Of a stretch of DNA of 64,000 nt, positions 1-64,000 are shown piece by piece. The DNA is from a virus. The DNA lies in IMG/VR virus record IMGVR_UViG_3300033571_022960, positions 62,001 through 126,000 of that record. The stretch is one strand, 5' to 3'. Numbering within the stretch: the first letter of the stretch is position 1; each line of letters starts with the position of its first letter. The notes below the pieces were generated by a model, which saw only the letters and a list, made by a program, of their open reading frames with translations, searched no databases and had not been told where the DNA came from. Both the position numbers and the translations under genes were made by a program.

Positions 1-2
1 TG

Positions 3-128
3 GAACAACCATTTAAATTTATGGAACAAATTGCAATAGAAACAAAAGGTAATTTTTTTGAGGGTAGAACAGTAGAATATCAAAAAGCAAAACTAAACGA
101 ACAAATTAAGTTCATTGATGAATTTTAA
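3..128 (+). CDS. nrdB: Ribonucleotide reductase small subunit, C-terminal end (partial)
   Basis: The open frame enters from the left edge and ends at a TAA 12 bp before nrdA. The residues include NFFEGRTVEYQKA and end in FIDEF. This resembles the NFFE-x-R-x-x-EYQ tail of class Ia R2 proteins, whose last residues dock on the large subunit. Position directly before nrdA supports the call. Only about 41 residues are visible, so the diiron site cannot be checked. Confidence 0.65.
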   Translation, partial: EQPFKFMEQIAIETKGNFFEGRTVEYQKAKLNEQIKFIDEF

Positions 129-140
129 AAAAAAAATAAT

Positions 141-2516
141 ATGTTAACAATAATAAAAAGAAATGGTGAAAAAACATCATTCCATCCTAATAAAATTTAT
201 AATAGAATAAAAAAATCATCAAAAGGTTTAAATATTAATCATGATGAAATTTTTATTAAAGTTATTACTTCTGTACCAACAGAAGGTGAAGTTACAACTA
301 AAGAATTGGATAATTTAATATCCCAAATTTCAGCATCTTATACATCTTCTCACTATGATTATAGTAAATTTGCTGCAACAATTGCAATATCTTCTTTTCA
401 TAAAGAAACAAGTAATTCTTTTTATGAAACTATGAAAAAATTAAATAGTGAGGGTGTTGTTAATAGTAAATTAATAGAAATAATAGAAACTTATGGTATT
501 GAAAAAATTGATTCTTTAATAAATCATGATATGGATTATGATTTTGATTATTTTGGTTGGATTTCACTAAAAGAGATGTATTTACTAAAAACCTCTAAAG
601 GTATTACAATTGAAAGACCACAATATATGTATATGAGAGTTGCTCTTTGGGTAACTAATTCATTAGAAGAGGCAATAGATTATTATTTTTCTTTATCAAA
701 TAAATTAGTTTCTAAGGCAACACCTATAATGATTAATGCTGGAACAAAAATTCCACAATTAGCATCATGTGTATTAAAATATAATGAAGGTGATTCAAGG
801 GAAGATTTACTTGCAACTTTAAAAGATATATCAGTATATTCAGCAGATGCAGCAGGTATAGGTTTATGTATGTCAAACATAAGAAGTAAAGAAAGTAAAA
901 TTTCTACTTCTGGTGGTAATGCTGGAGGTTTATTGAAATATCTTAAAATAGTCAATGAAAGTCTTAGGTTTTTTAATCAACAAGGTCGTAGACCAGGAAG
1001 TGCTGCCATATATATTGAACCTTGGCATAAAGATATTTTTGATTTATTGGATATAAAGAAAAATACAGGAGCAGAAGAATTAAGGGCAAGAGATTTATTT
1101 ACTGCAATTTGGGTTCCAGATAATTTTCTAAGGGCAGTAGAAGAAGATGGTGATTGGTATTTATTTTGTCCTAATGATATTATTAAAAGTGGTTTAAAAC
1201 CATTACAAACAATTTATGGTGAAGAATATGAGGAAGAATATAACAAGGCAGTAAAATTAGGAATAGGTAAAAAGGTTAAAGCACAAGATATTTGGTTTAA
1301 AATTGTAGAATCACAAATAGAAACTGGTGTTCCTTATTTATTATCAAAAGATAATGTTAATAAAAAATCTAACCATAAAAATATTGGAACTATTAAACAA
1401 TCTAATCTTTGTGGAGAAATCGTACAACACACAGACGAATCATCAACTGCAATCTGCACTCTATCATCTTTAGTTTTAAAGAATTTTGTTAAAAACAAAA
1501 AATTTGATTTTAATCTATTATTATCTGAAACAAGAAAAATAGTTAGAAGTTTAAATAAAGTTATAGATATTAATTCTTATTCTACCGAAAAAGGTAAAAA
1601 AGGTGGTTTAGAACAAAGAGCAATAGGAATAGGTGTTCAAGGTCTTGCTGATACTTTCTTTTTGATGGATTATATTTTTGATTCGGAAGAGTCGAAAATA
1701 TTAAATAAAGAAATATTTGAAACAATTTATTATGCATCTATATTAGAATCAATGAATTTATGTAAAGAAGGTAATTATAAACCATATAAATTTTTTAAGG
1801 GTTCACCATTTAGTGAAGGAATTTTCCAATTCGATATGTGGGGATTGAAAAAAGAAGATTTATCTGGTATGTATGATTGGGATTCTTTAAAAGAACAAGT
1901 TAAAAAATATGGTGTATGTAATAGTTTACTAACTGCAATAATGCCTGTAGCAAGTTCTGCGAAGGTAACTGGAAGTTATGAAATGGTTGAACCTGCACAT
2001 TCAGCAATTTTTAATAGAAGGGTTGTTGGCGGAGAAATAACAATTATAAACAAATACCTAATTGATGATTTAACTGAAATAGGATTATGGAATGAAACTT
2101 TAAAAAATGAACTTATTTTAAAAGAAGGTTCTATACAAAATGTTGATTTTTTAAAATATCTTGATAAAGAAGATAAAAAATATGAAAATAAAGTTAAACG
2201 TATAGAATATCTAATAAAAAAATATAGAACTGTGTGGGAAATCCCTCAAAAAGAGATTATTAATTTGGCGTCAGATAGGGCACCTTTTATTGACCAAACA
2301 CAATCAATGAATTTATATATGTCAAACCCAAGTGTTTCTAAATTAACATCTGCAATATTCTATGGATGGAAAAAAGGACTTAAAACCTTAAATTATTATT
2401 TAAGGACAAAGGCAATATCAACTGGGGCAAAACATTTGGCAATAGAAGTTACTAAGACTGAAACCAATCAAAAACCAGAAGATTCTCCTTTTGATTGTGT
2501 TGGTTGTTCAGCATAA
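141..2516 (+). CDS. nrdA: Ribonucleoside-diphosphate reductase large subunit, class Ia
   Basis: Reduces ribonucleotides to deoxyribonucleotides for phage DNA synthesis. At 791 aa it has full length. An ATP-cone-like domain occupies about residues 1-90 (starts MLTIIKRNGEKTSFHP). The active-site cysteines fall in QLASCVL and SNLCGEIV, the PVASSAKVTGSYE loop is present, and the C-terminal redox pair is C786-x-x-C789. With nrdB upstream and thyA and a dNMP kinase in the window it forms a nucleotide-supply set. The start ATG follows an A-rich stretch with no Shine-Dalgarno sequence. Confidence 0.95.
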   Translation: MLTIIKRNGEKTSFHPNKIYNRIKKSSKGLNINHDEIFIKVITSVPTEGEVTTKELDNLISQISASYTSSHYDYSKFAATIAISSFHKETSNSFYETMKKLNSEGVVNSKLIEIIETYGIEKIDSLINHDMDYDFDYFGWISLKEMYLLKTSKGITIERPQYMYMRVALWVTNSLEEAIDYYFSLSNKLVSKATPIMINAGTKIPQLASCVLKYNEGDSREDLLATLKDISVYSADAAGIGLCMSNIRSKESKISTSGGNAGGLLKYLKIVNESLRFFNQQGRRPGSAAIYIEPWHKDIFDLLDIKKNTGAEELRARDLFTAIWVPDNFLRAVEEDGDWYLFCPNDIIKSGLKPLQTIYGEEYEEEYNKAVKLGIGKKVKAQDIWFKIVESQIETGVPYLLSKDNVNKKSNHKNIGTIKQSNLCGEIVQHTDESSTAICTLSSLVLKNFVKNKKFDFNLLLSETRKIVRSLNKVIDINSYSTEKGKKGGLEQRAIGIGVQGLADTFFLMDYIFDSEESKILNKEIFETIYYASILESMNLCKEGNYKPYKFFKGSPFSEGIFQFDMWGLKKEDLSGMYDWDSLKEQVKKYGVCNSLLTAIMPVASSAKVTGSYEMVEPAHSAIFNRRVVGGEITIINKYLIDDLTEIGLWNETLKNELILKEGSIQNVDFLKYLDKEDKKYENKVKRIEYLIKKYRTVWEIPQKEIINLASDRAPFIDQTQSMNLYMSNPSVSKLTSAIFYGWKKGLKTLNYYLRTKAISTGAKHLAIEVTKTETNQKPEDSPFDCVGCSA

Positions 2517-2533
2517 TTCAAAAACTAATTTAC

Positions 2534-2577
2534 TTTATCCCAGAAATTATTATATTTTTTCTGGGATAAACTTTTTT
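2534..2577 (+). terminator. Rho-independent terminator after nrdA
   Basis: A perfect 13-bp inverted repeat (2534-2546 and 2558-2570, core TATCCCAGAAA) with an 11-nt loop is followed by CTTTTTT. The T-run runs straight into the ATG at 2578, so the next gene begins at the terminator's end. Confidence 0.85.
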
Positions 2578-3294
2578 ATGAAAATACTACACATATCAGA
2601 CACACATGGATTTCATGAACAATTAACTGATAAATGGAATTGGGAAGAAATTGATTTGGTTATTCATTCAGGTGATGAATCAAATTCAATCGTTCCTGAA
2701 ATTAATTTCCATGAATCATTGAATTTTTTTAGTTGGTTTAAAGATTTACCTGTTAAAAACAAAATATTTATTGCAGGAAATCACTCAACTGCAATTGAAA
2801 AAAGACTAATTACTCCAGCAGATATTTTTTCTTATGGAATCATATATTTGGAAAATTCTTTAACCGAAGTTAATGGGATTAAAATATATGGTTCACCATA
2901 TACACCCACATTTGGTAATTGGTCTTTTATGAGAGCAAGACATAAATTGGATAAGTTATGGTCACAAATACCTGAAAATACTGATATTTTGGTTGTACAT
3001 GGTCCAGCAAAGGGTGTATTGGATTTATCTTGGTCTAAAGATGGTTATTTAGAATATTGTGGTTGTAAATCACTTTTTAATCATGTAAATAAAATTAAAC
3101 CAAAAATATTCCAATTTGGTCATATTCATGATGGTGAGGAAATTTATAATTATGGTTGTAAAAAACATAATGAAACTTTATTTATAAATTCTACACTTGT
3201 TAAAGATGGTCATTTTAATAAAGGATTAATACATTATGGTGTTTTAACAGAAATTGATGAAAATAAAAATGTAAAAATTTATGAAATTAAATAA
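2578..3294 (+). CDS. Calcineurin-like metallophosphoesterase
   Basis: The protein starts MKILHISDTHGFHE. The metal-binding signature follows in order: DTH (D-x-H), HSGDE (GD), AGNHS (GNH), VVHGPAKG and GHIHDG (GH-x-H). These are the motifs of the metallophosphoesterase superfamily (class III-like, about 240 aa). The substrate cannot be told. An upstream in-frame ATG at 2491 would lie inside nrdA and the terminator, so 2578 is preferred. The 3' end overlaps the next gene by 14 bp. Confidence 0.85.
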   Translation: MKILHISDTHGFHEQLTDKWNWEEIDLVIHSGDESNSIVPEINFHESLNFFSWFKDLPVKNKIFIAGNHSTAIEKRLITPADIFSYGIIYLENSLTEVNGIKIYGSPYTPTFGNWSFMRARHKLDKLWSQIPENTDILVVHGPAKGVLDLSWSKDGYLEYCGCKSLFNHVNKIKPKIFQFGHIHDGEEIYNYGCKKHNETLFINSTLVKDGHFNKGLIHYGVLTEIDENKNVKIYEIK

Positions 3295-3643
3295 AACCTT
3301 TAAAAACATTAAAAGGTGGAATGAAACAAAAATTAAACCTCTAACTTATATTAATTTTTACATAAATGAAAATTCCTTATATCAACAAGAATATTATAAA
3401 ATATTATGGTCTAACGATGATGTAATATTAATAAATCAGGGTTTTTATAGTTATTTGATGAGTTTAAAACAATGGAAAGGAACAAAAACAGGTAATTATA
3501 GATTTTGCAAATTTGATAAAATTAAATATATTATGTTTAATAATAAACACAATTTAGAAAATATAAAAGTTGGTGACTATGAAATAGATGATACACTTTT
3601 AGAAAAAATAAGAGAAGAAATTCACAAACCATATTATTTATGA
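3281..3643 (+). CDS. Divergent member of the NLKK small-protein family
   Basis: 120 aa, unknown function. The N-terminus MKLNKTFKNIKRWNET matches the first 12 residues of the family block (M-x-L-x-K-T-x-x-N-x-K) shared by about 15 other proteins here, but the FFN part is missing. The rest is rich in Tyr, Asn and Lys. It overlaps the phosphoesterase gene by 14 bp and the next gene by 4 bp (ATGA), suggesting translational coupling. Confidence 0.65.
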   Translation: MKLNKTFKNIKRWNETKIKPLTYINFYINENSLYQQEYYKILWSNDDVILINQGFYSYLMSLKQWKGTKTGNYRFCKFDKIKYIMFNNKHNLENIKVGDYEIDDTLLEKIREEIHKPYYL

Positions 3644-3861
3644 AATGTTATATTAATAATTATGAAAAATTTTTAAATAATTATAATTTTAAATCTAATG
3701 AATATTTAAATTTTAAAAAATTATGGTTAGAAAAAAATAATAAAATTTTTAATGAATTATATTCTGATATGATGAAAAATGGAAGAAACAGTTTTGATAA
3801 AAATTTAGAAATAGAAGAAATAATAAAAGAAACATTTTACTTAAAAAAATATTATGAATAA
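3640..3861 (+). CDS. Hypothetical protein
   Basis: 73 aa, no recognised family. The ATG overlaps the previous stop (ATGA) and the gene overlaps thyA by 8 bp, so it sits in a tightly coupled run. The composition (Asn, Lys, Phe, Tyr) is that of the AT-rich neighbours. Confidence 0.6.
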   Translation: MKCYINNYEKFLNNYNFKSNEYLNFKKLWLEKNNKIFNELYSDMMKNGRNSFDKNLEIEEIIKETFYLKKYYE

Positions 3862-4696
3862 GTCAGATTTATACTTTCAACAAAACCTAAAAAAAATATT
3901 GGATGAAGGTTGTTGGGATGAAAATCCAAGACCAAAATATAAAGATGGGGAACCTGCAAAATCTAAATATATAACTTGTGTTTATGAAGAATATGATTTT
4001 TCTAAGGGTGAGTATCCTATAACAACCTTACGTAATACCCCAATTAAAACTGGAATTAAAGAAATTTTTTGGATTTATCAAAAACAAACTTCTTCTTTGG
4101 AGGTTGCAGAAGAATTAGGTATTAATTGGTGGGATGAATGGAATATTGGTGATAATACAATTGGTATTCGTTATGGTGAAACTGTAAGAAAATATGATTT
4201 AATGAATAAACTTCTTATTGGTTTGGAAAAAGAACCTTTTTCAAGGAGACATATAATAAATTTATATCAATATTCTGATTTGGAAACTCCTGGTTTATAT
4301 CCTTGTGCATTTGAAACACTTTGGTCTGTTAGAAAAAAAGAAGGGGTTTATTATTTGGATTTAACTTTGATTCAAAGAAGTTCTGACTATTTGGTTGCGA
4401 ATTACATAAATAAAAACCAATATTTTTCATTACAAATGATGATTATTGGTCATTTAAGACATATAACAGGATTAAATTATCATTTAGGTAAATTTAATCA
4501 TTATGTCAATAATCTTCATGTTTATGATAGACATTTGAAATATATTGAAGAATTATTAAGTAGAGAAAGTTCAGAACAACCAAAAATAATTTTAAAAGAA
4601 AATAAAAACTTTTATGATTATAATTTGGGTGATTTTGATTTAATTGGTTTTGATAAAATTAAACCTTTAAGTGGTAAACTTGAACTTGCAATATAA
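3854..4696 (+). CDS. thyA: Thymidylate synthase
   Basis: Converts dUMP to dTMP with methylene-tetrahydrofolate. Family motifs seen: catalytic Cys151 in LYPCAFETLW, SRRHIINLYQYSD before it, QRSSD at about 174-178 (dUMP phosphate contact), an Asn in the NYINKNQY segment, and NLHVYDRH near the C-terminus. At 280 aa the length is normal. It is ThyA type, not ThyX. It follows the RNR genes and overlaps the small gene before it. Confidence 0.9.
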   Translation: MNKSDLYFQQNLKKILDEGCWDENPRPKYKDGEPAKSKYITCVYEEYDFSKGEYPITTLRNTPIKTGIKEIFWIYQKQTSSLEVAEELGINWWDEWNIGDNTIGIRYGETVRKYDLMNKLLIGLEKEPFSRRHIINLYQYSDLETPGLYPCAFETLWSVRKKEGVYYLDLTLIQRSSDYLVANYINKNQYFSLQMMIIGHLRHITGLNYHLGKFNHYVNNLHVYDRHLKYIEELLSRESSEQPKIILKENKNFYDYNLGDFDLIGFDKIKPLSGKLELAI

Positions 4697-4699
4697 TAT

Positions 4700-5509
4700 A
4701 TGGATATTATTAAAGAATATAAAAAGTTTTGTGAAGAAAATGGTATTGAATTTAATATAGAAAATAAGGTTAATCCTTATGATGATACCACTCTATTTTG
4801 TCCTGCTGGTATGCAAAAATATAAAAAAGAATTTAAAAATTGTGAATATAAAAATACAATTGCAAATGTTCAGTCATGTATAAGAATGAATGATTTTGAT
4901 GAAATTGGTGATGAAACTCATTTATTATATTTTAATATGATTGGTTTATTTTCATTTAGACAGATGACTATTGAAAATGCAATAGATTTTTTGGTTAATT
5001 TTTTAATAAGATTAAATATAAAACCCCATTATGTGACAATTCACTCCGATAAAAAAGAATGGTTAAATTATTATAAAAAATATAATATTGATGTAAGGTA
5101 TGATGATGAAAATTGTAAATGGTCTGATGGTGATATTGGTGGATATTGTACTGAATTTTTTATAAATAACATTGAAATAGGTAACATTGTTAATCCACTT
5201 GATAATTGTATTGACGTTGGTTTCGGATTGGAAAGATTGGAAATGATTGTTAATAATAAAAAAATTAATAAAATTGATTCATTAAAGGACTGTGCATTAA
5301 AAATAATAGAAAGTGGTTATAAACCATCAAACCTAAAACAAGGTTATGTATTAAGAAAAATATTAAGAGAAATTTATAAATTAGGTGGTAATTTAGAACA
5401 TCATTTTTTTATTGAAGAAATTGAAAGACAAGAAAAAATAATTGCAAAATATAATAAAATAAAGAATAAATACCAAAACAAATCAAAAGAATGGTGGTTT
5501 GATACATGA
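4700..5509 (+). CDS. Stand-alone alanyl-tRNA synthetase-like catalytic core
   Basis: 269 aa, compared with about 870 for bacterial AlaRS. Class II AlaRS motifs are seen in order: DDTTLFCPAGMQKYK (29-43; compare DPTLLFTNAGM), SCIRMNDFDEIGDETHLL and the LFSFRQM segment (59-89), KWSDGDIGGYC (140-150), and motif 3 DVGFGLERLEMIV (172-184). The tRNA-recognition, editing and oligomerisation domains are absent. It could charge a tRNA or minihelix, or be an aminoacyl-adenylate enzyme used elsewhere. It lies 3 bp after thyA. Confidence 0.75.
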   Translation: MDIIKEYKKFCEENGIEFNIENKVNPYDDTTLFCPAGMQKYKKEFKNCEYKNTIANVQSCIRMNDFDEIGDETHLLYFNMIGLFSFRQMTIENAIDFLVNFLIRLNIKPHYVTIHSDKKEWLNYYKKYNIDVRYDDENCKWSDGDIGGYCTEFFINNIEIGNIVNPLDNCIDVGFGLERLEMIVNNKKINKIDSLKDCALKIIESGYKPSNLKQGYVLRKILREIYKLGGNLEHHFFIEEIERQEKIIAKYNKIKNKYQNKSKEWWFDT

Positions 5510-5541
5510 AATTTGATTTTCTAAAAAAAATTTATTAAATT

Positions 5542-5775
5542 ATGAAAATAGAAATTGACAATACAAATATTAATTTAATTCCCTTTAAATTTAATAATAA
5601 TCATTTTGGTGATGCAGTTTTGGATGTTGATGGGTTTTATTATTTTGTTTTTAAAGATAAAGGTGGTTATTGGTCAGAATATTCATTAAAATTAATTTCA
5701 GAAAAATTAACCGAACTAAATAAAGGTTGGAATGATTATATAAAAGAAAATTATAAAAATGATAATAAAAACTGA
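5542..5775 (+). CDS. Hypothetical protein
   Basis: 77 aa, unknown. Upstream, TTTG (5512-5515) and TAAATTAT (5536-5543) have promoter spacing, but the -7 box overlaps the ATG, so the promoter is uncertain. The protein contains aromatic residues around FYYFVFKDKGGYWSEY. The 3' end overlaps the next gene by 17 bp. Confidence 0.6.
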   Translation: MKIEIDNTNINLIPFKFNNNHFGDAVLDVDGFYYFVFKDKGGYWSEYSLKLISEKLTELNKGWNDYIKENYKNDNKN

Positions 5776-5944
5776 TTTCATAATAAATTATGATGAAATA
5801 ATTTCCTTAATAAAGGAAAAACACAAATTTTTAAAAAATTGTGAAGATATAGAAATATCAATTGAGGAAGAGGGTGATTATGATAAAGGAAATCATAAAA
5901 TAAAATTAATAGATATAACATTTAAAACTGAAAAAAATGTATAA
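5759..5944 (+). CDS. Hypothetical acidic small protein
   Basis: 61 aa, acidic (EDIEISIEEEGDYDKG). Overlaps both neighbours (17 bp and 8 bp), consistent with a coupled operon. No family recognised. Confidence 0.5.
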   Translation: MIIKTDFIINYDEIISLIKEKHKFLKNCEDIEISIEEEGDYDKGNHKIKLIDITFKTEKNV

Positions 5945-6350
5945 AACTTATTTTTTACCAATTACAAAAAACAAAAGTATTGAAATTGAATTTGATGGAA
6001 CAAATAATCATTATTTTTTTGATTTATCATTTTCATTTACAAGAAAAACTGACCATGCAGGTTTTTATTTTATTTTAACAATTTTTAAATATTGTTTAAG
6101 ATTATCAATATATGATAATCGGCATTGGAATTGGGAAGAAAATCGTTGGTATAAACCTGGTGAGGAATATAATGAATGGTTAAAAGAATTGGAAGATTTG
6201 GACAACAGATTTGCAAATCTCCAATTGGAAAAGTGTGATAATGGTGATGATGAAATACATAAATTTTATTTAAAACAATTCCAAAAACTAAAATCTGATT
6301 TGGATTTATATAAAGAAATTTTAAACGATATTAAAAATAAAACAAAATGA
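5937..6350 (+). CDS. Hypothetical protein
   Basis: 137 aa. The aromatic N-terminal half contains HWNWEENRWYKPGEEYNEW, and the C-terminal half is helical with charged residues. No family recognised. It ends in an ATGA overlap with the short frame that precedes the methylase. Confidence 0.6.
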   Translation: MYKTYFLPITKNKSIEIEFDGTNNHYFFDLSFSFTRKTDHAGFYFILTIFKYCLRLSIYDNRHWNWEENRWYKPGEEYNEWLKELEDLDNRFANLQLEKCDNGDDEIHKFYLKQFQKLKSDLDLYKEILNDIKNKTK

Positions 6351-6517
6351 ATCAACTACTAAAAGAAATTAATGAAGGTTTGAAAAAATCTAATCCTCTT
6401 GTTAAAGATAATTTTATCACATTTCAACATGAAGGTAATGAATATCATATATATAAAAATCGCCTGCTTTTTTCAATTTTCTGCGCATTAACGGCAATAT
6501 TCATTATTTGGAAATAA
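6347..6517 (+). CDS. Short ORF, possible 5' fragment of the downstream methylase
   Basis: 56 aa starting MNQLLKEINEGLKKSN with a hydrophobic C-terminus (LLFSIFCALTAIFIIWK). The ATG overlaps the previous stop. It ends 19 bp before the methylase ORF, which is in a different frame and lacks its N-terminal part. Bases 6457-6495 contain CGCCTGC and CTGCGC, more GC-rich than the surroundings, which suggests an insertion or recombination joint. It may be a small membrane protein or the front of a broken gene. Confidence 0.4.
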   Translation: MNQLLKEINEGLKKSNPLVKDNFITFQHEGNEYHIYKNRLLFSIFCALTAIFIIWK

Positions 6518-6536
6518 TTGGGAAAAAAAAGTTATT

Positions 6537-7076
6537 TTGTTTGATAAATATGAAAAAGTTTATTTAACTTGGAAATATTTAATTGAATCTTCAATTGAAG
6601 ATATTAATCGTTTACCTGATTTAGTTGAGGGATTAAATCTTGATACAATTAATATATCACCAGAAGAAAAATCTTTATTGGGGTTTTATGCAAATCCTGC
6701 AAGTGCAGTACCAAAGAAAACTGTAACAAAAAGGGGTGAAAAATCTTGGTCAAGACATAAGAAATTTTTATTGGATAATATTCATAAAATAAAACATTGG
6801 AAAATTTATAATGATGTTTATCAGAACATCCCAAATGAAATTGCAACATACTACATTGACCCACCTTATCAATTTGGTGGTCAATACTATCATAGTTCAT
6901 CATCAAATAAATTAATTAATTATGATGAATTAAGGGATTGGTCTTTATCAAGAAAAGGTGAAATAATAGTTTGTGAAAATAGTAAGGCAAATTGGATGGA
7001 TTTTAAACCTTTGGTTGAGTTAAAAGGACAATTGTATACAACAATGGAAGTAATTTTTTATCAGGAAAATAAATAA
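6537..7076 (+). CDS. Truncated D12-class DNA adenine methyltransferase
   Basis: The catalytic DPPY motif is visible in YYIDPPYQFGGQYYH, followed by a GEIIVCENSKANW strand typical of Dam-like D12 methylases. The frame is open back to 6492 and reads GNNWEKKVILFDKYEKVY, like the acceptor-strand segment of this family. The N-terminal SAM-binding motif (F-x-GGK) is missing and a stop lies at 6489. The only start is TTG 6537 or ATG 6549. It may be a decaying gene or a minimal variant. Confidence 0.6.
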   Translation: MFDKYEKVYLTWKYLIESSIEDINRLPDLVEGLNLDTINISPEEKSLLGFYANPASAVPKKTVTKRGEKSWSRHKKFLLDNIHKIKHWKIYNDVYQNIPNEIATYYIDPPYQFGGQYYHSSSSNKLINYDELRDWSLSRKGEIIVCENSKANWMDFKPLVELKGQLYTTMEVIFYQENK

Positions 7077-7077
7077 A

Positions 7078-7362
7078 ATGACAATCAGAGAAAAACTTTT
7101 AGAAAGAATTGAACAGAGAGTACTTTTTCATGATGAATTTCATTATATGATGGGACATGGATGGTGTGCTCAAGAACAAGAAGAAATTGTTAAGGATGTT
7201 GCAATAGAATTTAGTTGGTGGTTAGATACGTCAAAAACTGCATCAGATTACCTTAGAAAAAATAGAATAGATATTCAAATGGATAATTCTCATGTGGAAA
7301 AACAAAAAGAACAAAGAAAAGAACTTTTTAAACTTTTTAAGGAAGAATATGAAAGAAATTAA
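7078..7362 (+). CDS. Hypothetical protein
   Basis: 94 aa starting MTIREKLLERIEQRVLFHDE, with YMMGHGWCAQEQEE and a charged helical tail. It begins 1 bp after the methylase stop, so it is probably co-transcribed. No family recognised. Confidence 0.6.
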   Translation: MTIREKLLERIEQRVLFHDEFHYMMGHGWCAQEQEEIVKDVAIEFSWWLDTSKTASDYLRKNRIDIQMDNSHVEKQKEQRKELFKLFKEEYERN

Positions 7363-7366
7363 TAAA

Positions 7367-7630
7367 TCAAAATTTATTAACCTCCACAATACAATTACCA
7401 CTACCTTTTATTAATCTGTGCCACCTATGTCTATGAATAAAGATTTTTTCGTTCAAAGATTTCGGTAATTCATTATCCAATTGTATCATCCAATCAGTTT
7501 CTTTAACTGAAATTATTTCTCTATCCTCATCATCCTGATGCCATTCCAATTCATCAGGATTAACATTTTGGTTAAACTCCCTTATTAGTTTATTTTCTTT
7601 TTTTGTTTCTTTAAATGGATATTTCATCAT
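7367..7630 (-). CDS. Conserved phage protein, cupin-like
   Basis: 87 aa. The pattern EWHQDDEDREI, then DWMIQLDNELP, IFIHRHRWHRLIKG and a final CIVEV strand resembles a small protein I recall from T4-like phages with a cupin-type beta layout. His and Asp/Glu residues could bind a metal. The function is unknown. It converges on the plus-strand gene ending 4 bp away and diverges from the next gene. Confidence 0.6.
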   Translation of the reverse strand: MMKYPFKETKKENKLIREFNQNVNPDELEWHQDDEDREIISVKETDWMIQLDNELPKSLNEKIFIHRHRWHRLIKGSGNCIVEVNKF

Positions 7631-7636
7631 AAGTAA

Positions 7637-7644
7637 ATATTTAT
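7637..7644 (+). promoter_or_regulatory. Candidate late promoter box
   Basis: ATATTTAT lies 19 bp before the ATG of the large late gene at 7664. The same octamer precedes several other virion-type genes in the window (see 10598, 41238, 45627, 47165). Confidence 0.45.
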
Positions 7645-7663
7645 CTTAAAAGAAAAAATATTT

Positions 7664-9739
7664 ATGCCATTAAATTTAAAATCTAGAGCAAATGACCAAT
7701 TATTACAATCGGTAGAATATTATAAAAAAAAGATAGAAAATAATGAATTCCCAACTATTAAAGTAGAAGTTTTTAAATTATTCTCTGATGATATTAAGAA
7801 AAAATATATAATTCTTTCTTTAAAAAATTATAGACCTTTACAAGAACCATTTATAAAAGAACTATCAGATGAATTAAAAAATTTTTATGAATATAAAATG
7901 GTTACTTATGCAAACTTTTTTGCAAGGGATATAATATATGATAATGAAATATCTTTGAATGAAATAAAAGATTGGCATTTAAAATTCTTTAAATATCTAG
8001 GGGATGAACAAATAAAAATAATAATTACTAAAGTAATAAATTCTGATGAAGAAATTCTTGAACCATTAATAGAATTTGTTAAAGAACATAAAGAATTGTT
8101 AAATGAAGAAGATTATATAAAATTTTTAAATAAAGAATATATAAATTTTTGGTGGTCAGATGAAGAAGAAGAACTAATAATAAATTATGATAAACTATTA
8201 GAAAACACAAAAAGTTTTCTTTTAGGTAGATTAATTCAATCATCACAAATAGATAGATTACCAATAGAAAAATACCTTAAAGATTGGGGGATAATTGATT
8301 TAAAATATAAGTATGAATTTCTTGATTATATGTTAGAAAATGATAATGGTGAATTTTTTGAAAACAACCCAAATCTAATAATTGGTAATATAATAGATAA
8401 AATTATTGAATATGATATAATTGAAGATAAGGAAAATCTTTATAGGAATATGGATGATAATCAAAAAAAGTATTGGATTCAAAAAAGAATGGAATATTTT
8501 GGTTATGATGAATTGGAAGAATGGGAAAAACGAATTGCAGGATTATATCCAAAATATAAAAATCTACAACAAAAAATAAAAACAACTGGTGAATTTTTAA
8601 CTGATGATGAATTTAAAGATTTAACAAATAAACAAAAACAAATGTATTTGCAAAGACTTAAAAACGATGGTGAAGAATTAACTGATTGGGAAAAAAGGTA
8701 TTTGGGTGAAGGATTGAGTAATAAGATTAAATCTCGTGCTGGGGAACAAGAAAAACAAAGAGAAGAATATATAAATCAGATTTTAAATAAAGATTTAAAT
8801 AATATTACAAAAGAAGATATTGTTCTTTTGTTAAATATCATAAAAGAATTAACCCCTTTAAATGACCAAAAAATCATTAATAAATTTAATGAAAAAATAA
8901 TTAAATCAGTAAGTGATATATTACCAAATAATCATATTGAATATGACGAACATTTTGATGTGTTGTTTTTAACATTTTCTAATAAAAACTGTCCTTTTTG
9001 TGAAATTGAGTTTACTAATTTAACATTAAGTAAAATTTATATTACAAAAAATATAAACACATTTAAAAAAACATTTAACACTTTAGGTGAATTAATAACC
9101 TATATAAAAGAAGAAATTTTAAAACAAAATACAATGGAAGGAATAAAACTAAAAAATACCACTTTAAATGAGTCCAGAACGATTATCTCCGAAGATGTGA
9201 AGTACCACATAGAAAATGGTTTATCTTTAAACCAGAACGTTTTTAGAATAGGTTCTGAATCATATTATTCACTTATTAATGAGTGTAGAACACTTTATAA
9301 GAAAGATATTATTGAATTAAATGAATCAGATAAGGAATTGATTGAATCAGATTTAGGAAAATCAGTAAATACAACTCATGGTTGGGTTTACTTGGATTCA
9401 CCATTTTTATTGGAAGAAACAGATGAAACACTTGAAACTTGGGGAAGAATGTGCGAGGCAGAATATAAAGGAAGAAAAGTATCCTTAAATAAACCTTTTA
9501 GAAGTTCATCAGGAGGAAAAAAATATGGTGTTTATGTTAAGAATCCTGAAAGTGGAAAGGTTAAATTAATTCGTTTTGGGGATTCAAATATGAGGGTTGG
9601 AACTGGCAATAAAGAAAGAATTAAATCTTTTGTTGCACGTCATAAATGTCATGAAAAAAAGGATAAAACTAAGGCAGGTTATTGGGCATGCAGATTACCT
9701 CAATACGGTTTGGTTAAATATAAAGGTAGATTTTGGTAA
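7664..9739 (+). CDS. Large virion-associated protein with C-terminal DUF5872-like module
   Basis: 691 aa. The C-terminal ~130 residues (LNKPFRSSSGGKKYGVYVK, then RFGDSNMRVG, RIKSFVARHKC, AGYWACRLP) match a module I recall from many tailed-phage structural proteins (DUF5872-like). Before it, about residues 505-590 (NQNVFRIGSESYYSLINE) also look like a known phage structural segment. The middle is helical and acidic. The block LNLKSRANDQ at residue 3 recurs as IKSRAGEQEKQREEYINQ near residue 359, and twice in the protein at 45888. A late-type promoter box supports late expression. Confidence 0.75.
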   Translation: MPLNLKSRANDQLLQSVEYYKKKIENNEFPTIKVEVFKLFSDDIKKKYIILSLKNYRPLQEPFIKELSDELKNFYEYKMVTYANFFARDIIYDNEISLNEIKDWHLKFFKYLGDEQIKIIITKVINSDEEILEPLIEFVKEHKELLNEEDYIKFLNKEYINFWWSDEEEELIINYDKLLENTKSFLLGRLIQSSQIDRLPIEKYLKDWGIIDLKYKYEFLDYMLENDNGEFFENNPNLIIGNIIDKIIEYDIIEDKENLYRNMDDNQKKYWIQKRMEYFGYDELEEWEKRIAGLYPKYKNLQQKIKTTGEFLTDDEFKDLTNKQKQMYLQRLKNDGEELTDWEKRYLGEGLSNKIKSRAGEQEKQREEYINQILNKDLNNITKEDIVLLLNIIKELTPLNDQKIINKFNEKIIKSVSDILPNNHIEYDEHFDVLFLTFSNKNCPFCEIEFTNLTLSKIYITKNINTFKKTFNTLGELITYIKEEILKQNTMEGIKLKNTTLNESRTIISEDVKYHIENGLSLNQNVFRIGSESYYSLINECRTLYKKDIIELNESDKELIESDLGKSVNTTHGWVYLDSPFLLEETDETLETWGRMCEAEYKGRKVSLNKPFRSSSGGKKYGVYVKNPESGKVKLIRFGDSNMRVGTGNKERIKSFVARHKCHEKKDKTKAGYWACRLPQYGLVKYKGRFW

Positions 9740-10003
9740 TTATAGGTTAAAAAAATCATACCTATCCCACCTACCTGATAAACTATTATTTACTTCACTA
9801 CGTAAACCATACTTTTTTCGTATTCTATCTTCTAATTCTATACGAAAATCAGAAAAATAAGTAGTAAAATACTTATTTAAGTCACTCAAAATACTAATAT
9901 TATTTAATGATATATCTGTAACAGTTATTTCTAACGTTTCATTATATTCTTTTGCGGAATATGATACAGTACCAATTTTTTCTTTATCTTTAAAGTTTTT
10001 CAT
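9740..10003 (-). CDS. Hypothetical protein
   Basis: 87 aa, start ATG at 10003. The predicted beta-rich part (TLEITVTDISLNNISIL) is followed by charged residues. It converges with the gene ending at 9739 with no gap. No family recognised. Confidence 0.55.
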   Translation of the reverse strand: MKNFKDKEKIGTVSYSAKEYNETLEITVTDISLNNISILSDLNKYFTTYFSDFRIELEDRIRKKYGLRSEVNNSLSGRWDRYDFFNL

Positions 10004-10021
10004 AACTTATTTTTTAAAAAG

Positions 10022-10053
10022 AAACCGTTGCACCAACTAAGGTAACAACGGTT
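10022..10053 (-). terminator. Rho-independent terminator for the 10542-10081 gene
   Basis: The 8-bp stem AACCGTTG/CAACGGTT (10023-10030 and 10046-10053) is followed on the minus strand by TCTTTTT. It lies 28 bp beyond the stop of the minus-strand gene. Confidence 0.7.
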
Positions 10054-10080
10054 AAAAAACAACAACACAAACCTTATATT

Positions 10081-10542
10081 TTATTGATTAAAATCAACAT
10101 CACATTTTTTCCAAAATTCTGCAAGACCACCTTCACCAACATATTCAACAATCACCTTTAATGGTTCTTTTGTTGGGTCTTTTGATAAAACAAAAAATGA
10201 ATCGAAATCATTTTCTTCTTTAGTGTGTAAAAAGACATTTAAATATTTATGTGGTTTTTCTTCAATTACAATTTGATAAACTGGTAAAAATTCTATATTT
10301 TCTTTTAGAATTTTTTCTTGAATATCAGATTCTAATACTTTTTCGTTTAAATTTTCCGCATATTTACTTAACAAAACAAAGTGTAAGGTGGTACAACCAA
10401 ACATAGTTTCTTTATAATCTTCCATATTGTTTTGATGTAAATAATCAAACAATTGTTCAAATAGTTTATTTGCTCCAGCATTTTGTGGGTAAGGTGAAAC
10501 TTTTTCGTGTTCTGTGTTACCGATTGTAATTTTTAATTCCAT
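10081..10542 (-). CDS. Hypothetical protein
   Basis: 153 aa starting MELKITIGNTEHEKVSPYP, with FGCTTLHFVLLSKY and a beta-rich C-terminal half. It stands alone, between a terminator and the divergent gene at 10618. No family recognised. Confidence 0.65.
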   Translation of the reverse strand: MELKITIGNTEHEKVSPYPQNAGANKLFEQLFDYLHQNNMEDYKETMFGCTTLHFVLLSKYAENLNEKVLESDIQEKILKENIEFLPVYQIVIEEKPHKYLNVFLHTKEENDFDSFFVLSKDPTKEPLKVIVEYVGEGGLAEFWKKCDVDFNQ

Positions 10543-10597
10543 TTTATCTTTTTTTTTTGATTTTTATAAGTATAAACAATTTTTTTTTAAAAATCAA

Positions 10598-10605
10598 ATA
10601 TTTAT
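10598..10605 (+). promoter_or_regulatory. Candidate late promoter box
   Basis: ATATTTAT ends 12 bp before the ATG at 10618, in the context AAATATTTATATAG. Confidence 0.5.
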
Positions 10606-10617
10606 ATAGAAAAATTT

Positions 10618-10866
10618 ATGGCAAAATACAAAATAACAGAAAGACAATTAAATTTTGTTAGAGAAAACTTGAATATAAAATCTACTGTAAAACCAGAGGA
10701 TAGTGAAAATGTTAAAACACCCAATCCTGATTTTATGTCAACAAAAGATGTTGAAATAGAATTAAAAGAAGTTATTCAAAAAGTCATAAATAAATTTAAA
10801 TACATCCCTAAAATAGAAAAAGAAAATTTTAAAAAAGAATTAGATATTTTCCTTTCTAAATTTTAA
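10618..10866 (+). CDS. Small late protein with ITERQL N-terminal block
   Basis: 82 aa. The N-terminus MAKYKITERQLNFVRENL is shared with the proteins at 45888 and 49589 (minus). The block ends in V-R-E, which fits the (L/I/V)-x-E cleavage pattern of T4-type prohead proteases. The rest is a charged helix. A capsid-targeted internal protein is my inference. The late box 12 bp upstream agrees with it. Confidence 0.65.
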   Translation: MAKYKITERQLNFVRENLNIKSTVKPEDSENVKTPNPDFMSTKDVEIELKEVIQKVINKFKYIPKIEKENFKKELDIFLSKF

Positions 10867-10896
10867 TTTTCTACATTATTATTTATATTTCTTCCC

Positions 10897-11457
10897 ATGA
10901 AAATTGGGATTATTACTCAAAAGGAATTTAAATTATTTAATGAATACCCTTTACTATTTGAATATGGTGAATCCGATTACAATTTAATAATTGGTTATAA
11001 TCTGGCAAAAGAATTAAATAAAAACACCAGTTTTTTAAATAATAAAATAAATAATAATACTTACTGGGTTTGGAGTGATGAAGAAAAACCTACTGATTCA
11101 AAAAAATTAACAATTAATATAATAAAACTTATAATTGAAGAAATTATTAAGAATACAGAATATAAGGTGGTTGACCCAATCATTAATAAAATAACCAAAG
11201 AAAGTATAAAAAATTATTTCGCAAATAAAAATATAAACTACTACACCAAAATTGATAGAATGTTATTTCTTTATTATGAAAAGGAAATATTTGGTTTTGA
11301 TTTGGAAGTTTTTAAATGGATGGATTGGAATATAAAGGAATTAATTGATTTTAAACCGTTAAAACCTTTTTTAATTGATGATAAATATTTGGATTTATTT
11401 ACTGAAAAAAATAAAAAATATATACCAATTTTCTACAGTAGTTTAAATAGAAAATAA
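10897..11457 (+). CDS. Hypothetical protein
   Basis: 186 aa. The N-terminus (MKIGIITQKEFKLFNE) is loosely like the ITERQL-x-LFE block. The body contains YWVWSDEEKPTDSKKL and long helical Lys/Ile-rich parts. ATTATTTATATTT upstream resembles the late box. Its 3' end overlaps the convergent minus gene by 25 bp. Confidence 0.6.
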   Translation: MKIGIITQKEFKLFNEYPLLFEYGESDYNLIIGYNLAKELNKNTSFLNNKINNNTYWVWSDEEKPTDSKKLTINIIKLIIEEIIKNTEYKVVDPIINKITKESIKNYFANKNINYYTKIDRMLFLYYEKEIFGFDLEVFKWMDWNIKELIDFKPLKPFLIDDKYLDLFTEKNKKYIPIFYSSLNRK

Positions 11458-11783
11458 TTACCTGTATATAAACCACTATAATACTCTTCTAAATAAAATT
11501 TTAAATTAGATGGAATATGTATTGAATATAGTCCTTTTCTAGCACCATTGCCAACATAACACATTTTATAAAATAAAATAACCCTATTTTTACTTTTTAA
11601 AATATTAAAATCTTTTTTATTAATTTTTATACTTAAACCCAAATGACATTGCCCAAAACATTCTATTTCTGGATAAACATTTAAATTTTCTTTAAATAAA
11701 TCAATATCTAAAAAAGAGTTATTTACGTTAAAGAAACCGTTATTTGATTTTTGTAGATTAGTTATTGTTTTTTGCAAGTTCAT
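11433..11783 (-). CDS. NLKK family protein
   Basis: 116 aa. The N-terminus MNLQKTITNLQKSNNGFFN carries the family block, followed by FLDIDLFKENL. The C-terminal body is variable and unknown. Its first 26 bp overlap the end of the gene at 12111, the same arrangement as in the copy at 16872-17484. The first bases are identical to those at 17167. Confidence 0.7.
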   Translation of the reverse strand: MNLQKTITNLQKSNNGFFNVNNSFLDIDLFKENLNVYPEIECFGQCHLGLSIKINKKDFNILKSKNRVILFYKMCYVGNGARKGLYSIHIPSNLKFYLEEYYSGLYTGNYFLFKLL

Positions 11784-11812
11784 ATTCTCCGATAAAAAGT
11801 TGATAGGATAAA
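11744..11812. repeat. 69-bp exact inverted repeat, left copy
   Basis: These 69 bases are the exact reverse complement of 17138-17206. The repeat spans the junction of two overlapping NLKK genes: the C-terminal YQLFIGEYELAKNNN of one and the first residues of the next. The two copies are about 5.4 kb apart in inverted orientation, around the gp19 and Mom-like genes. Confidence 0.9.
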
Positions 11813-12111
11813 TTCATAATACCTGTATTTAATTTATTTTTAAAAAAATATAAAATTTCAGCATGTTGATTCACCCATCCTTCGGGTCTAATCACTTGTT
11901 CTACTTTTATTTGAATTTTATAACAACAAGAATTACCATTATCTTCTAAATTATTCCTATTTATTAGAAATACATTATATTCTCTATGTCCGTTTTTATA
12001 CTTATAAAGTAAATTAACTTTAAAAGTATCAAAATTAACAAAAAAATTTTCCATATTAAAAAAACCTGTTTTTGATTTTTTTAAATTATTTAATGTTTTT
12101 TGTAAGTTCAT
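11758..12111 (-). CDS. NLKK family protein, paralogue of the one at 16872
   Basis: 117 aa. The N-terminus MNLQKTLNNLKKSKTGFFN is followed by NFFVNFDTFKVNLLYKYK. Both ends (FFVNFDTFK near the start and SYQLFIGEYELAKNNN at the end) match the protein at 16872-17192, while the middle differs strongly. The start overlaps the gene at 12271 by 26 bp. Confidence 0.75.
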   Translation of the reverse strand: MNLQKTLNNLKKSKTGFFNMENFFVNFDTFKVNLLYKYKNGHREYNVFLINRNNLEDNGNSCCYKIQIKVEQVIRPEGWVNQHAEILYFFKNKLNTGIMNLSYQLFIGEYELAKNNN

Positions 12112-12271
12112 TTATCAATTTTTTTGCAGATTCTTTAAACTCTTCTTCTGTATATTCAGATTTTGGATAATATTTCACAATAACACCATCACCCATTAAA
12201 AGAAAAGAATCTTTATTATTGATTCCTTTACCCTCTGATAGTTTATATATTCTGTTTATAGATTTTTTCAT
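12086..12271 (-). CDS. Hypothetical protein
   Basis: 61 aa starting MKKSINRIYKLSEGKGINN, with VIVKYYPKSEYTEEEFKES. It overlaps the downstream NLKK gene and the upstream membrane-protein gene, so all four probably form one minus-strand transcript. Confidence 0.55.
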   Translation of the reverse strand: MKKSINRIYKLSEGKGINNKDSFLLMGDGVIVKYYPKSEYTEEEFKESAKKLINELTKNIK

Positions 12272-12440
12272 GTAAATAATAATAAATTAAAACTGTAAGA
12301 ATAATTGGATTTAAAAAACAAAATAATAAAATTCTAAAAGGTTCATTTTCTTTTATAGCATACTCAATAGTTGTAAAAAACACCACAAAAAATAAAATTG
12401 AATATAAAATAATTAAAAATGTTATTAAACTAATAAACAT
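12243..12440 (-). CDS. Small two-segment membrane protein
   Basis: 65 aa with two hydrophobic segments (ISLITFLIILYSILFFVVF, residues 3-21; ILLFCFLNPIILTVLIYYY, about 37-55). The charged tail HEKIYKQNI is likely cytoplasmic. First gene of a four-gene minus-strand run with 26-29 bp overlaps. Function unknown. Confidence 0.6.
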   Translation of the reverse strand: MFISLITFLIILYSILFFVVFFTTIEYAIKENEPFRILLFCFLNPIILTVLIYYYLHEKIYKQNI

Positions 12441-12510
12441 GGATTTTTTTTTACTAATTTAATAATTTTTTTTTAAAAAATCAAATTTTTATTAGAAAAC
12501 AAAATATGAT

Positions 12511-12545
12511 ATATTTATTAAATAAAAATAGTACTATTTAGTACC
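12511..12545 (+). promoter_or_regulatory. Candidate late box and hairpin upstream of gp19
   Basis: ATATTTAT at 12511-12518 is followed by a short perfect hairpin GTACT-ATTT-AGTAC (about 12530-12543). The box is about 56 bp from the ATG, farther than in other late genes, so the hairpin would be in the leader of the tail-tube mRNA. Confidence 0.4.
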
Positions 12546-12574
12546 TTAATAAAAAAAGAAAAAAATAAGTAAAT

Positions 12575-13078
12575 ATGGCAAATTTAATAAATCCAATGCC
12601 AGGTAGTTTTGGAACTGCTAGTTTTGAACCGTTGAGGAAGAATAGATTCTTCTTGAGATTTGATTCTGCTCTTGGTATTGCAGAATGGTATGTTTCTACT
12701 GCTGAAAGACCTAAATTAAAGATAGATGAAACTGAAATTCAATACCTGAATGGTTCTACTTGGGTTGCAGGTAGGGCAGTCTGGGAGCCTATTACTGTTG
12801 TATTAAGAGACCCGATTGGTCCTAGTGCTACTCAAGCAACAATAGAGTGGGTTCGTTTGTGCTACGAAAGTGTAACAAATCGAAGCGGTTACGCAACTGG
12901 TTACAAGCGTAATGTTGATTTAGAAATGTTAGACCCAACAGGAGTACCAGTACAAAGATGGGTTTTACAAGGTACCTGGATTTCAAACGCAGATTATGGT
13001 AATTTAGATTACTCAAGTAGCGATATTGCTGATATAACTCTAAATTTGCGTTTTGACCGAGCAATTAACGTTTTTTAA
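12575..13078 (+). CDS. Tail tube protein (T4 gp19 family)
   Basis: 167 aa, the usual length of gp19. The motif order fits the family: NRFFLRFDSALGIAEWYV near the N-terminus, then ERPKLKIDETEIQYLNG, WEPITVVLRDP, a variable loop, and SSSDIADITLNLRFDRA at the C-terminus. It polymerises into the inner tube of the contractile tail. It is monocistronic: a candidate leader hairpin lies before it and a strong terminator 20 bp after it, as expected for a highly expressed virion gene. Its codons are less AT-biased than those of its neighbours. Confidence 0.9.
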   Translation: MANLINPMPGSFGTASFEPLRKNRFFLRFDSALGIAEWYVSTAERPKLKIDETEIQYLNGSTWVAGRAVWEPITVVLRDPIGPSATQATIEWVRLCYESVTNRSGYATGYKRNVDLEMLDPTGVPVQRWVLQGTWISNADYGNLDYSSSDIADITLNLRFDRAINVF

Positions 13079-13097
13079 TTTTTTATCAATATATTTA

Positions 13098-13128
13098 AAA
13101 CCCATGCAAAGTTTGCATGGGTTTTTTT
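13098..13128 (+). terminator. Rho-independent terminator after gp19
   Basis: Stem AAACCCATGC/GCATGGGTTT (10 bp) with loop AAAGTTT, followed by a T-run to 13128. Confidence 0.9.
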
Positions 13129-13216
13129 ATTTACTTTATATTAAAAATTCTTAAATTTAATTATGATTCAATGTAATGAATGTGTTAAAGAATTCAAAAA
13201 CTAACAAAAATAATAT

Positions 13217-14224
13217 ATGCAAACTAATCAAACTAATCCTATAATGCCCTTTTTAGAAGAAGAATTCAAATCCTTCAACATAGAACCCTTTACAGAAGTA
13301 GAATTCAAACCAGATGAATATATTAAAGAAATAGAACAACAATTTCGTGATGGAATGACATGGGAAAATTATAATAAATTGTGGAAATTAATTTTTATTT
13401 TACCAAAAGAAACCTTCAATTTCAAAGATAATTTTTATAGAAGTTTAAAACAATATTTTTCAATAAATAATCTTTATCCAATATATATTGATGAAACAAT
13501 AGAATACCCAGAAAATTTCCATTCAACTTGTTACCAGTATAAAACAAGATTTCAATCACAATATAAAGAAAAAAATATAATTGATTTTAATCCAGATAAT
13601 GCAAATCTGAATAATACAATAATAAGGGAAATTTCTAAAAAAGAATGTACAAAGGTTGTTGAAAAATATGAATGGTTGGGTAAAATGAGTGGGTTTTCAA
13701 AATACCATTTTGGAATATATTTTTTAATTGATGGAAAAGAATATCTTGGTGGGGTTCTTGCATTTCAAAATGACTATGGTGAAAATACTGATGTATGGAA
13801 AAAGTATGACTTTAAAGGTGATATGATTTTATTAAGTAGAGGAGTTTGTTTATGGTGGACACCAAAGAATACTGCATCTTATTTTATATCGAAAACTTAT
13901 AAATGGTTTTTGGATAACACAAATTATAGAATTTTAACTGCAACTACTGATTCAAGTGCAGGTGAAAGTGGGGTAATTTATTCTGCATTAAATTGGTTGG
14001 GTCTTGATATGAATAAACAAAAAACAAGAACTTCTGTAATAATTGATGGTAAAGAATATTCTGGTCGTTATATGAGAAAAAAATATGGAACAATGAAGGA
14101 AAGTATTATAAAGGAAAAATTTCCTAATGCAAGATTTGTAAAAAGTCCAAGAAAAATTAGATATTTTTATTTTATTGGTAAAGATAAAAAGTATAATAAA
14201 ATGAAGTTATTAAGTTATTCGTAA
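13217..14224 (+). CDS. Mom-like DNA modification protein (GNAT fold)
   Basis: 335 aa. Residues about 155-270 match the Mom/GNAT pattern: KYHFGIYFLIDGKEYLGG, MILLSRGVCLWWTPKNTAS, YFISKTYKWF, then ATTDSSAGESGVIYSALNW. In phage Mu, Mom converts adenine to a carbamoylmethyl derivative that blocks restriction. The C-terminal part (SGRYMRKKYGTMKES) is typical of phage relatives. The N-terminal ~120 residues are extra. DNA modification against host restriction is the likely role, but activity is inferred. Confidence 0.7.
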   Translation: MQTNQTNPIMPFLEEEFKSFNIEPFTEVEFKPDEYIKEIEQQFRDGMTWENYNKLWKLIFILPKETFNFKDNFYRSLKQYFSINNLYPIYIDETIEYPENFHSTCYQYKTRFQSQYKEKNIIDFNPDNANLNNTIIREISKKECTKVVEKYEWLGKMSGFSKYHFGIYFLIDGKEYLGGVLAFQNDYGENTDVWKKYDFKGDMILLSRGVCLWWTPKNTASYFISKTYKWFLDNTNYRILTATTDSSAGESGVIYSALNWLGLDMNKQKTRTSVIIDGKEYSGRYMRKKYGTMKESIIKEKFPNARFVKSPRKIRYFYFIGKDKKYNKMKLLSYS

Positions 14225-14505
14225 TATAAACAATAATCTAATAAAGAATCATCTGATAAAAGAATGTTTTTAAAACAATAAACATCACTAAAAAAATCTA
14301 TTTCTATAATCAGATTAAGTTGGTTATGTTTAAAACCTGCACTGTTAATAAAAAATTCTTCTCTAAGTTCAAATGAATCATAATATTTTAAAACTGTATC
14401 ATTCCTTAATAAATCAAAATTAATCCATATTCTACCTTTATTTTGCAAATTAAAGAAAAAATTATGTGATTTCTTTAAATTTATTAATGTTTTTTGTAAC
14501 TTCAT
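14215..14505 (-). CDS. NLKK family protein
   Basis: 96 aa. MKLQKTLINLKKSHNFFFN, then WINFDLLRND. Last gene of a five-gene minus-strand run (15689 to 14215) in which four members carry the family block. Overlaps its neighbour by 4 bp. Confidence 0.7.
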   Translation of the reverse strand: MKLQKTLINLKKSHNFFFNLQNKGRIWINFDLLRNDTVLKYYDSFELREEFFINSAGFKHNQLNLIIEIDFFSDVYCFKNILLSDDSLLDYCLYYE

Positions 14506-14834
14506 TTATTAAATTTTTTATAATATAAATTATAATGTTTGGATAATTTATTTATATTATTTTTATGAAAATAATAACTTTTATTATTAATTATAAAACT
14601 ATATTGGGATTTAAAAGTAAAATCTGAAACTATAATATTATTCTTTTTAATATATAAAGGATAAGGTAGTAATTCTTTATTACAAACACCATCCATAATC
14701 CACATAAAAGTTCTATATTTAAAAATATCATAATTGATTGGAATAATAGGGTTATCATCATAAGGATTTATAAATAATCCAAATGGATAATCTTTAGTTT
14801 GTTTTAGATTTTTTAGTGTTCTTTTTAAATCCAT
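14502..14834 (-). CDS. NLKK family protein, divergent
   Basis: 110 aa. MDLKRTLKNLKQTKDYPFG keeps the family spacing with PFG in place of FFN, and has an INYDIFK segment after a short insertion. The body is rich in Tyr and Asn. Overlaps both neighbours. Confidence 0.65.
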   Translation of the reverse strand: MDLKRTLKNLKQTKDYPFGLFINPYDDNPIIPINYDIFKYRTFMWIMDGVCNKELLPYPLYIKKNNIIVSDFTFKSQYSFIINNKSYYFHKNNINKLSKHYNLYYKKFNK

Positions 14835-15112
14835 ACCGTTTTTTCCATTATTTTAATTACTTTTTCATCAAAAATAAAACCATATTTATAATAGTTTTTA
14901 AGTGAATTTAAAAGTTTTTCGTTTGTATCAGATTTGTTAATAATATATGCAATGATTATTCTATCAGAATCCTTTAATTCACTTTTATTTATTAAACCAA
15001 CCAATTCATTGATAAAAAGTTTATATTCATCCTGATTTAATTCAACAATTCTTATAAATTTTTTTAAAATATCATCCCTTTTTTGGGTTTTATATAGATT
15101 TATATTACTCAT
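14825..15112 (-). CDS. Hypothetical helical protein inside an NLKK array
   Basis: 95 aa, predicted mainly helical (VELNQDEYKLFINELVGL). It lacks the NLKK block although it lies between family members. Overlaps the downstream gene by 10 bp. Confidence 0.6.
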   Translation of the reverse strand: MSNINLYKTQKRDDILKKFIRIVELNQDEYKLFINELVGLINKSELKDSDRIIIAYIINKSDTNEKLLNSLKNYYKYGFIFDEKVIKIMEKTVWI

Positions 15113-15115
15113 AAG

Positions 15116-15373
15116 TTAATGAAAATAAAAGAAATAAATTAAAGTTTTAGATGGTTTTATATTTGGAATTTGATTTCTAAAAACAAATTTACCATCAAAT
15201 TCTTTGTTAATTTTTATATTTTTTAAACCAGTAGAATCATAAGTAGTAGGTATTATTGATTTTAATTCCATACCAATTTTCAATAAATCATGGTTAACCC
15301 AAACATCTTTAGGAATATTAAAGAAAGAATTATTTGATTTTTCTAAATTTATTAATGTTTTATTTAATTTCAT
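15116..15373 (-). CDS. NLKK family protein
   Basis: 85 aa. MKLNKTLINLEKSNNSFFN, then VWVNHDLLKIG. I take the ATG at 15373, because the family block begins there and overlaps the previous stop by 14 bp. A longer frame to 15463 would add residues unlike any family member. Confidence 0.7.
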   Translation of the reverse strand: MKLNKTLINLEKSNNSFFNIPKDVWVNHDLLKIGMELKSIIPTTYDSTGLKNIKINKEFDGKFVFRNQIPNIKPSKTLIYFFYFH

Positions 15374-15689
15374 AATATAATTCTTTGTTATGGTCATAAG
15401 ATGGATTAATAAAGTATTTATTGCCAAATAATGTAAAATAACATCTAACCCCATTAACCCCATTATATTTATTAAAACGTATTTCGGATAAATTTAAATA
15501 AATTGTTTCTTTAATCGTTTTTAAACGATTATCACTAACCAAAAAATTTGAATTATTTCTAAGTATATCCAAAGAATTAATTTTTAAATATTCTTTATTA
15601 AGAAAAGATATTTTAAACTCACTTTTACCCAAATTAAAAGGATATTTTTTTGATTTCCTTAAATTTTCAATAGTTTTTTCTAAGTCCAT
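15360..15689 (-). CDS. NLKK family protein, divergent
   Basis: 109 aa. MDLEKTIENLRKSKKYPFN marks the family; the start at 15689 is chosen from it. The body ends with GVRCYFTLFGNKYFINPSY. First gene of the minus-strand array. Confidence 0.65.
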   Translation of the reverse strand: MDLEKTIENLRKSKKYPFNLGKSEFKISFLNKEYLKINSLDILRNNSNFLVSDNRLKTIKETIYLNLSEIRFNKYNGVNGVRCYFTLFGNKYFINPSYDHNKELYYEIK

Positions 15690-15710
15690 ATTAATAAATT
15701 TAAGAAAAAT

Positions 15711-15742
15711 AATTGAATTTTTCAAATCTATGGTTATATTTG
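15711..15742 (+). promoter_or_regulatory. Bacteroidota-type promoter
   Basis: ATTG at 15712-15715 and an exact TATATTTG at 15735-15742 with a 19-bp spacer. It would start transcription about 15747, 15 bp before the ATG at 15762. Confidence 0.5.
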
Positions 15743-15761
15743 TTAAAAATATTAATAAAAT

Positions 15762-15968
15762 ATGAAAAAACTTTATGATGCAATTCTTCTTCACTATATG
15801 AGTGAAAAACAAAAATCTCTTGCACATCTTGAAATTCTTTTTAAGAATCCATGTGGAATTGGTGAACACTCTGATATTTTGGAAGAGGTTAAAAAATGGG
15901 TTGAAATTGGTGCAAATGCAGATGATTGTATTAATTTCTTAAAAACTGAATTTAAAATTGAGGAATAA
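15762..15968 (+). CDS. Hypothetical protein
   Basis: 68 aa starting MKKLYDAILLHYMSEKQKS, with helical, Glu-rich C-terminus (GANADDCINFLKTEFKIEE). First gene of a plus-strand run to 17544. No family recognised. Confidence 0.6.
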   Translation: MKKLYDAILLHYMSEKQKSLAHLEILFKNPCGIGEHSDILEEVKKWVEIGANADDCINFLKTEFKIEE

Positions 15969-15971
15969 AAT

Positions 15972-16148
15972 ATGAACGAACAAACATTGGAACAAAAGTT
16001 GGATATTATGTATAATCTAACCAAACAAGTAAATTTAAAATATGATGAACATGCAATTTTGCAACAATATTATCAGGAATTAAAAAATTACTTTAAACAA
16101 GAAGGTTCAAAAAAAGAAATAAAAAATACTGTTGAAGATGTTAATTGA
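15972..16148 (+). CDS. Small helical protein
   Basis: 58 aa: starts MNEQTLEQKLDIMYNLTKQ and ends KNTVEDVN. Predicted as two charged helices. It begins 3 bp after the previous stop and overlaps the next ATG by 11 bp, which supports a real gene. Confidence 0.5.
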   Translation: MNEQTLEQKLDIMYNLTKQVNLKYDEHAILQQYYQELKNYFKQEGSKKEIKNTVEDVN

Positions 16149-16356
16149 AAAAAAATATAATACAAATTTTTATCCTAAAGTTGGTGATAAATATTTTAAT
16201 GGTGAAAAAATATTTATTAAAGGTGTAGGTGTTAGACTTAAAAAGTCAAGATTTTATGATGAGTGTTATATTGTTTTTGATAAAAATTATTTTATTGCAA
16301 AGGATGGGAAAGGTAACTGGATTAATGGAAAATTAACAAAAAAACCTTTAATGTGA
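16138..16356 (+). CDS. Hypothetical protein
   Basis: 72 aa starting MLIEKKYNTNFYPKVGDKYF, beta-rich. ATG 16138 is preferred to the in-frame TTG 16132. Overlaps the next gene by 4 bp. Confidence 0.55.
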   Translation: MLIEKKYNTNFYPKVGDKYFNGEKIFIKGVGVRLKKSRFYDECYIVFDKNYFIAKDGKGNWINGKLTKKPLM

Positions 16357-16862
16357 AAACAAGAATAATCAATCTTTTTGGGGGTCCAAATTGTGGAAAA
16401 TCAACAATTGCATCGGGATTATTTTATAATCTTAAAATTCTTGATATTAATTCAGAACTTATATCAGAATATGCAAAAATTAAGGTTTGGGAAGGAAATG
16501 AAAAAACCTTAAAAAATCAAATATATTTGTTTGCAAAACAACATTTTGCAATTCATAATGTATTGGGTTTGGTTGATTTTGTCATAATGGATTCCCCACT
16601 ACTTTTAAATCCGATATACGATAAACAACAATGTGAAATCTTTAAAACACTTTGTTTATCAGAACATAATAAATTAAATAATATTAATTTCTTTATTAAA
16701 AGAAATGATAAAACTTTTCAGGAAATTGGAAGAATTCATAATTTAAAACAATCAGAAGTTTTGGATAAACAAATAAAAGATTTTCTTGAAAACAATCAAA
16801 TTGATTACTATGAAGTAACAAATCTTGAGGAAATACTTGAAAAATTAAAAAATTTTCTTTAA
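16353..16862 (+). CDS. P-loop NTPase, AAA_28/kinase-like
   Basis: 169 aa from a GTG start overlapping the previous stop. Walker A is GGPNCGKST (residues 10-18) and a Walker-B-like strand is VDFVIMDSPLL. The order LFYNLKILDINSELISEYAK after the P-loop and a later RNDKTFQEIGRIHN segment match a family common in T4-like phages and related to NadR-type nucleoside kinases. The phosphate acceptor cannot be told. Confidence 0.7.
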   Translation: MKTRIINLFGGPNCGKSTIASGLFYNLKILDINSELISEYAKIKVWEGNEKTLKNQIYLFAKQHFAIHNVLGLVDFVIMDSPLLLNPIYDKQQCEIFKTLCLSEHNKLNNINFFIKRNDKTFQEIGRIHNLKQSEVLDKQIKDFLENNQIDYYEVTNLEEILEKLKNFL

Positions 16863-16871
16863 TTTTATATT

Positions 16872-17192
16872 ATGGATTTGGAAAAAACATTAAATAATTT
16901 AAAAAAATCAAAAACAGGTTTTTTTAATATGGATAATTTTTTTGTTAATTTTGATACTTTTAAACTTAACTTACTTTATAGATATAAAATATACGGTAGA
17001 GAATATTTTAACATAATATCTCAAAACGTGAATTTAGAATATGGTGGTGAGTCATGTTATAGATTTACACAAGAACTTGTACATGAAAGACATGTTTTAT
17101 ATATTTTTAAAAATAAATTTTTCAAAGAAACAATGACTTTATCCTATCAACTTTTTATCGGAGAATATGAACTTGCAAAAAACAATAACTAA
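16872..17192 (+). CDS. NLKK family protein, paralogue of the one at 12111
   Basis: 106 aa. MDLEKTLNNLKKSKTGFFN, then NFFVNFDTFKLNLLYRYK. Ends conserved with the 12111-11758 gene, middle divergent. The last 26 bp overlap the next family member. Confidence 0.75.
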   Translation: MDLEKTLNNLKKSKTGFFNMDNFFVNFDTFKLNLLYRYKIYGREYFNIISQNVNLEYGGESCYRFTQELVHERHVLYIFKNKFFKETMTLSYQLFIGEYELAKNNN

Positions 17193-17206
17193 TCTACAAA
17201 AATCAA
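17138..17206. repeat. 69-bp exact inverted repeat, right copy
   Basis: Exact reverse complement of 11744-11812, across the junction of the two overlapping NLKK genes. Confidence 0.9.
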
Positions 17207-17484
17207 GATATTCTTTTTTTAATATAAATGAAGAAGTCTGGGTTAATCTTGATTTATTTAAACGAGATTGTAAATATAGATTTTATTTGGATGTCAATAA
17301 AATAGAGTATAGTGAATGTAAAATTGATAATACTAATAATTTAATTGAAAGTTTTTATGGTACTGTTTTATATAAAAAAATGGATGATTATCCATTAACA
17401 CATATTTACATTTCTAAAAATAAAATTGATTATGATTTTATGAGAAAACATGGTTTAGATTATTTTTTAGTGTTAGGGAAATAA
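17167..17484 (+). CDS. NLKK family protein
   Basis: 105 aa. MNLQKTITNLQKSRYSFFN, then VWVNLDLFKRD. The first 13 residues equal those of the 11783-11433 protein; the rest is unrelated by eye, so the cassette was duplicated and the bodies then diverged or were exchanged. Confidence 0.7.
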   Translation: MNLQKTITNLQKSRYSFFNINEEVWVNLDLFKRDCKYRFYLDVNKIEYSECKIDNTNNLIESFYGTVLYKKMDDYPLTHIYISKNKIDYDFMRKHGLDYFLVLGK

Positions 17485-17544
17485 ATGCAAAATTTATTTT
17501 TTAATCCTTCACTTCTTTTTATATTATTATGGTTTTTTGCGTAA
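17485..17544 (+). CDS. Possible 19-residue hydrophobic peptide
   Basis: The ATG immediately follows the previous TAA. Sequence MQNLFFNPSLLFILLWFFA. Could be a tiny membrane peptide or chance. Confidence 0.25.
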   Translation: MQNLFFNPSLLFILLWFFA

Positions 17545-17626
17545 AACCTTTTAAAATAACACCTATATTTAATATTTTACTTTATTTTTATCATTTTTTT
17601 TATTAGATTTATTAGAAAATTAAAAA

Positions 17627-18469
17627 ATGAGAAAAGTAGTTTTAGATGAAGATATGGAGAAAGATATTGTTTCTTTGTATTGTGATATGCAAATAGGTAT
17701 TGAGGAACTTTGTAAAACCTATTCGGTAGGTAAATTAAGAATTAAAGAAATTTTAAATAAACATTCCATACCTATTAAAAAAAGAGGTGCTCAAAATATG
17801 TTTAGTGAGGAAGTTAATTTAACTGAATTTAAAGTTCCACCATTTATTATTGAATGTGATGAAAATGAAAAGGTTGTTGCAGTTTGCAAAAAAACTGGAA
17901 AACAATTTAATGATTACTCAAATAAAAGTGGTGCATTATCTAAATATTATAAAGAAAATTTTCCTGAAATAGAAATTCCTACTGATAATATTCCTATTAA
18001 AAAATATTTCTTAGAAAATGGTAAAAATTGGTTTGAAGAATATTTTGATTTTAAGATAATTAAATTAAAAGAAACAAAGAAATGTCCTTATTGTGATTGG
18101 GAGACAACTGATATAGATAATAAAAGTGGTTATTTTCAAAAACACATAAAAAAAGTACATAATATAAATCCAGAAGATTACTTAAAAGAATATCCTAACG
18201 ATATAAAATATTTTACAAATTTAAAAAATAATAAAGAAAGAATAGAAAAATTATCCAAAAATGATACAATTAAGTGTGAAATATGTGGTGAAGAAATGTT
18301 ATTTATTGCTGGACATTTAATAAAACATGAAATTACAATATCTGAATACAAAGATATGTTCCCAAATGCAAAAATAATGGGTTTAAATACTAAAGAATTG
18401 TTAAAAGAAATGGGATTCGTTAAAATTTATAATTGTGGTTTATTTAGATATGTATTAGATTTAAATTAA
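17627..18469 (+). CDS. DNA-binding protein with helix-turn-helix and two zinc fingers
   Basis: 280 aa. Residues about 1-50 look like a resolvase-type helix-turn-helix (EELCKTYSVGKLRIKEIL). Two C-x2-C...H zinc motifs follow: CPYCDWETTDIDNKSGYFQ with H-x4-H (about 153-178) and CEICGEEMLFIAGHLIKHE (about 216-234). The second resembles MucR-type fingers, including the ITISEYKDMFP tail. It could be a transcription regulator or part of a homing system; no nuclease motif is seen. It is alone before a bidirectional terminator. Confidence 0.65.
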   Translation: MRKVVLDEDMEKDIVSLYCDMQIGIEELCKTYSVGKLRIKEILNKHSIPIKKRGAQNMFSEEVNLTEFKVPPFIIECDENEKVVAVCKKTGKQFNDYSNKSGALSKYYKENFPEIEIPTDNIPIKKYFLENGKNWFEEYFDFKIIKLKETKKCPYCDWETTDIDNKSGYFQKHIKKVHNINPEDYLKEYPNDIKYFTNLKNNKERIEKLSKNDTIKCEICGEEMLFIAGHLIKHEITISEYKDMFPNAKIMGLNTKELLKEMGFVKIYNCGLFRYVLDLN

Positions 18470-18497
18470 AAAAGGTGGGATATTAATCCCACCTTTT
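18470..18497. terminator. Bidirectional terminator between convergent genes
   Basis: 12-bp perfect stem AAAAGGTGGGAT/ATCCCACCTTTT with loop ATTA. It serves the plus gene ending 18469 and the capsid gene arriving from the right. Confidence 0.9.
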
Positions 18498-18518
18498 AAA
18501 GATTAATTAAGAAAAAAA

Positions 18519-20240
18519 TTATCTTAATTCATTAAGATTGAAGGTTTGAACCCCATCAACCGTAATTTTACCGTAAAATCGGTTATTGACAACTTTTTTC
18601 GCGTATCTTGATGCAATACCCTTTACAGGTGTCATAGTAAATGGATTATACATTACAGGAGTTAATTGTAATGGCACATAAGGTGCATAAATATAACCAG
18701 CATCTAACAATGATTTACCTTTATGACCAATCAAGATAGTATTAGCAGGTGAATAAGGGTCACGGTAAACCGTGTAACGACCACTCAAAGAACCTACTTT
18801 CTCAATACCCATGTTATATTGGTCCTCTTCAGGTGCTGCGTTAGAAACGTGGAAATATTCCAAATCGTCAAGAATTGCAGATACCTCAGAAGATACAACG
18901 ATAAAGTTAGCACCACCTCTCAAAGTAGATTTATGGATTTGAGCAGAGATTTGATTGATTTTAGTCATCAAAGTCTGATTCCAATCTTTTTGAGTGTAAG
19001 GTGTAAAACCGTTAGTACTAGAACGTTTCCAACCATTATAGTCCCAACGTAATTTCCAAGCGGCAGCCTTACGTAAGTCACGTAAAATTTCACGGTCAAT
19101 CTCAGCAGCAATTTGTTCTGATAATAGAGCAGTCAATTCTGCTTCAGCATCAATGTTGTGGAATGCACTAACATCTTGCGCCATTTCAGGAGACCAAGTT
19201 GCTCTTAATTTTCTATCAGTAACAGCAACAGTTACAGACTCAATGTCAAAAGTAACTTCTGCAATTTCTGCTTCAAATTCTAATGAATCATAAACTTTAT
19301 AAGTAACTGTCAATGCAGATAAAGCAGGAACAGTAGAACCAGTATAACCAGTCACATCATCACAGTCAAAACAAGCAGGACTAGACAAATCTAATTCAAT
19401 ATAAAGTTTACCTTCTTGGTCACAAATATCGAAATAAGATGCACTACCGAATTTAGAACCTGTACCACGAGTGTTAGCAACAATAGATTTACCGTATTTT
19501 TGAGTTACAACTCTAAAATCAACAACTGCATTACTATTTGCAGTGTTAACAACCTTTAAAGATGCCAAAAATTCTTCGGTATCCATTTCATTACCACGAC
19601 CATCTAATATTTTACCATAACCATCACTATTATTAACAGTAAAACCAGTTAATTCTACAATTGCATATTTTGCAGTTGTACCAGCAATACTTGCAGGAAC
19701 AGTATTTCCTGATGCATTTAAAGTAACATAACGACTAGCGGTTAAATTAACAGTAGTTGCTTTACCTTTAGTTCTGTCGAATAAAGAATTATCATAATCT
19801 GATTCTTGATAGAAACTGTCATACAAAGATTTAGTTTCATAAGCAGGACCACCAGTAGTATTTGGCCAACCGTAAGGTTTGTCATGAGAACCATCAGAAT
19901 TTCTTACAGAAATCTTAGGGTTAAAGTAGAACAATTTACCGATTGGTAAGTTCATTGCTTGAACTGAAACGATGTCATTTGCCAAAAGTTTAGAGAATAC
20001 TCTACGTACAATTGGGAATACAACTGTTTCAAATGAACCTGAACTATCAGTAGTAGTTGCTTCATTGATTAGGTATGATGCTTGGTTTTCATACAATTGA
20101 GCAATGTTTTCTTTTAAATGACCTTTAAGACCATCTAAGAAACCTGCTTCATCCCACTTGCGAATAGTGGTTTTTCTCGCCTCTTTAATTTGGTTTAATC
20201 CGATATTTCCGAATTCACCACTTGATAAAATACTTCCCAT
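18519..20240 (-). CDS. Major capsid protein precursor (T4 gp23-like)
   Basis: 573 aa. T4-type landmarks are HLKENIAQLYENQASYLIN (41-59), VFPIVRRVFSKLLANDIVS (about 73-91), the SLSGRYTVYRDPYSPANT segment, and a C-terminal YVPLQLTPVMYNPFTMTP. The sequence LINE-ATTTDS gives an I-x-E site after residue 60, matching where the T4 prohead protease removes the propeptide (residue 65), so the mature protein would have about 513 aa. Residues about 140-340 form a Thr/Val-rich insertion. Scaffold gene directly upstream, protease at 40527. Confidence 0.92.
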   Translation of the reverse strand: MGSILSSGEFGNIGLNQIKEARKTTIRKWDEAGFLDGLKGHLKENIAQLYENQASYLINEATTTDSSGSFETVVFPIVRRVFSKLLANDIVSVQAMNLPIGKLFYFNPKISVRNSDGSHDKPYGWPNTTGGPAYETKSLYDSFYQESDYDNSLFDRTKGKATTVNLTASRYVTLNASGNTVPASIAGTTAKYAIVELTGFTVNNSDGYGKILDGRGNEMDTEEFLASLKVVNTANSNAVVDFRVVTQKYGKSIVANTRGTGSKFGSASYFDICDQEGKLYIELDLSSPACFDCDDVTGYTGSTVPALSALTVTYKVYDSLEFEAEIAEVTFDIESVTVAVTDRKLRATWSPEMAQDVSAFHNIDAEAELTALLSEQIAAEIDREILRDLRKAAAWKLRWDYNGWKRSSTNGFTPYTQKDWNQTLMTKINQISAQIHKSTLRGGANFIVVSSEVSAILDDLEYFHVSNAAPEEDQYNMGIEKVGSLSGRYTVYRDPYSPANTILIGHKGKSLLDAGYIYAPYVPLQLTPVMYNPFTMTPVKGIASRYAKKVVNNRFYGKITVDGVQTFNLNELR

Positions 20241-20259
20241 ATTAATTTATTTAGTTTTT

Positions 20260-21534
20260 TTAGGAATTTTTATTGAACGTAAAGTTCATTAATTGTTTCA
20301 TTCTTTCTGTTTGAGGGTCACGATATACAGTTTCCCCAATCAGTTGTTTACTTGTACCACTTGCAATTTGTTTATCAATATTCTCAACGATATTTTGTGA
20401 TTTTGATTTTTGTTTCATTTCATTCATAATTTGTCTATAAATGTTTTTTGATTCTTTTAAATCAGTAACACCTTCAAAACGTTTAACAATATCAATTTTT
20501 TCTTGCTTAGTAGTTGTATTTTCTGTGAAAAGTCTAATCATGTGTGAAAAATTAGAATTAAATACTGCAACTTCATTTAGTTTTCCTCTAAAATGATTTA
20601 ATGCAGATTTATATTCTTCATTTAAACTTTTGAATTTAGAAAGGGTTTCTTTAAGTTCTTTGTTTTCATTCTTAATTTTAACCATTTCTTTTTTCAATTC
20701 CACACTTTCATTAGTTCTTTCAGCAGGTCTTTTTAATTTATCAGGAAAAGACTTATCTTTAGAAACCATCTTTCTACCATTTGAGTGGGTTCTTGATGCT
20801 TCTTCCAAATCATCCATTTCATCTAAATCAATTTCTTCAATTTCATATACAGATTCTTGTGTTGGTTCTGTTTCTTCACTTCCAAAAAGTAAATCCATTT
20901 TTTCTGAATCTTCATCTTCTGAAAGTTCAATTTCATAAACCAAATCTGATTCATCCATATCCATGTCAATGTCTTTACCTTCTTCTGATTCAGTTCTAAT
21001 TAAGTATTCTTCATCACCATCACGTAATGAAATATCCCCACCATCCTGGTGAACTTCAATTTCATCATCTGCAGTCATTTTCTTGAATACTTTAACTATT
21101 TCTTCATCATTCATTTGGGTTAAGTCCATAACACCACCATCATCAACTAAAGAATCTTCTAAAGAAGGTGAGGGTAATTCTGAATCCAAATCTGATACTT
21201 CTGAATCAACATCTAACATTGGAGTTTCATCTGAAACTTCATCTGACATTGGTTCATCTAATGATGGTTCTATTTCTGTCGCATCAGAAACTTCTTCATC
21301 TGTTTCTACATCACCCATGTTAACATCAGTATCAACTTCTGTTTCATCATTTTCGGTGTCTGTGTTGTCTTTTTCTTCATCATCCAATTCAGTCACTAAA
21401 GACTCTTTTACAAGTTGGTTAATTTCTTCTCTCATTTGTGATTGAAGTGTTTCTTTTACTTGTTTCTTGAAGATTTTCTCGATTTGCGATGCTTCGAGTA
21501 ATGCCTCTTCAATTACGGATTTTTTTTCACTCAT
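20260..21534 (-). CDS. Prohead scaffold core protein (T4 gp22-like)
   Basis: 424 aa from the ATG at 21534 (MSEKKSVIEEALLEASQ). The central ~190 residues are extremely acidic, followed by a Lys/Glu coiled coil (ELKKEMVKIKNENKELKET) and a C-terminus ETVYRDPQTERMKQLMNF that matches the end of gp22-type core proteins. Scaffold proteins guide capsid assembly and are then degraded. It lies 19 bp before the capsid gene. A start at 21576 is possible but adds non-typical residues. Confidence 0.85.
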   Translation of the reverse strand: MSEKKSVIEEALLEASQIEKIFKKQVKETLQSQMREEINQLVKESLVTELDDEEKDNTDTENDETEVDTDVNMGDVETDEEVSDATEIEPSLDEPMSDEVSDETPMLDVDSEVSDLDSELPSPSLEDSLVDDGGVMDLTQMNDEEIVKVFKKMTADDEIEVHQDGGDISLRDGDEEYLIRTESEEGKDIDMDMDESDLVYEIELSEDEDSEKMDLLFGSEETEPTQESVYEIEEIDLDEMDDLEEASRTHSNGRKMVSKDKSFPDKLKRPAERTNESVELKKEMVKIKNENKELKETLSKFKSLNEEYKSALNHFRGKLNEVAVFNSNFSHMIRLFTENTTTKQEKIDIVKRFEGVTDLKESKNIYRQIMNEMKQKSKSQNIVENIDKQIASGTSKQLIGETVYRDPQTERMKQLMNFTFNKNS

Positions 21535-21586
21535 TTTAAATATTTGTAAAAAATTAAAAATTATGTTGCATTGCAACGATTATGAT

Positions 21587-21594
21587 ATAAATAT
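21587..21594 (-). promoter_or_regulatory. Candidate late promoter box for the scaffold-capsid operon
   Basis: ATATTTAT on the minus strand, 52 bp before the scaffold ATG. A small palindrome GTTGCA-T-TGCAAC (21567-21579) lies between. Confidence 0.4.
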
Positions 21595-21649
21595 ATCGTT
21601 TTTTGAAAAATTCTATTTTTTATAAAAAAAATTAAAATATTTTTTTGCA

Positions 21650-21681
21650 ATTGATTTTATGAAAAAAAAATTGTAGTTTTG
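21650..21681 (+). promoter_or_regulatory. Bacteroidota-type promoter, leaderless geometry
   Basis: Exact TAGTTTTG (-7, 21674-21681) 20 bp after ATTG (21650-21653). The ATG at 21686 begins after only 4 nt, so transcription would start at or next to the start codon. Confidence 0.6.
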
Positions 21682-21685
21682 TTAA

Positions 21686-21931
21686 ATGAAAACTTTTTTT
21701 GAAATATCTGAATTAAAAGAATCAAAAAATAAAGATTGGGTTATAGATATTCTAAACCGTTTTGGATTGAGTACAACCAATTATAGTTTATCTTATAAAA
21801 ACAACCAAGTAGTTATTTACTCTGGTAATCATAAAATTATTTCAAAAGAAATAAACGGTAAAACCCAATACGAAATGTATTCACAAATACCACCACTTCA
21901 TAAACATCCAAAAAAAACAATTATTATATGA
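21686..21931 (+). CDS. Hypothetical protein
   Basis: 81 aa starting MKTFFEISELKESKNKDW, loosely like the MKxFFTVEE starts at 27653 and 36434. Overlaps the AAA+ gene by 4 bp. Function unknown. Confidence 0.6.
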   Translation: MKTFFEISELKESKNKDWVIDILNRFGLSTTNYSLSYKNNQVVIYSGNHKIISKEINGKTQYEMYSQIPPLHKHPKKTIII

Positions 21932-23025
21932 AAGAAATACAAAACTCAATAACATTCTATACCTCATCTTTTGAGGATTTGGTTTTTCTTTATGAAAGAG
22001 AAAGACAAATTAATTTAAAATATAAAAAAAGTTTCAATAATGTTAATCTAACTAAGTTTGATGAAAAGTGGGGTAAATATACATTTAAAGAATCAGATTA
22101 TTCATATTTAAAAAATAAAGAATTAAAAGTTTCTCTTTTTAATAAATTTTATATTATTAACGAAACTTTGGAACTATCCAAAGAAAATAAAGTTGATAAA
22201 ACTATTTATCTTTTTACAAAAGACAGTTATGAAAACTCTGGAAAAATAAGTAGATTTATTTTGTTTTATGAACAAGAAACTGATTTAGTTAAGGAAATAA
22301 TAAAGGATATTATTAATTGTATGGAGGATTTGGAAAAAACTGAAAAATCAACATTAAATATTATTATTGATGATGGTGGAAATTTAAGATTAAAACCATT
22401 TCAAATTTCTTCAAAGGAAATTAATTTTGATAAACATTATAATAAATCATGCAAAGAATTTGTTGATGAATTATTGGATAAAGTTAAATTGGAAAAAGGT
22501 TTATTCTTAATGCATGGAAAACCTGGGACTGGTAAAACATCCCTAATAAGATGGATTATTAGTGTTTTAGATAAAAAAATGATTTATATTCCACCTGAAA
22601 TGACAAGTGTAATATCAAATCCAAATTTCATTAAATTTTTAATGAACCATCCAAAATCAATTCTTGTTATTGAGGATGCTGAAACCGTATTAATGAAAAG
22701 AACAAGTGGTGGAAGTTCTGCAATTCAAAATATCTTAAATCTTTGTGATGGTTTATTGTCTGATATGTTGCAAATACAAGTTATTGCAACTTTTAATACC
22801 GATATTAAGGATATTGACCCTGCATTATTAAGACCTGGTAGATTAAATGGTATATACGAATTTAAGGAATTGGATGATGATATTGCAAAAAATTTATGTC
22901 ATGAATTGGGTGTTGATTTCGATTCTTTAAGGGAAAAAACTTTGGCAGAAATCTTTAATTCAAATGATAAATTTTCTTTTAACAAAAAGGTTGTTAGAAA
23001 ATCAATTGGTTTCTCAAGTAAATAA
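21928..23025 (+). CDS. AAA+ ATPase
   Basis: 365 aa. Walker A HGKPGTGKTS (196-205), Walker B SILVIEDAE (about 245-253), sensor 1 QVIATFNTD, and an arginine-finger segment ALLRPGRLNG. The pattern is that of BCS1/FtsH-like AAA+ proteins. The N-terminal ~170 residues are unlike known domains and probably recognise the substrate. It could unfold or remodel host or phage proteins. Co-expressed with the 81-aa gene before it. Confidence 0.85.
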   Translation: MKEIQNSITFYTSSFEDLVFLYERERQINLKYKKSFNNVNLTKFDEKWGKYTFKESDYSYLKNKELKVSLFNKFYIINETLELSKENKVDKTIYLFTKDSYENSGKISRFILFYEQETDLVKEIIKDIINCMEDLEKTEKSTLNIIIDDGGNLRLKPFQISSKEINFDKHYNKSCKEFVDELLDKVKLEKGLFLMHGKPGTGKTSLIRWIISVLDKKMIYIPPEMTSVISNPNFIKFLMNHPKSILVIEDAETVLMKRTSGGSSAIQNILNLCDGLLSDMLQIQVIATFNTDIKDIDPALLRPGRLNGIYEFKELDDDIAKNLCHELGVDFDSLREKTLAEIFNSNDKFSFNKKVVRKSIGFSSK

Positions 23026-23032
23026 TATAAAA

Positions 23033-23414
23033 TGTATAAAGGAATTGTAGAAAATATTCGTAATTTTAAGTGGGGTAATATTTTTATAATAAATGTTTAT
23101 ATCAAGTTATTGATATAAAAAAAACAAATTTAAATATAAATGATTTTGTTGAGGTAGTGTTTTAAAAACTCCTGATAAACCTATTACCAACACCAATAAA
23201 AATACATCTTGAAATCAAGGATATTATTGAAAAAAATGATTGGATAAGTCTTAATAATTATATTTCTTCATTTATAAATCCTGATACACACATAGGAATA
23301 TTAAGAACAATTTTGGTTGCAATTAAAACTTTTAGGAATAAACTAGAAATAAAAAGTAGTATTGATAAAATATCTGAACTTTTACAATCTAAAATAACCA
23401 AACCACTATTATGA
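23033..23414 (+). pseudogene. Disrupted small gene
   Basis: An ATG at 23033 opens MYKGIVENIRNFKWGNIF, but the frame closes at 28 codons. Another frame continues as QVIDIKKTNLNINDFVEVV and stops at 23163-23165; the same frame then stays open from 23166 to 23414 (LEIKDIIEKNDWISLNNY) without any ATG. The final TGA overlaps the next ATG, as between intact neighbours. One frameshift and one nonsense change would explain it. Confidence 0.5.
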
Positions 23415-23653
23415 AAGAAGGAAAATTAAATACCAACATAAAAGATAGGGTAGTAACACCAAAGGAAGAAGTTTTACCACCACCTTCTGCAATTAATCAG
23501 AAAATAATCTTAGAATTATCAAATGATGATGCAAAAAAAATTCTTCATTGTCTAATGAGAACAAATGCAAGAAATAATAATAGTGGTTTAACAAATATTC
23601 TTGATGTTTGTGAAAGGGTTGAAAAGGAATTATATGAAAAAATTAGTTGGTAA
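23411..23653 (+). CDS. Hypothetical protein
   Basis: 80 aa. N-terminal part Lys/Val/Pro-rich (VTPKEEVLPPPSA), C-terminal part helical (DDAKKILHCLMRTNARNNN). Overlaps the broken gene by 4 bp. Unknown function. Confidence 0.6.
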   Translation: MKEGKLNTNIKDRVVTPKEEVLPPPSAINQKIILELSNDDAKKILHCLMRTNARNNNSGLTNILDVCERVEKELYEKISW

Positions 23654-23654
23654 T

Positions 23655-23921
23655 TTAATCATAAAATTCATCAGTAACTCCACCAGTTTGTCCTAAATAT
23701 TTTGGAAATCTTGGTTTTACTCTACCTACAAGTAATACATTTGCATTACCAGAACCAACCGTTTCAACTTTTAAATCAAATGTGTTGGGTCCTGATAAAG
23801 AAAGTGATTGTCCGTTAAATGTAACTGAATAAGGTCCTGCACCATTAACAACAACTCTATAAAAAAGATGTGTATTGGTGTTTGCAGATGTGGATGGAAT
23901 TATTATATCGTTTACGTTCAT
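23655..23921 (-). CDS. Small virion decoration-like protein
   Basis: 88 aa, rich in Thr, Val, Gly and Ser, with predicted beta strands (VVVNGAGPYSVTFNGQSL) that suggest an Ig-like or beta-sandwich virion protein. A late box lies 9 bp upstream. Codons are less AT-rich, as for gp19 and gp23. The exact role is unknown. Confidence 0.6.
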   Translation of the reverse strand: MNVNDIIIPSTSANTNTHLFYRVVVNGAGPYSVTFNGQSLSLSGPNTFDLKVETVGSGNANVLLVGRVKPRFPKYLGQTGGVTDEFYD

Positions 23922-23930
23922 TTTTATTTT

Positions 23931-23938
23931 ATAAATAT
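23931..23938 (-). promoter_or_regulatory. Candidate late promoter box
   Basis: ATATTTAT on the minus strand, 9 bp before the ATG at 23921. It abuts the divergent early-type promoter for 23974. Confidence 0.45.
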
Positions 23939-23969
23939 TTGATTTTTTGAAAAATTTTTATTAAATTTG
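23938..23969 (+). promoter_or_regulatory. Bacteroidota-type promoter, leaderless geometry
   Basis: TTTG (23938-23941), 20-bp spacer, exact TAAATTTG (23962-23969), then 4 nt to the ATG at 23974. Confidence 0.7.
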
Positions 23970-23973
23970 AGTA

Positions 23974-24183
23974 ATGAATACTTTTGGTAAACTTATTGAT
24001 GATATAAGAAAAGAAATAAAATATATTAATATTAGTTTTGAGGAAGTTCCTTTTGGTGAAATTATGACGATAAAAATACCAAATAAACCAAATCGAATGA
24101 TTGTAATAAATAGTAAATTAATAAATAATAAAGATTATACTGATATATTAGAAACATCAATTAAAACCTTAAAATTATTTTAA
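23974..24183 (+). CDS. Hypothetical protein
   Basis: 69 aa starting MNTFGKLIDDIRKEIKY, with PFGEIMTIKIPNKPNRMI. First gene of an operon reaching about 27.6 kb. Function unknown. Confidence 0.6.
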   Translation: MNTFGKLIDDIRKEIKYINISFEEVPFGEIMTIKIPNKPNRMIVINSKLINNKDYTDILETSIKTLKLF

Positions 24184-24184
24184 A

Positions 24185-24430
24185 ATGAAAAATAAGTATC
24201 AAAACGAAAAACAAAAAGTATTTAATCCAAATTTCAATGATAATCACCCCGAAAAAAAATCAGATGAAATATTTTTAATAAATTTAAAAGAAGGTAAAGA
24301 AAATAATTTCAATAACATTGACTTTATAACAGATATTAGAGCAGGTAATACTGCATATACTAATACTGGTGATATAGTTGAAGGATTTAAACCCTTATTT
24401 GGTAAATTAATATGTAGATGGACTCAATAA
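24185..24430 (+). CDS. Hypothetical protein
   Basis: 81 aa, polar, Asn/Lys-rich, with TDIRAGNTAYTNTGDIVEGF. Starts 1 bp after the previous stop and overlaps the metalloprotease-like gene by 13 bp. Confidence 0.55.
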   Translation: MKNKYQNEKQKVFNPNFNDNHPEKKSDEIFLINLKEGKENNFNNIDFITDIRAGNTAYTNTGDIVEGFKPLFGKLICRWTQ

Positions 24431-25005
24431 TTAAAAAGTGTAAAGGTAATATTTTTGAAAAAAGTGGTATTAATATTTTATATCCTATTATAATAAAAGA
24501 TTGGGATGAAGATGACCCTCTTGGTGGGTTTTGTGGGTTTGATAAAACAATTCATATAAATAAACATATTATTAATAATAATGGATTATTAAATAGAGTT
24601 GTATATCACGAATTTTTACATTTATTCTTACAAGTTGATACAAAATTATTTTATGATGTTTTGAGGGATAGATTTATATCAACCTATTTCTTTTACTTAA
24701 ACAAATATTGCAATAAATACCAAGTGGTAATAATAAATCCAGATTGTGATGTTTGGGTTAAATTTAAACAAACCAATAGTGAGGGACTTAGAAATCAAAG
24801 TAAATTGAGAAAAAACAACTCTTTATCAAATAATTACAATCAATTTACTATGTTAACTGAATTTATTGTTCATAATTCAGATTATTATTTTAATATAAAT
24901 TTTAATGATGTAGTATTTGAGGATAAAACTATTTTAGAAATGAACAAATTTGTTTTTAATTTAGTTTTGGATAATATAGATAAACATAGTAAATTAAAAA
25001 ATTAA
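24418..25005 (+). CDS. Putative HExxH zinc metalloprotease
   Basis: 195 aa. VVYHEFLHLFLQVD contains HEFLH (about residues 63-67), the zinc-binding HExxH of metallopeptidases, in a hydrophobic helix. A third ligand could be the Glu in MLTEFIVHNSDYY (about 143). No signal peptide, so it would act in the cytoplasm. No closer family is recognised, and activity is inferred from the motif alone. Confidence 0.55.
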   Translation: MDSIIKKCKGNIFEKSGINILYPIIIKDWDEDDPLGGFCGFDKTIHINKHIINNNGLLNRVVYHEFLHLFLQVDTKLFYDVLRDRFISTYFFYLNKYCNKYQVVIINPDCDVWVKFKQTNSEGLRNQSKLRKNNSLSNNYNQFTMLTEFIVHNSDYYFNINFNDVVFEDKTILEMNKFVFNLVLDNIDKHSKLKN

Positions 25006-25030
25006 TTATTAAACAAAAAAGGTATTAATT

Positions 25031-25585
25031 ATGATAAACAAAGAAAAATTAAAAGATATTGCATTGAATGCAATTAAAACTAAAGATTTTCATAAACTTA
25101 GATATATAGGTCAAACAATTGATTGTTTGTTGTTTGAACCTGAATATTCAGATGATGAACAATTATATATTTTATTTACAAAAATTAGTAAATTATTAAA
25201 TAATAATGATTTTGATTTATTACACAAATTAGAAGTTACAAATTATCCTGATTTGGATGAAATAGGTTTCCCTAAATGTGAAACTTTTGATAATTTAAAT
25301 GAAATATTCATTGTTGAGATGCGTAATAAAAAAGGTGAAACTGTCCCCTGTTGTTTCGTTTCTGATTCTATGGAAAAGGTTAAAAAATGGATGAAAGAAA
25401 ATACTGATTTTTCATACGGTTTTTGGTATTGGGCAATATTAAAAGGACAAGTTAATGGTTTAGGTTTTAATTTATATAAAGTTTATGATAAAAATGGTAA
25501 TCTATTAGATGAAGAACCAATCCAAAAAAGTTTCTTTGAAAAATTATTAATAAATATTTTTACAAATAAAACTGAAATACTTTGA
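25031..25585 (+). CDS. Hypothetical protein
   Basis: 184 aa. N-terminal half helical and acidic; C-terminal half beta-rich with FIVEMRNKKGETVPCCFVS and DFSYGFWYWAILKGQVNG. The stop overlaps the TTG start of the next gene. Unknown function. Confidence 0.6.
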   Translation: MINKEKLKDIALNAIKTKDFHKLRYIGQTIDCLLFEPEYSDDEQLYILFTKISKLLNNNDFDLLHKLEVTNYPDLDEIGFPKCETFDNLNEIFIVEMRNKKGETVPCCFVSDSMEKVKKWMKENTDFSYGFWYWAILKGQVNGLGFNLYKVYDKNGNLLDEEPIQKSFFEKLLINIFTNKTEIL

Positions 25586-25917
25586 ATTTAAAAAATACTT
25601 TAGAAAATCTTAAAAAATCAAAAAATAGTTTTTTTAATACCACTAGTGGTATGGTAGTTTGGTTTGATATATATAAGGAAAATTTAGAGGTGTATAGTGA
25701 AGGTGCATTTATTTTTAAGTTAAAAGACACTAAAGAAATCAATAAACATTTTATTGATTGGAATTTTAAATATGGTGATAATGATTTTAAAGAATCTAAA
25801 ATGATACCAACAATAATCTTCAATTTTTACATTGAAACCCCTTCATATAATATTCCGTTTCATAGAAATAGTTTTAAATATCTTAGAAAAAAAGATTTTT
25901 TAATTAGAATCAAATGA
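25582..25917 (+). CDS. NLKK family protein
   Basis: 111 aa from a TTG start: (M)NLKNTLENLKKSKNSFFN, then VWFDIYKENL. The TTG replaces the ATG of other members and overlaps the previous stop (TTGA). The variable body ends YLRKKDFLIRIK. Confidence 0.7.
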   Translation: MNLKNTLENLKKSKNSFFNTTSGMVVWFDIYKENLEVYSEGAFIFKLKDTKEINKHFIDWNFKYGDNDFKESKMIPTIIFNFYIETPSYNIPFHRNSFKYLRKKDFLIRIK

Positions 25918-26462
25918 TAATTAGTTTAGGTCACAGAAGGAGAGTTGGTAAAAATGAAGGTGCAAACTTTCTTTTACACTATATTAATGAACAATATAAA
26001 GGTACTGTTGAAATAATTTCTTTTGCAGATAAAGTTAAGGATATGTCATTTGATTTATATGGTCATTATGGATTAAAAGAAAAAGAATTCTATGAGAAAA
26101 ATCCACAATTTCGTGAACAACCTTTGCCAATAATAAACAAATCCCCAAGAGAAATTTGGATTGAATTCGGAAACAAAAATCGTGAAATTCATTCAAATGT
26201 GTGGGTTGATTGGGTAAAAAATAAAATCCCTAATTATGATAATGTTATTATTCCTGATTTAAGGTTTGAAAATGAGGGTAATATGATTCATGAAATGGGT
26301 GGTGTTTGTGTACGTATTGATAATCCAAGAATTCCACATTCAAATGATGTATCTGATTGTGCATTGGAAAATTGGAATGGGTGGGATTTTATTATTGACA
26401 ATAATGGAACATTGGAAGAATTTTATCAGAAATTAATTTATGTTTATAAAAAATTGAAGTGA
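25914..26462 (+). CDS. Deoxynucleoside monophosphate kinase (T4 gp1-like)
   Basis: 182 aa. Starts MIISLGHRRRVGKNEGANFL, an altered P-loop (GHRRRVGKNE) known from phage dNMP kinases. SFADKVKDM and SPREIWIEFGNKNREI with VWVDWV follow, then VIIPDLRFENEGN. It phosphorylates dNMPs, including modified ones in T4, and fits the nrdA/thyA pathway. Confidence 0.8.
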   Translation: MIISLGHRRRVGKNEGANFLLHYINEQYKGTVEIISFADKVKDMSFDLYGHYGLKEKEFYEKNPQFREQPLPIINKSPREIWIEFGNKNREIHSNVWVDWVKNKIPNYDNVIIPDLRFENEGNMIHEMGGVCVRIDNPRIPHSNDVSDCALENWNGWDFIIDNNGTLEEFYQKLIYVYKKLK

Positions 26463-27619
26463 TGAAAATTAATATAAATAATTTAAAAATAACACCAAAA
26501 AATTTAGTAAATAAATTTCAATTATCGGTTTTTAATCCTGATGATGAGATTTTAGAATGGGTAAAATATCACAATTTTCAGAATAATTCTGATAAAGGGT
26601 TTTTAAATATTGAAATAAATAAACCTTTAGAAGAATTATTTTTAGAATTACCACATTTTAGTTATATTGATGGTTTTTCACCAAATCTCAATAAAAAATT
26701 ACATATAGGACATTTTTCCAATTTTGTTATTGCAAAAAGTTTTGTTAATTTAGATATTGCAGAAAATCTAATTTCTATTTATGGTGATACATTAGAAGGA
26801 TTATCAAAAGAAGAATCTTTAGTAAATTTAAGAAAATATCAAGAACTTTTTAATTTTAAACCTCAAAAAGAATTTTTTGCATCAGAAATGAATTATTCTG
26901 ATTTATTAAAAGAAGGTGATGGTGATTATAAAGGTTGTAAAATATTTGATATTGATGGAGAAAAAATTGTTGGTATAAAAAGTAATGGTAATTCTTCTTA
27001 TTTTTATCAAGATGTTGCACTTGCAAGTATTCTGAATAAACCAACCATTTATTTAACTGGTCATGAACAAACTAATCATTTTAATTCATTAAAAAAATTA
27101 TTTCCATATATTCATCATATTGGTTTAGGTTTAGTTAAAGTATCAGGTAAAAAAATGAGTTCTCGTGAGGGTAATGTTTTATTAATGGAAGAAATTTTAG
27201 ATATTATTTATAATGAATTTAATGATTATGAATTAACTTATAATATATTTGCAGGTAACATATTAAAATCAAATCCAGAATCTGATAAAAACATTGATTT
27301 AAATTTATTGTCAAATCCAAAAAATAGTTTAGGTTTATATATTTCTTATACAACTGCACGTCTAATATCCGCTGGTTGTGATTTAAATTATAATTTAAAT
27401 GATGAAGAATTGGAATTTTTATTATATAAATCAAAATTTAATTTAAAACCAAATATACTTTTTAATGGTTTGGTTGATTATTGTAAAATGGTTAATTTAA
27501 AATATTCTGAATTAAAAATAAAGGATAATCCTGATAATAAAAAATTATTTGAAAATTATTTGGGTAATATAAATTATTGTTTACAAATATTAGGTTTATT
27601 TTTGATTAAAAAAGTATGA
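26462..27619 (+). CDS. Minimal arginyl-tRNA synthetase-like protein
   Basis: 385 aa, compared with about 550-600 for full ArgRS. The class I signatures are intact: SPNLNKKLHIGH (73-84) and KMSSREGNVLLMEE (231-244), with a TGHEQTNHF segment before the latter. The C-terminal ~80 residues look like the DALR anticodon-binding helices (LYISYTTARLISAGC). The N-terminal additional domain of ArgRS is lost. Start ATG 26462 overlaps the kinase stop. Confidence 0.75.
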   Translation: MKININNLKITPKNLVNKFQLSVFNPDDEILEWVKYHNFQNNSDKGFLNIEINKPLEELFLELPHFSYIDGFSPNLNKKLHIGHFSNFVIAKSFVNLDIAENLISIYGDTLEGLSKEESLVNLRKYQELFNFKPQKEFFASEMNYSDLLKEGDGDYKGCKIFDIDGEKIVGIKSNGNSSYFYQDVALASILNKPTIYLTGHEQTNHFNSLKKLFPYIHHIGLGLVKVSGKKMSSREGNVLLMEEILDIIYNEFNDYELTYNIFAGNILKSNPESDKNIDLNLLSNPKNSLGLYISYTTARLISAGCDLNYNLNDEELEFLLYKSKFNLKPNILFNGLVDYCKMVNLKYSELKIKDNPDNKKLFENYLGNINYCLQILGLFLIKKV

Positions 27620-27652
27620 TACCAAAAAATTTATCAGAAAAGAAAAAAATTT

Positions 27653-27862
27653 ATGAACACACTATTCACAGTAGAAGAACTAAAAAAAGAAAATAAAACA
27701 CTTTATGATTTGATTCATAAACCCAGATTTACTTTAAAGGAAAATAAAAAAATAAGAAACTATTCAGTCAAAGTTTTCATACTGAATAATAAAATAATAT
27801 TTAAATTTAAAGAAGATGATGAAATTAGTGGTACAGTTGATGAATTAAAAAAAAATATATAA
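27653..27862 (+). CDS. Hypothetical protein, 5' part of a frameshifted gene
   Basis: 69 aa starting MNTLFTVEELKKENKTLY. It ends right after a run of nine A (27847-27855), where the next frame takes over without its own start codon. A +1 shift in the A-run would give a protein of about 200 aa. The MNTLFTVEEL start resembles that at 36434. Confidence 0.5.
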   Translation: MNTLFTVEELKKENKTLYDLIHKPRFTLKENKKIRNYSVKVFILNNKIIFKFKEDDEISGTVDELKKNI

Positions 27863-28262
27863 TCTTGCAAAGGATTTTAATTTTCCCTTTGGTACATCAA
27901 AATACGGTTGTCATGTTGTATATGGTGAAAAAAAATCATCCATTAATTATATAAATATTACAAAACCAACTGAATTTAATGATGAAGAAAATACCACAGT
28001 AAACATTGATGATTTACCACTTTCTTTAAATGAAATGGAAAGAATTATTAATGAATGTGAAAAAAAGTATTTATTAAAAATAAAAATACCTAAAAATTAT
28101 ACTATAAATAATAAACCTGTTTTTATTTTTATAAATACAATTATTAATTGGCAACAAGTTTCAATAGAAAATAATAAGTATTATCATTTCTCAATACCTG
28201 ATGGTTTGCAAGATGGTTTATTGAGAAAGGAATGTAATTTGGATGAAATTTTGGTTTTTTAA
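27849..28262 (+). CDS. Hypothetical protein, 3' part of a frameshifted gene
   Basis: Open in this frame from 27849, reading IYNLAKDFNFPFGTSKYGC onward, with no ATG until 28029/28035. Codon use is protein-like throughout, so the region upstream of the first ATG is probably translated after slippage on the A9 run. It is also possible that a base is missing in the sequence. From ATG 28035 alone it would be 75 aa. Confidence 0.45.
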   Translation, partial: KKIYNLAKDFNFPFGTSKYGCHVVYGEKKSSINYINITKPTEFNDEENTTVNIDDLPLSLNEMERIINECEKKYLLKIKIPKNYTINNKPVFIFINTIINWQQVSIENNKYYHFSIPDGLQDGLLRKECNLDEILVF

Positions 28263-28294
28263 TTTGACTTTCTAAAAAATTTTATTTAAATTGT
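28263..28294 (+). promoter_or_regulatory. Bacteroidota-type promoter, leaderless geometry
   Basis: TTTG (28263-28266), 20 bp, TAAATTGT (28287-28294), then 4 nt to the ATG at 28299. Confidence 0.6.
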
Positions 28295-28298
28295 AATT

Positions 28299-28502
28299 AT
28301 GAAAACATTAGATTTTGAAGAACTTTTAACCAAAGTTCCTGACTTAAAAGAAAAGATTGGGGAAAATGGTTTTAATGATGTTAAAAATTCACAACCACAT
28401 TATAAATGTTTGGGTAAATGTGAAAGAGAATTTATTTCTGAAACCAAAGAAGAAACAAATATAATGTTTTGTTTTTCTTGTCAAAGAATAATGGAAGTAT
28501 GA
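28299..28502 (+). CDS. Small zinc-ribbon-like protein
   Basis: 67 aa. C-x3-C (CLGKC) and C-x2-C (CFSC) about 20 residues apart could bind one zinc. N-terminus MKTLDFEELLTKVPDLKEK is helical. Overlaps the next NLKK gene by 4 bp. Confidence 0.6.
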   Translation: MKTLDFEELLTKVPDLKEKIGENGFNDVKNSQPHYKCLGKCEREFISETKEETNIMFCFSCQRIMEV

Positions 28503-28837
28503 CATTAAATAAAACATTAATAAATTTAAAATATTCAAAAAACAGTTTTTTCAATTTAGAAAAAATTAAAGACGTATATATTAATATAGATTTGTTTAAA
28601 GAAAATGTTGCATTTAAATTATATACTCTCTATGGGTATGGTCGGTCTTTTGAGAATTATAAAGAAAATAGGTTTATAAATAAAAATAAATTCATTTATT
28701 ATAAATATTACCATCAAAAACCTGTTAGGGGTATTATTTATTATTACCAATCTAAAACGAACTATTTTCATATTATTACTAATTTAGAAGAATACAATGA
28801 ATTATATACTAATAAAAGTTTATTAATTTTAAGATAA
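28499..28837 (+). CDS. NLKK family protein
   Basis: 112 aa. MTLNKTLINLKYSKNSFFN, then VYINIDLFKENV. Start 28499 is set by the family block and the ATGA overlap. Tyr-rich variable body. Confidence 0.7.
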   Translation: MTLNKTLINLKYSKNSFFNLEKIKDVYINIDLFKENVAFKLYTLYGYGRSFENYKENRFINKNKFIYYKYYHQKPVRGIIYYYQSKTNYFHIITNLEEYNELYTNKSLLILR

Positions 28838-28849
28838 AATAATAAAAAA

Positions 28850-29266
28850 ATGAAAACAAAATTTAACGAAGATTTAAAATCCGCAATGAAGGAAAAAAAT
28901 ACTATTAAAACCCAAACAATCAGGGGTATTTTAACCGAGATTATGAAAGTAGAAAAAACAAATGGTTCTGAAATAACAGAAGATAAATTGAATTCACTTC
29001 TAAAGAAATTATATTCACAAAGGGAAGAATCTGCAAAGATTTATAAATCATCAAACAGAATGGATTTATTTGAAAAAGAAAATGCAGAACTATTAATTCT
29101 TAAAGAATATCTTCCTAAAGAAATTCCTTTTGATGAACAAAAAACTTTTGTTGATAATTTACTTGCAGAAAAAGGATTAAAACCATCTGATATGGGTTCA
29201 ATAATGAAATTGATTCCAAATAATTACAATAAAAAATTAATTTCTGAATACTTAAAAAGTTTGTAA
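28850..29266 (+). CDS. YqeY/GatB-tail-like protein
   Basis: 138 aa, the normal YqeY length. Order of motifs: LKSAMKEKNTIKTQTIRGI, REESAKIYKSSNRMDLFEK, AELLILKEYLPKE, and a C-terminal DMGSIMKLIP. The domain is shared with the tail of the amidotransferase subunit GatB and is thought to contact tRNA. With the mini AlaRS and ArgRS it is a third tRNA-related gene of this phage. The biochemical role of free YqeY is not established. Confidence 0.8.
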   Translation: MKTKFNEDLKSAMKEKNTIKTQTIRGILTEIMKVEKTNGSEITEDKLNSLLKKLYSQREESAKIYKSSNRMDLFEKENAELLILKEYLPKEIPFDEQKTFVDNLLAEKGLKPSDMGSIMKLIPNNYNKKLISEYLKSL

Positions 29267-29565
29267 TGAAAAAAGAACTTATAAAAAGTGAATTAAAAGG
29301 TATATTAGGTTATGGTGTTTCATACGATGAAATTCTAATTGTATTGAATGAATTGATTAGTGAAGAAAAACAGAAAATTAAAGAAAAAATTTATGTTATA
29401 GATTTGGAAGGTGATATTATATTCAATGGAACATTTAAAGAATGTGAAAAATTTATAAAAAAAAATATAATAATGGAAAAAAATAAAAAAGAATATGGTC
29501 TATCAACACCTACTGAATCTAATATAGTCTTATATTATAGTTCAGAATTTTCACATCTTTTTTAA
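29266..29565 (+). CDS. Hypothetical protein
   Basis: 99 aa starting MKKELIKSELKGILGYGVS, with IYVIDLEGDIIFNGTFKEC. It overlaps the YqeY-like gene by 1 bp (TAATG). Unknown function. Confidence 0.55.
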   Translation: MKKELIKSELKGILGYGVSYDEILIVLNELISEEKQKIKEKIYVIDLEGDIIFNGTFKECEKFIKKNIIMEKNKKEYGLSTPTESNIVLYYSSEFSHLF

Positions 29566-29664
29566 AGATTTTCACAACAAAATTCAAAAATTCACATAAA
29601 ACTAAAGAAGCATTTAAAGAAGGCAAAAGATAAAAAAAATAAATTAACAAAAACTTAGATAAAA

Positions 29665-29970
29665 ATGAAAAAATTCAATAAAGAAGATTTGCAAAATGCA
29701 CTTAATATAATACAAGATAACCAAAATCCTGTATTAAGTTATTTTTCTGAATTAATTAATGAAGAAATAGAACTTTTAGAAAGGGGTAAATTTGTAAAGG
29801 CAAGTAAAGAATATTTAAAAAATCTTACTTATAATGATATATCTTTTAGATTGTTAGAAAAAACTGATTATGGTTATTATCCTGGAATGTATGGAATGTT
29901 TGAAAGAAAAACAGGAAAGTTACTTGCAAGACATACAGATTTAGGTATGTTACCCATGTTACCCAAATAA
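29665..29970 (+). CDS. Hypothetical protein
   Basis: 101 aa starting MKKFNKEDLQNALNIIQDN, with YYPGMYGMFERKTGKLLAR. Preceded by about 100 bp of A-rich intergenic DNA. Unknown function. Confidence 0.55.
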   Translation: MKKFNKEDLQNALNIIQDNQNPVLSYFSELINEEIELLERGKFVKASKEYLKNLTYNDISFRLLEKTDYGYYPGMYGMFERKTGKLLARHTDLGMLPMLPK

Positions 29971-30032
29971 ATAAAAAATAATTTTAGAAATAAAAGATAA
30001 AGAATCATTTAAAGAAGATAAAAAATAAAACT

Positions 30033-30302
30033 ATGACAACAGCACAAATAATAATACTAATCATTATGGGGTTAGGAGTTTTAATAGGATATATTAAAAC
30101 AATGTTATCAAAAAATGATATTGAAAAATTCTTATGGGGAATTTTACAATTATTTTTTACTTCATTATTTATTTTAATTACAATAATAATGACTCTTTCT
30201 TATGAAGAATTATTAAAAGAAAAAAATAAATGTCCAGAATATGAAAAAATTGAATGTCCAGAATATGAAAAAATTGAAAATGTTTATATTTTAAAGAAAT
30301 AG
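30033..30302 (+). CDS. Two-segment membrane protein with CPEYEKIE repeat
   Basis: 89 aa. Hydrophobic segments at about 5-21 (QIIILIIMGLGVLIGYI) and 34-55 (LWGILQLFFTSLFILITII). The C-terminal tail has two tandem copies of CPEYEKIE. A spanin or holin role is possible but unsupported; the amidase is about 1.1 kb away. Confidence 0.6.
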   Translation: MTTAQIIILIIMGLGVLIGYIKTMLSKNDIEKFLWGILQLFFTSLFILITIIMTLSYEELLKEKNKCPEYEKIECPEYEKIENVYILKK

Positions 30303-30317
30303 TAAAATTGAGATAAA

Positions 30318-30398
30318 ATGAGTAGAACATTTAATGAACATAGAAATTGTATTGGTCTTGCCAAACCTCACCAAAGGAAAAAATGGTATTATTGGTAA
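30318..30398 (+). CDS. Possible 26-residue basic peptide
   Basis: ATG at 30318, sequence starts MSRTFNEHRNCIGLAKPHQ and ends RKKWYYW. It overlaps the alternative frame at 30334; only one of the two is likely real. Confidence 0.3.
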   Translation: MSRTFNEHRNCIGLAKPHQRKKWYYW

Positions 30399-30528
30399 AA
30401 AGTGTAATAGAACTGAAAGAAAAATGAAACCAATGATTGGAGAATGGGCTAAAAAAGAATTTATTATAACTACCTTGAGTGATAATAGCAATAAAAACTT
30501 TTCATTTATGATAATGAAAATAAACTAA
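30334..30528 (+). CDS. Hypothetical protein, weak
   Basis: 64 aa, basic, starts MNIEIVLVLPNLTKGKNG. Competes with the short frame at 30318. Codon pattern is less convincing than in its neighbours. Confidence 0.3.
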   Translation: MNIEIVLVLPNLTKGKNGIIGKKCNRTERKMKPMIGEWAKKEFIITTLSDNSNKNFSFMIMKIN

Positions 30529-30536
30529 AAATACGC

Positions 30537-30617
30537 ATGCCAAAAGAATTTAAAGATGATAAAGATTTTTTAGAATTGGTTGATTGGGAAATGGATTTAC
30601 AAAAAGATGGTTTATGA
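30537..30617 (+). CDS. Small acidic peptide
   Basis: 26 aa starting MPKEFKDDKDFLELVDWEM. Its TGA overlaps the ATG of the CYTH gene (ATGA), the coupling pattern usual in this genome. Confidence 0.35.
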   Translation: MPKEFKDDKDFLELVDWEMDLQKDGL

Positions 30618-31072
30618 AAAAAGAAATTGAAATAGAAAGGAAATTTTTACTAAAAGACAAATCCATAATAAAGTCTGCAGATTATAGTTATGATATTGTT
30701 CAGTTTTATTTAACTGATAATTTAAGATTTCGCAAAGATAAAGATGGATTTCGTTTTGAATTAAAAAGAAGAAAACAGAATTTTAATATTGAAAAAAGTT
30801 TAATTCTTAATGAAAAAATTGGTGGAATTATATTTTCATTATTAAATTTTTTAATAAAAAGAAAGATACACAAAAAACGTCATATAATCAATTTTAATAA
30901 CTTTAAATATGAAATTGATGAATTTATTAGTCATGATATTTTTTTGGTGGAAATTGAATTTAAAACATTGTATAAAATGTATCATTTTCTTTCTATGGAA
31001 AAACCTATTTGGTTGGGTTCAGATGTAACAGATAATCCAAATTACTTTAATTCAAATATATCAAAAATATGA
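30614..31072 (+). CDS. CYTH-domain protein
   Basis: 152 aa. The N-terminus MKKEIEIERKFLL contains the E-x-E-x-K signature of CYTH (triphosphate tunnel) enzymes. LRFRKDKDGFRFELKRRK and FKYEIDEFISHDIFLVEIE fit the alternating charged strands of the tunnel. Relatives hydrolyse triphosphates or make cAMP; here the substrate is unknown. The start at 30614 is set by the motif, not the longer frame from 30584. Confidence 0.75.
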   Translation: MKKEIEIERKFLLKDKSIIKSADYSYDIVQFYLTDNLRFRKDKDGFRFELKRRKQNFNIEKSLILNEKIGGIIFSLLNFLIKRKIHKKRHIINFNNFKYEIDEFISHDIFLVEIEFKTLYKMYHFLSMEKPIWLGSDVTDNPNYFNSNISKI

Positions 31073-31368
31073 AAAAATTAGAAATAAGTGACTTAGAAAT
31101 AAGAGAAATAGAAATACCTTCACCGATAGAAAATTTAAAGGTGGGTGATGATTTTTTTTATAAAGGACAATATAAGAATGGATATGAAGAAGGTATTTCT
31201 AAAATAAAACGATTTTATAAAGAAGTACCTTTTTGGGATGGGGTAGAACGGAAAGTTAGAAAAAATGAAGGTGGACATCCAGTTTGGATGGAATTAGAAA
31301 ATCGTAAAATAGTTTTATTGGGTTATATAGAATATAAAGGTATAAGAATATTAGAAAAATATCTTTAA
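31069..31368 (+). CDS. Hypothetical protein
   Basis: 99 aa starting MKKLEISDLEIREIEIPSP, with beta-rich GDDFFYKGQYKNGYEEG and RKNEGGHPVWMELE. Overlaps the CYTH gene (ATGA) and converges by 4 bp on the amidase gene. Confidence 0.55.
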   Translation: MKKLEISDLEIREIEIPSPIENLKVGDDFFYKGQYKNGYEEGISKIKRFYKEVPFWDGVERKVRKNEGGHPVWMELENRKIVLLGYIEYKGIRILEKYL

Positions 31369-31907
31369 ACATATTTCTTAATAACCTTCGCAAGTTCTTT
31401 TGCAAGTTTAACCTTATTTTTTTGATATTTTTCCATATCATCCTTATTGGAAATAAAACAAAGTTCTGGTAGAATGTTATGTCCTGTTATTCTAAAAAAT
31501 CCTAGAGTTCTACCCAAATCCCCATCGGTTTTTACACCACGATTTCTTGTTCCCAATACATTTGCAATAGTATCATTTATTTCTTTACCCAAATTCTTCT
31601 CTAGATGGCTACCATTATTAGGTATAATAACTTCTGAACCATTACTATCAGGATTAGAAGAACTATTCATGTGTAAATCAATAACAATATCATTATTAGT
31701 GGTTAATCTCCTAAAATAATTAATAGTATCTTGCAAAATACTATCATTTTTATCTAAAGAAGGGCACACACCAATTTCTTGTAATTCACGATTTAAAAGA
31801 TTTCTAAATTCCACCATTAATACCCCTTCTGTACCAAACCTACTAACTGCACCATTGTCTCTTCCCTTTTTATCACTATGACCTGCACTAATATAAACTC
31901 TTCTCAT
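31365..31907 (-). CDS. N-acetylmuramoyl-L-alanine amidase (Amidase_3), endolysin candidate
   Basis: 180 aa from ATG 31907 (MRRVYISAGHSDKKG). Zinc ligands of Amidase_3 are visible: His10 in SAGHS, Glu33 in MVEFRN and His79 in IDLHMNSS. The catalytic Glu would be in LPELCFISN. It cleaves the amide bond between MurNAc and the stem peptide. No signal peptide, as expected for a holin-dependent lysin. The late box 13 bp upstream supports late expression. Confidence 0.85.
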   Translation of the reverse strand: MRRVYISAGHSDKKGRDNGAVSRFGTEGVLMVEFRNLLNRELQEIGVCPSLDKNDSILQDTINYFRRLTTNNDIVIDLHMNSSSNPDSNGSEVIIPNNGSHLEKNLGKEINDTIANVLGTRNRGVKTDGDLGRTLGFFRITGHNILPELCFISNKDDMEKYQKNKVKLAKELAKVIKKYV

Positions 31908-31920
31908 AATATTTTTATTA

Positions 31921-31928
31921 ATAAATAT
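31921..31928 (-). promoter_or_regulatory. Candidate late promoter box for the amidase
   Basis: Minus-strand ATATTTAT followed by TAATAAAAA; 13 bp to the ATG at 31907, the same distance as at 41259 and 47186. Confidence 0.55.
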
Positions 31929-31995
31929 CAATGCAAAAATAAAATAAAATTGAAAAATTCATTTTTTTTATTTACTTTTCTAAAAAATCATTTTT

Positions 31996-33171
31996 ATGAC
32001 AAAAACAACAACTGAAAAAATTGTAAAAAAGAAATTAACTTATTCAACAAGATTTGGTGAATTATTAAATACTATTTCAGAAAAATCCCCTATCGTAAAA
32101 AAATTAATTAATTCAGAAGTACCTGAAACATTTAATTTCAACTATATTGATATTACTGATAACAATGATGTTTTAACATTTATAAGAAATAATAGGGTAG
32201 AACAAATTAAAGAAGAAAAAACAATTTATATTAATTTATCTGCAAAAGGTTTTCAGAAAAAACCATCTATTTTCAGAAAATTAAAATTTAAAACTGATGA
32301 AAAAGGAAATTTTTTAATAGGAACTCCCGAAGATAGAAAATTAAGACAAAAACAAATTGATGAAGGGGTTGAAGAAAAAGATTTAAAAAAATTGGTTCCA
32401 GCAAAAGGATTACAAGGAAAAGTTGGTGGTTATTGTCCTCATCCTGATTTTGAGGCACATCCAAATACAATCCTTTGTAAATTTATTGATGAAAAAGGAA
32501 ATGAATATTTAGTTTCTAAGGCAAATTTAAAAGAACAATTTTCAGAACAAGAATTTTATAAAGGTTCTGGTCGTGTTGAAGTAAAAGTTGGTAAATTCTT
32601 CCAATCCCTATTTTTGGAATTAAAAATTGATGTAAAAGATAAAGAAATTGAGGATTTGGTTAACAACTTTAAAACAACAATGGATATTTTAAAAGACCAA
32701 TTAAAACTTTTTAGAATTATAGAAGGGAAGGATATTAAAGAAATTGGTTATCAAAGAAACAATTATGCCAAAAATGCAGGAACTTTATCACAAAGTTGTA
32801 TGACTAATGGTGATGATAATGGAACAAGAAGTTGTGATTTATATGTTAAAAATCCTGAATCAGTTAGATTAATTGTTTTAAAAGATATAAAAGATGAAAA
32901 CAAAATAAGGGGTAGGGCACTTCTTTGGAAATCTGATGAAGGGGAATATTATATGGATAGAGTTTATACTCAAGAACCTGCACTTGAGGGTTTATTTAGA
33001 GAATTGGCAAAAAAGGCAGGTTATTTATCCCATTTTGATTGGCAAAAAAGAGAATATAATGATAAAAAATTTAATATTACTCTAAAAAATAAATATAACG
33101 GTAATCCATTTTTAGATTCAATGGATTATGTTAATGGTGATGTTTTACATTTAAAATTAAAAAGAGTTTAA
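31996..33171 (+). CDS. Conserved phage protein of unknown function
   Basis: 391 aa. The C-terminal half has GTLSQSCMTNGD, RLIVLKD, IRGRALLWKSDEGEYYMDR, VYTQEPALEGLFRE. This C...GRALxW...MDRxY pattern is one I recall from several phage proteins of unknown role. The N-terminal part is basic (EKIVKKKLTYSTRFGELL) with a C-x-H-P-D-x-x-H segment (CPHPDFEAH). Nothing shows a catalytic site with certainty. Confidence 0.6.
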   Translation: MTKTTTEKIVKKKLTYSTRFGELLNTISEKSPIVKKLINSEVPETFNFNYIDITDNNDVLTFIRNNRVEQIKEEKTIYINLSAKGFQKKPSIFRKLKFKTDEKGNFLIGTPEDRKLRQKQIDEGVEEKDLKKLVPAKGLQGKVGGYCPHPDFEAHPNTILCKFIDEKGNEYLVSKANLKEQFSEQEFYKGSGRVEVKVGKFFQSLFLELKIDVKDKEIEDLVNNFKTTMDILKDQLKLFRIIEGKDIKEIGYQRNNYAKNAGTLSQSCMTNGDDNGTRSCDLYVKNPESVRLIVLKDIKDENKIRGRALLWKSDEGEYYMDRVYTQEPALEGLFRELAKKAGYLSHFDWQKREYNDKKFNITLKNKYNGNPFLDSMDYVNGDVLHLKLKRV

Positions 33172-33177
33172 ATTGCA

Positions 33178-33209
33178 TTTACTTTTTTAAAAAATTTTCA
33201 TTAAATTTA
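33178..33209 (+). promoter_or_regulatory. Bacteroidota-type promoter, leaderless geometry
   Basis: TTTA (33178-33181), 20 bp, TAAATTTA (33202-33209), then 4 nt to the ATG at 33214. Confidence 0.6.
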
Positions 33210-33213
33210 CAAA

Positions 33214-34323
33214 ATGATAACAACAAGAAAAATAAAGAATTTAGTAGGTGTTAATTTAACCCCACCCCAAGATTGGATTAAACGTTTTAAAAGTGTTCTT
33301 CAAATTCAATCAAAAAGTGGAAAGGAAGAATCAATGATTAAATTCATTGAAAATGAATTATCTAATATTCCTGGTGTTAAATTTCACACTAAGGATAATA
33401 ATATATATGTAACAAAAAACACAAAAAAAGTTAAAGATTTAATTTATCCTTGTATGGTTGCTCATACTGACACCGTACATGAAATTATTGAATCTTATCA
33501 CATTTTAAGATATGATAACATATTTTTTGCATGGGATGGTAAAAACAATAAACAATGGGGTACTGGTGGTGATGATAAGTGTGGTATATTTGTTACCCTT
33601 GAATTATTAAGAATAATACCAAACATGAAGGCATGTTTCTTTTATTCAGAAGAAATAGGTTGTATTGGTTCAGGTAAGGCAGATTTGGATTTCTTTAAAG
33701 ATTGTGGGTTCATTCTGCAAGTGGATAGAAAAGGTAATGAAGATTTTTGTACTTCGTATTCAGGAGATAAAATGGTATCAAAAGAATATTCTGACACAGT
33801 TGCAAATACTATTAAAAAATATGGCTACTCTGAATCTTGGGGTGGCTCAACTGATGTGTTTAAATTAAAAAATCGTGGTTTAGAATTATGTGTATCAAAT
33901 ATGAGTTCTGGATATTATGACCCACATTCAAATAATGAAACTATTAATATAGAAGATGTTTGGGTGGTTTTTCAAATGTGTTCAGAATTATTTTATATCT
34001 TAAAAGATAAAGTTTGGAAACATAAGAAAGAAATTACTGTACATCAAGGTGGTAATTGGAATGGTAGAAATTCACATACACATACACACAGAAATAGATT
34101 TAAAGAAGATGATGATGACGATATGGTAAATGCATACGCACAAAGATTTAAATCAGGTGTTATATTAGATGAAGAAGAAGAGGAAGAAGAACATTTACCT
34201 AATACGATTTGTAATTGTTCAAAAGATAAAAAAACACCACTAATATCATTAAAAAATCAGTATCTTTGTGTTGAGTGCATGAAGATGTATGATAAAAAAA
34301 CTAAAAAAGAAGTAGAAATTTAA
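33214..34323 (+). CDS. M20/M42-type zinc peptidase with C-terminal Cys motif
   Basis: 369 aa. Di-zinc peptidase motifs: MVAHTDTV (about 87-94), GTGGDDKCG (bridging Asp, about 115-123) and FYSEEIGCIGS (catalytic Glu pair, about 138-148), then VDRKGNEDF and GYYDPHSNNE (last His). After the peptidase domain there are a His-rich stretch (HTHTHR), an acidic run, and CNCSKDK...CVEC, a likely zinc knuckle. It would trim small peptides or similar amides. First of a tandem pair with 34349. Confidence 0.75.
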   Translation: MITTRKIKNLVGVNLTPPQDWIKRFKSVLQIQSKSGKEESMIKFIENELSNIPGVKFHTKDNNIYVTKNTKKVKDLIYPCMVAHTDTVHEIIESYHILRYDNIFFAWDGKNNKQWGTGGDDKCGIFVTLELLRIIPNMKACFFYSEEIGCIGSGKADLDFFKDCGFILQVDRKGNEDFCTSYSGDKMVSKEYSDTVANTIKKYGYSESWGGSTDVFKLKNRGLELCVSNMSSGYYDPHSNNETINIEDVWVVFQMCSELFYILKDKVWKHKKEITVHQGGNWNGRNSHTHTHRNRFKEDDDDDMVNAYAQRFKSGVILDEEEEEEEHLPNTICNCSKDKKTPLISLKNQYLCVECMKMYDKKTKKEVEI

Positions 34324-34348
34324 TTCTAATTAAATAAACAACAACAAT

Positions 34349-35158
34349 ATGAACTTTGAAAAAAACAAAAATCTTTTTCTTGATTTAACCAAAAAAACCA
34401 TCCCACATGGTAAAGAAAAATTAATGGAACAATTTTTACCATCAGGAATAAAAAAAGATGGTATTGGTAATTATTATATTAAAATTGGTGAATCTGAATC
34501 AATGTTTACTTGTCACTTAGATAGTGCAACAGGTAAATTCAAAACTGTAACACATGTTTTTGAATCAGAAATTTTTTGTGGTACTAATGGTAAAACCATT
34601 TTATCTGCCGATGATAAATCAGGTATGTTAATTCTTTTAAGAATGATTGAAAATAACATTCCAGGTTTATATTATTTCTTTTTGGGTGAAGAAAGTGGTT
34701 GCATTGGTAGTCGTTGGGCAAAAAATAATATTGATTTTTCTTCTTATAAAAGATGTGTTTCTTTTGATAGAAGAAATTATGGAAATGTAATTACAAGACA
34801 AATTGGTTCACAATGTTGTTCATTAGATTTTGCAAATGAATTATCTAACCGTTTAAATCAAAATTTTGATTTTGATTACTTTTATAACAAATATGATGAA
34901 TTATACTTGGAAAGGGATGAATTTACATTCAAACCCGACCCAACAGGAATATATACTGATAGTGCTCAATTTATTAATATAATCCCTGAATGTACAAATA
35001 TTTCAGTTGGTTATTTTAATGAACATTCAGGACATGAATTTCAAAATTTATTATATTTAGATTTATTGATAGATGCAGTTTTAAAAACTAATTGGGAAAC
35101 TCTACCAGGTGAGAAAATTGAAGAAGAAAAACATACTTGGGGAAACTTTCACTTTTAA
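34349..35158 (+). CDS. Second M20/M42-type zinc peptidase
   Basis: 269 aa. The same motif order as its neighbour: MFTCHLDSATG, ILSADDKSGM, FFLGEESGCIGS, VSFDRRNYG, and a last HSGHEF. It lacks the C-terminal zinc knuckle and is shorter, so the pair probably arose by duplication or paired acquisition and diverged. A hetero-oligomer is possible. It lies 25 bp downstream in the same operon. Confidence 0.75.
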   Translation: MNFEKNKNLFLDLTKKTIPHGKEKLMEQFLPSGIKKDGIGNYYIKIGESESMFTCHLDSATGKFKTVTHVFESEIFCGTNGKTILSADDKSGMLILLRMIENNIPGLYYFFLGEESGCIGSRWAKNNIDFSSYKRCVSFDRRNYGNVITRQIGSQCCSLDFANELSNRLNQNFDFDYFYNKYDELYLERDEFTFKPDPTGIYTDSAQFINIIPECTNISVGYFNEHSGHEFQNLLYLDLLIDAVLKTNWETLPGEKIEEEKHTWGNFHF

Positions 35159-35170
35159 AAAAAAAATACT

Positions 35171-35665
35171 ATGTTACATAAAGAAACAACAAAACAATAT
35201 AAATCTTTATCCGAAGATTTAAAAAAAGAAGTTTTAGAAAAAAGTAAATTAGAAAAACCTGATTACTCATTGTCAAGATTTAATTTGATAACCAAAGAAG
35301 TTTATTATAAATCTTTATTAAAAACTAATATTGATGTTGTTACTAAACACACCAATACAGTATTGTCTAAAGATAATCTAACAAAGGAAGAGATTTTAAG
35401 TTTATCTAATCTTGTTAGAACTTTGCAAGATTTTTTATTACAAACACCAGAATATAAAGAACTTTTAAAACAAAGTGAAGAAAAGGAAAAATTGGTGTTG
35501 CAGAAACTTGAAATTAAAAAAACTGAAAAACCTAAAAAAATTGTTAAAGAAAAGAAGGTTAGTTTGGATAATAAAATTTTAAAGGACTTGGGTTTGGAAA
35601 AAATGAGTGATTTATTTGATGATTATAATGGAAATAATTTAGACCCTGATGAAGATATTTTTTAA
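35171..35665 (+). CDS. Hypothetical helical protein
   Basis: 164 aa, Lys/Glu-rich with long predicted helices (VLQKLEIKKTEKPKKIVKE) and an acidic C-terminus (DDYNGNNLDPDEDIF). It follows the peptidases by 12 bp. Unknown function. Confidence 0.6.
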   Translation: MLHKETTKQYKSLSEDLKKEVLEKSKLEKPDYSLSRFNLITKEVYYKSLLKTNIDVVTKHTNTVLSKDNLTKEEILSLSNLVRTLQDFLLQTPEYKELLKQSEEKEKLVLQKLEIKKTEKPKKIVKEKKVSLDNKILKDLGLEKMSDLFDDYNGNNLDPDEDIF

Positions 35666-35732
35666 AACACTTTTATAGTTCGTTTTTTATTTACATATAA
35701 AATATGGATAAAAATGAGAGATTTAAGTATTG

Positions 35733-35867
35733 ATGAGTATGGTATGTTATTGTGGGCATACCTACAAATGTAGTTGTGGTAATCCTGATAAAAAATGTTT
35801 CAAAGAAAGTGTTAAACGTGGAACTATAATTTTGTGGGATAAAAATAATGGGTGGAAAAATTCCTAA
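35733..35867 (+). CDS. Small cysteine-rich protein
   Basis: 44 aa. MSMVCYCGHTYKCSCGNP followed by KKC: five Cys and one His within 18 residues, enough for a zinc site. The rest is TIILWDKNNGWKNS. The 3' end overlaps the convergent neck gene by 4 bp. Confidence 0.5.
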   Translation: MSMVCYCGHTYKCSCGNPDKKCFKESVKRGTIILWDKNNGWKNS

Positions 35868-36379
35868 CCATTAAATTCATTAACATCAGTAGGTACACAA
35901 ATAATCTTTCTATATAATGGTTTATAACCCATAATAGATTTTGCGTTTGTTTGATAAGTTGTATCATTATCAATTACTGTCCAAAATTTAAAACGTTTAT
36001 CATCAATTTGATAACCAACATAATCACCTATTTTAATATCAATTTCTTTTTCATTAAGAAAATCAATTAAAACAGTAAAAACTAAATTACCAATATCCTT
36101 ATAATTCAAGGTATTATTAGTATTATAAGATTTAAACTGTGATTCTTCTATTACTAAAGAAACTGGTAATTCAATTGGTGGTTGAGTTCTTATATCTTCT
36201 TTTGCACCTTCTGAATATATATCATCTATTGTTGTTTTTGTTCTATCAACCCTATAAAGTAAAATTTTTGTATTTATGTCATTTTCCAAATATTCTTTTG
36301 CAAATTCTCTTTCCAATGAGAATTCATCTTCGGTAAAAAATAAATCTACCCTTTTTATTGGTTTATTAATATCTGACAT
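35864..36379 (-). CDS. Neck-like virion protein
   Basis: 171 aa. The segment LYRVDRTKTTIDDIYSEG with TQPPIELPVSL resembles head-tail connector (gp13/gp14-type) proteins of T4-like phages, where a VDDIYGEA...PPVEL stretch is typical. The C-terminal half (KIGDYVGYQIDDKRFKFWT) is beta-rich. The exact T4 equivalent is uncertain. Confidence 0.6.
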   Translation of the reverse strand: MSDINKPIKRVDLFFTEDEFSLEREFAKEYLENDINTKILLYRVDRTKTTIDDIYSEGAKEDIRTQPPIELPVSLVIEESQFKSYNTNNTLNYKDIGNLVFTVLIDFLNEKEIDIKIGDYVGYQIDDKRFKFWTVIDNDTTYQTNAKSIMGYKPLYRKIICVPTDVNEFNG

Positions 36380-36384
36380 ATAAA

Positions 36385-36392
36385 ATAAATAT
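36385..36392 (-). promoter_or_regulatory. Candidate late box for the neck-like gene
   Basis: Minus-strand ATATTTAT, only 5 bp before the ATG at 36379, so closer than usual and less certain. Confidence 0.35.
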
Positions 36393-36397
36393 TTGCA

Positions 36398-36429
36398 CTT
36401 GATTTAAAAATAAAATTTAATTAAGTTTG
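36398..36429 (+). promoter_or_regulatory. Bacteroidota-type promoter, leaderless geometry
   Basis: CTTG (36398-36401), 20 bp, exact TAAGTTTG (36422-36429), then 4 nt to the ATG at 36434. Confidence 0.65.
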
Positions 36430-36433
36430 TTTT

Positions 36434-36655
36434 ATGAAAAATTTTTTTACAGTTGAGGAAATAGAACCAAAAACTATCACAAGAAATACTTGTCATATTA
36501 AAAACTTTAATATGATTGATTCAAAAAAAGTTCTTTTGGAACAAAGTCAAACTAAAAAAGAAGTACCAAAAGAAACTTTAGATAAATTAAAAAAAGAATG
36601 TGTACTAACCGAAGGATTAAAAGAAATTTTTAAAAAAACAAATAAAACAAAATAA
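36434..36655 (+). CDS. Hypothetical protein
   Basis: 73 aa starting MKNFFTVEEIEPKTITRN, a start shared in outline with 27653 (MNTLFTVEEL) and 21686. The rest is a Lys/Glu helix. Two bp before the next gene. Confidence 0.6.
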   Translation: MKNFFTVEEIEPKTITRNTCHIKNFNMIDSKKVLLEQSQTKKEVPKETLDKLKKECVLTEGLKEIFKKTNKTK

Positions 36656-36657
36656 AC

Positions 36658-37239
36658 ATGACAAATTACATCCCAACATCATTAGAAACAGTTAACAAAT
36701 TTGCAGAATCAAAAAAAGATGATTTCTTAGATATATTAAGAAATTCTACATCAGAAAGTAGAACTACACCAGAAGATAAAATAATCTTCATGTGGTCAAT
36801 AGTTTCTGTTAAAACTAAAGAAATAAAGGATATTGAAGAAAATAGAATGGAATTCTTGAGTTTAACGTTTGATGAACGTTTTGAACACGAATTAAAAAAA
36901 ACAAGACTTTCTCTTTTAATGAGAGCAGGAAATTTTATGGTTCAAGACCGTGTTAATACAGAAGAATTCCCTAATGAAGTAAAAGATTTAATTTTTGCAA
37001 AGTTAATAACTGTAATGAATGCAGAACAAAGTATCATTAGAAATGATAAAGTTTTATCTACCATTCCTAAACCAAAAGTGGTTAAAAAAGGTGAAATTGA
37101 AGATGAAACTGTTGTTGAAAAACCAACAAAAAAATCCACAAAAAAACTAGATATTGATACTATTTTGGATAAATTAAACGAAAAAGGTATTGATTCTCTT
37201 TCAGAAGAAGAAAAAAATTACCTACAAAATAATTCTTAA
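36658..37239 (+). CDS. Hypothetical protein
   Basis: 193 aa, helical, with NRMEFLSLTFDERFEHELK and a Lys-rich linker before a C-terminal LDIDTILDKLNEKGIDSL. The latter resembles a short helical motif (ILdKI-x-KGidSLt-x-eE) at the C-termini of Bacteroidota proteins. Possibly a host-mimicking tail. Ends before a strong terminator. Confidence 0.6.
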   Translation: MTNYIPTSLETVNKFAESKKDDFLDILRNSTSESRTTPEDKIIFMWSIVSVKTKEIKDIEENRMEFLSLTFDERFEHELKKTRLSLLMRAGNFMVQDRVNTEEFPNEVKDLIFAKLITVMNAEQSIIRNDKVLSTIPKPKVVKKGEIEDETVVEKPTKKSTKKLDIDTILDKLNEKGIDSLSEEEKNYLQNNS

Positions 37240-37261
37240 TAACTTTGGTTTGATTCTATTG

Positions 37262-37286
37262 GGGGATTCTATTTATCCCCTTTTTT
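37262..37286 (+). terminator. Rho-independent terminator
   Basis: Stem GGGGA/TCCCC (37262-37266, 37276-37280) followed by TTTTTT. Confidence 0.8.
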
Positions 37287-37301
37287 ATTTTAATTTTTAA
37301 T

Positions 37302-38255
37302 ATGAAATTCGATTTTAAAGATATAACTTTAACCCCAAAAATGGGTATTGTTGATTCACGTTCAGAATGTGATACATCAATTAAATTTGGTAATCATAAG
37401 TTTAAATTACCAATTATTCCTGCAAATATGGAATCTGTGGTAAATAAAGAAATTTGCGAATTATTTGCAAGAAATGGTTATTTTTATATTTTTCATCGTT
37501 TTAATACAAATGATGAAAAAATATCTTTCGTAAAAGACTTTAAAGAAAAGGGATTAATTACATCAATTTCAATTGGTGTTAATGAGGATTCTTACGAATT
37601 ATTGGAACAATTATCTAAATTAAATTTACTTCCTGATTATATTACAATTGATATTGCACATGGACATTCAATTAAGATGGAGAAAATGGTGAAATTTGTT
37701 AAACAGATTGCACCTAAGACATTTTTAATTGGTGGTAATGTATCTACCCCTGATGGTGTGATTTCTCTTGATTTATGGGGTTGTGATGCAATTAAATGTG
37801 GTATTGCAGGTGGTACTGCATGTACAACTGACCCAACTACTGGTTTTGGTAATAGAGGTTGGACTGCGAATATGATTGAGGATTGTACTTATACAAATAA
37901 ACCAATCATTGCAGATGGTGGTATTAAAAGACCTTCTGATATAACAAAATCTTTGGTATTGGGTGCAACAATGGTAATGGTTGGTTCAATGTTAACAGGA
38001 TTTGAAGAATCCCCTGGTAATTTGATTGATTTAAATGGAAAACTTTATAAAGAATATTGGGGTAGTGCATCACAATTTAATACTGGAAAGAAAAATAGGG
38101 TTGAGGGTAAAAAAGTATTAATTGATTATAAAAATAAATCAATACTTGATGAATTGGTTTATTTGGAAGAATGTTTGCAAAGTTCAATATCTTATGCTGG
38201 TGGAAAAGATTTATCTTCATTAAAAAGTGTTAAATACGAAATTTTTAAAAATTAA
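37302..38255 (+). CDS. guaC: GMP reductase (GuaC2-type)
   Basis: 317 aa without CBS domains, as in GMP reductase rather than IMP dehydrogenase. It has IPANMESVV, IGGNVSTPDG, the catalytic Cys174 loop CGIAGGTACTTD, KPIIADGGIKRPSDI, GATMVMVGSM, and the C-terminal EYWGSASQFN, VEGKK and QSSISYAGG that distinguish GuaC. It converts GMP to IMP with NADPH, which would draw guanine nucleotides towards adenine, fitting an AT-rich phage genome (inference). Confidence 0.85.
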   Translation: MKFDFKDITLTPKMGIVDSRSECDTSIKFGNHKFKLPIIPANMESVVNKEICELFARNGYFYIFHRFNTNDEKISFVKDFKEKGLITSISIGVNEDSYELLEQLSKLNLLPDYITIDIAHGHSIKMEKMVKFVKQIAPKTFLIGGNVSTPDGVISLDLWGCDAIKCGIAGGTACTTDPTTGFGNRGWTANMIEDCTYTNKPIIADGGIKRPSDITKSLVLGATMVMVGSMLTGFEESPGNLIDLNGKLYKEYWGSASQFNTGKKNRVEGKKVLIDYKNKSILDELVYLEECLQSSISYAGGKDLSSLKSVKYEIFKN

Positions 38256-38257
38256 TT

Positions 38258-38977
38258 ATGACAAAAACAGAGTTCTATAATTCACTTGTAAATGTTTATT
38301 TAAAAACAGGACAAGGTGTACCTTATTTATTATTCAAAAATAAAATGGGGGAAAAATTTGATTTCATCATTAATTCTTTAAAAGAAGAAGGTTTAATTAA
38401 ATTAATCACGCAAAGATATAATCATCTACCTGATGATATATGGGTTTGCCTAACAAAAGGTTATTGTCCAGAAGAAGGTAATACAGAAGATTTACTTTTG
38501 TTCAGATACTATTTAGGTATTCTTGATGAAGATGATAAAACCACAAAAAGTGGGTTTAGTTTTTCTGCAGGTTCAAAAAAAATAAGACAATCACCTGAAT
38601 TAATTGAAAAATATTTTAATTGGTTAAAAACTAATCAAGAAAAACTTGCAGAAATAAAAACGATAAAAAAAGTTGTTTTAGATAATAAAATAGGTGAAAA
38701 TTTAAAAAATTTTATAAAAAATAAAAGTTGGTTTAAAGAAAATAAAAATAATTTAGAAATTTTAAGAATAAATAATCAAAAAATTTCTAAATTAGAAAAA
38801 CAAAAAAATATTTTGCAAGAATTAATTCCTTTAGAAAGAAAAAGTGAAAAATATAAAAATTCTGTAATAAAACATGAAAATGAACTGACTGATATAGATA
38901 ATGAATTATTATTAAGAAAAGAATTGAATATGTTTTTGGAACAAAACAAAGATAAAAATATACAAGAACTATTATGA
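38258..38977 (+). CDS. Hypothetical coiled-coil protein
   Basis: 239 aa. Residues 1-90 look like a winged helix (FDFIINSLKEEGLIKLITQ). A long coiled coil follows (about 160-239, KISKLEKQKNILQELIPLE). It starts 2 bp after guaC. Unknown function. Confidence 0.6.
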   Translation: MTKTEFYNSLVNVYLKTGQGVPYLLFKNKMGEKFDFIINSLKEEGLIKLITQRYNHLPDDIWVCLTKGYCPEEGNTEDLLLFRYYLGILDEDDKTTKSGFSFSAGSKKIRQSPELIEKYFNWLKTNQEKLAEIKTIKKVVLDNKIGENLKNFIKNKSWFKENKNNLEILRINNQKISKLEKQKNILQELIPLERKSEKYKNSVIKHENELTDIDNELLLRKELNMFLEQNKDKNIQELL

Positions 38978-39384
38978 TTATAGGAACTTTAGTTAAATTA
39001 ATAATACCAATTGATTCAGTAGATAAACATGAAACCATTGGTATTATGATTAATGGTGAGGTTAAACCACTTGCAAGTGTTTTATGGGAAAAACAATATG
39101 AACTTCAACTTTTGGAAAGAATTGAAAGAATGAAAAAAAATAAAAAACCTAACATAAAAATTAGGGATAACGACAATGAAATTATTATTAAAAATAATGA
39201 ATTTAATTATAACTATTATATGAATGGTTGGGAAAGTAATGATGAATATTATAATGATTCAGGTGTAATTATAAATGATACATTTCAAAAACCTGAACCT
39301 AAAAAGGGAAAACAAAAAGAAGATTTTTGGGATTTAATGCAACCTTATTTTGGTAATAATGTAGAAATAGAATTAATTTGGTAA
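38974..39384 (+). CDS. Hypothetical protein
   Basis: 136 aa. Starts MIIGTLVKLIIPIDSVDKH, a beta-rich region with VLWEKQYEL, then Asn-rich linker and a C-terminal WDLMQPYFGNNVEIELIW. ATGA overlap with the coiled-coil gene. Confidence 0.55.
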   Translation: MIIGTLVKLIIPIDSVDKHETIGIMINGEVKPLASVLWEKQYELQLLERIERMKKNKKPNIKIRDNDNEIIIKNNEFNYNYYMNGWESNDEYYNDSGVIINDTFQKPEPKKGKQKEDFWDLMQPYFGNNVEIELIW

Positions 39385-39428
39385 TAACGATAAAAAAAAA
39401 CATTATGAAATTTGAATCATAAGAAAAC

Positions 39429-39617
39429 TTGAATATATTTGATGATATTAAATTAGATATGTCAAAAAAATTTGGTATGAAAGGAAAAATTTACTCTGGC
39501 AATGAGGTTGCAGAACATATAGAAAATGAAACTGAATTGGGTATTGGAATGATTAATAGTATAATTAATTTATCTATTAATTTAATAAGTAGGGATAAAT
39601 TGAATATAAACGAATAA
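39429..39617 (+). CDS. Hypothetical small protein
   Basis: 62 aa from a TTG, or 52 aa from the ATG at 39459 (MSKKFGMKGKIYSGNEVAE). A 5-codon ATG frame just before it (39403) could couple translation. Start uncertain. Confidence 0.4.
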   Translation: MNIFDDIKLDMSKKFGMKGKIYSGNEVAEHIENETELGIGMINSIINLSINLISRDKLNINE

Positions 39618-39628
39618 TATAATTAATT

Positions 39629-39916
39629 ATGTTCATAAGTATTAGTTTATTTTTGATAATATTATTTTATTTATCGGGTTCTTTATTATGTATTCCGTTA
39701 GTTATTGCATATTCCAATAATTTTTACACTTTTGAAAATAAAGGATTTTTAGGTTTTATTTTTTTATCTTGGATTCTTTTTTGGATTGTTATTTTTATAA
39801 TTGTATCTGACGATTTTAATCATCCAATAAAAACAAAAACCAAATTTCAAAAATATTTTCAGTTTAAATTTGTAAAAAGAGATGGAAGGGGATTTAGACT
39901 TTCTGATGAATATTAA
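39629..39916 (+). CDS. Small membrane protein
   Basis: 95 aa with hydrophobic segments at about 1-32 (SISLFLIILFYLSGSLLC) and 41-60 (FLGFIFLSWILFWIVIFII), then a basic tail. Converges with the next gene by 4 bp. Function unknown. Confidence 0.6.
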   Translation: MFISISLFLIILFYLSGSLLCIPLVIAYSNNFYTFENKGFLGFIFLSWILFWIVIFIIVSDDFNHPIKTKTKFQKYFQFKFVKRDGRGFRLSDEY

Positions 39917-40527
39917 ATTTTTTTAATTTCATAATAAAATGAATCTGTATTTTCAGAGACCCATTTATCTGAAATATTTTCAACAGAAATTAACTTATCG
40001 TCAACTTTTATATCTTTTAATTCCATTGGAAATTTGTTTGTTATGAAATTTGAATCTTTCCAAAAAATTCTATTATTTGGTTGACATAATAAATAACCAT
40101 CATCTGCAACTATTATATGTCCACATTTGTAATCTGTTGGTTCATCTGAATAAGGATTGTTAAACCAATCAACAGTCATAAGGTAAGTTCCCCAAACCTT
40201 TGTCTTATCCTTTAAAACCACTTCACAACGTTTTTCTTTTAAATAATTATATTTTATAACTGCAACATTTTCTGAAAAACAATTCCATAATTGTTTAAAA
40301 TCTGCAGAAATATCTTTTTTTGGTATTGATAAAAATATTTCAGAAATTGGAACTCTTGAACGCAACATTCCATAATCAGTCATTATGTGGAATGTTAAAA
40401 TTTTATCAGAACAGGATTGTATCCCAAATGCAATCGAATTATCAAATCTATTATTATCTTCACTTTTTTTAGTAAAATGTGAACGTCTGACTAAACATTT
40501 GAAACTATCTATATTTTGATTTAACAT
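39913..40527 (-). CDS. Conserved hypothetical next to the prohead protease
   Basis: 204 aa. Beta-rich, with DYGMLRSRVPISEIFLSIP and KVWGTYLMTVDWFNNPY and GYLLCQPNNRIFWKDSNF. Its start overlaps the protease stop by 1 bp, so it is co-expressed with the protease. A head or assembly role is plausible. Confidence 0.6.
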   Translation of the reverse strand: MLNQNIDSFKCLVRRSHFTKKSEDNNRFDNSIAFGIQSCSDKILTFHIMTDYGMLRSRVPISEIFLSIPKKDISADFKQLWNCFSENVAVIKYNYLKEKRCEVVLKDKTKVWGTYLMTVDWFNNPYSDEPTDYKCGHIIVADDGYLLCQPNNRIFWKDSNFITNKFPMELKDIKVDDKLISVENISDKWVSENTDSFYYEIKKI

Positions 40528-41228
40528 CAGAAATTCATAAATCTTTTTAAAGATTCCAATCTTTTATCCATTATTTTTTGTTCCTTATCCTCATTCTCAA
40601 TCCAAAGTTTGTTTGCAACATCCATATCTGTAAACATATAAGAACCTGGTGTTGATGGTTGTGATACAATATCCCAACAAACCAATTCAAAATCACTTTG
40701 TACAACATTTTTTCCACCTTCTTTCTTTAAAGAACCCACACCTCTTGATGATACTCCAATTAAAACATTCCTTCTAAGAAGATTTGCAATATGGTCACCA
40801 GCACAAGAAACTATACCAGATTTAACAAAACCTGGAGAAGTTAGAATTTCTAATTTACCAATTAAGGTTTTTCCTTTCCAAAAAGTTTCAACAATTATGT
40901 GTGAAGTGTCATTGGTTTTAAGAGATATCTCTGAACTGTCCGGGTGGTTTGCTTCCCCTAGTGAACTTCTTGTTTTAATTAAACTCTGATACCTTTCATT
41001 TTCTCTATAAAGAATTTGTTTTGGGTACCATCTACCATTTTTATTTTCTGTATCATATTTCTGTAATACTGCATAAACATAAAGAGGGTCATTAATAATT
41101 CCACCTTCTTTATTTATTTCCAATTTATGAATTTCATTTAATAACCCTTCATTATCTTCTTTAATGATATAACCATCGTTCTCAATCAACATACCATAAC
41201 CTATTTCATCTTTTTGAAGTATTTTCAT
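40527..41228 (-). CDS. Prohead core protease (T4 gp21-like)
   Basis: 233 aa. The catalytic His95 lies in LGEANHPDS and the Ser in LIGVSSRGVGSL (160/161), the S78/U9 pattern. NGRWYPKQIL and FELVCWDIVSQPSTPGSYM are family landmarks. It cleaves capsid and core proteins after (I/L)-x-E. The predicted I-x-E site in the capsid protein (residue 60) fits. Confidence 0.9.
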   Translation of the reverse strand: MKILQKDEIGYGMLIENDGYIIKEDNEGLLNEIHKLEINKEGGIINDPLYVYAVLQKYDTENKNGRWYPKQILYRENERYQSLIKTRSSLGEANHPDSSEISLKTNDTSHIIVETFWKGKTLIGKLEILTSPGFVKSGIVSCAGDHIANLLRRNVLIGVSSRGVGSLKKEGGKNVVQSDFELVCWDIVSQPSTPGSYMFTDMDVANKLWIENEDKEQKIMDKRLESLKRFMNF

Positions 41229-41237
41229 ATTTTTAAA

Positions 41238-41256
41238 ATATTTATATTATAAATAT
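41238..41256. promoter_or_regulatory. Divergent candidate late promoters
   Basis: Plus-strand ATATTTAT (41238-41245, 13 bp before ATG 41259) and minus-strand ATATTTAT (41249-41256, 20 bp before ATG 41228). The stretch also holds TATAAATA on both strands, the T4 late -10 consensus. Confidence 0.5.
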
Positions 41257-41258
41257 CA

Positions 41259-41579
41259 ATGAAAAAATTATTATTAATAATAACTTTGTTTTTAACATTA
41301 AATATTGTTAAATCTCAAGATTCAAATTATTATTTTCATCAAAAAAGGGGAGATGAACCCTGGAATACATTTGATAAAAAAAATATTGGTGGTGGTTTGA
41401 TTGCAGTAGGTTGGACAATAACTACTATTACAGTTATTGCAGGAGAACCAAATAAAACAAATAAAATAATTGCATACGGAGTTGGACCATCATTTATTGT
41501 TTCAGGAAGTTTATATTGGTTGGTAAAAGGTTTAAAGTATAAACGTAAACAAGAATATTTATCAATAAAGAGATTTTAA
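41259..41579 (+). CDS. Exported or membrane-anchored protein
   Basis: 106 aa. A signal-peptide-like N-terminus (MKKLLLIITLFLTLNIVKSQ), then a second hydrophobic region (GGGLIAVGWTITTITVIAG) and a third (IIAYGVGPSFIVSGSLYWL). Ends basic. It directly precedes the fibre gene and has a late box. Perhaps a superinfection or lysis function; not recognised. Confidence 0.6.
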   Translation: MKKLLLIITLFLTLNIVKSQDSNYYFHQKRGDEPWNTFDKKNIGGGLIAVGWTITTITVIAGEPNKTNKIIAYGVGPSFIVSGSLYWLVKGLKYKRKQEYLSIKRF

Positions 41580-44300
41580 ATGAACTTTTATATAAGAAGA
41601 AATTCTATTCTACCTACACTTAAAATGAAATTAATCTTTGATGGTCGTAATGACTATAAAAGATTCCATGATTTATTGGAGAATTCTGTTGTAACATTTT
41701 CAATGAAAAATGTTAATAATGGGGTTTATAAAGTTGCAAATAAAGAAGGTAAAATAACCAAAATATCTAATAATGATGTTGATGAATATTATGTTGAATA
41801 TGAATGGGTTGTAGATGATACAAATGAATTGGGTCAATTTGAGGGTGAGTTTAAGATAAAATTTTTGGATGATTGTTCACATATTCTTGTTCCAATAAAA
41901 GAAAACCTTTATATTAATGTTTTAACTTCTTTTACAAAAGGTGATGTTGAACAAAATAATAATTTAATTGATGGGGATGGTTGTTTAATTTATTGTGAAT
42001 ATGACTCATTTACTGGTGGAACTGTATCAGGTAATACAACATTTTTATCAGGTGTTACTATAAATGGTAATTTAGATTTATGTAATGGTGAATTAAATGT
42101 GGAAATCATTAATGGTTGTTCACCTGTAACAATACAAAATAATTTGATAATCGAAGAAAATAGTTTAACTGGTAAAACTGTATATTTTGATGAAATTTTT
42201 TCAGGAGGAACAAATTTAAATGATATTTTTCTGAATAAAGATGAAAATATAATATCAGGTGAATTGGTTGGTTCAGATTTAATATTAGAAAGAGAAAATG
42301 AAAATCAAATCATAATATCAGGTTTTACAGATTTTTTCACCACAGGTGCAACTTTATCAGGTACTACTGCAATTTTTAATAGAAATGATGGAAATAATTA
42401 TACATTAGATTTATCTTCTTTATCAGGTTCAACTGTAACTGATTTAGATTTTAATTGCACAGGTAATACTCTATCCCTTGAACAAAGTAATAGGAAAAAT
42501 TTTTCAGTAGATTTATCTTGTTTAAAATCAGAAATTGATAGTTTTTCAATTGATTATAATTTGCGTGAAATAAGTATTGAACAAACAAATGCGAATCAGA
42601 ATGATTTTTCAATAGATTTAAATCCACTTTTATCAGGATTCTCAACAACAGATTTTTTCACCACAGGTGCAACATTTAACAATTCAAACAAAATTGCGAC
42701 ATTTAATCGAAATGATGGAAATTCCTATACTTTAAATTTATCAGGATTAACTTTACCTGATACTTATGTTACAGGTTTCACTTACGATAATCAAAACACA
42801 TTTACTATTAATCAAAATGAAGGTCAATCTCCATTGTCGGTGACAATGACTGATTTGACCTTGAATTCTTTTTCTGCAAATACTTTATCTGGGAATACAA
42901 TTTTTTCTGGAAATACAAATTTATCAACTGTGATTAATAATATTGCAAGTCAATATTCTGGTAATACCTTCGTAACTGGTGGCACATTTAATCAATTAAC
43001 AAGAAATTTAACCTTAAATAGAAATGATAGTAATAATGTTATTATAACAGGCATTACAGATTTTTTCACCACCGCAAGTACTTTTAATAATACCACAAAA
43101 ATTGCAACATTTAATCGAAATGATGGAAATTCCTATACTTTAAATTTATCAGGATTAACTTTACCTGATGTGTTTGTTTCGGGTGGTACTTTTTCATCAA
43201 ATACTTTGACATTAAACAGAACTGATGGTAATAATGTTGTTATTACAGGTTTTACCTCTGGTGTAACTGGTACAACAGGTTCAGTTGCATTTTTCGGAAC
43301 TGGTAACACAATTACTCAAGATAATTCAAATTTCTTTTGGGATGATACCAATAATAGATTGAGTCTTGGTACAAATACTAATACAAATTCCAGATTAAGA
43401 ATATTGGGTGCAAATACAGGAGCAGGAGCAACATCCACTTTTGGTTTACAAGTACACGATAGTACTGGAACAAATAATGCGTTGGTTGTTAGAGATGATG
43501 GTAGAGTTGGTATAGGCACAAGTTCACCTATTGGACAATTACACCTTAATGGTGCATTTCCAAACAAAGTTGCAATGGTTCTAAACGCAACTAATTTTAG
43601 TTTTAATAACGGCAATTTTATAGGGTTTCAAAATAATGGAGTTGATAGAGGGTTAATATACATTGCAGATAGTGGTAGTGATGCTTTGCGAGGTATAAAA
43701 ATTAGCAACCCCACAGCAGTTTCAGAAATAATGGTTGCAACTGGTAACAGAGGTGTAACAATTACTAATTCAGGTTCATTTACAAATGGCAATGCCTTTC
43801 AATCTGCTGTAACTAATACATTAGGAACAACAACACCTATTACAATATATGGGGCAGATGTTAGCATTAGTCCTTTAGGCTCAACAATAAGCCATATACA
43901 AGAAACTAATGTAGTTGGTAGAAAAAATCAATTATTACATAGATTTTTTACATCAACTGGTGTAGTTGCAGAGTATGGCGGATATGGAAGTGAATTAATT
44001 ACTAATACAAATGGCTCACATAGTGGTGATTTGTTTTTTAATACTGCAAATGCAGGAACGTTTGATGAAAGAATGAGGTTGAAGTTTAATGGTAATTTAC
44101 TAATTGGAACCACCACAGATAACCCGAGAGCAATATTAAATTTAACATCAACATCAAAAGGTGTTTTAGTTCCAAGAATGATTACTTCCGAAAGAGATGC
44201 AGTAAGTTGGGTTGCAGGTGATGCAGGTATGGTAATTTATAATACTACTACAAACAAACATCAGGGTTGGAATGGAACAACTTGGAATGATTTTTATTAA
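41580..44300 (+). CDS. Tail fibre / receptor-binding protein
   Basis: 906 aa. The N-terminal ~125 residues (MKLIFDGRNDYKRFHDLLE and HILVPIKENLYINVLTS) look like a virion attachment domain. The shaft is built of Thr/Ser/Gly/Asn-rich repeats such as ITDFFTTGATFNN and NRNDGNSYTLNLSGL. The C-terminus has RVGIGTSSPIGQLHLNG and KGVLVPRMITSERDAV with GMVIYNTTTNKHQGWNGTT, typical of trimeric fibre tips in Bacteroidota phages. No self-cleaving chaperone motif is seen. Confidence 0.85.
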   Translation: MNFYIRRNSILPTLKMKLIFDGRNDYKRFHDLLENSVVTFSMKNVNNGVYKVANKEGKITKISNNDVDEYYVEYEWVVDDTNELGQFEGEFKIKFLDDCSHILVPIKENLYINVLTSFTKGDVEQNNNLIDGDGCLIYCEYDSFTGGTVSGNTTFLSGVTINGNLDLCNGELNVEIINGCSPVTIQNNLIIEENSLTGKTVYFDEIFSGGTNLNDIFLNKDENIISGELVGSDLILERENENQIIISGFTDFFTTGATLSGTTAIFNRNDGNNYTLDLSSLSGSTVTDLDFNCTGNTLSLEQSNRKNFSVDLSCLKSEIDSFSIDYNLREISIEQTNANQNDFSIDLNPLLSGFSTTDFFTTGATFNNSNKIATFNRNDGNSYTLNLSGLTLPDTYVTGFTYDNQNTFTINQNEGQSPLSVTMTDLTLNSFSANTLSGNTIFSGNTNLSTVINNIASQYSGNTFVTGGTFNQLTRNLTLNRNDSNNVIITGITDFFTTASTFNNTTKIATFNRNDGNSYTLNLSGLTLPDVFVSGGTFSSNTLTLNRTDGNNVVITGFTSGVTGTTGSVAFFGTGNTITQDNSNFFWDDTNNRLSLGTNTNTNSRLRILGANTGAGATSTFGLQVHDSTGTNNALVVRDDGRVGIGTSSPIGQLHLNGAFPNKVAMVLNATNFSFNNGNFIGFQNNGVDRGLIYIADSGSDALRGIKISNPTAVSEIMVATGNRGVTITNSGSFTNGNAFQSAVTNTLGTTTPITIYGADVSISPLGSTISHIQETNVVGRKNQLLHRFFTSTGVVAEYGGYGSELITNTNGSHSGDLFFNTANAGTFDERMRLKFNGNLLIGTTTDNPRAILNLTSTSKGVLVPRMITSERDAVSWVAGDAGMVIYNTTTNKHQGWNGTTWNDFY
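42690..42761 (+). repeat. 72-bp repeat within the tail fibre gene, copy 1
   Basis: Matches 43098-43169 with one mismatch. Encodes KIATFNRNDGNSYTLNLSG and following residues. Confidence 0.85.
43098..43169 (+). repeat. 72-bp repeat within the tail fibre gene, copy 2
   Basis: Second copy of the repeat at 42690. Near-identity at DNA level suggests a recent duplication or recombination in the shaft. Confidence 0.85.
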
Positions 44301-44303
44301 TAA

Positions 44304-44335
44304 TTTGATTTTGTCAAAAATTTTTATTATATTTT
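44304..44335 (+). promoter_or_regulatory. Bacteroidota-type promoter, leaderless geometry
   Basis: TTTG (44304-44307), 20 bp, TATATTTT (44328-44335), then 4 nt to the ATG at 44340. Confidence 0.65.
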
Positions 44336-44339
44336 ATCC

Positions 44340-44522
44340 ATGAAAAGATTTAAAGTTAGAGAAATTGAAGGTAGGGTAACTTCGTTTAAAAATAATTTAA
44401 ATAGAAAAGATTTATATTTACTTTTAATTAATATGAAAAAATTGGATTCATTAGAAATATTATTTAATGAAAATTATTCTACACCAGATTACATATTAAA
44501 TAATTTATATATTTCTAAATAA
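44340..44522 (+). CDS. Hypothetical small protein
   Basis: 60 aa starting MKRFKVREIEGRVTSFKNN, helical. Single-gene transcript with its own promoter; it converges on the glycosyltransferase gene with 18 bp overlap. Confidence 0.55.
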   Translation: MKRFKVREIEGRVTSFKNNLNRKDLYLLLINMKKLDSLEILFNENYSTPDYILNNLYISK

Positions 44523-45587
44523 ATTATTTAAATAAGTTAATGATTTTATATTATAATTTATTAATCCCCTATAAGATTCACTTAAACCACATTCTTTTAT
44601 TGAATCACTTAAATAAAGTGTTTTAATTAAATTTTTTATTTCATCAATATTATCAGGGTTTGTTTTAAAAACATTTGATGACCAATTAATTGATGGTGAT
44701 GTTATTACAGGTATATTATTATTAATAAAATCAACTGCAACAATATTAAAAGTTTCTGTAAAAGAAGATTGTAAACCAATATCCATTTTTTTAATAACTT
44801 CATTGAATTCACCCCAATTCATCCATTCCAATTCTATTAATTGATATTTTTCTTTGTCTAAATTATTAAATAAATCACGCAAATTTTTAAGGGTAACATC
44901 TCCACCCATTTCAACCCTGTTTGTTATAACATATAACTCCAATTTTTTATTTAATTCATTTGCAGCAGAAATTGATGCAATTACTTGATTCATAATATTT
45001 TTCATGGGTCTTATTGCGCAAAATAATCCAACTTTTATCTTACTATTATCTGTAACCCTTTCATTATTATTTAATTTTGGTAAGATTATATTAGGAATAT
45101 ATAACATATTTTCTACTATTCCACCAGAATTTAAAACAAAATCAATATTGTTTGATGCAACAAATATATTTTTATATTTTTTTGATAATTCGATAGCATC
45201 AAATAATCTATTAAAACCATTTGTTTCAGTTGCAAGAAATGTTGGTTTTGAATGAGATACAACAATAAAATTGGTTTTTTTATATTTTTTTGCCAATAAT
45301 TCCAATTTTTCTTTTCTCACCCAAAATGCCTTAATAATTAAGAAATGGGGTCTTTGTTCATGTAAAATTTTATCAATTTTATTATCATCTGTAACCCCAA
45401 AAGTTTTTGAATTAAAACCAAATTCCCCCATATATTGACTGGTTAGTTCAGATGAAACCCCAAGCCCAACATATTCCCCTGCATAACCTTTACGTATCTT
45501 ATAGATGTGAATTATTTTTTTATCAGTTGGTTTAAAAAATAATTTAAAAAAAAATAATTTGATGTTTGCAATGATTAAGTTTATCAT
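44505..45587 (-). CDS. GT-B fold glycosyltransferase (GT4-like)
   Basis: 360 aa. N-terminal Rossmann half (HFLIIKAFWVRKEKLELLA), then KIKVGLFCAIRPMKNIMNQ at the domain link, and a C-terminal half with LIELEWMNWGEFNEVIKKM, DIGLQSSFTETFNIVAVD and NNIPVITSPS, the Glu-containing donor-binding region of GT4 enzymes. It could glycosylate virion proteins, phage DNA or host surface sugars. A late box 18 bp upstream favours a late role. Confidence 0.75.
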   Translation of the reverse strand: MINLIIANIKLFFFKLFFKPTDKKIIHIYKIRKGYAGEYVGLGVSSELTSQYMGEFGFNSKTFGVTDDNKIDKILHEQRPHFLIIKAFWVRKEKLELLAKKYKKTNFIVVSHSKPTFLATETNGFNRLFDAIELSKKYKNIFVASNNIDFVLNSGGIVENMLYIPNIILPKLNNNERVTDNSKIKVGLFCAIRPMKNIMNQVIASISAANELNKKLELYVITNRVEMGGDVTLKNLRDLFNNLDKEKYQLIELEWMNWGEFNEVIKKMDIGLQSSFTETFNIVAVDFINNNIPVITSPSINWSSNVFKTNPDNIDEIKNLIKTLYLSDSIKECGLSESYRGLINYNIKSLTYLNNLFRNI

Positions 45588-45605
45588 AATGAAGGGGTTT
45601 TTTTA

Positions 45606-45634
45606 ATAAATATATTTTATTTTTGTATATTTAT
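45606..45634. promoter_or_regulatory. Divergent candidate late promoters
   Basis: Minus-strand ATATTTAT (45606-45613) before the glycosyltransferase and plus-strand ATATTTAT (45627-45634) 14 bp before ATG 45649. Confidence 0.5.
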
Positions 45635-45648
45635 TAGAAAATGATAAA

Positions 45649-45891
45649 ATGGAAAAAAAAATTGTTTTAGTTCATTGGAAAGATATTGAATCAAATTCTA
45701 ATTCTTGGCAAACTATTGATGAGGCAATAGAATTTCATGAAGAAATGACTGTAATAGAACAATTGGGTTTTATTGTTTTTGAGGATAATGAATCCTTAAT
45801 TTTAACCGATTCTTGGTGTGAAAAATTGGGTTTAATTGGAAATTCTACAAGAATAACCAAATGCAATATATTAAAAATAACCTATCTATGA
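45649..45891 (+). CDS. Hypothetical protein
   Basis: 80 aa starting MEKKIVLVHWKDIESNSNS. It has an IDEAIEFHEEMTVIEQLGF segment with VGF-like strands, and NSTRITKCNILKI near the end. Resembles small phage proteins of unknown role. Overlaps the next ATG by 4 bp. Confidence 0.6.
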   Translation: MEKKIVLVHWKDIESNSNSWQTIDEAIEFHEEMTVIEQLGFIVFEDNESLILTDSWCEKLGLIGNSTRITKCNILKITYL

Positions 45892-47165
45892 AATTTCTAA
45901 TAACTGAAAGACAATTAAAACTTTTTGAAAATGTGTATAAAGAAAAGGAATTGGTATATATTAAAACTTTTTTTGATGAAAATTTTTCGGGTGAAAAAAA
46001 TTATTCAAGTGAAATAATAAAAAAACATTTTGGTACATTTTTAAGAATTCAATTTAATAAAACATTAATAGATGTATGGAATAATGGAAGTAGTTATTAT
46101 ATTGCAGTTTTTATTGATAGGAAAAAATATAATAAGTATTTTAAAACAATTGATGAAATGTTTGATTTTATTAAAAAAGAAAAATTAAATGAGGGTTTGA
46201 ATTTAAAATCTAGAGCAAATGACCAAGAAAAACAAAGAGAGGAATATATAAATCAAATATTATCAAAAGGAATAGAAAATTTAAATAATTCAGATTTTGC
46301 AACTCTTTATAAGTTAGATGGTGAAAAAAAATTATTTACAAAATTACAAGATAAATTAAATGAAAACGAAATTGAATCAGAACTTGTTGGATTAACAGTA
46401 CATGGTATATCTCTTTTTATTGATGAAACCTTTTATTTAAAATTATTTGGTGATAAATTAAAGTTGTGGTTAAAAAGACCATTACAAAACTCTGATTTAA
46501 ATGATAGATTTTATGATATAACATTTACTCATGATATAAAACAAGATGGAATGTATTTAAACTTCTATAACACAAACGATTTATTTGCTGTTTTAGGTAT
46601 ATTAAAAGATTATATTATTAAAGAAAATCTGAATTTAAAATCTCGTGCAGGTCAACAAGAAAAACAATCAATAGAATATTTCACAAAAAAAGTAAAAGAA
46701 GGTGATGTAATAGAAGGAATGAGTTATAGTGGATATAATAAATTACCTGATGAAATAAAAACAATTAATATTAAAAATATTAACAATAAAATGAAATATG
46801 CAGATAATGATTATGATGAAGATTATCTTTACTACTTAGGTCATAAAGACCCATATAAAACATTAATAAAAAATAATTTGATTAATGTTTTAAAGGATAG
46901 AGAATTATTATTTAAAATTTGTGATAATTTTTACTGGTCAGATGGTAGTAATGGAATAATTAATTTTGATAATTTAAATCATTTCATAAATGATATAGGG
47001 TATAAGGTTTTTGAATATAATCCAGAATATTTCTTTAAAAATGATTTAAATGGAATTAAAAAAAGAATACTTTATGCCCATGCATCTTCATCAGAACCAA
47101 AAGATTTTATTAAAGAAAGATACAAAGATTTTAAATATAATCCAAATGATGAATTTAGTTGGTGA
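45888..47165 (+). CDS. Late protein with ITERQL start and two SRA-QEKQ blocks
   Basis: 425 aa from ATG 45888 (MKFLITERQLKLFENVYKE). The N-terminal block is shared with the proteins at 10618 and 49589 and ends in L-F-E. LNLKSRANDQEKQREEYIN (about 106-124) and LNLKSRAGQQEKQSIEYFT (about 249-267) repeat the block seen twice in the 7664 protein; DNA around 46200 is identical to that at 7672 over about 27 bp. The segments between look like separate small domains. Probably virion-associated. Confidence 0.65.
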   Translation: MKFLITERQLKLFENVYKEKELVYIKTFFDENFSGEKNYSSEIIKKHFGTFLRIQFNKTLIDVWNNGSSYYIAVFIDRKKYNKYFKTIDEMFDFIKKEKLNEGLNLKSRANDQEKQREEYINQILSKGIENLNNSDFATLYKLDGEKKLFTKLQDKLNENEIESELVGLTVHGISLFIDETFYLKLFGDKLKLWLKRPLQNSDLNDRFYDITFTHDIKQDGMYLNFYNTNDLFAVLGILKDYIIKENLNLKSRAGQQEKQSIEYFTKKVKEGDVIEGMSYSGYNKLPDEIKTINIKNINNKMKYADNDYDEDYLYYLGHKDPYKTLIKNNLINVLKDRELLFKICDNFYWSDGSNGIINFDNLNHFINDIGYKVFEYNPEYFFKNDLNGIKKRILYAHASSSEPKDFIKERYKDFKYNPNDEFSW

Positions 47166-47172
47166 TATTTAT
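47165..47172 (+). promoter_or_regulatory. Candidate late promoter box
   Basis: ATATTTAT followed by TAGATAAAAA, 13 bp before ATG 47186. Confidence 0.5.
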
Positions 47173-47185
47173 TAGATAAAAAATT

Positions 47186-47629
47186 ATGGCATTTTTAATA
47201 TCTACAACAAACCCAAACATCAAATTCTTAAATAAAAATGGTGGTTATGAATTGCCATCAACAGGAATATTAATGCGTTATGTTTATCAAACTTCTGAAA
47301 GAGGAAGAATGGTTAAACATTTTTTAACCTATAAACTATCTGTTGAAAAAGAATTGGAAGGTTGGGATAATATAAGTGTAATGAAAATTACAACCGAACA
47401 AGATGAAAATGGTAATAATATAATTACAAGATTAGAGTTTCCCAATCAAATTGAAGTTGATATGACTGATGAATTAATTGGTCATCTTGAGATGGTGGTT
47501 AATACTTTAGTACCAAATCAACCAACATTTGTTAAAACAATATTGGGTCAACATTTGGTGATAAAAGAAGAATTGGAAAAAATATTGGGTAATGATTTTA
47601 CCATTGAAATTAGATTGGATTTGGTTTGA
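47186..47629 (+). CDS. Putative virion protein
   Basis: 147 aa, starts MAFLISTTNPNIKFLNKNG. Contains LMRYVYQTSERGRMVKHFL, GWDNISVMKITTEQDENGN and a long C-terminal helix region. Late box upstream. Not recognised; position and composition suggest a structural or assembly role. Confidence 0.55.
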   Translation: MAFLISTTNPNIKFLNKNGGYELPSTGILMRYVYQTSERGRMVKHFLTYKLSVEKELEGWDNISVMKITTEQDENGNNIITRLEFPNQIEVDMTDELIGHLEMVVNTLVPNQPTFVKTILGQHLVIKEELEKILGNDFTIEIRLDLV

Positions 47630-49221
47630 TGTTTCAAGAAATTATCAGAGAATTGATTCAAGAAGGTAGGTTGGATTTTTTGATTGAGAAATCCAATATG
47701 GATTATTATGACCTTTGGATTTGCATTAAAACTGACCCAACTTCAATTGTTAATCCTGCAAATGAAAGTAATATAGATTTTAATAATGGTGATGAAAAAT
47801 TGATACAATTTATAAGGGAAAATGTAAAAAAGGTTGGTGAATATACTAATTGGATTATTAGAAATTTCAATAAATTAAATTCTAATGAACAATATAGGTT
47901 CAGAATAGAGGATTTTGCAGAAGTTAATGAAAATCTATTATTTTTTCATAAATACAAAAATAAATTACCTTTAAAGTGGAATAAATATGAAAGAAATTTA
48001 AGTCAATCACCTCAATATTATAATTTGAGAGATATTAATAGTTATGGTACAATTAGTAATCCAGATGGTTTTTATGATTTATATTTAATACTTAAAGAAT
48101 TTAAAATTACAGAATTACCACTTAAAGACCCAGCAGAATTAAAAAAAGAAATAAAAACCGTTTTTGATAATGAATTTTGGGGTGTCTATGTTCCACTTTC
48201 AAAAGAAAGTTCATGTTCATTAGGTAGTGGAACAAGATGGTGTACTGCAAGTAGAGGTGATTATAACCGATTCCAATATTATTCAGAACAAGGTGAATTA
48301 ATTATAATATTTGATAAGAAAAATAATGAGAAATATCAATTTCATTTGGAAAGTGAACAATTTATGGATAAAGATGATAACCAAATTGATTTAGTTAGTT
48401 TTTTAAATGAAAATCCTGATTTAAGTAAAGTATTAAATGATTATATTGAAAAGTCTGAAAATTATAATGATAATGAAAAATTTAATTTCTTTTTAAAATC
48501 TGGTAATGAGTTTAAATTAATGAATTTATGGGATAAATCAACAGATAAAAATATTTTTCATAATACAATAATTTATGTTTATTTGCAAAAACATAAAAAA
48601 ATAACTGATGAAGAATTAAATAAATTCAAAAAAGAAGATTCAATTTATTTTCACGGTGGTAAATATTATCTTCGTTTTGAAGATTGGTGTGATGATAATT
48701 TAATTGATTTATTTAAAGAAGGAAGAAATACTGATTGGAGATATGGTGCAAAGAAAATATTATGTCATGAAATGTATGATTGGTTTGACCACTTTGATAA
48801 TATATCAATAAATGATATTAAATTAAATGATAAAACAGAAGAAGAAATAAGAAAACATTATAATTTGGATAAGAATGTTAATTTGTTGGAATTTATTGAA
48901 GGAAATGAAGAACTATATGATATTATTAATCGTGCAAGTAATGATGCCTATGAAAGTGGAACATCAAATGAATATTGGGAAACTGTTGTTAATTCTTTAA
49001 CAAGTGAGTTTGGTCAATATGAATATATTGATAATAATGTTTGTTTTCCAATATCAATTTATGAAGATTGTGATTGGGATGAATTGGTTAAAGGTGAGAG
49101 TTTACTTTATTCTGTAAATCAGAAAAAAGATGGTTTGACTTATAAAGATTTAGATTACGTTAGTGGTTATGATATGGAAGTTTTTTATGATTCAATTATT
49201 GAACAATTGGGGGAACTTTAA
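47629..49221 (+). CDS. Large late protein with SGTRWCTA motif
   Basis: 530 aa. Starts MFQEIIRELIQEGRLDFLI. The central part WGVYVPLSKESSCSLGSGT, RWCTAS, then GELIIIFDKKNNEKYQFHL is a pattern I recall in large phage proteins (P-L-x-x-x-S-C-x-L-G-x-x-T-x-WCTA). The long C-terminal half is acidic, with charged helices. The ATG overlaps the previous stop. Possibly an internal or injected protein; no enzyme activity can be assigned. Confidence 0.6.
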   Translation: MFQEIIRELIQEGRLDFLIEKSNMDYYDLWICIKTDPTSIVNPANESNIDFNNGDEKLIQFIRENVKKVGEYTNWIIRNFNKLNSNEQYRFRIEDFAEVNENLLFFHKYKNKLPLKWNKYERNLSQSPQYYNLRDINSYGTISNPDGFYDLYLILKEFKITELPLKDPAELKKEIKTVFDNEFWGVYVPLSKESSCSLGSGTRWCTASRGDYNRFQYYSEQGELIIIFDKKNNEKYQFHLESEQFMDKDDNQIDLVSFLNENPDLSKVLNDYIEKSENYNDNEKFNFFLKSGNEFKLMNLWDKSTDKNIFHNTIIYVYLQKHKKITDEELNKFKKEDSIYFHGGKYYLRFEDWCDDNLIDLFKEGRNTDWRYGAKKILCHEMYDWFDHFDNISINDIKLNDKTEEEIRKHYNLDKNVNLLEFIEGNEELYDIINRASNDAYESGTSNEYWETVVNSLTSEFGQYEYIDNNVCFPISIYEDCDWDELVKGESLLYSVNQKKDGLTYKDLDYVSGYDMEVFYDSIIEQLGEL

Positions 49222-49589
49222 TATTGATTAAAAAATTCTTTTTTGACCACCCAAATAGATTTACCATCACTTTCTGCATCAGTTGAAATGTACTGCAAAG
49301 TATCAGCGTATGATTGTGGTGTTTCCATATTAATCCATATAACCATTTCAACGGTATTACCTTCTTTAATCCACTTTGCAGCATCATCAAAATATTTATT
49401 CCACAATTCTTTTGCTTCATCAATTGTTCCTGAACCAAAATGTCCTGTTCCCCTTCCATCCATCATAACAATTGTATCTGAAACATAAGGTTTATTTATA
49501 TCCAATTCATCACCCTTATGAAAAGTTAAATCATTATAGGATTCAAATAATAAATCCAATTGTTTTTCAGTTAAAATATATCTCACCAT
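49218..49589 (-). CDS. Late protein with ILTEKQL N-terminal block
   Basis: 123 aa. MVRYILTEKQLDLLFESYN is the third clear example of the block, ending in L-F-E. The rest (DTIVMMDGRGTGHFGSGT, MVIWINMETPQSYADTLQY) is a compact alpha/beta domain, not recognised. Converges with 49221 by 4 bp. Confidence 0.6.
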   Translation of the reverse strand: MVRYILTEKQLDLLFESYNDLTFHKGDELDINKPYVSDTIVMMDGRGTGHFGSGTIDEAKELWNKYFDDAAKWIKEGNTVEMVIWINMETPQSYADTLQYISTDAESDGKSIWVVKKEFFNQY

Positions 49590-49633
49590 TATAATTATTT
49601 GATATTTTCGTTTTTTTTTCTTATCTTTATCGT

Positions 49634-49942
49634 ATGGTACTTGAAAATACTTTGGATAATTTAAGAAAAAAACGTTTTTTTAATCTGGTTGGTAAGAAAG
49701 TTTTGGTTAATCTTGATACTTATTTTGCAAATGGTAAAATTGTTAAATTTGATAAAGGTATTGGTTATGCAAACCAAACTGGTGAAAATAAGGAAAGTTT
49801 TTTAATTTCATTTGATAAAAATAAAATTGATGATAAGGGTTTATATATTTGGTTAAATTATAATGAAAATGGTAATTACATAGGTAATGGTTATTGTCGT
49901 TATTTTACCGAAAATCAAATAAATTTTAATGAATTTAAATAA
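49634..49942 (+). CDS. NLKK family protein, shortened block
   Basis: 102 aa. MVLENTLDNLRKKRFFN, with two residues fewer before FFN, then VLVNLDTYFANG. First of five family members between 49.6 and 51.7 kb; overlaps the next by 14 bp. Confidence 0.7.
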   Translation: MVLENTLDNLRKKRFFNLVGKKVLVNLDTYFANGKIVKFDKGIGYANQTGENKESFLISFDKNKIDDKGLYIWLNYNENGNYIGNGYCRYFTENQINFNEFK

Positions 49943-50186
49943 AACAATAGAAAATTTAAGAAATTCAAAGTCAAGATTTTTTAATCTTGGTGAAGTTATA
50001 CTGACAGAAGATTTGGTTAAAATAGGGATTATTTTTAGAAGAAGTCCTGATTATGAACAATGTGAAATTATTAAAAATGATGGAAAATATATTGATTCAT
50101 TTTTCAAATACAAAAATGAATTTTTGGAAGTTAGATATTCATATCCAAAAAATCAATTATACAAATACAAAATAAAATTTAAATGA
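49929..50186 (+). CDS. NLKK family protein
   Basis: 85 aa. MNLNKTIENLRNSKSRFFN, then ILTEDLVKIGI. ATGA overlap with the phosphatase gene. Confidence 0.7.
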   Translation: MNLNKTIENLRNSKSRFFNLGEVILTEDLVKIGIIFRRSPDYEQCEIIKNDGKYIDSFFKYKNEFLEVRYSYPKNQLYKYKIKFK

Positions 50187-50845
50187 AAAAATTTGTAATT
50201 GGTGATATTCACGGAGAATTGGCAAAATTAAAATCAGTTTTGGAAAAATCCTCATTTGATAAGGATGTGGATTTATTGATAACTTTGGGGGATTATGTTG
50301 ATAGGGGTTTGGATTCATTTGGGGTGGTTGAGGAATTATTAACCGTTAAAAATAGAATTTCATTAATGGGAAATCATGATTATTGGTTTTTGGAATATAT
50401 AAATTCTGGGATTCATCCAGCGGAAATTTATGGAAGAAACACAATAAAATCATATAATGGTGAAATACCGCAAACCCATAAAGAGTTTTTTAATTCCCTA
50501 TTACCTTATTATGTTGATGATGAAAATCGTTGTTTTGTTCATGGAGGATTTAATAGACATTTTAAAATTGGGGAACAATACATGAAAGATATATATTGGT
50601 GGGATAGAGACCTTTTTGCAATTGCACTTTCGCACCCAAAAGAAAATAAGTTAAAAACAAAGGAAAATTTTTCCGAAATTTATGTTGGTCACTCACCAAC
50701 ACAACTTTGGTATAAAGATACACCAATAAATGCAAATATTATGTGGAATTTGGATACAGGTTGCGGAAAAAAGAATATAAATGGAATGGAAACAAAGTTA
50801 ACAATAATGAATTTGGAAACAAAAGAATTTTGGCAAAACAATTAA
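50183..50845 (+). CDS. PPP-family serine/threonine phosphatase
   Basis: 220 aa, like lambda phosphatase. Metal-binding motifs: GDIHGE (7-12), GDYVDRG (about 37-43), GNHDYW (about 66-71), and VHGGFNRH. VGHSPTQ follows. It hydrolyses phosphoesters on proteins or small molecules with Mn or other metals. Located inside the NLKK array and translationally coupled to it, so it may act with those proteins. Confidence 0.85.
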   Translation: MKKFVIGDIHGELAKLKSVLEKSSFDKDVDLLITLGDYVDRGLDSFGVVEELLTVKNRISLMGNHDYWFLEYINSGIHPAEIYGRNTIKSYNGEIPQTHKEFFNSLLPYYVDDENRCFVHGGFNRHFKIGEQYMKDIYWWDRDLFAIALSHPKENKLKTKENFSEIYVGHSPTQLWYKDTPINANIMWNLDTGCGKKNINGMETKLTIMNLETKEFWQNN

Positions 50846-50846
50846 A

Positions 50847-51107
50847 ATGAAAATTAACAAAACATTAAATAATTTAAAAAAATCAAAAAACGGTTTCTTC
50901 AACGTAAGTGGTAGGAGAAGTATTACATTTGATATATTAAAAAATGAATTAATATTTTATTTTAAATCACCTTATGGTGTTTATCGAATTTACTTTAATA
51001 AAAATTCACTACAATCAATAGGAAGGGATTATTTCACATACAATAATTGGTTGTTAAATATTAAAGATTATTATAATAATGATTATTATGTTCCTTATAT
51101 AAAATGA
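50847..51107 (+). CDS. NLKK family protein
   Basis: 86 aa. MKINKTLNNLKKSKNGFFN, then SITFDILKNEL. 1 bp after the phosphatase. Confidence 0.7.
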   Translation: MKINKTLNNLKKSKNGFFNVSGRRSITFDILKNELIFYFKSPYGVYRIYFNKNSLQSIGRDYFTYNNWLLNIKDYYNNDYYVPYIK

Positions 51108-51134
51108 ATAGAAAGAAATAAAATTTTATAAAAA

Positions 51135-51437
51135 ATGAATTTAAATAAAACAATAAAAAATTTAAGAAAATCAAATAAATCCTTTTTTAATATTACTTAT
51201 AAGTGTTATATAAATTTGGATTTATTAAAAGAAGGAATTGAATTTTATTTTAAGGTGGAATATAAAAAATTTAAATACACATATAAAAAGTGTGGAATAC
51301 GTGAATTATATCTAATACGTGAATTATATCTAACCCATTCTTTTTATTTGGTTAATAAATATGGTCATTATTATCCTTATGTGTATAAAAATGAAATTTT
51401 TAAAAATAACAAAAATTTTTACATGTTTTTAATTTAA
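51135..51437 (+). CDS. NLKK family protein
   Basis: 100 aa. MNLNKTIKNLRKSNKSFFN, then CYINLDLLKEGIEFYF. The end contains LVNKYGHYYPYVYKNEI, similar to the next gene's LVNKYGDYYPY region. A short tandem duplication repeats LYLIRE. Confidence 0.7.
   Translation: MNLNKTIKNLRKSNKSFFNITYKCYINLDLLKEGIEFYFKVEYKKFKYTYKKCGIRELYLIRELYLTHSFYLVNKYGHYYPYVYKNEIFKNNKNFYMFLI
51299..51333 (+). repeat. Tandem duplication in an NLKK gene
   Basis: CGTGAATTATATCTAA occurs twice in tandem with an 18-bp period (in frame), repeating about six residues. Shows recent change in the variable body. Confidence 0.8.
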
Positions 51438-51443
51438 AATAAA

Positions 51444-51731
51444 ATGAAACTGAATAAAACAATAGAAAATTTAAGAAATTCAAATAAATCCTTTTTTAAT
51501 TTGAAAAAAGGGGATGTTATTAATTTTGATTTATTGAAATCTGAAATAAAATTTTATATGAATATAGATAAGATTGTTTATAATTGGAAAAAAGAAAAAT
51601 TATTAAGATATGTTAGTGATAGATTTTCTTGTTACTACACAGTTAATAAATATGGTGATTATTATCCTTATGTTCAAATAAATGAATTAATAATGATTGA
51701 AGAAATTTTTTTTATGAGATTAGTTAAATAA
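51444..51731 (+). CDS. NLKK family protein
   Basis: 95 aa. MKLNKTIENLRNSNKSFFN, then VINFDLLKSEIKFYM. Its C-terminal half resembles that of the preceding gene (TVNKYGDYYPYVQINEL), one of the few cases where bodies are clearly related. Confidence 0.7.
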   Translation: MKLNKTIENLRNSNKSFFNLKKGDVINFDLLKSEIKFYMNIDKIVYNWKKEKLLRYVSDRFSCYYTVNKYGDYYPYVQINELIMIEEIFFMRLVK

Positions 51732-52142
51732 ATTCTTAAAAAAATATTGCAAAATTTTTTTGACTTTAACAAAAAATTGGGGGGTATATATTAATTTGGG
51801 TGAAAATCCTTTATAAAATTCATTAAGAAATTCTTTAGTTTGAATCGGAGATTCTTGAATCTGAATTTTGAAATTGAATTTTGGGTTGCGGATTTAGAAG
51901 TACCTCACCCCCTTAAAAAAGGGGTGTACCACCCCAGTACCCTAACAGGGGATACCCAACTACCCAGTGCAATAGGTGTTGCCACCATATTAAAGGGTAA
52001 TGTGCCTTATCCCAATTATTCTTCCCCTTCATCCCAATTAAAGGATTTAACAATAACTTGCTCAGGTTCTCTAAAATAGATTTTTTTCATAATGTAAGAA
52101 ATTATTATAATGGTTAAAGTAATCATATAAAATAAATAGTAT
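51732..52142. other. Intergenic region with GC-rich hairpin
   Basis: About 410 bp between the plus-strand array and the minus-strand genes. It has a hairpin CACCCC-TTAAAAAA-GGGGTG near 51907-51926 and several CCC/GGG runs, unusual for this genome. A 79-codon frame from TTG 51840 exists but looks like chance. A terminator or structured RNA is possible. Confidence 0.4.
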
Positions 52143-52439
52143 CTAAAATACTTCCTCTCCTTTTAATTTATAATACTTATTAATCCCCATGATAAGATTA
52201 ATATAATCATTTTCATTAATAACCCCAATGTGTAAACCTTTAATACAATTAACCACTTGTGTCTTAACTCCCAATGATTCAGAATGTGTGGATAGTTTAA
52301 AGAACAAATCAGTTATCTTTTTAATGTTTTGAGGTTTTGTGGTAACTTCATTAACCAATATTTTAACAATACCCAATATGTTTTTATCAACATCAGGATT
52401 ATTTTCAAGTGCCGAGTATTTTTCAATTAGTTTTTCCAT
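52143..52439 (-). CDS. Hypothetical protein
   Basis: 98 aa, helical (KNILGIVKILVNEVTTKPQ). Last gene of a three-gene minus-strand group starting at 53287. Unknown. Confidence 0.55.
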   Translation of the reverse strand: MEKLIEKYSALENNPDVDKNILGIVKILVNEVTTKPQNIKKITDLFFKLSTHSESLGVKTQVVNCIKGLHIGVINENDYINLIMGINKYYKLKGEEVF

Positions 52440-52459
52440 ACATCAAAGTTACAAAAAAA

Positions 52460-52729
52460 TTATTTAAAATGGAAGAGTTCCAACAAATTTTTATTTTTAT
52501 TATTCAATACAATATTAATACAATCAAGTAAGTGGTCAATATCTTCACATTCACATACCAATCCTTTCATATCATCACCTTCCACAATGAATTTTCCTTC
52601 TAATGGGTTAAATTGATGTACAACCATAAAAGTATCAGTTGTAATGATAACCGTTGGTTTAGTGGGTATATTTGTTTTTCTTACAAATATTTGTGCCAAT
52701 GGATATACTTGTTTTGTGTCTATTTTCAT
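52460..52729 (-). CDS. Hypothetical protein
   Basis: 89 aa, with two beta-rich stretches (YPLAQIFVRKTNIPTKPTV, DTFMVVHQFNPLEGKFIVE) and CECEDIDHLLDCI. 3 bp after the upstream gene. Unknown. Confidence 0.55.
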   Translation of the reverse strand: MKIDTKQVYPLAQIFVRKTNIPTKPTVIITTDTFMVVHQFNPLEGKFIVEGDDMKGLVCECEDIDHLLDCINIVLNNKNKNLLELFHFK

Positions 52730-52732
52730 AAT

Positions 52733-53287
52733 TTAAACTTTTTTATAAAGGGTTTCACCATTTGAAAATCTTCCAACCACTTCCAAAGGTTCAGAATTTT
52801 CTTCATATATTTTTTCAATAATATTTACAAGTTCTTCCTTTGTGGTTTCAATCCATTTTAAGACGTTTTTTGACTGTATTTTTGAAAAACCTATGTTCCA
52901 TTCATTGTTATAGGTTAAACTGTCTGTAATGTCATCTAATTGAGGAATTTCATCAATATAGTCTTTACCTTCAATTTCAACTTCAATAAACCAATCCAAA
53001 TTACAACCTTCATAATAACCTGAACGTATTACAGAATAAATTGATACAGAAATAAAGGTATTACCATAACATTTCCATTTGGTTAATCTACCTAAAACAT
53101 TTGAGGGATAAGAACGTAATTCGTATGTATCAGTTCCACCAGATGAAAAATTAAGTGATGAAGTTTTTGATGTATTGGATAATTCTGATATTAAATTATC
53201 TTTTAAATCATCATATTCCCAATCTTCTTGAATTTCTATTGAGTAAATTCTCCCTGAATTAACATTGTGAAAATTTGATGTTCCCAT
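52733..53287 (-). CDS. Hypothetical protein
   Basis: 184 aa starting MGTSNFHNVNSGRIYSIEI; beta-rich with WKCYGNTFISVSIYSVIRS and YYEGCNLDWFIEVEIEGKD. Resembles single-domain phage proteins of unknown role. First gene of its group. Confidence 0.55.
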   Translation of the reverse strand: MGTSNFHNVNSGRIYSIEIQEDWEYDDLKDNLISELSNTSKTSSLNFSSGGTDTYELRSYPSNVLGRLTKWKCYGNTFISVSIYSVIRSGYYEGCNLDWFIEVEIEGKDYIDEIPQLDDITDSLTYNNEWNIGFSKIQSKNVLKWIETTKEELVNIIEKIYEENSEPLEVVGRFSNGETLYKKV

Positions 53288-53541
53288 GTGTGTTTCAATT
53301 TTAATTTTTTATAATAAATCCATTATTCTTTTACCCATTTCCCAACCTTCTTCTGTTGGTTTTATTCTCATAAAAGGTGAAGGGTCAATTCTACTTTCAA
53401 AGAAGTGTGGGTCTAACTACCACAAAAAAATTCACCTAACCCTAATCCTTTGTGTAAAGATAGGTATAGTTTTTCTAAGTGCCAAATTTATTGTGTTAAC
53501 TAATTGTTAAGAAAATTGGGTAGTTCTTAACAATTTTTTAA

Positions 53542-53573
53542 TTTGGAAATTCCAAATTAATTTCCTAACTTTG
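53542..53573 (+). promoter_or_regulatory. Bacteroidota-type promoter for a small RNA
   Basis: TTTG (53542-53545), 20 bp, exact TAACTTTG (53566-53573). A CTTAACAATTTTTTAA element precedes the -33 box, as at minus-strand promoters of this region. Confidence 0.65.
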
Positions 53574-53644
53574 TCCTGGTGCACGTATGTTTTTTAAAAA
53601 AGTTTACAAAGATACAACAAATTTCTGAATTATGGTAGTGGAAT

Positions 53645-53665
53645 TTATCAACATTATGTGGATAA
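53645..53665 (-). other. Inverted DnaA-box-like pair
   Basis: Reads TTATCCACA and TGTTGATAA on the minus strand, separated by 3 bp. The first is a perfect bacterial DnaA 9-mer. The same 21-bp element, differing at one spacer base, occurs in the opposite orientation at 57430-57450. Confidence 0.6.
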
Positions 53666-53682
53666 CTTTTTTGATAAAAAAG

Positions 53683-53720
53683 AAATTCCGTACCCACAAC
53701 AACAGAGTACGGAATTTTTT
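53683..53720. terminator. Rho-independent terminator
   Basis: 11-bp perfect stem AAATTCCGTAC/GTACGGAATTT (53683-53693, 53707-53717) with T-runs on both sides, so it could work in both directions. Confidence 0.85.
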
Positions 53721-53810
53721 AATATTAAATAAACGTTATATTTTTAAAATTGTATAATAAGATTTTTCCTTTATGGTTGACCTCTGATTTTTATTAACAT
53801 TTCCGAAATT

Positions 53811-54038
53811 TTAATTAACTCTATTTTTTAATATTTCCAATTCACGATTGATACGTTCAATATCCTTCGGATTCAAATCAGTTTTTTTCTTTAAGTGAGT
53901 TTTTCCTTCACCATTTCTTTCAGGTTTTTTTCCTGATTTTAACTGTTTTTCCAAACGTTCAATCGTTCTTTTTCTACGTTCAACGGTTCTTGAATCCATT
54001 TGAGGTTTTTTCGGAGTTTTTACTTTTTGTTTCAACAT
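53811..54038 (-). CDS. Small basic coiled-coil protein
   Basis: 75 aa, about a third Lys/Arg (VERRKRTIERLEKQLKSGK). Could bind nucleic acid. Gap of 10 bp to the lipoprotein gene. Confidence 0.55.
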   Translation of the reverse strand: MLKQKVKTPKKPQMDSRTVERRKRTIERLEKQLKSGKKPERNGEGKTHLKKKTDLNPKDIERINRELEILKNRVN

Positions 54039-54048
54039 AGGGTTTTTT

Positions 54049-54375
54049 TTAAATAGGTTTTGAAATATTATTTGTTTTTCTACCTATATAAAACTTTATA
54101 CTCCAATTCCCACACCAACAAACTGTTCCCAATGGTTTATCCCTTTGATAAAATAAATGTTGTTCCATACCATTTTTCTCACATATAATACCAATTAAGG
54201 GGTGAGTTCTGGGAATTACCCATTGATTTGTTTTAATATCAATAAACGGTTTAATGTGTACGGTATCACCGATTTCAAAGGGTTTTTCAATTATTGGTTC
54301 AGGAGTTATGGGGGTTATTTCATCTTTTTGACAAGAAACAAATATAACCAACAAGAATAATGAAATTAATCTCAT
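54049..54375 (-). CDS. Small lipoprotein
   Basis: 108 aa from ATG 54375. MRLISLFLLVIFVSCQKDE is a signal peptide with lipobox V-S-C and QKDE after it; a charged +2/+3 region is typical of exported Bacteroidota lipoproteins. The mature part has two Cys (TVCWCGNW) and no known domain. A surface lipoprotein could give superinfection immunity or lysis control (inference). The longer frame to 54432 lacks a signal at its start. Confidence 0.65.
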   Translation of the reverse strand: MRLISLFLLVIFVSCQKDEITPITPEPIIEKPFEIGDTVHIKPFIDIKTNQWVIPRTHPLIGIICEKNGMEQHLFYQRDKPLGTVCWCGNWSIKFYIGRKTNNISKPI

Positions 54376-54440
54376 ATATAAAGTTTTAAAAGGTTTTGGG
54401 TAAAATGGGGTTGAAATCAACCCCATTCCCATTAAATTTT

Positions 54441-55100
54441 TTAGATATGTAAGATTTTCATCAAACCTGAAACAACATCTTGTGGTAATGTGGTAACAGA
54501 TTTTAAGTATTCATAATGATTATCTTTAACATAACCCTTTCCTTCCTTATCCGATTTTACAGAACGTATCAAATTTTCAATAATCTGAAACTGTAACTGT
54601 AAACCCTTATCTAAGGAATTTTCTTTTTCAAAATTTTTGGTGGAACGTTGAATTTGGTAAACTCTTCCTGATGAAATTACACCTGATTCAATCCAATTTC
54701 TTACTTTTTTGTATTTGGTTAATAATCTACCAAAACGAAGTTTTCTACCAACTTCACCCTGATGTCTGCCCAATATTACAGAAATTTGTTTTAAGGTTTT
54801 ACCTGATTCAAACATTTCAACAATTTGTAATGTTTCCTCAACCATATCCAAACCATCTGAATTTCTTTTAACGGTTTTGGTTTCCTGTATTGGTGAAGTC
54901 CACATTTTTGTTTCCTCATCTTGGTTAATTTCAACCTCAAGACGATTCATTTTGTGTCTTGTCTTGTCTGGTGTCCAACCAAAGTGTTCACCAACACGTT
55001 TACGAAGTTCAGTTAATGTGCCAACCACTTTTAATTGGTTAACAACTTCTTCGATTTGTTCTTTAGTAACTTCTGTTACCTGATTTTTCAAATTCTCCAT
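54441..55100 (-). CDS. DNA-binding regulator-like protein
   Basis: 219 aa. An internal helix-turn-helix-like segment SGKTLKQISVILGRHQGEV (about 99-117) and a second candidate at EHFGWTPDKTRHKMNRL. The rest is helical. Likely a transcription regulator of the early region. Its promoter carries the CTTAACA element. Confidence 0.55.
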   Translation of the reverse strand: MENLKNQVTEVTKEQIEEVVNQLKVVGTLTELRKRVGEHFGWTPDKTRHKMNRLEVEINQDEETKMWTSPIQETKTVKRNSDGLDMVEETLQIVEMFESGKTLKQISVILGRHQGEVGRKLRFGRLLTKYKKVRNWIESGVISSGRVYQIQRSTKNFEKENSLDKGLQLQFQIIENLIRSVKSDKEGKGYVKDNHYEYLKSVTTLPQDVVSGLMKILHI

Positions 55101-55140
55101 TGTTTTGTTTTTTTTTTAAGGGTTAATTAATTTGATGATG

Positions 55141-55197
55141 TAAAGGTAATATTTTATTTCGGTATTTCAAAATTTTTTGTGTTAAGAAATTGTTAAG
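55141..55197 (-). promoter_or_regulatory. Promoter with CTTAACAATT element
   Basis: Minus strand: CTTAACAATTTCTTAAC (55181-55197), TTTG (55168-55171), 19 bp, TACCTTTA (55141-55148). It drives the 55100 gene. The element overlaps the stop codon of the gene upstream. Confidence 0.6.
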
Positions 55198-55501
55198 GAT
55201 TTTGAAAGGTTTCTTCAAAAGTTCCATACAAATCAAGGTTTAAAAATTCGATTTGATAGTTATCTATCACAGAATTTTCATAATGAATTATTAATTCATT
55301 CGATAAAATAATTTCACCTTCAATTTTATCTAAATTAAACCCTATTTTAGATAATAAAGATTTTATATCCTTATGTATTTTATTTAACAGTTCATTATGA
55401 TTTTCTTCACACAAAATATTATCATCCAAAATCACTTCCCAAATACCATTTTCATCTTCTTTTTCTGAATAAACCAAACCATTCAATAATTCTTTTTTCA
55501 T
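55193..55501 (-). CDS. Hypothetical protein
   Basis: 102 aa starting MKKELLNGLVYSEKEDENG, acidic, mixed alpha/beta. A TTTG (55527-55530) lies 20 bp before a TAGTTATG box that overlaps the ATG. Unknown function. Confidence 0.55.
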   Translation of the reverse strand: MKKELLNGLVYSEKEDENGIWEVILDDNILCEENHNELLNKIHKDIKSLLSKIGFNLDKIEGEIILSNELIIHYENSVIDNYQIEFLNLDLYGTFEETFQNP

Positions 55502-55534
55502 AACTACAATTATTTTCTGATATTTACAAATACT

Positions 55535-55828
55535 TTAACACATATTTTTTTCCTCAATACGAACTGAATCACCTGTATTAAAATTTCTTTCAATATTTCC
55601 AATGTGTACAGTTTCCCTCATATTAGGATTTTCCTTTAATAGAATTGGGTAATACCAACCACCACATATATAGAAATGATTATATCCAAATTTTTCAATT
55701 TCAACAAAATCACCATTGATATTAGGAATTTTTCCCATTTGTTCTTGACTGTAACATATTGGGGAATTTCCATCAAATATGAAAGAAAATAATTTCAATT
55801 TTTCTTTATTTGTTAAGTTAGTGTTCAT
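55535..55828 (-). CDS. Hypothetical protein
   Basis: 97 aa, with SPICYSQEQMGKIPNINGDF and HFYICGGWYYPILL. Beta-rich; resembles small SH3-like folds only in composition. Unknown. Confidence 0.5.
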   Translation of the reverse strand: MNTNLTNKEKLKLFSFIFDGNSPICYSQEQMGKIPNINGDFVEIEKFGYNHFYICGGWYYPILLKENPNMRETVHIGNIERNFNTGDSVRIEEKNMC

Positions 55829-55839
55829 TGTTCAGAGTT

Positions 55840-56217
55840 TTAAATATAATTAATAATATTATTCAAATGAAAACTTTTTATATCTTCATTTTCGTATGTG
55901 ATAATACCACTACCTGAAAACATTTTTTTATTTCTTGTAAACTCAATTAAGAAAATTATTTCTTTTATTGTTTCACCATCAAATCTAATATCAATCTGTG
56001 AAAAACTTGAAAAAGAAATTCCATACATTAAATAAATGAAATATATGTCATTTTCTATTTTTCTTAATAACTCTTCACAAGAATTACATTCAGAAAATTT
56101 AATTTGTTTTACTTTTTTTAGTTCAGACTTTTTTGGTAATTCAAAATAAAACCAATAAGTACCTATATTGTTATTAAATTCAATAAGTTCTTCTTCTAAT
56201 AATCTTTTATGATTCAT
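55840..56217 (-). CDS. Hypothetical protein
   Basis: 125 aa starting MNHKRLLEEELIEFNNNIG, with KFSECNSCEELLRKIENDI. Distantly like the 55501 protein in layout (KIxxDIxx then a beta-rich half). Own promoter. Confidence 0.5.
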   Translation of the reverse strand: MNHKRLLEEELIEFNNNIGTYWFYFELPKKSELKKVKQIKFSECNSCEELLRKIENDIYFIYLMYGISFSSFSQIDIRFDGETIKEIIFLIEFTRNKKMFSGSGIITYENEDIKSFHLNNIINYI

Positions 56218-56240
56218 TGTTCAGATTTTTTAAGGTGATG

Positions 56241-56297
56241 TAAAACTACATTTATTTTCTGATATTTCCAAATTTACTTTGTTAAGAAATTGTTAAG
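56241..56297 (-). promoter_or_regulatory. Promoter with CTTAACAATT element
   Basis: Minus strand: CTTAACAATTTCTTAAC (56281-56297), TTTG (56269-56272), 20 bp, TAGTTTTA (56241-56248). Start of transcription about 56236, 19 bp before ATG 56217. The element encodes the last codons (NNFLTK) of the upstream gene. Confidence 0.65.
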
Positions 56298-56657
56298 TAA
56301 ACTGTTACCATAAAATTCATCATTAATTTCAATTTTTACTGATATTATATTATATTCAGTAAAATTTACACCATTTTTTTGGAATTTGATATAAATTGGT
56401 ACTGATATAATTTTTTCGTTTCCTCTATCATCTTCACCTAAAAACATTTCACCGTATATATGAATTATAGTGATATTATTATCTTCTTCTATATGATTTA
56501 TAATATCACTATAATCATTTTCTCTTAAAAACTCAATAGTTTCATCAATTTCCGAATAAACATTTTTGGGTATAAAACCTTTACGTTTTAACGTTTTCCA
56601 AATTTTTCTTATAAATAGAAAATCCTTTTTTTTCATAATCATTTTGTTTTTGTTCAT
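56274..56657 (-). CDS. Hypothetical protein
   Basis: 127 aa if started at 56657. The promoter at 56659-56690 predicts transcription starting about 56654, after that ATG, so the ATG at 56642 or 56636 (MKKKDFLFIRKIW) is more likely used. Acidic middle with DNNITIIHIYGEM. Unknown. Confidence 0.5.
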   Translation of the reverse strand: MNKNKMIMKKKDFLFIRKIWKTLKRKGFIPKNVYSEIDETIEFLRENDYSDIINHIEEDNNITIIHIYGEMFLGEDDRGNEKIISVPIYIKFQKNGVNFTEYNIISVKIEINDEFYGNSLLNNFLTK

Positions 56658-56658
56658 G

Positions 56659-56715
56659 TAAAACTACAATTATTTTCTAACAAATCCAAATTTATTTTGT
56701 TAAGGAATTGTTAAG
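56659..56715 (-). promoter_or_regulatory. Promoter with CTTAACAATT element
   Basis: Minus strand: CTTAACAATTCCTTAAC (56699-56715), TTTG (56687-56690), 20 bp, TAGTTTTA (56659-56666). Confidence 0.6.
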
Positions 56716-57201
56716 ATTTTCGATTTCTCTAACCACATCGGAAAATCTATTATTTCCATTACTACCATCAATTAAAATTTTTAATAATGGTTTAAATTCC
56801 TCAACTATATTTGGATTTTCACGTTTTGAAAATGAAATATCAATAACAACTGTTTGATACATCAAAAGAAAAATTTCTTTAATTTGTTCTTGAGTTAATT
56901 CAAATTTATCAAAATTTTCTGATATGAATTTTGAACATCTTAATATATCCTTTGTTGAACGAAAATTCATTCCATGAGTTTTAACAAATCCGTTTTCATT
57001 TGTCATCCACATAAAATTGTTATAGGTGGAATTTTTTGGTGAATTTAATCTACCATTTTTGGGGTTAATGGATTGAAATACGGAACGGAAACCTTTTTTT
57101 GGTTTGAACTCAATTGAAAACGTTACAGATGTTCTTAATCTTCCGTAAGGATAATTTTCAACTGTTTGTGTTTTATTTACTGATACAATATTCATAATCA
57201 T
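56692..57201 (-). CDS. Hypothetical protein
   Basis: 169 aa starting MIMNIVSVNKTQTVENYPY, with FSIEFKPKKGFRSVFQSIN and FMWMTNENGFVKTHGMNF. The last codons (LNNSLTK) lie in the promoter element of the next gene. Unknown. Confidence 0.55.
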   Translation of the reverse strand: MIMNIVSVNKTQTVENYPYGRLRTSVTFSIEFKPKKGFRSVFQSINPKNGRLNSPKNSTYNNFMWMTNENGFVKTHGMNFRSTKDILRCSKFISENFDKFELTQEQIKEIFLLMYQTVVIDISFSKRENPNIVEEFKPLLKILIDGSNGNNRFSDVVREIENLNNSLTK

Positions 57202-57216
57202 TTTGTTTTGTTACCA

Positions 57217-57248
57217 CAAAGATATAAAACCAAAACCGAATTTCCAAA
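57217..57248 (-). promoter_or_regulatory. Bacteroidota-type promoter
   Basis: Minus strand: TTTG (57245-57248), 20 bp, exact TATCTTTG (57217-57224). Drives the 57201 gene; divergent from the promoter at 57314. Confidence 0.75.
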
Positions 57249-57313
57249 TAAGTTCGCATTATCTAAATGTTAAGAATTTTATTTTTTTCTTAACATAGAA
57301 TTAACACAAAAAA

Positions 57314-57345
57314 TTTGGTGGTATCATCACATTTTTGTATCTTTA
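57314..57345 (+). promoter_or_regulatory. Bacteroidota-type promoter for an untranslated RNA
   Basis: TTTG (57314-57317), 20 bp, TATCTTTA (57338-57345). CTTAACA-type motifs (57264-57305) lie between the two divergent promoters. Confidence 0.6.
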
Positions 57346-57430
57346 CAGTAGTGATTGAATGATGTGGATTCAATGACCTGTACGATGAAAATCTGACCGA
57401 GTATACTCCAACCTGCGCATTACTGTAAGT
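57343..57430 (+). ncRNA. Candidate structured RNA
   Basis: Outer pairing TTACAGTAGTG with CATTACTGTAA (one G-U pair), an inner perfect 7-bp hairpin ATTGAAT/ATTCAAT with loop GATGTGG, and a palindrome GAGTATACTC. No open frame. It directly precedes the DnaA-box element. RNA start predicted near 57350, so the first bases of the outer stem might not be transcribed. Confidence 0.4.
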
Positions 57431-57450
57431 TATCCACACAATGTTGATAA
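57430..57450 (+). other. Inverted DnaA-box-like pair
   Basis: TTATCCACA and TGTTGATAA separated by CAA. Same element as 53645-53665 in opposite orientation; the AAG before it is also conserved. Confidence 0.6.
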
Positions 57451-57685
57451 CTCGATTTGGAAAATTCAGATTTTTTTATTAATGAAACTCTGCTCACTTT
57501 TTTAAACAATTTTTTGTATTTTCGTATCCTGATGAAAAACTAAAAATTAAACCTTTACAAATATATTTTATTTATAATACATCAAAAAATGTATTGTGGG
57601 AGTATTCTATGTGTTTTAAAAAATATATGATATAATTCTAATATATCGTATCCAATATATCATTTTTTCCATTCCATGCACATAA

Positions 57686-57719
57686 AAAAATCCCATCAGA
57701 ATACTCCAATGGGATTTTT
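57686..57719. terminator. Bidirectional rho-independent terminator
   Basis: 11-bp perfect stem AAAAATCCCAT/ATGGGATTTTT (57686-57696, 57709-57719), A-run before and T-run within the right arm. Confidence 0.85.
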
Positions 57720-57720
57720 G

Positions 57721-57960
57721 TGGTTGATTGGGTGAACTCAAACCCTTGTACTTCGGAAGAATTTCACCACCACTTTAGTTCCGTTTAACAGTTAATACTG
57801 CACGGATTGGTTAAATTTCCCACACCTTAAAATTGGCGGGGTTAAGTATCCAGATGATTGTTAGGTTGTTTACCATCTGGACCGAGCACCTGAACCTTTT
57901 GCGTGTTTACCTAACAACGTTAGTCAAGGTTCGGTTTGATACGGTCTCACATTTTTTGCG
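57721..57960. ncRNA. Region of dense potential RNA structure
   Basis: No gene. Clearly more GC-rich than the genome, with several exact pairings: GGTGAA/TTCACC, CAGT-TAAT-ACTG, TCCAGATG/CATCTGGA, TTGTTAGGT/ACCTAACAA, GAACCTT/AAGGTTC and CGGTC/GACCG. It follows a terminator. It could be one or two structured RNAs on either strand. No tRNA signature (TTC-R-A loop) is present. Confidence 0.4.
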
Positions 57961-58283
57961 ACCGATTAGTTTAATTAAATTCTTTTCATAGTTTTTAGGG
58001 TTTGGATTGTTAAAAAAAACGTTAATCATTTAATGGAATACAAAGATAAACAATTTTTTCGGTATTTCTAATGCAATTTTCTTTATACCCCCCCCTAAAA
58101 TCAGTTTTTCTCTTTGGATACCCCCTGGGGATACCATGCAAAACTGAAATATTGATTTAAACCATATTTTAAAGAACTTTTATATTAAAGTGATATATTC
58201 ACCTTATTTTAACAAAATCTCTTAAAATAACCCCATTTCTGATTGAAATTTGATTATTCCCATACCCCCTTACCATTCGGAGG
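57961..58283. other. Intergenic, no gene seen
   Basis: About 320 bp with C-runs (CCCCCCCC near 58088) and GGATACCCC repeats (58117-58134). Nothing else recognised. Confidence 0.4.
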
Positions 58284-58487
58284 TTATTTGGATAATAATT
58301 TACTTAACATTACTGGTAATAATATTAAATAACCTAATGCAGAACCCAAAATTGTACCATAAATTTCAACTGAAACAAATAATGGTAACATTAGAATAAT
58401 CCAAATCAAGAAACCAAAAATAGGTTTTTCTTGATTAAGTCTATAATACCAAGACCAAAATCTTTTTTGTAGTTCAATTATTTTCAT
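58284..58487 (-). CDS. Small membrane protein
   Basis: 67 aa with two hydrophobic segments (FGFLIWIILMLPLFVSVEI, LGSALGYLILLPVMLSKLL) after a basic start (QKRFWSWYYRLNQEK). Overlaps the upstream gene by 14 bp. Unknown. Confidence 0.55.
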   Translation of the reverse strand: MKIIELQKRFWSWYYRLNQEKPIFGFLIWIILMLPLFVSVEIYGTILGSALGYLILLPVMLSKLLSK

Positions 58488-58665
58488 AAAACAAATTTAC
58501 AAAAAAAGAAATTAAAAATATAATGCAAAATACATTAACCCCCAGATTTATCCACATATTATTTTCCATTGATGAAATTATTATGTATAATACACCATGA
58601 TAAAGTGAATCCAATTCCTTTACACCAAAGGATTGTTTATTCAACCAATGAAGAAAATGAATCAT
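58474..58665 (-). CDS. Small membrane protein
   Basis: 63 aa from ATG 58665 (MIHFLHWLNKQSFGVKELD), with hydrophobic VLYIIISSM and VNVFCIIFLISFFVNLF. The longer frame to 58728 would need a TTG start. The ATG lies inside the end of the 58741 frame. Confidence 0.5.
   Translation of the reverse strand: MIHFLHWLNKQSFGVKELDSLYHGVLYIIISSMENNMWINLGVNVFCIIFLISFFVNLFYENN
58548..58556 (+). other. Single DnaA box
   Basis: Exact TTATCCACA, the third perfect copy within 5 kb; here inside a small gene, without an inverted partner. Confidence 0.35.
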
Positions 58666-58741
58666 TTCTTTCTTTAATAAAGATTTTATAGAATAACCAT
58701 TGAATAAATAAAAACCCTGATACTGCAATTATTGGTGTCAT
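58637..58741 (-). CDS. Small membrane peptide
   Basis: 34 aa starting MTPIIAVSGFLFIQWLFYK, one membrane segment. An exact TATCTTTG lies 4 nt before the ATG, the leaderless geometry seen at six plus-strand genes. Confidence 0.4.
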   Translation of the reverse strand: MTPIIAVSGFLFIQWLFYKIFIKERNDSFSSLVE

Positions 58742-58745
58742 ACAA

Positions 58746-58753
58746 CAAAGATA
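58746..58753 (-). promoter_or_regulatory. -7 box of a leaderless promoter
   Basis: Minus-strand TATCTTTG, 4 nt before ATG 58741. No TTTG at the expected -33 position, so confidence is lower. Confidence 0.4.
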
Positions 58754-58779
58754 ATAAAAAATTTCCTTAACTTTTTGGC

Positions 58780-59406
58780 AATAAAAATTCCACCAAAATA
58801 CTCACAATTTTTTTTGAGCATAGTGGTAGTTCCGATAACTTGACGTAGAATGTAGTATTTTCAATGGTTTCAGACGATTTGTTTCGATTTTGACCAAGAA
58901 CACCATCCGATGTATGCAATCTTAAAAGTTCTGGGAACTTAAAAATCTACTTTAGAATTATCTTACTTTCCAAAGGAATTGTTTTAATCGGTATTCTTAA
59001 CCGTTAGAGTTATTATGTTTATGCAAAACTCTTAAAACCATAACCAAACCCCTTATTTGGATTTTCCTTTTACAATGAAGGATAACATTGATTTTATTAG
59101 TGTTACAGTAAAAATCAAAATCTGCACTGAACCTTATAATTCAGATTAACCTTATTTTTCGGGAGGTTTCTTAACCTAAGTGTGTTCGTAATTAACCCAA
59201 TAAAACACACAACAAAGGGATAAGATTCAAAGTGTTCTTTTAGTTCTTATGGACATCCGTTGGAATTTATTAGACCTTTTCTTTACGGTAAATAATTTGT
59301 CAAATCTCCCCCAACAATAAATAAACATATCACCTGATACTCGTTTTTTTATCTTATAAGGAATAAGATTCAAAATATAAATATATTCATTTTGCATTTT
59401 TTTATT
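58780..59406. other. Long intergenic region without clear genes
   Basis: About 620 bp. No convincing open frame on either strand. Local GC-richer patches (GGTTTCTTAACCTAAGTG, GACATCCGTTGGAAT) suggest RNA structure but no exact long stem was found by eye. Confidence 0.35.
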
Positions 59407-59481
59407 ATGAAAAAAACTGTATTCTTAATTTTTGTGGTTTACTTCTCAATAATGGTTTTAATATTTGAATCTTTGAAGTAG
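59407..59481 (+). CDS. Possible 24-residue membrane peptide
   Basis: MKKTVFLIFVVYFSIMVLI then FESLK. Positive start, one hydrophobic segment. Upstream sequence is AT-rich with no exact promoter match. Confidence 0.35.
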   Translation: MKKTVFLIFVVYFSIMVLIFESLK

Positions 59482-59733
59482 ATTGTGCAATACCTGAATT
59501 TTTAACGGAAATGGGGTTAATTTGAATTATTATTGATGTGCAAGGTGTTTATATTAAACATTGATAAAAATGTCCCAGAATTGATTTAAAACAAAAAATC
59601 CCCATATCTTTGAAAATATGAGGATAAATGTAAATGCAGTACTGTGTGTACAGGCACTCTACATTGTTCAAACTAAAATTTTAATCAATCCCCTGTTTAA
59701 CCAACGGTAATTAATTAATGAAATTAAATTGGA
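59482..59733. other. Intergenic, no gene seen
   Basis: About 250 bp. Nothing recognisable except an AT-rich palindrome TTAATTAATTAA-like stretch near 59710. Confidence 0.3.
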
Positions 59734-59800
59734 CTACCCAAAGTCATTCAACTCCAACCTACAACACGTAGTCGTGTTCTGGGTGAAATTCTTTGGGTAG
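59734..59800. ncRNA. Long imperfect hairpin
   Basis: Outer 10-bp perfect stem CTACCCAAAG/CTTTGGGTAG, then TTCA/TGAA, and an apical AACACG-TAGT-CGTGTT. Located just beyond the stop of the 60218 gene, so it could end or stabilise the tRNA operon transcript, although no strong T-run follows on the minus strand. Confidence 0.5.
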
Positions 59801-59807
59801 TGGATTT

Positions 59808-60218
59808 TTATTGATTGATTAATGATGCAATCAACTTTGTTTTTTCTTTAATTGATAATTTTTTGTTTTCCAAAGTTTTTAATGTTGTATGAACTTTATA
59901 TTCATTTTCATCAAATACTTCTGAACCAGATTCTTCAAGATATTGAAGTTTATTTTGCAATTCAGTTCTTGAATCAACAAAGTTTTTTTCCAATTCTAAA
60001 AGTTCTTTTGTTATTTCTTCTTTTGTTTCTGATATTTCTTTTACATTAATAGCATATACACCTGAAAGTATATGACCATTAGAAAACTCAACATCAAAGT
60101 TATTTTTAGTTCTAAAATAAATAATTTTACACTTTTGACCATCATATTTAGGATAATGAAGTCCATTGGAATTTGAAACAAATTTGTAGGTTTGACCTAA
60201 TTTTACTTTTGTTGACAT
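59808..60218 (-). CDS. Hypothetical protein downstream of tRNA genes
   Basis: 136 aa from ATG 60218 (MSTKVKLGQTYKFVSNSNG). N-terminal half is beta-rich, possibly SH3-like (CKIIYFRTKNNFDVEFSNG); C-terminal half is a coiled coil (ELEKNFVDSRTELQNKLQY). The longer frame to 60356 runs through the tRNA and is rejected. It shares the tRNA transcript. Confidence 0.6.
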   Translation of the reverse strand: MSTKVKLGQTYKFVSNSNGLHYPKYDGQKCKIIYFRTKNNFDVEFSNGHILSGVYAINVKEISETKEEITKELLELEKNFVDSRTELQNKLQYLEESGSEVFDENEYKVHTTLKTLENKKLSIKEKTKLIASLINQ

Positions 60219-60241
60219 ATATTTGGTTTTGATTTTCTTAG

Positions 60242-60315
<74 letters not shown>

Positions 60316-60321
60316 ATAAAT

Positions 60322-60433
60322 TGGTACCCCAGAGAAAAAATCGAATTTCTATCCATCTCGTGAAAGATGTGTCCTACATTGTTGTTTCCAACAAAGATGG
60401 TTTTTAAACCAATGCCACTTAGACGACTGGGGC
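60322..60433 (-). tRNA. Unusual tRNA-Glu-like RNA with expanded D-loop (copy A)
   Basis: 112 nt including encoded CCA. Acceptor GCCCCAG/CTGGGGT (G-T at 1-72), D-stem GTC/GAC, T-arm AGAAA-TTCGATT-TTTCT. The D-loop is about 40 nt longer than normal and holds hairpins TGGTT-TAAA-AACCA and TTGTTG-GAAA-CAACAA (a GNRA loop). The anticodon arm reads CATCT-TTCACG-AGATG: Glu-like CTTTCAC, but with a 6-nt (or 4-bp and 8-nt) loop. It lies 6 bp before the fMet tRNA. It may decode Glu, or be a decoy tRNA mimic. Confidence 0.6.
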
Positions 60434-60469
60434 AAGAATTTTGATAGTTTTATCTATCATTTTTTTTTG

Positions 60470-60585
60470 TACCAAAGTGGGAAGTCGAATCCCAACCTAT
60501 CTCGTGAAAGATATGTCCTGTTATAATTACTTTGCAGTAATCAGGGAACATTCCATTCAAGGAACTCCAATTAGACGACTTTGGC
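60470..60585 (-). tRNA. Unusual tRNA-Glu-like RNA with expanded D-loop (copy B)
   Basis: 116 nt. Acceptor GCCAAAG/CTTTGGT, D-stem GTC/GAC, T-arm TGGGA-TTCGACT-TCCCA. The D-loop insertion has ATTACT-GCAA-AGTAAT (again GNRA) and TTCC/GGAA. The anticodon-like arm TATCT-TTCACG-AGATA keeps the loop of copy A while its outer pair changes from C-G to T-A. Stems differ from copy A but stay paired, so the fold is under selection. CCA is not encoded. Confidence 0.6.
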
Positions 60586-60713
60586 AATGTTCATGTATTG
60601 CTACAGAACGAGAGGGTTTGAACCTAAAGAAAAAACAAATGACGTATAATTTAATTGTTTCTAAAGGTTTCAAATATTTTCAAAGAACTTTTTTCTTCAT
60701 CATTTCAACAAAA

Positions 60714-60745
60714 CAAAGATAAGAAATTATTTTCGATTTGTCAAA
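60714..60745 (-). promoter_or_regulatory. Promoter of the tRNA operon
   Basis: Minus strand: TTTG (60742-60745), 20 bp, exact TATCTTTG (60714-60721). Transcription would begin about 60709 and run through both tRNA-like RNAs, tRNA-fMet and the 60218 gene. Confidence 0.75.
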
Positions 60746-60856
60746 TGCAATTTTGATGTTCTTTGAAATTTATTGAAAATTAACCTATTATTCTCAACTT
60801 TTCTTTTTAAATACTTAGTTTTAATACAGGTATGGGTAATTGGTGGTCTATGATAG

Positions 60857-60949
60857 TTATGTTGAATAAATCAAGGTCAACAACCCATAATTTTCGGTTT
60901 CAACGTGTAAGATAATAACCTTTTCACGTATTTCAATAAATTTCACCAT
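60857..60949 (-). CDS. Small 30-residue protein
   Basis: Starts MVKFIEIREKVIILHVETE. It lies 22 bp downstream of the start predicted for the perfect promoter at 60977-61008, which is the main support. Confidence 0.4.
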   Translation of the reverse strand: MVKFIEIREKVIILHVETENYGLLTLIYST

Positions 60950-60976
60950 TTAAGGTATCAAAGAACTTCAATAAAA

Positions 60977-61008
60977 CAAAGATAATAATTAAATTTTACT
61001 TTGTCAAA
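60977..61008 (-). promoter_or_regulatory. Bacteroidota-type promoter
   Basis: Minus strand: TTTG (61005-61008), 20 bp, exact TATCTTTG (60977-60984). The surrounding TTGCATTTGACAAA is shared with the tRNA promoter, so the two arose by duplication. Confidence 0.7.
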
Positions 61009-61047
61009 TGCAATTTCAATTTTGCAGTGTATTTGTCAAGTGCAATT

Positions 61048-61082
61048 CGTGTGGAACACGTAAAATTCAGGGTGAAACCCTG
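61048..61082. other. Two tandem small hairpins
   Basis: CGTGT-GGA-ACACG followed by CAGGG-TGAAA-CCCTG. They lie between a promoter and the end of the 61817 gene. Possible terminator or RNA element. Another weak hairpin with T-run (GGGT/ACCC, 61141-61160) is close. Confidence 0.4.
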
Positions 61083-61265
61083 CATAAAAAAAATTCACAA
61101 TTTTTGCACTTTTTCAAAATCGAGATATTTATATAGAATGGGGTGTAATGTACCCTTTTTCCAGCTTTCCTCAAGAATCCAAATCAAAATTCAGGGGCTA
61201 AACCCAAACCTTTCATTGTCTTTCAGACCAATGCAAGGGTTTGATAAAAAGGATTAAATAATGGA

Positions 61266-61817
61266 TTATAAACAATCAGAAAGAAATTTACCAATATAAT
61301 TTTGTTTAATCAAATCATCACATTCAATATATAATCCATTTGTTTCCCATTTTTCCAAATCATTCTTTGAATAGTTAATTGGGAAATAATCACAACTTGC
61401 CTTTGATTCCTCAATTAACCAAACACATTTTTTACCTTTTTCAATTTGAACCGTATGCAATTCACATGCCTTCATTAGTACTGTTTCCCCAGTAATATGT
61501 TTTTTGTTTGAAATCATTTTTAAACCTTGTTCCCCCAAATATTCAAACCCACCTTTACCATTCAAAATATGACTATTCCAAAGAAATTTCTTAAATACTT
61601 CCCCATCATTATCTAATTCATAAAGTGGATTAAATAATTCACCCTCCAAAACAGTAATTTTTATGTCAACATGATGTGGGTGTATTGCTATTTCAAAAGG
61701 TTTCCACAAATTATGATTATAATCTGCATAAAAAATACGTTTGTATAATCCACTTTCCGAAAAAGATAGTGGAAAGGAATGTAATCCTATACAATGGCAA
61801 TTAATCAAATTTTTCAT
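61266..61817 (-). CDS. Cupin-like protein
   Basis: 183 aa. HCIGLHSFPLSFSESGL near the start and IAIHPHHVDIKITVLEGEL (about 44-62) give an H-x-HH...E-G-x-L pattern like a cupin metal site. A second H in ACELHTVQIEKGKKCVWLI may complete it. Substrate unknown. A TATCTTTG box lies about 80 bp upstream (61899-61906). Confidence 0.5.
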   Translation of the reverse strand: MKNLINCHCIGLHSFPLSFSESGLYKRIFYADYNHNLWKPFEIAIHPHHVDIKITVLEGELFNPLYELDNDGEVFKKFLWNSHILNGKGGFEYLGEQGLKMISNKKHITGETVLMKACELHTVQIEKGKKCVWLIEESKASCDYFPINYSKNDLEKWETNGLYIECDDLIKQNYIGKFLSDCL

Positions 61818-61967
61818 TTTATATTGTTTTCATTTCCCAAATTCATCCTATGATTTTTTTGTAAATCTGTCGGTATTACCAAAGGTTTTTTGATTTAACA
61901 AAGATAATGAAAATTTTTATTAATTTTATGGGCAACTTATTCCTTAATTCTATAAACCCCTTCAACC

Positions 61968-62882
61968 TTATAGTTTTGAATATTTTTTTATTGAATTTTT
62001 AATATCAATTGCTGCAGATTCCAAAGATTCCCTTGAAATATCTTTTATATACGTTGATGTGTAATATTGGTGCTCATTGGAAAATTCTGGATGAAATTTT
62101 AAAATAACCCCATAATTAAACCCATTAACCATATTACCCCAATAAGAGTTATCAACATATAACAATCCCCTTGAACATTTGAGTGGTGAATTAAAACACC
62201 AACCATCAATTATCACACCACATTTTGATTTGAACGGCAAAAGATGTTTAAATATATCCCTTTGATAACCTTTTATGAATTCCAATTCATTTGAATTAAC
62301 CCTTCGCAAATCCAATTTCAAAATATGTTCAATATCATCTTGAGAAACGTTATTATATATTGATTTGAATTTGTAGTTGTTTCTGAATTCAAAATCATCA
62401 ATTTCCTTTTTGGTATAAGGTTTTTCATGTTCCGAAATAAACAAATATAAATAATTTTGGGTTGGTTGCGAGGAATAAAAACCATACCCCTTTTTATATA
62501 ATCTTACATAATAATAACCATCTTTTAGGGGTTCAGGTTTTTTGCACCAATCATCATAACTTCCCTTAAACCTTAAATGATTAATTCCATCATATTCGGC
62601 AATCCCATCCTTAACCTCAACCACTACACTTTTATAATATTTACAACCTTGTGATATATATGTTGAGAATCTTTTAAAGGAATCCTGATAATCCAAAACT
62701 TCCTTATAATTTCCCCAATCAATTTTTATATCGGGTGATTTGGCAAAAACAATTTTTTCGCCATTTGCCAGAATTTTATTTATTTTTTGGTGTGATATTC
62801 TTTCATCACCAAAAAAAACATAATGCTCTGATACCCTTGTTATTTCCTTGTTTTGTATCGAATCCCCAATACTATAAATCAT
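61968..62882 (-). CDS. Hypothetical protein
   Basis: 304 aa starting MIYSIGDSIQNKEITRVSE. Contains aromatic-rich stretches (DGYYYVRLYKKGYGFYSSQ) and a CGVIIDGWCFNSPLKCSRG segment. No family recognised. It starts 3 bp after the upstream gene. Confidence 0.6.
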   Translation of the reverse strand: MIYSIGDSIQNKEITRVSEHYVFFGDERISHQKINKILANGEKIVFAKSPDIKIDWGNYKEVLDYQDSFKRFSTYISQGCKYYKSVVVEVKDGIAEYDGINHLRFKGSYDDWCKKPEPLKDGYYYVRLYKKGYGFYSSQPTQNYLYLFISEHEKPYTKKEIDDFEFRNNYKFKSIYNNVSQDDIEHILKLDLRRVNSNELEFIKGYQRDIFKHLLPFKSKCGVIIDGWCFNSPLKCSRGLLYVDNSYWGNMVNGFNYGVILKFHPEFSNEHQYYTSTYIKDISRESLESAAIDIKNSIKKYSKL

Positions 62883-62885
62883 TTT

Positions 62886-63482
62886 TCAAAAATTTAAAAA
62901 TCGTTTTTTTAAAATTATCATATCATCATCATATAATTTCACAAATATATCTTGTGGTAACAACACCTTCAAATATAAGGTATAATGGTCATCCTTTTCC
63001 TTATTTTGATTGTAATGTGGTATTTCCATAACTTCGGATTGAATTATATATTCCCTTTTTAATTTATTTAATATTTCTTCACATTCCTTTTTTGTTGTTT
63101 CAATATCCTCATATATTTGGAAAAATACTTCATCAATGATAATAACCGAAGTGAGAGGTTTTCCGTTTGAATCCTCCAATTTTCCATCATAACCACCACC
63201 AATATAAATTAATGATTCAAAATCCGAAAAATTTAATATTTCTTTTATGGTTATTTTATATGGGCATTCCTTAAATACTCTATAATGTTCTGACCAATGG
63301 TTTTGTCTTAAAAAATCTTTGCCTTCATTGTTAATGGGGTATAATTTTTTTTCTTCTTTTGAGAAAAATTGATAGTGCGATAATTTCCCATTTCTTTTTA
63401 TAAATTCACACCAAATACCATTACCATAATCAACCGTTGTGGTTTCTTCTTTGGTTATCTTTGTTTTTGTGGTTATTTTCAT
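62886..63482 (-). CDS. Hypothetical protein
   Basis: 198 aa. Starts MKITTKTKITKEETTTVDY; FESLIYIGGGYDGKLEDSN in the middle and a C-terminal half with VLLPQDIFVKLYDDDMI. Unknown. It lies 6 bp after the HD-domain gene. Confidence 0.55.
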   Translation of the reverse strand: MKITTKTKITKEETTTVDYGNGIWCEFIKRNGKLSHYQFFSKEEKKLYPINNEGKDFLRQNHWSEHYRVFKECPYKITIKEILNFSDFESLIYIGGGYDGKLEDSNGKPLTSVIIIDEVFFQIYEDIETTKKECEEILNKLKREYIIQSEVMEIPHYNQNKEKDDHYTLYLKVLLPQDIFVKLYDDDMIILKKRFLNF

Positions 63483-63488
63483 TGTAGA

Positions 63489-64000
63489 TTAAAATTCAAA
63501 TAATTTCTCCAAATAATCAAACATTTCCTTATATTCATCTGAATAAAGAATTGGTTTAATTTTTTTGTGATATTCTTCCCTATATTTATCAAACATTAAT
63601 GAATTGGTTAATAAGGAATGTTTTACATTCGCAATTAAATCACAAAGTTTAACAAATACCGCAAGATTTAGTGTTTTTAATTCACCATACCATTTTTCAG
63701 ATTTTCTTTCATCTCTGTTTCTTCCTTTATCTTCCGTACAAAGATATATTATCTCTGCAACTGTATCACCATACATTTTTTTAATATCATTATAGGTTAA
63801 TCTACAATCCTCAATTGAATCATGACCGTATATGGCAATTAATACCAAATCACGCAATCTTGTCTTATCAAATGAATTGTCAGGTCTTGCCTTAACATCT
63901 GGAATTAAATGTTTAAATCTTTCGTATTGATGTTCAACCATTTCAAGGTGGAAAGAATATGGAAGATTTCCATATTTTTGATTGCATTCAACATCATGTA
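63489..64000 (-). CDS. HD-domain hydrolase, SpoT/MESH1-like (5' end outside the window)
   Basis: At least 170 aa. The frame stays open to the right edge, reading HDVECNQKYGNLPYSFHLE before the first internal Met at 63941. QKYG-x-x-PY-x-x-HL is the start of RelA/SpoT-type HD domains, and IYGHDSIEDCRLTYNDIKK contains the HD...ED metal and catalytic residues. FVKLCDLIANVKHS matches the later K-x-x-D-x-x-x-N. Such enzymes hydrolyse (p)ppGpp or related nucleotides; the phage substrate is unknown. Confidence 0.7.
   Translation of the reverse strand, partial: HDVECNQKYGNLPYSFHLEMVEHQYERFKHLIPDVKARPDNSFDKTRLRDLVLIAIYGHDSIEDCRLTYNDIKKMYGDTVAEIIYLCTEDKGRNRDERKSEKWYGELKTLNLAVFVKLCDLIANVKHSLLTNSLMFDKYREEYHKKIKPILYSDEYKEMFDYLEKLFEF

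Follow-up and report, generated by a model that had tools for sequence, protein, structure and literature searches.

Gene family and genomic setting

The window analyzed here, a 64,000-nucleotide stretch of phage DNA (bases 62001-126000 of the 133,435-bp virus record IMGVR_UViG_3300033571_022960; contig G000), carries a family of small genes whose products begin with a common N-terminal block. All 16 gene starts listed by an earlier sequence-only reading exist as ORFs, and the overlapping arrays on both strands that it described were borne out by the ORF positions. The block that it had assigned to every gene is present in full in 15 of the 16, while the product of the gene at 3281 matches over about 13 residues only and was classed as a weak member. 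The genes are as follows.

3281-3643, plus strand: weak member; only MKLNKTFKNIKRW (first 13 residues) matches; overlapped at its start by the end of ORF 2491-3294
11433-11783, minus strand: member 11783, 116 aa; begins within the 3' end of member 12111
11758-12111, minus strand: member 12111, 117 aa; recent duplicate of 16872
14215-14505, minus strand: member 14505, 96 aa
14502-14834, minus strand: member 14834, 110 aa; variant block ...KQTKDYPFG, with R5 and PFG
15116-15373, minus strand: member 15373, 85 aa
15360-15689, minus strand: member 15689, 109 aa; PFN variant
16872-17192, plus strand: member 16872, 106 aa; recent duplicate of 12111, inverted
17167-17484, plus strand: member 17167, 105 aa; same DNA as 11783 in the first 13 codons, body unalignable
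25582-25917, plus strand: member 25582, 111 aa; begins with TTG, which overlaps the stop codon upstream; N5
28499-28837, plus strand: member 28499, 112 aa; ATGA overlap with the upstream ORF
49634-49942, plus strand: member 49634, 102 aa; block shortened by a two-residue deletion
49929-50186, plus strand: member 49929, 85 aa; overlapped at its start by the end of 49634
50847-51107, plus strand: member 50847, 86 aa; I3 variant
51135-51437, plus strand: member 51135, 100 aa; duplicate of 51444
51444-51731, plus strand: member 51444, 95 aa; duplicate of 51135

Across the whole phage genome, the family comprises about 20 clear and about five weak members. Besides the 15 clear members in the window, three lie elsewhere on the same contig (20829 and 20036 on the minus strand, 57782 on the plus strand) and two on another record. 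The five weak members, which share the first 10-20 residues only, are 3281, two further genes on the 133-kb contig, and two on the other genome half. The complete proteins span 81-117 aa (mean 100, sd 11), and the block is not borne by any large or recognizable domain. Members are found among early-type and also structural genes, and in many cases the start overlaps the preceding gene's stop codon. A promoter scan of the array at 49.4-51.9 kb yielded matches at chance level.

The DNA pattern of the block also picked up a partner record, G001, of 173,457 bp. The two records dovetail over 6,904 bp with one mismatch (G000:126532-133435 versus G001:166554-173457), and their opposite ends overlap by about 43 bp; they are most simply read as a single circular or circularly permuted phage genome of approximately 299.9 kb that was split into two records. 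The gene content, including a gp23-type capsid protein and a tail tube protein, marks a T4-like phage, with one further feature of that kind in the window:

40527-41228: S77 prohead protease (PF03420, E=6e-21)

Because the best matches of the capsid protein, alongside uncultured huge phages, include Rhodothermus phage RM378 and Flavobacterium immuto phages, the host is likely a member of the Bacteroidota.

The conserved N-terminal block

The similarity among the N-termini was strong by every measure applied. A leave-in HMM of residues 1-34 recovered 15 members with E values from 5e-19 to 8.5e-12 when all 1,662 stop-to-stop frames on the 133-kb contig were searched, and a degenerate DNA pattern of the block matched exactly 12 times in the window, where 0.00 matches were expected by chance. 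The weak member at 3281 scored E=0.19 with the HMM and was aligned by hhalign over 13 columns (residues 1-13). N-terminal pairs passed a BLOSUM threshold in 157 of 190 cases, a threshold that shuffled sets passed at most once, and a chance origin of the similarity is excluded. Pairwise comparison of residues 1-34 among 20 members against shuffled sequences gave a mean z of 8.5, with z above 3 in 188 of the 190 pairs, and on this evidence these residues are homologous. With 18 genes, the block cluster was by far the largest group with like N-termini among the 410 genes of the genome.

Similarity is strong over residues 1-20 and fades gradually over residues 20-34. Among the 19 members that lack the two-residue deletion, M1, T6, N9, and F18 are invariant (the TTG of 25582 being counted as M), and L3, K5, L/I7, L/I10, S13, F17, and N19 are nearly so; the helical part is followed by FFN and then by a V/I-N-x-D-L-x-K segment. 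Structure prediction for two members, using family alignments, returned a mean pLDDT of 55 for both, rising to near 80 over residues 1-10, and both low-confidence models placed a helix over residues 3-12, with strands making up most of what follows. The description of this segment as a basic helix stood in part: the conserved positions L3, K5, T6, I/L7, N9, L10, and S13 lie on one broad face of the modeled helix, and that face is a mixture of hydrophobic and polar residues, leading into F17-F18-N19. Such a face would suit packing on the body of the protein or binding to a common partner. Since the bodies are all small and no large or recognizable domain carries the block, it could form the opening helix of a single small domain and not a tag that can be detached.

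Variable bodies and their proposed exchange

The regions behind the block behaved very differently from the block itself. Comparison of the bodies with shuffled sequences gave a mean z of 0.48, with z above 3 in five of 190 pairs, the top pairs being two recent duplicates, 12111/16872 and 51135/51444. Leave-one-out HMMs of the bodies failed to recognize the held-out body (mean rank 0.43 among shuffled sequences and 0.42 among other small ORFs). The impression gained by eye that the bodies are mostly unrelated was thus upheld by both tests, and the slightly positive mean z leaves room for distant homology among them. Within the two duplicate pairs, body divergence is alignable and rich in indels, with conserved C-terminal pieces. 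The body dN/dS in these pairs was about 0.6 and 0.4, both below 1, giving no sign of positive selection on the bodies.

At the DNA level, in-register identity among members was 0.37 upstream of the ATG, 0.73-0.75 over codons 1-10, and 0.68 beyond codon 10, then fell to 0.60 over codons 16-20 and to 0.36 afterwards; similarity therefore sets in at the ATG and drops after codon 19. Two inverted gene pairs, 12111/11783 and 16872/17167, share a perfect repeat across the gene junction, after which the bodies are unalignable:

11744-11812, minus strand: 69-nt segment running from the end of one member through codon 13 of the next; exactly equal to 17138-17206
17138-17206, plus strand: 69-nt segment exactly equal to 11744-11812 (minus strand); identity stops abruptly past codon 13

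In the duplicates 12111 and 16872, the block DNA is near-identical over about 110 nt and the bodies have diverged with indels, with dN 0.37 and dS 0.58 in the body versus dN 0.05 and dS 0.21 in the block.

A close relative, contig L098, which is 80-90% identical in DNA over the replication genes, offered a comparison at an orthologous locus. L098 has a member in the corresponding position, behind the DnaB-type helicase gene, in which 12 of the first 20 residues agree with those of the window phage; the orthologous bodies match at nine of 58 positions (z=0.15), no better than shuffled sequences. In this comparison, which covers one relative and six core or neighboring proteins, identity was 92% for SSB, 85% for a 5'-3' exonuclease/RNaseH-like protein, 74% for RecA, 67% for a 178-aa protein, 62% for a coiled-coil protein, and 41% for a small membrane protein. 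The low value for the small membrane gene, a neighbor of the member, indicates that the locus as a whole evolves quickly. A second, weaker L098 member sits cleanly between two genes that directly overlap in G000.

Because identical or near-identical block DNA lies beside unalignable or diverged bodies and the body at the orthologous locus is replaced or unrecognizable, these comparisons show that recombination, very fast divergence, or both alter the bodies and leave the block in place. Change or replacement of the bodies is much faster than change in the genes around them. The proposal of a constant module joined to variable bodies, put forward from the sequence alone, gained in substance as far as this division goes, through the pairwise tests, the held-out HMMs, and the L098 comparison. 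The docking or targeting tag and the effectors against host defenses that it also suggested stay conjectural.

Distribution of the family

Database searches placed the family within a narrow lineage. None of the ten members scanned matched a Pfam domain, members had no match in the PDB, and PHROGs yielded no convincing or consistent match; two matches of single proteins near 7e-4 (12111 and 3281) were set aside, since neither tblastn nor the sister of 12111 supported them. When four members were searched by tblastn against 50,697 phage records, the outcome was no match or one at E=6. Pattern scans of IMG/VR located true members only in the window phage and in L098; the records of the window phage with the block, besides the window's own, are of 173 kb and 82 kb. 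The remaining matches of the DNA patterns, one of them wider than the other, were unrelated proteins. No member was present in 28 records with a related SSB gene, one of 297.6 kb and many of them fragments; a lone weak match (L169, E=0.01), which came from the 297.6-kb record, was rejected on reading. Three annotated or huge T4-like records likewise had no member, an empty answer that is not evidence by itself. The open-access literature contained no description of the family that we could find, and the statement that no described family has this form holds for Pfam, PHROGs, and PDB. Judged from these searches and alignments, the family is genuine and lineage-restricted, with a constant front and a variable body; support is good for this anatomy and for a mosaic mode of evolution.

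Comparison with known systems and alternative explanations

Several known systems combine a constant N-terminus with a variable remainder. The Bro-N/KilA-N multigene families of phages and viruses have a constant N-terminal DNA-binding domain and a variable C-terminus. The present family resembles them in being a multigene family of this architecture, but it has no Pfam match to such a domain and its constant part is far shorter. In polymorphic toxins and CDI systems, a constant N-terminal trafficking part is combined with an exchanged C-terminal part. The likeness extends to a constant front, an exchangeable rear, and diversity generated by recombination (PMC3482391). Unlike those toxins, the window family consists of single proteins of about 100 aa without a large carrier region, a known toxin domain, or a paired immunity gene: the ten members scanned contained no Pfam domain of secretion, trafficking, or any other kind, and each gene either stands alone or forms an array with other members.

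The family could instead be one small single-fold domain whose core is the helix and the FFN turn, the rest having diverged by substitutions and indels, without body exchange and without a role of the block as a tag. The narrow length range, the lack of any member on a large domain, the gradual fading of similarity over residues 20-34, the alignable, indel-rich bodies of the two recent duplicates with their conserved C-terminal pieces, the helix followed mostly by strands in both low-confidence models, and the slightly positive mean body z are all consistent with it. Such a domain would not be expected to leave 69 nt of identical and about 110 nt of near-identical DNA beside unalignable or diverged bodies; moreover, the 69-nt repeat extends upstream of the second gene's ATG, for which constraint on the block cannot account, and held-out bodies were not recognized. 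We regard this explanation as possible, though doubtful. A nucleic-acid reason for keeping the block, such as an element for translation or mRNA regulation, or a site of recombination, with the peptide incidental, appears improbable. In its favor, TCA encodes Ser13 in 17 of 17 members but makes up 41% of serine codons, synonymous identity within the block is 0.75 versus 0.61 expected, and starts often overlap the upstream stop codon; yet conservation does not reach upstream of the ATG, where it begins, the synonymous sites of positions 3, 10, and 17 vary near or above the expected rate while T6, N9, and F18 are invariant as amino acids, and shared recent ancestry could account for the TCA. The block is conserved for the most part at the protein level. 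Mutation of the bodies by a diversity-generating retroelement, which would likewise leave a constant N-terminus and a variable remainder, can be virtually dismissed: neither genome half encodes a reverse transcriptase (PF00078), and the bodies differ by indels and wholesale unrelatedness rather than by adenine-specific substitutions.

A further parallel lies in T4, where a capsid-targeting tag of about 10 residues forms the N-terminus of diverged internal proteins and is cleaved after [LI]xE (PMC9026906); one of these proteins, IPI, blocks a restriction enzyme (PMC9026906). By analogy, the block could be a capsid-targeting sequence that directs small variable cargo into the prohead for ejection into the host. 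With its S77 prohead protease and gp23-type capsid protein, the window phage is T4-like, and like IPI, IPII, and IPIII, its family presents a short conserved N-terminus on several small diverged proteins that turn over fast between relatives (PMC9026906). However, [LI]xE occurs within residues 1-19 in none of the 20 members (INE and LGE start at residue 20 in two), although such sites are present in the same phage's capsid protein (IKEA and INEA) and in an adjacent acidic scaffold-like protein (IEEA and LLEA). The block is also longer than the T4 tag (about 20 strong residues, fading to 34), is found on about 20 proteins scattered genome-wide, and occurs among early-type genes as well as structural ones. 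Other N-termini of the same phage, on larger and diverse proteins, carry [LI]xE: the clusters MxxxEILKELIEEN and MKYIITEKQLxLIE fit the pattern of capsid-targeting sequences and would suit the T4 role better than the block does. We give the capsid-targeting explanation a low probability.

The second of these clusters is a shared N-terminus in its own right (MKYIITEKQLxLIExLxLKSRAxDQEKQREEY), borne by diverse, often larger proteins, with shorter versions in the window. MKYIITEKQL-type N-termini were located at:

window 45861-47165, 10618-10866, and 49218-49589
G000:17180-18073, 16192-16404, and 4236-4688
G001:72012-72977

Proposed role of the family

The explanation that we favor, to which we would give a little less than an even chance, is a lineage-specific, recombining family of small accessory proteins. 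In such a family, the block would pack against the body or a common partner through the face K5-N9-S13-T6-L10-L3-I7 and would also provide the shared homology for exchange between paralogues, and the bodies would differ in what they bind, the most likely targets being systems of the host or of rival phages. Differing targets of this kind would explain the fast turnover, the presence or absence of genes, and the scatter among accessory genes; together with the small size, these traits would fit proteins of host take-over or counter-defense. A more specific form, which we consider unlikely, holds that the helix-FFN block is both a docking module for a common partner and a homology segment swapping bodies among about 20 loci, amounting to a small-inhibitor cassette system undescribed in phages.

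Should the bodies prove to be inhibitors directed at hosts or rivals, a profile of about 20 residues would find every member in new genomes of the lineage, whatever its body, and the members so found would be ready candidates for anti-defense screens. A large phage would then be creating diversity among small effectors through exchange at a constant N-terminal segment, a route that differs both from retroelement-driven variation and from capsid-targeting tags.

Other features of the phage genome

Several further genes were noted near the members and on related contigs. A Mom-like DNA-modification protein (PF25680, E=3.5e-20; window 13217-14224) is flanked by family members. The second half of the genome encodes a compact CRISPR-Cas locus (L065:364-5872) with Cas3 (best match Cas3fv), a Cas7fv-like protein, an unassigned protein in the Cas5 position, and Cas6b. 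Its array has eight to nine repeats of 36 nt with a spacing of about 66 nt, and two family members lie directly downstream; shortly past them is a TnpB-like C-terminal zinc-ribbon fragment (PF07282, L065:7670-8071). Putative proteins at window 4700-5509 and 26459-27619 resemble, by eye, parts of alanyl-/arginyl-tRNA synthetases, the latter with a HIGH-like motif, also by eye, and the scanned stretches of the window's contig contained one tRNA gene only (Met, 60241-60315). In L098, the DnaB-type helicase (L098:6580-8736) bears an apparent intein at its ATP-binding loop, which the copy in the window phage (G000:56366-57751) lacks.

Follow-up and report, generated by a model that had tools for sequence, protein, structure and literature searches.

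Promoter boxes at a fixed short distance from start codons point to leaderless genes of two promoter types in a T4-like phage and its relatives

In a T4-like phage whose sequence we followed up here, promoters of the host sigma-A type, with TTTG about 20 bp upstream of a TAnnTTTG box, very probably put the start of transcription on the AUG and would yield leaderless mRNAs, and TATTTAT boxes would do likewise. In the mechanism we propose, host RNA polymerase of the sigma-A type would recognise TTTG and TAnnTTTG, the box lying 4-5 nt before the start codon, and would start on the A of the ATG or no more than about one base away from it, after which the Bacteroidota ribosome, independent of Shine-Dalgarno (SD) pairing, would read the leaderless message from its 5′-terminal AUG. 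Starts would be of two kinds, without a leader or with a leader of roughly at least 8 nt, intermediate lengths being rare, and the second box, TATTTAT, would share the same design and probably be read by a phage sigma factor.

The DNA analysed (64,000 nucleotides, the window) is the part from base 62001 to base 126000 of a virus record of 133,435 bases with 75% A+T, which encodes a major capsid protein of the T4 type (Gp23) as well as tail sheath, portal and baseplate wedge. Hundreds of relatives of its capsid gene are present in IMG/VR. With Flavobacterium phage immuto among the nearest cultured relatives and a ribonucleotide reductase that most resembles those of Bacteroidota bacteria, the phage probably has a Bacteroidota host. 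A simple script called 216 genes in the record (93% coding; the starts are those of the script), and the counts for this record cover the 200 genes with an ATG start and 90 nt upstream, leaving out non-ATG starts and genes less than 90 nt from the record end. The relatives comprise 12 related records (G001-G012) plus immuto, with 2137 genes. Distances (d) are the nucleotides between box end and ATG, and shuffles preserved dinucleotides (400 for the own record, 60 for the relatives' TAHHTTTG count). Loci L089-L168 had been selected by the geometry itself, so that no count includes them; L158, which belongs to this set, was used in building the peptidase profile A1. As the sequences are related, the counts given below are not independent trials.

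A preliminary description of the window had named seven ATGs, each preceded at a distance of 4 nt by a TAnnTTTG-like box, and all seven were found as claimed (Table 1): the box is exact at four, with one mismatch at two and with two mismatches at one. It had also claimed a TTTG-like -33 box for six of them, and the six sites on the plus strand indeed have, at exactly 20 bp, a tetramer matching TTTG in three or four of its letters, 58741 having CAAA instead. That list was incomplete, since four more sites in the window fit (58487, 52439, 49634 and 16872), among which 49634(+) and 16872(+) have TTG at the right spacing. The further assumption that the polymerase starts a few bases past such a box agrees with published distances: many -7 elements of F. 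johnsoniae lie 4 or 5 nt from RNA-seq-predicted start sites (PMC6847099), and in F. psychrophilum the box covers -12 to -5 (PMC9723704). With a box 4 nt before the ATG, +1 is therefore expected on the A of the start codon. For the class this leaderless reading is strongly supported by the sequence comparisons that follow, and less so for the weak sites at 28299 and 58741.

Two local features deserve mention. The box TAAATTGT at window 28287-28294(+) fits TAnnTTGY rather than TAnnTTTG; in F. psychrophilum, TAnnTTGY has been described as motif SM5 (PMC9723704), and the box at 28299 possibly serves an alternative sigma factor. Moreover, the stretch at window 57202-61265(-) is poor in genes; several strong promoters of nearly the same sequence (TGCATTTGACAAA ... 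TATCTTTG at 60984 and 60721) lie in it, together with a single tRNA-Met; an Rfam search of this stretch found nothing beyond the tRNA, and small RNAs are possibly made there.

Table 1. Promoter-like sites and associated genes; positions refer to the window unless another record is given.
Feature	Elements	Position	Strand	Remarks
Putative promoter	ATTG + 20 bp + TAGTTTTG	21650..21681	+	exact box, 4 nt before ATG 21686 (ORF 21686-21931, 81 aa)
Putative promoter	TTTG + 20 bp + TAAATTTG	23938..23969	+	exact box, 4 nt before ATG 23974 (ORF 23974-24183, 69 aa); closest to consensus
Weak promoter-like site	TTTG + 20 bp + TAAATTGT	28263..28294	+	4 nt before ATG 28299 (67 aa); two mismatches to TAnnTTTG
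Putative promoter	TTTA + 20 bp + TAAATTTA	33178..33209	+	one mismatch, 4 nt before ATG 33214; geometry kept in orthologues
Peptidase-like protein, 369 aa		33214..34323	+	phrog_4191; orthologue of M20/M42-like family with box 3-5 nt from ATG
Putative promoter	CTTG + 20 bp + TAAGTTTG	36398..36429	+	exact box, 4 nt before ATG 36434 (73 aa)
Putative promoter	TTTG + 20 bp + TATATTTT	44304..44335	+	one mismatch, 4 nt before ATG 44340 (60 aa)
Exact box	TATCTTTG	58746..58753	-	4 nt before ATG 58741; CAAA at -33; frame of 34 codons only, doubtful gene start
Site added here	TTTG + 20 bp + TATCTTTA	49598..49629	+	one mismatch, 4 nt before ATG 49634 (102 aa)
Site added here	CTTG + 20 bp + TAATTTTA	16836..16867	+	one mismatch, 4 nt before ATG 16872 (106 aa)
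Site added here	TAAATTTG	58492..58499	-	exact, 4 nt before ATG 58487 (67 aa); lacks a -33 box at 20 bp
Site added here	TAACTTTG	52444..52451	-	exact, 4 nt before ATG 52439 (98 aa); lacks a -33 box at 20 bp
Phage-type box	TATTTAT	36385..36391	-	5 nt before divergent ATG 36379 (ORF 35864-36379, 171 aa)
Phage-type box	TATTTAT	window	+	upstream of 41259, 10618 and 47186
Sigma-like protein		G003 88882-89580
Sigma-like protein		G005 50056-50754
Sigma-like protein		G007 15605-16303
Sigma-like protein		G010 21129-21827
Sigma-like protein		G008 94555-95301
Sigma-like protein		immuto 78150-78872

Protein scans with 33214 alone and with 21928 alone gave no orthologues, and one with 37302 alone gave four, at about 30% identity, so that conservation could be tested only with a peptidase profile and with a family adjacent to the capsid gene. 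Both families are sampled near the query, because the best 80 of 571 and the best 80 of 110 relatives were kept, respectively. The peptidase loci were found by a profile scan of the protein alone, and 78 of the best 80 were used, two lying too near a contig end. Within their 54 distinct upstream regions an exact box stands at 4-5 nt in 49 (46 at 4 nt, three at 5 nt); the remaining five comprise three with a one-mismatch box at 4 nt and two without a box. The peptidase genes in G006, G008, G009 and G011, records chosen by their capsid protein, have the box at 3, 4, 4 and 4 nt, and the distant peptidases of Cellulophaga phages phi38:1 and Calle_1 are without it. The earlier prediction of a start at the ATG gains support here, the putative promoters being of the Bacteroidota housekeeping type and their geometry being kept in orthologues.

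The second family, a protein of about 104 aa whose gene adjoins the capsid gene in the relatives, has no BLAST match in the window's own record. Its sequence resembles, as we presume, SAP domains; this name was not retained, Pfam assigning no family. Its best 80 of 110 relatives provided 49 distinct upstream regions, and without any choice among possible starts the host-type box lies at 3-5 nt in 47 of them (one at 3 nt, 28 at 4 nt, 18 at 5 nt). The other two have it at 6 and at 15 nt, and in the latter an in-frame ATG four codons up stands 3 nt from the box. When, wherever possible, an in-frame ATG lying 3-6 nt from a box is taken as the start, it is found four codons further up in 9 of the 49 regions, the box having moved along with it, and 43 of the 49 show a hairpin with a T-run whose end lies 27-46 nt upstream of the ATG. 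A message of the capsid gene should therefore stop at this terminator-like hairpin, and the promoter fills the space that remains. This arrangement is the best evidence for a message that begins at the AUG.

These regions also bear on an alternative that we consider unlikely, in which the boxes are active but ribosomes chiefly translate longer messages that read through from upstream, the leaderless one being minor or silent. Most leaderless-type starts do lie behind a co-directed gene (19 of 24 host-type and 120 of 164 phage-type), and the gap to the upstream gene looks short in many peptidase relatives. On the other hand, the hairpins just described stand in the way of read-through, and divergent sites (5 of 24 host-type, 44 of 164 phage-type) receive none from their neighbour; in the window, the starts of one such pair, 36379(-) and 36434(+), are 54 bp apart. 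Moreover, read-through would not need a box locked to the start codon, yet both stay together even where the start has moved.

The leaderless geometry is also far more frequent than expected. When counted against shuffled sequence, TAnnTTTG at d=3-5 precedes 9 of the 200 ATG genes of the own record (shuffle mean 0.74) and the two-box form at d=4-5 precedes 7 (0.30), numbers reached in none of the 400 shuffles. Neither TAnnTTTG nor the two-box form occurs at d=6-12, and at d=13-25 the latter is found 8 times (1.97 in shuffles). In the relatives and immuto, the strict word TAHHTTTG occurs 18 times at d=4, against 1.33 in shuffles, among 139 boxes at d=0-40. The records contribute unequally: at d=4 there are five in G006, four each in G005 and G008, three in G009 and one each in G007 and G011, with none in G001, G002, G003, G004, G010, G012 and immuto; G010 has two at d=5 and G003 two at d=3. 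No host-type box at 3-5 nt was found in G001, G002, G004, G012 or immuto (0 of 3 boxes in immuto), nor in 50-kb stretches of crAss001 and Calle_1. As these counts at d=3-5 differ among records, the geometry is common in some relatives and absent in others.

The distances of the host-type box in the relatives form two groups, the second of them at 12-40 nt, and the host-type starts are of two kinds, with the box at 3-5 nt or at least 13 nt away. In many of the cases at d=4-5, a TTG lies 19-20 bp upstream of the box. The bases that follow the box do not by themselves locate +1, since the share of A is 60% at nt 5 and still 59% at nt 8; A at -3 amounts to 54% in 24 host-type leaderless starts versus 57% in leadered ones. 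It is very improbable that such spacing arose by chance in AT-rich DNA or by a gene caller picking the first ATG. The record is rich in A+T, and single weak sites such as the box at 28299 or the short frame (34 codons) at 58741 would be expected by chance, but shuffles that keep dinucleotides stay about tenfold below the observed counts, distances of 6-12 are empty beside the peak at 3-5, and the spacing is conserved in orthologues found by protein. A chance origin is thus refuted for the class and applies at most to single weak sites.

A second box, of phage type, follows a similar pattern. Two words were enriched upstream of the relatives' genes, ATATTTAT (292 versus 13.9 expected) and TATTTATA (300 versus 14.9), and the former also precedes genes of the own record (29 versus 2.6 expected). 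Across the 2137 genes of the relatives, TATTTAT is found 156 times at d=4-6 (5.13 in shuffles), 27 times at 7-10 (6.60) and 205 times at 12-20 (14.5); the 200 genes of the own record have 8, 2 and 19 copies at these distances. It was by far the commonest at 4-6 among 21 words of the same letters, the next, with 51, being an overlapping word. In 230 leadered copies, nucleotides 5-7 after the box are A in 80-86%, as compared with about 30-65% for four rearranged words, and this preference for A may represent a start-site signature, exactly where the ATG sits at d=4-6. Phage-type leaderless starts have T at -1 in 84% of cases versus 49% in unclassed genes, and A at -3 is lower (41% versus 59%); the median gap to the upstream gene is 37 nt for them and 48 nt for leadered ones. 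No conserved partner was seen upstream of this box. Three genes of G000 outside the window (4236-4688(-), 16192-16404(+) and 17180-18073(+)) have near-identical first 20 residues (MKYIITEKQLRLIEDLELKS-like) and a phage-type box at 4-5 nt; the shared N-terminus is perhaps a targeting or cleaved leader peptide.

That either box is a ribosome-binding or Kozak-like RNA element and not a promoter seems scarcely credible: its position relative to the ATG is fixed and Bacteroidota use upstream A residues in place of an SD sequence (PMC6847099), but the host-type box is a known promoter element, often with the TTG noted above, its distances fall into two groups, and the phage-type box is nearly absent before bacterial genes (1 at d=4-6 among 1159).

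The preliminary description had also held that virion genes are without the geometry and that it may mark early genes. The former statement stands for the host-type box at four named genes of the own record (gp23, sheath, portal and baseplate wedge), where sheath and portal have the phage-type box at d=18 and 17. It does not extend to the relatives, in which a phage-type box with leaderless spacing precedes 16 of 40 distinct portal homologues, 11 of 27 for terminase and 5 of 8 for the baseplate wedge, as well as 6 of 34 for bS21. The early-gene reading is unsupported, because sequence cannot give timing and the geometry occurs next to virion genes, with a host-type box in the capsid-adjacent family, and at virion genes, with the phage-type box at the relatives' portal, terminase and baseplate genes.

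Promoters of Bacteroidota sigma-A (sigma-ABfr) have the same two boxes at similar spacing, with a start expected 4-5 nt downstream (PMC6847099, PMC9723704, PMC7366714). Their messages are however mostly leadered, whereas in the window's record, of the 20 TAnnTTTG boxes no more than 30 nt from a gene start, 9 stand at 3-4 nt. According to these sources, the leaders of F. psychrophilum have a median of 24 nt, with 5.5% of messages leaderless (PMC9723704), 3.7% of the 5′ UTRs of B. thetaiotaomicron are shorter than 10 nt (PMC7366714), and 87% of the leaders of F. johnsoniae exceed 10 nt (PMC6847099). In our bacterial set (80 ribonucleotide-reductase loci minus three with non-Bacteroidota titles, that is, 77 loci with 1170 genes), 15 of the 133 boxes within 40 nt sit at 4-5 nt and 8 at 6-11 nt. 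The leaderless-type spacing is common to phage and Bacteroidota bacteria and is not phage-specific. Two bacterial protein families (L322, L341 and L351; L295, L299 and L318) have their box 4-5 nt before the start codon across different genomes of the phylum, and conserved leaderless genes may therefore exist in hosts.

Late promoters of phage T4 consist of TATAAATA and lack a -35 element. The phage-type box is likewise without an upstream partner, and most relatives encode a candidate late sigma factor, a conserved protein that is about 232-251 aa long and weakly matches sigma-70 region 2. The two systems differ in that the enriched sense-strand word here, TATTTAT(A), is the reverse complement of the T4 octamer, and in that no such sigma-like protein was found in the own record, which may be incomplete. 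As a sense-strand late promoter TATAAATA was rejected, occurring only scattered.

Leaderless phage mRNAs, that of lambda cI among others, are familiar, and they also start at AUG; what is predicted here from sequence is a conserved design with two promoter types across many T4-like phages. Phage transcripts have been called 'often leaderless', yet leaders of 26-491 nt were given for AR9 (PMC5312081). Bacteroidetes phages that encode bS21 have been described (PMC9723584), in a main text that mentions neither 'leaderless' nor 'promoter', and our literature search listed no report of leaderless genes in Bacteroidota phages. A bS21-like protein is likewise encoded in 7 of the 13 records searched, and in G003, G005 and G010 its gene is no more than about 5 kb away from the capsid-adjacent one. 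As an explanation of the design bS21 fails for the own record, which has no match to it.

Altogether, we give about an even chance to a broader proposal, namely that T4-like phages of Bacteroidota hold a large set of leaderless genes under two promoter types, with TATTTAT serving portal and terminase genes, about 40% of the TATTTAT copies near genes being leaderless and leaders of a few nucleotides being avoided; a host that does without SD pairing would suit such genes, and bS21 may tune their translation. The choice of start codons without SD pairing is a current question for Bacteroidota ribosomes, and leaderless messages are generally regarded as rare in these bacteria. Start codons locked to two promoter systems would offer natural leaderless genes in which to study initiation at a 5′ AUG, and the phage set also bears on the role of phage bS21 and on the avoidance of leaders of 2-8 nt. 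Moreover, the geometry would provide a sequence rule for transcription starts and true start codons across a very large set of uncultured phages.
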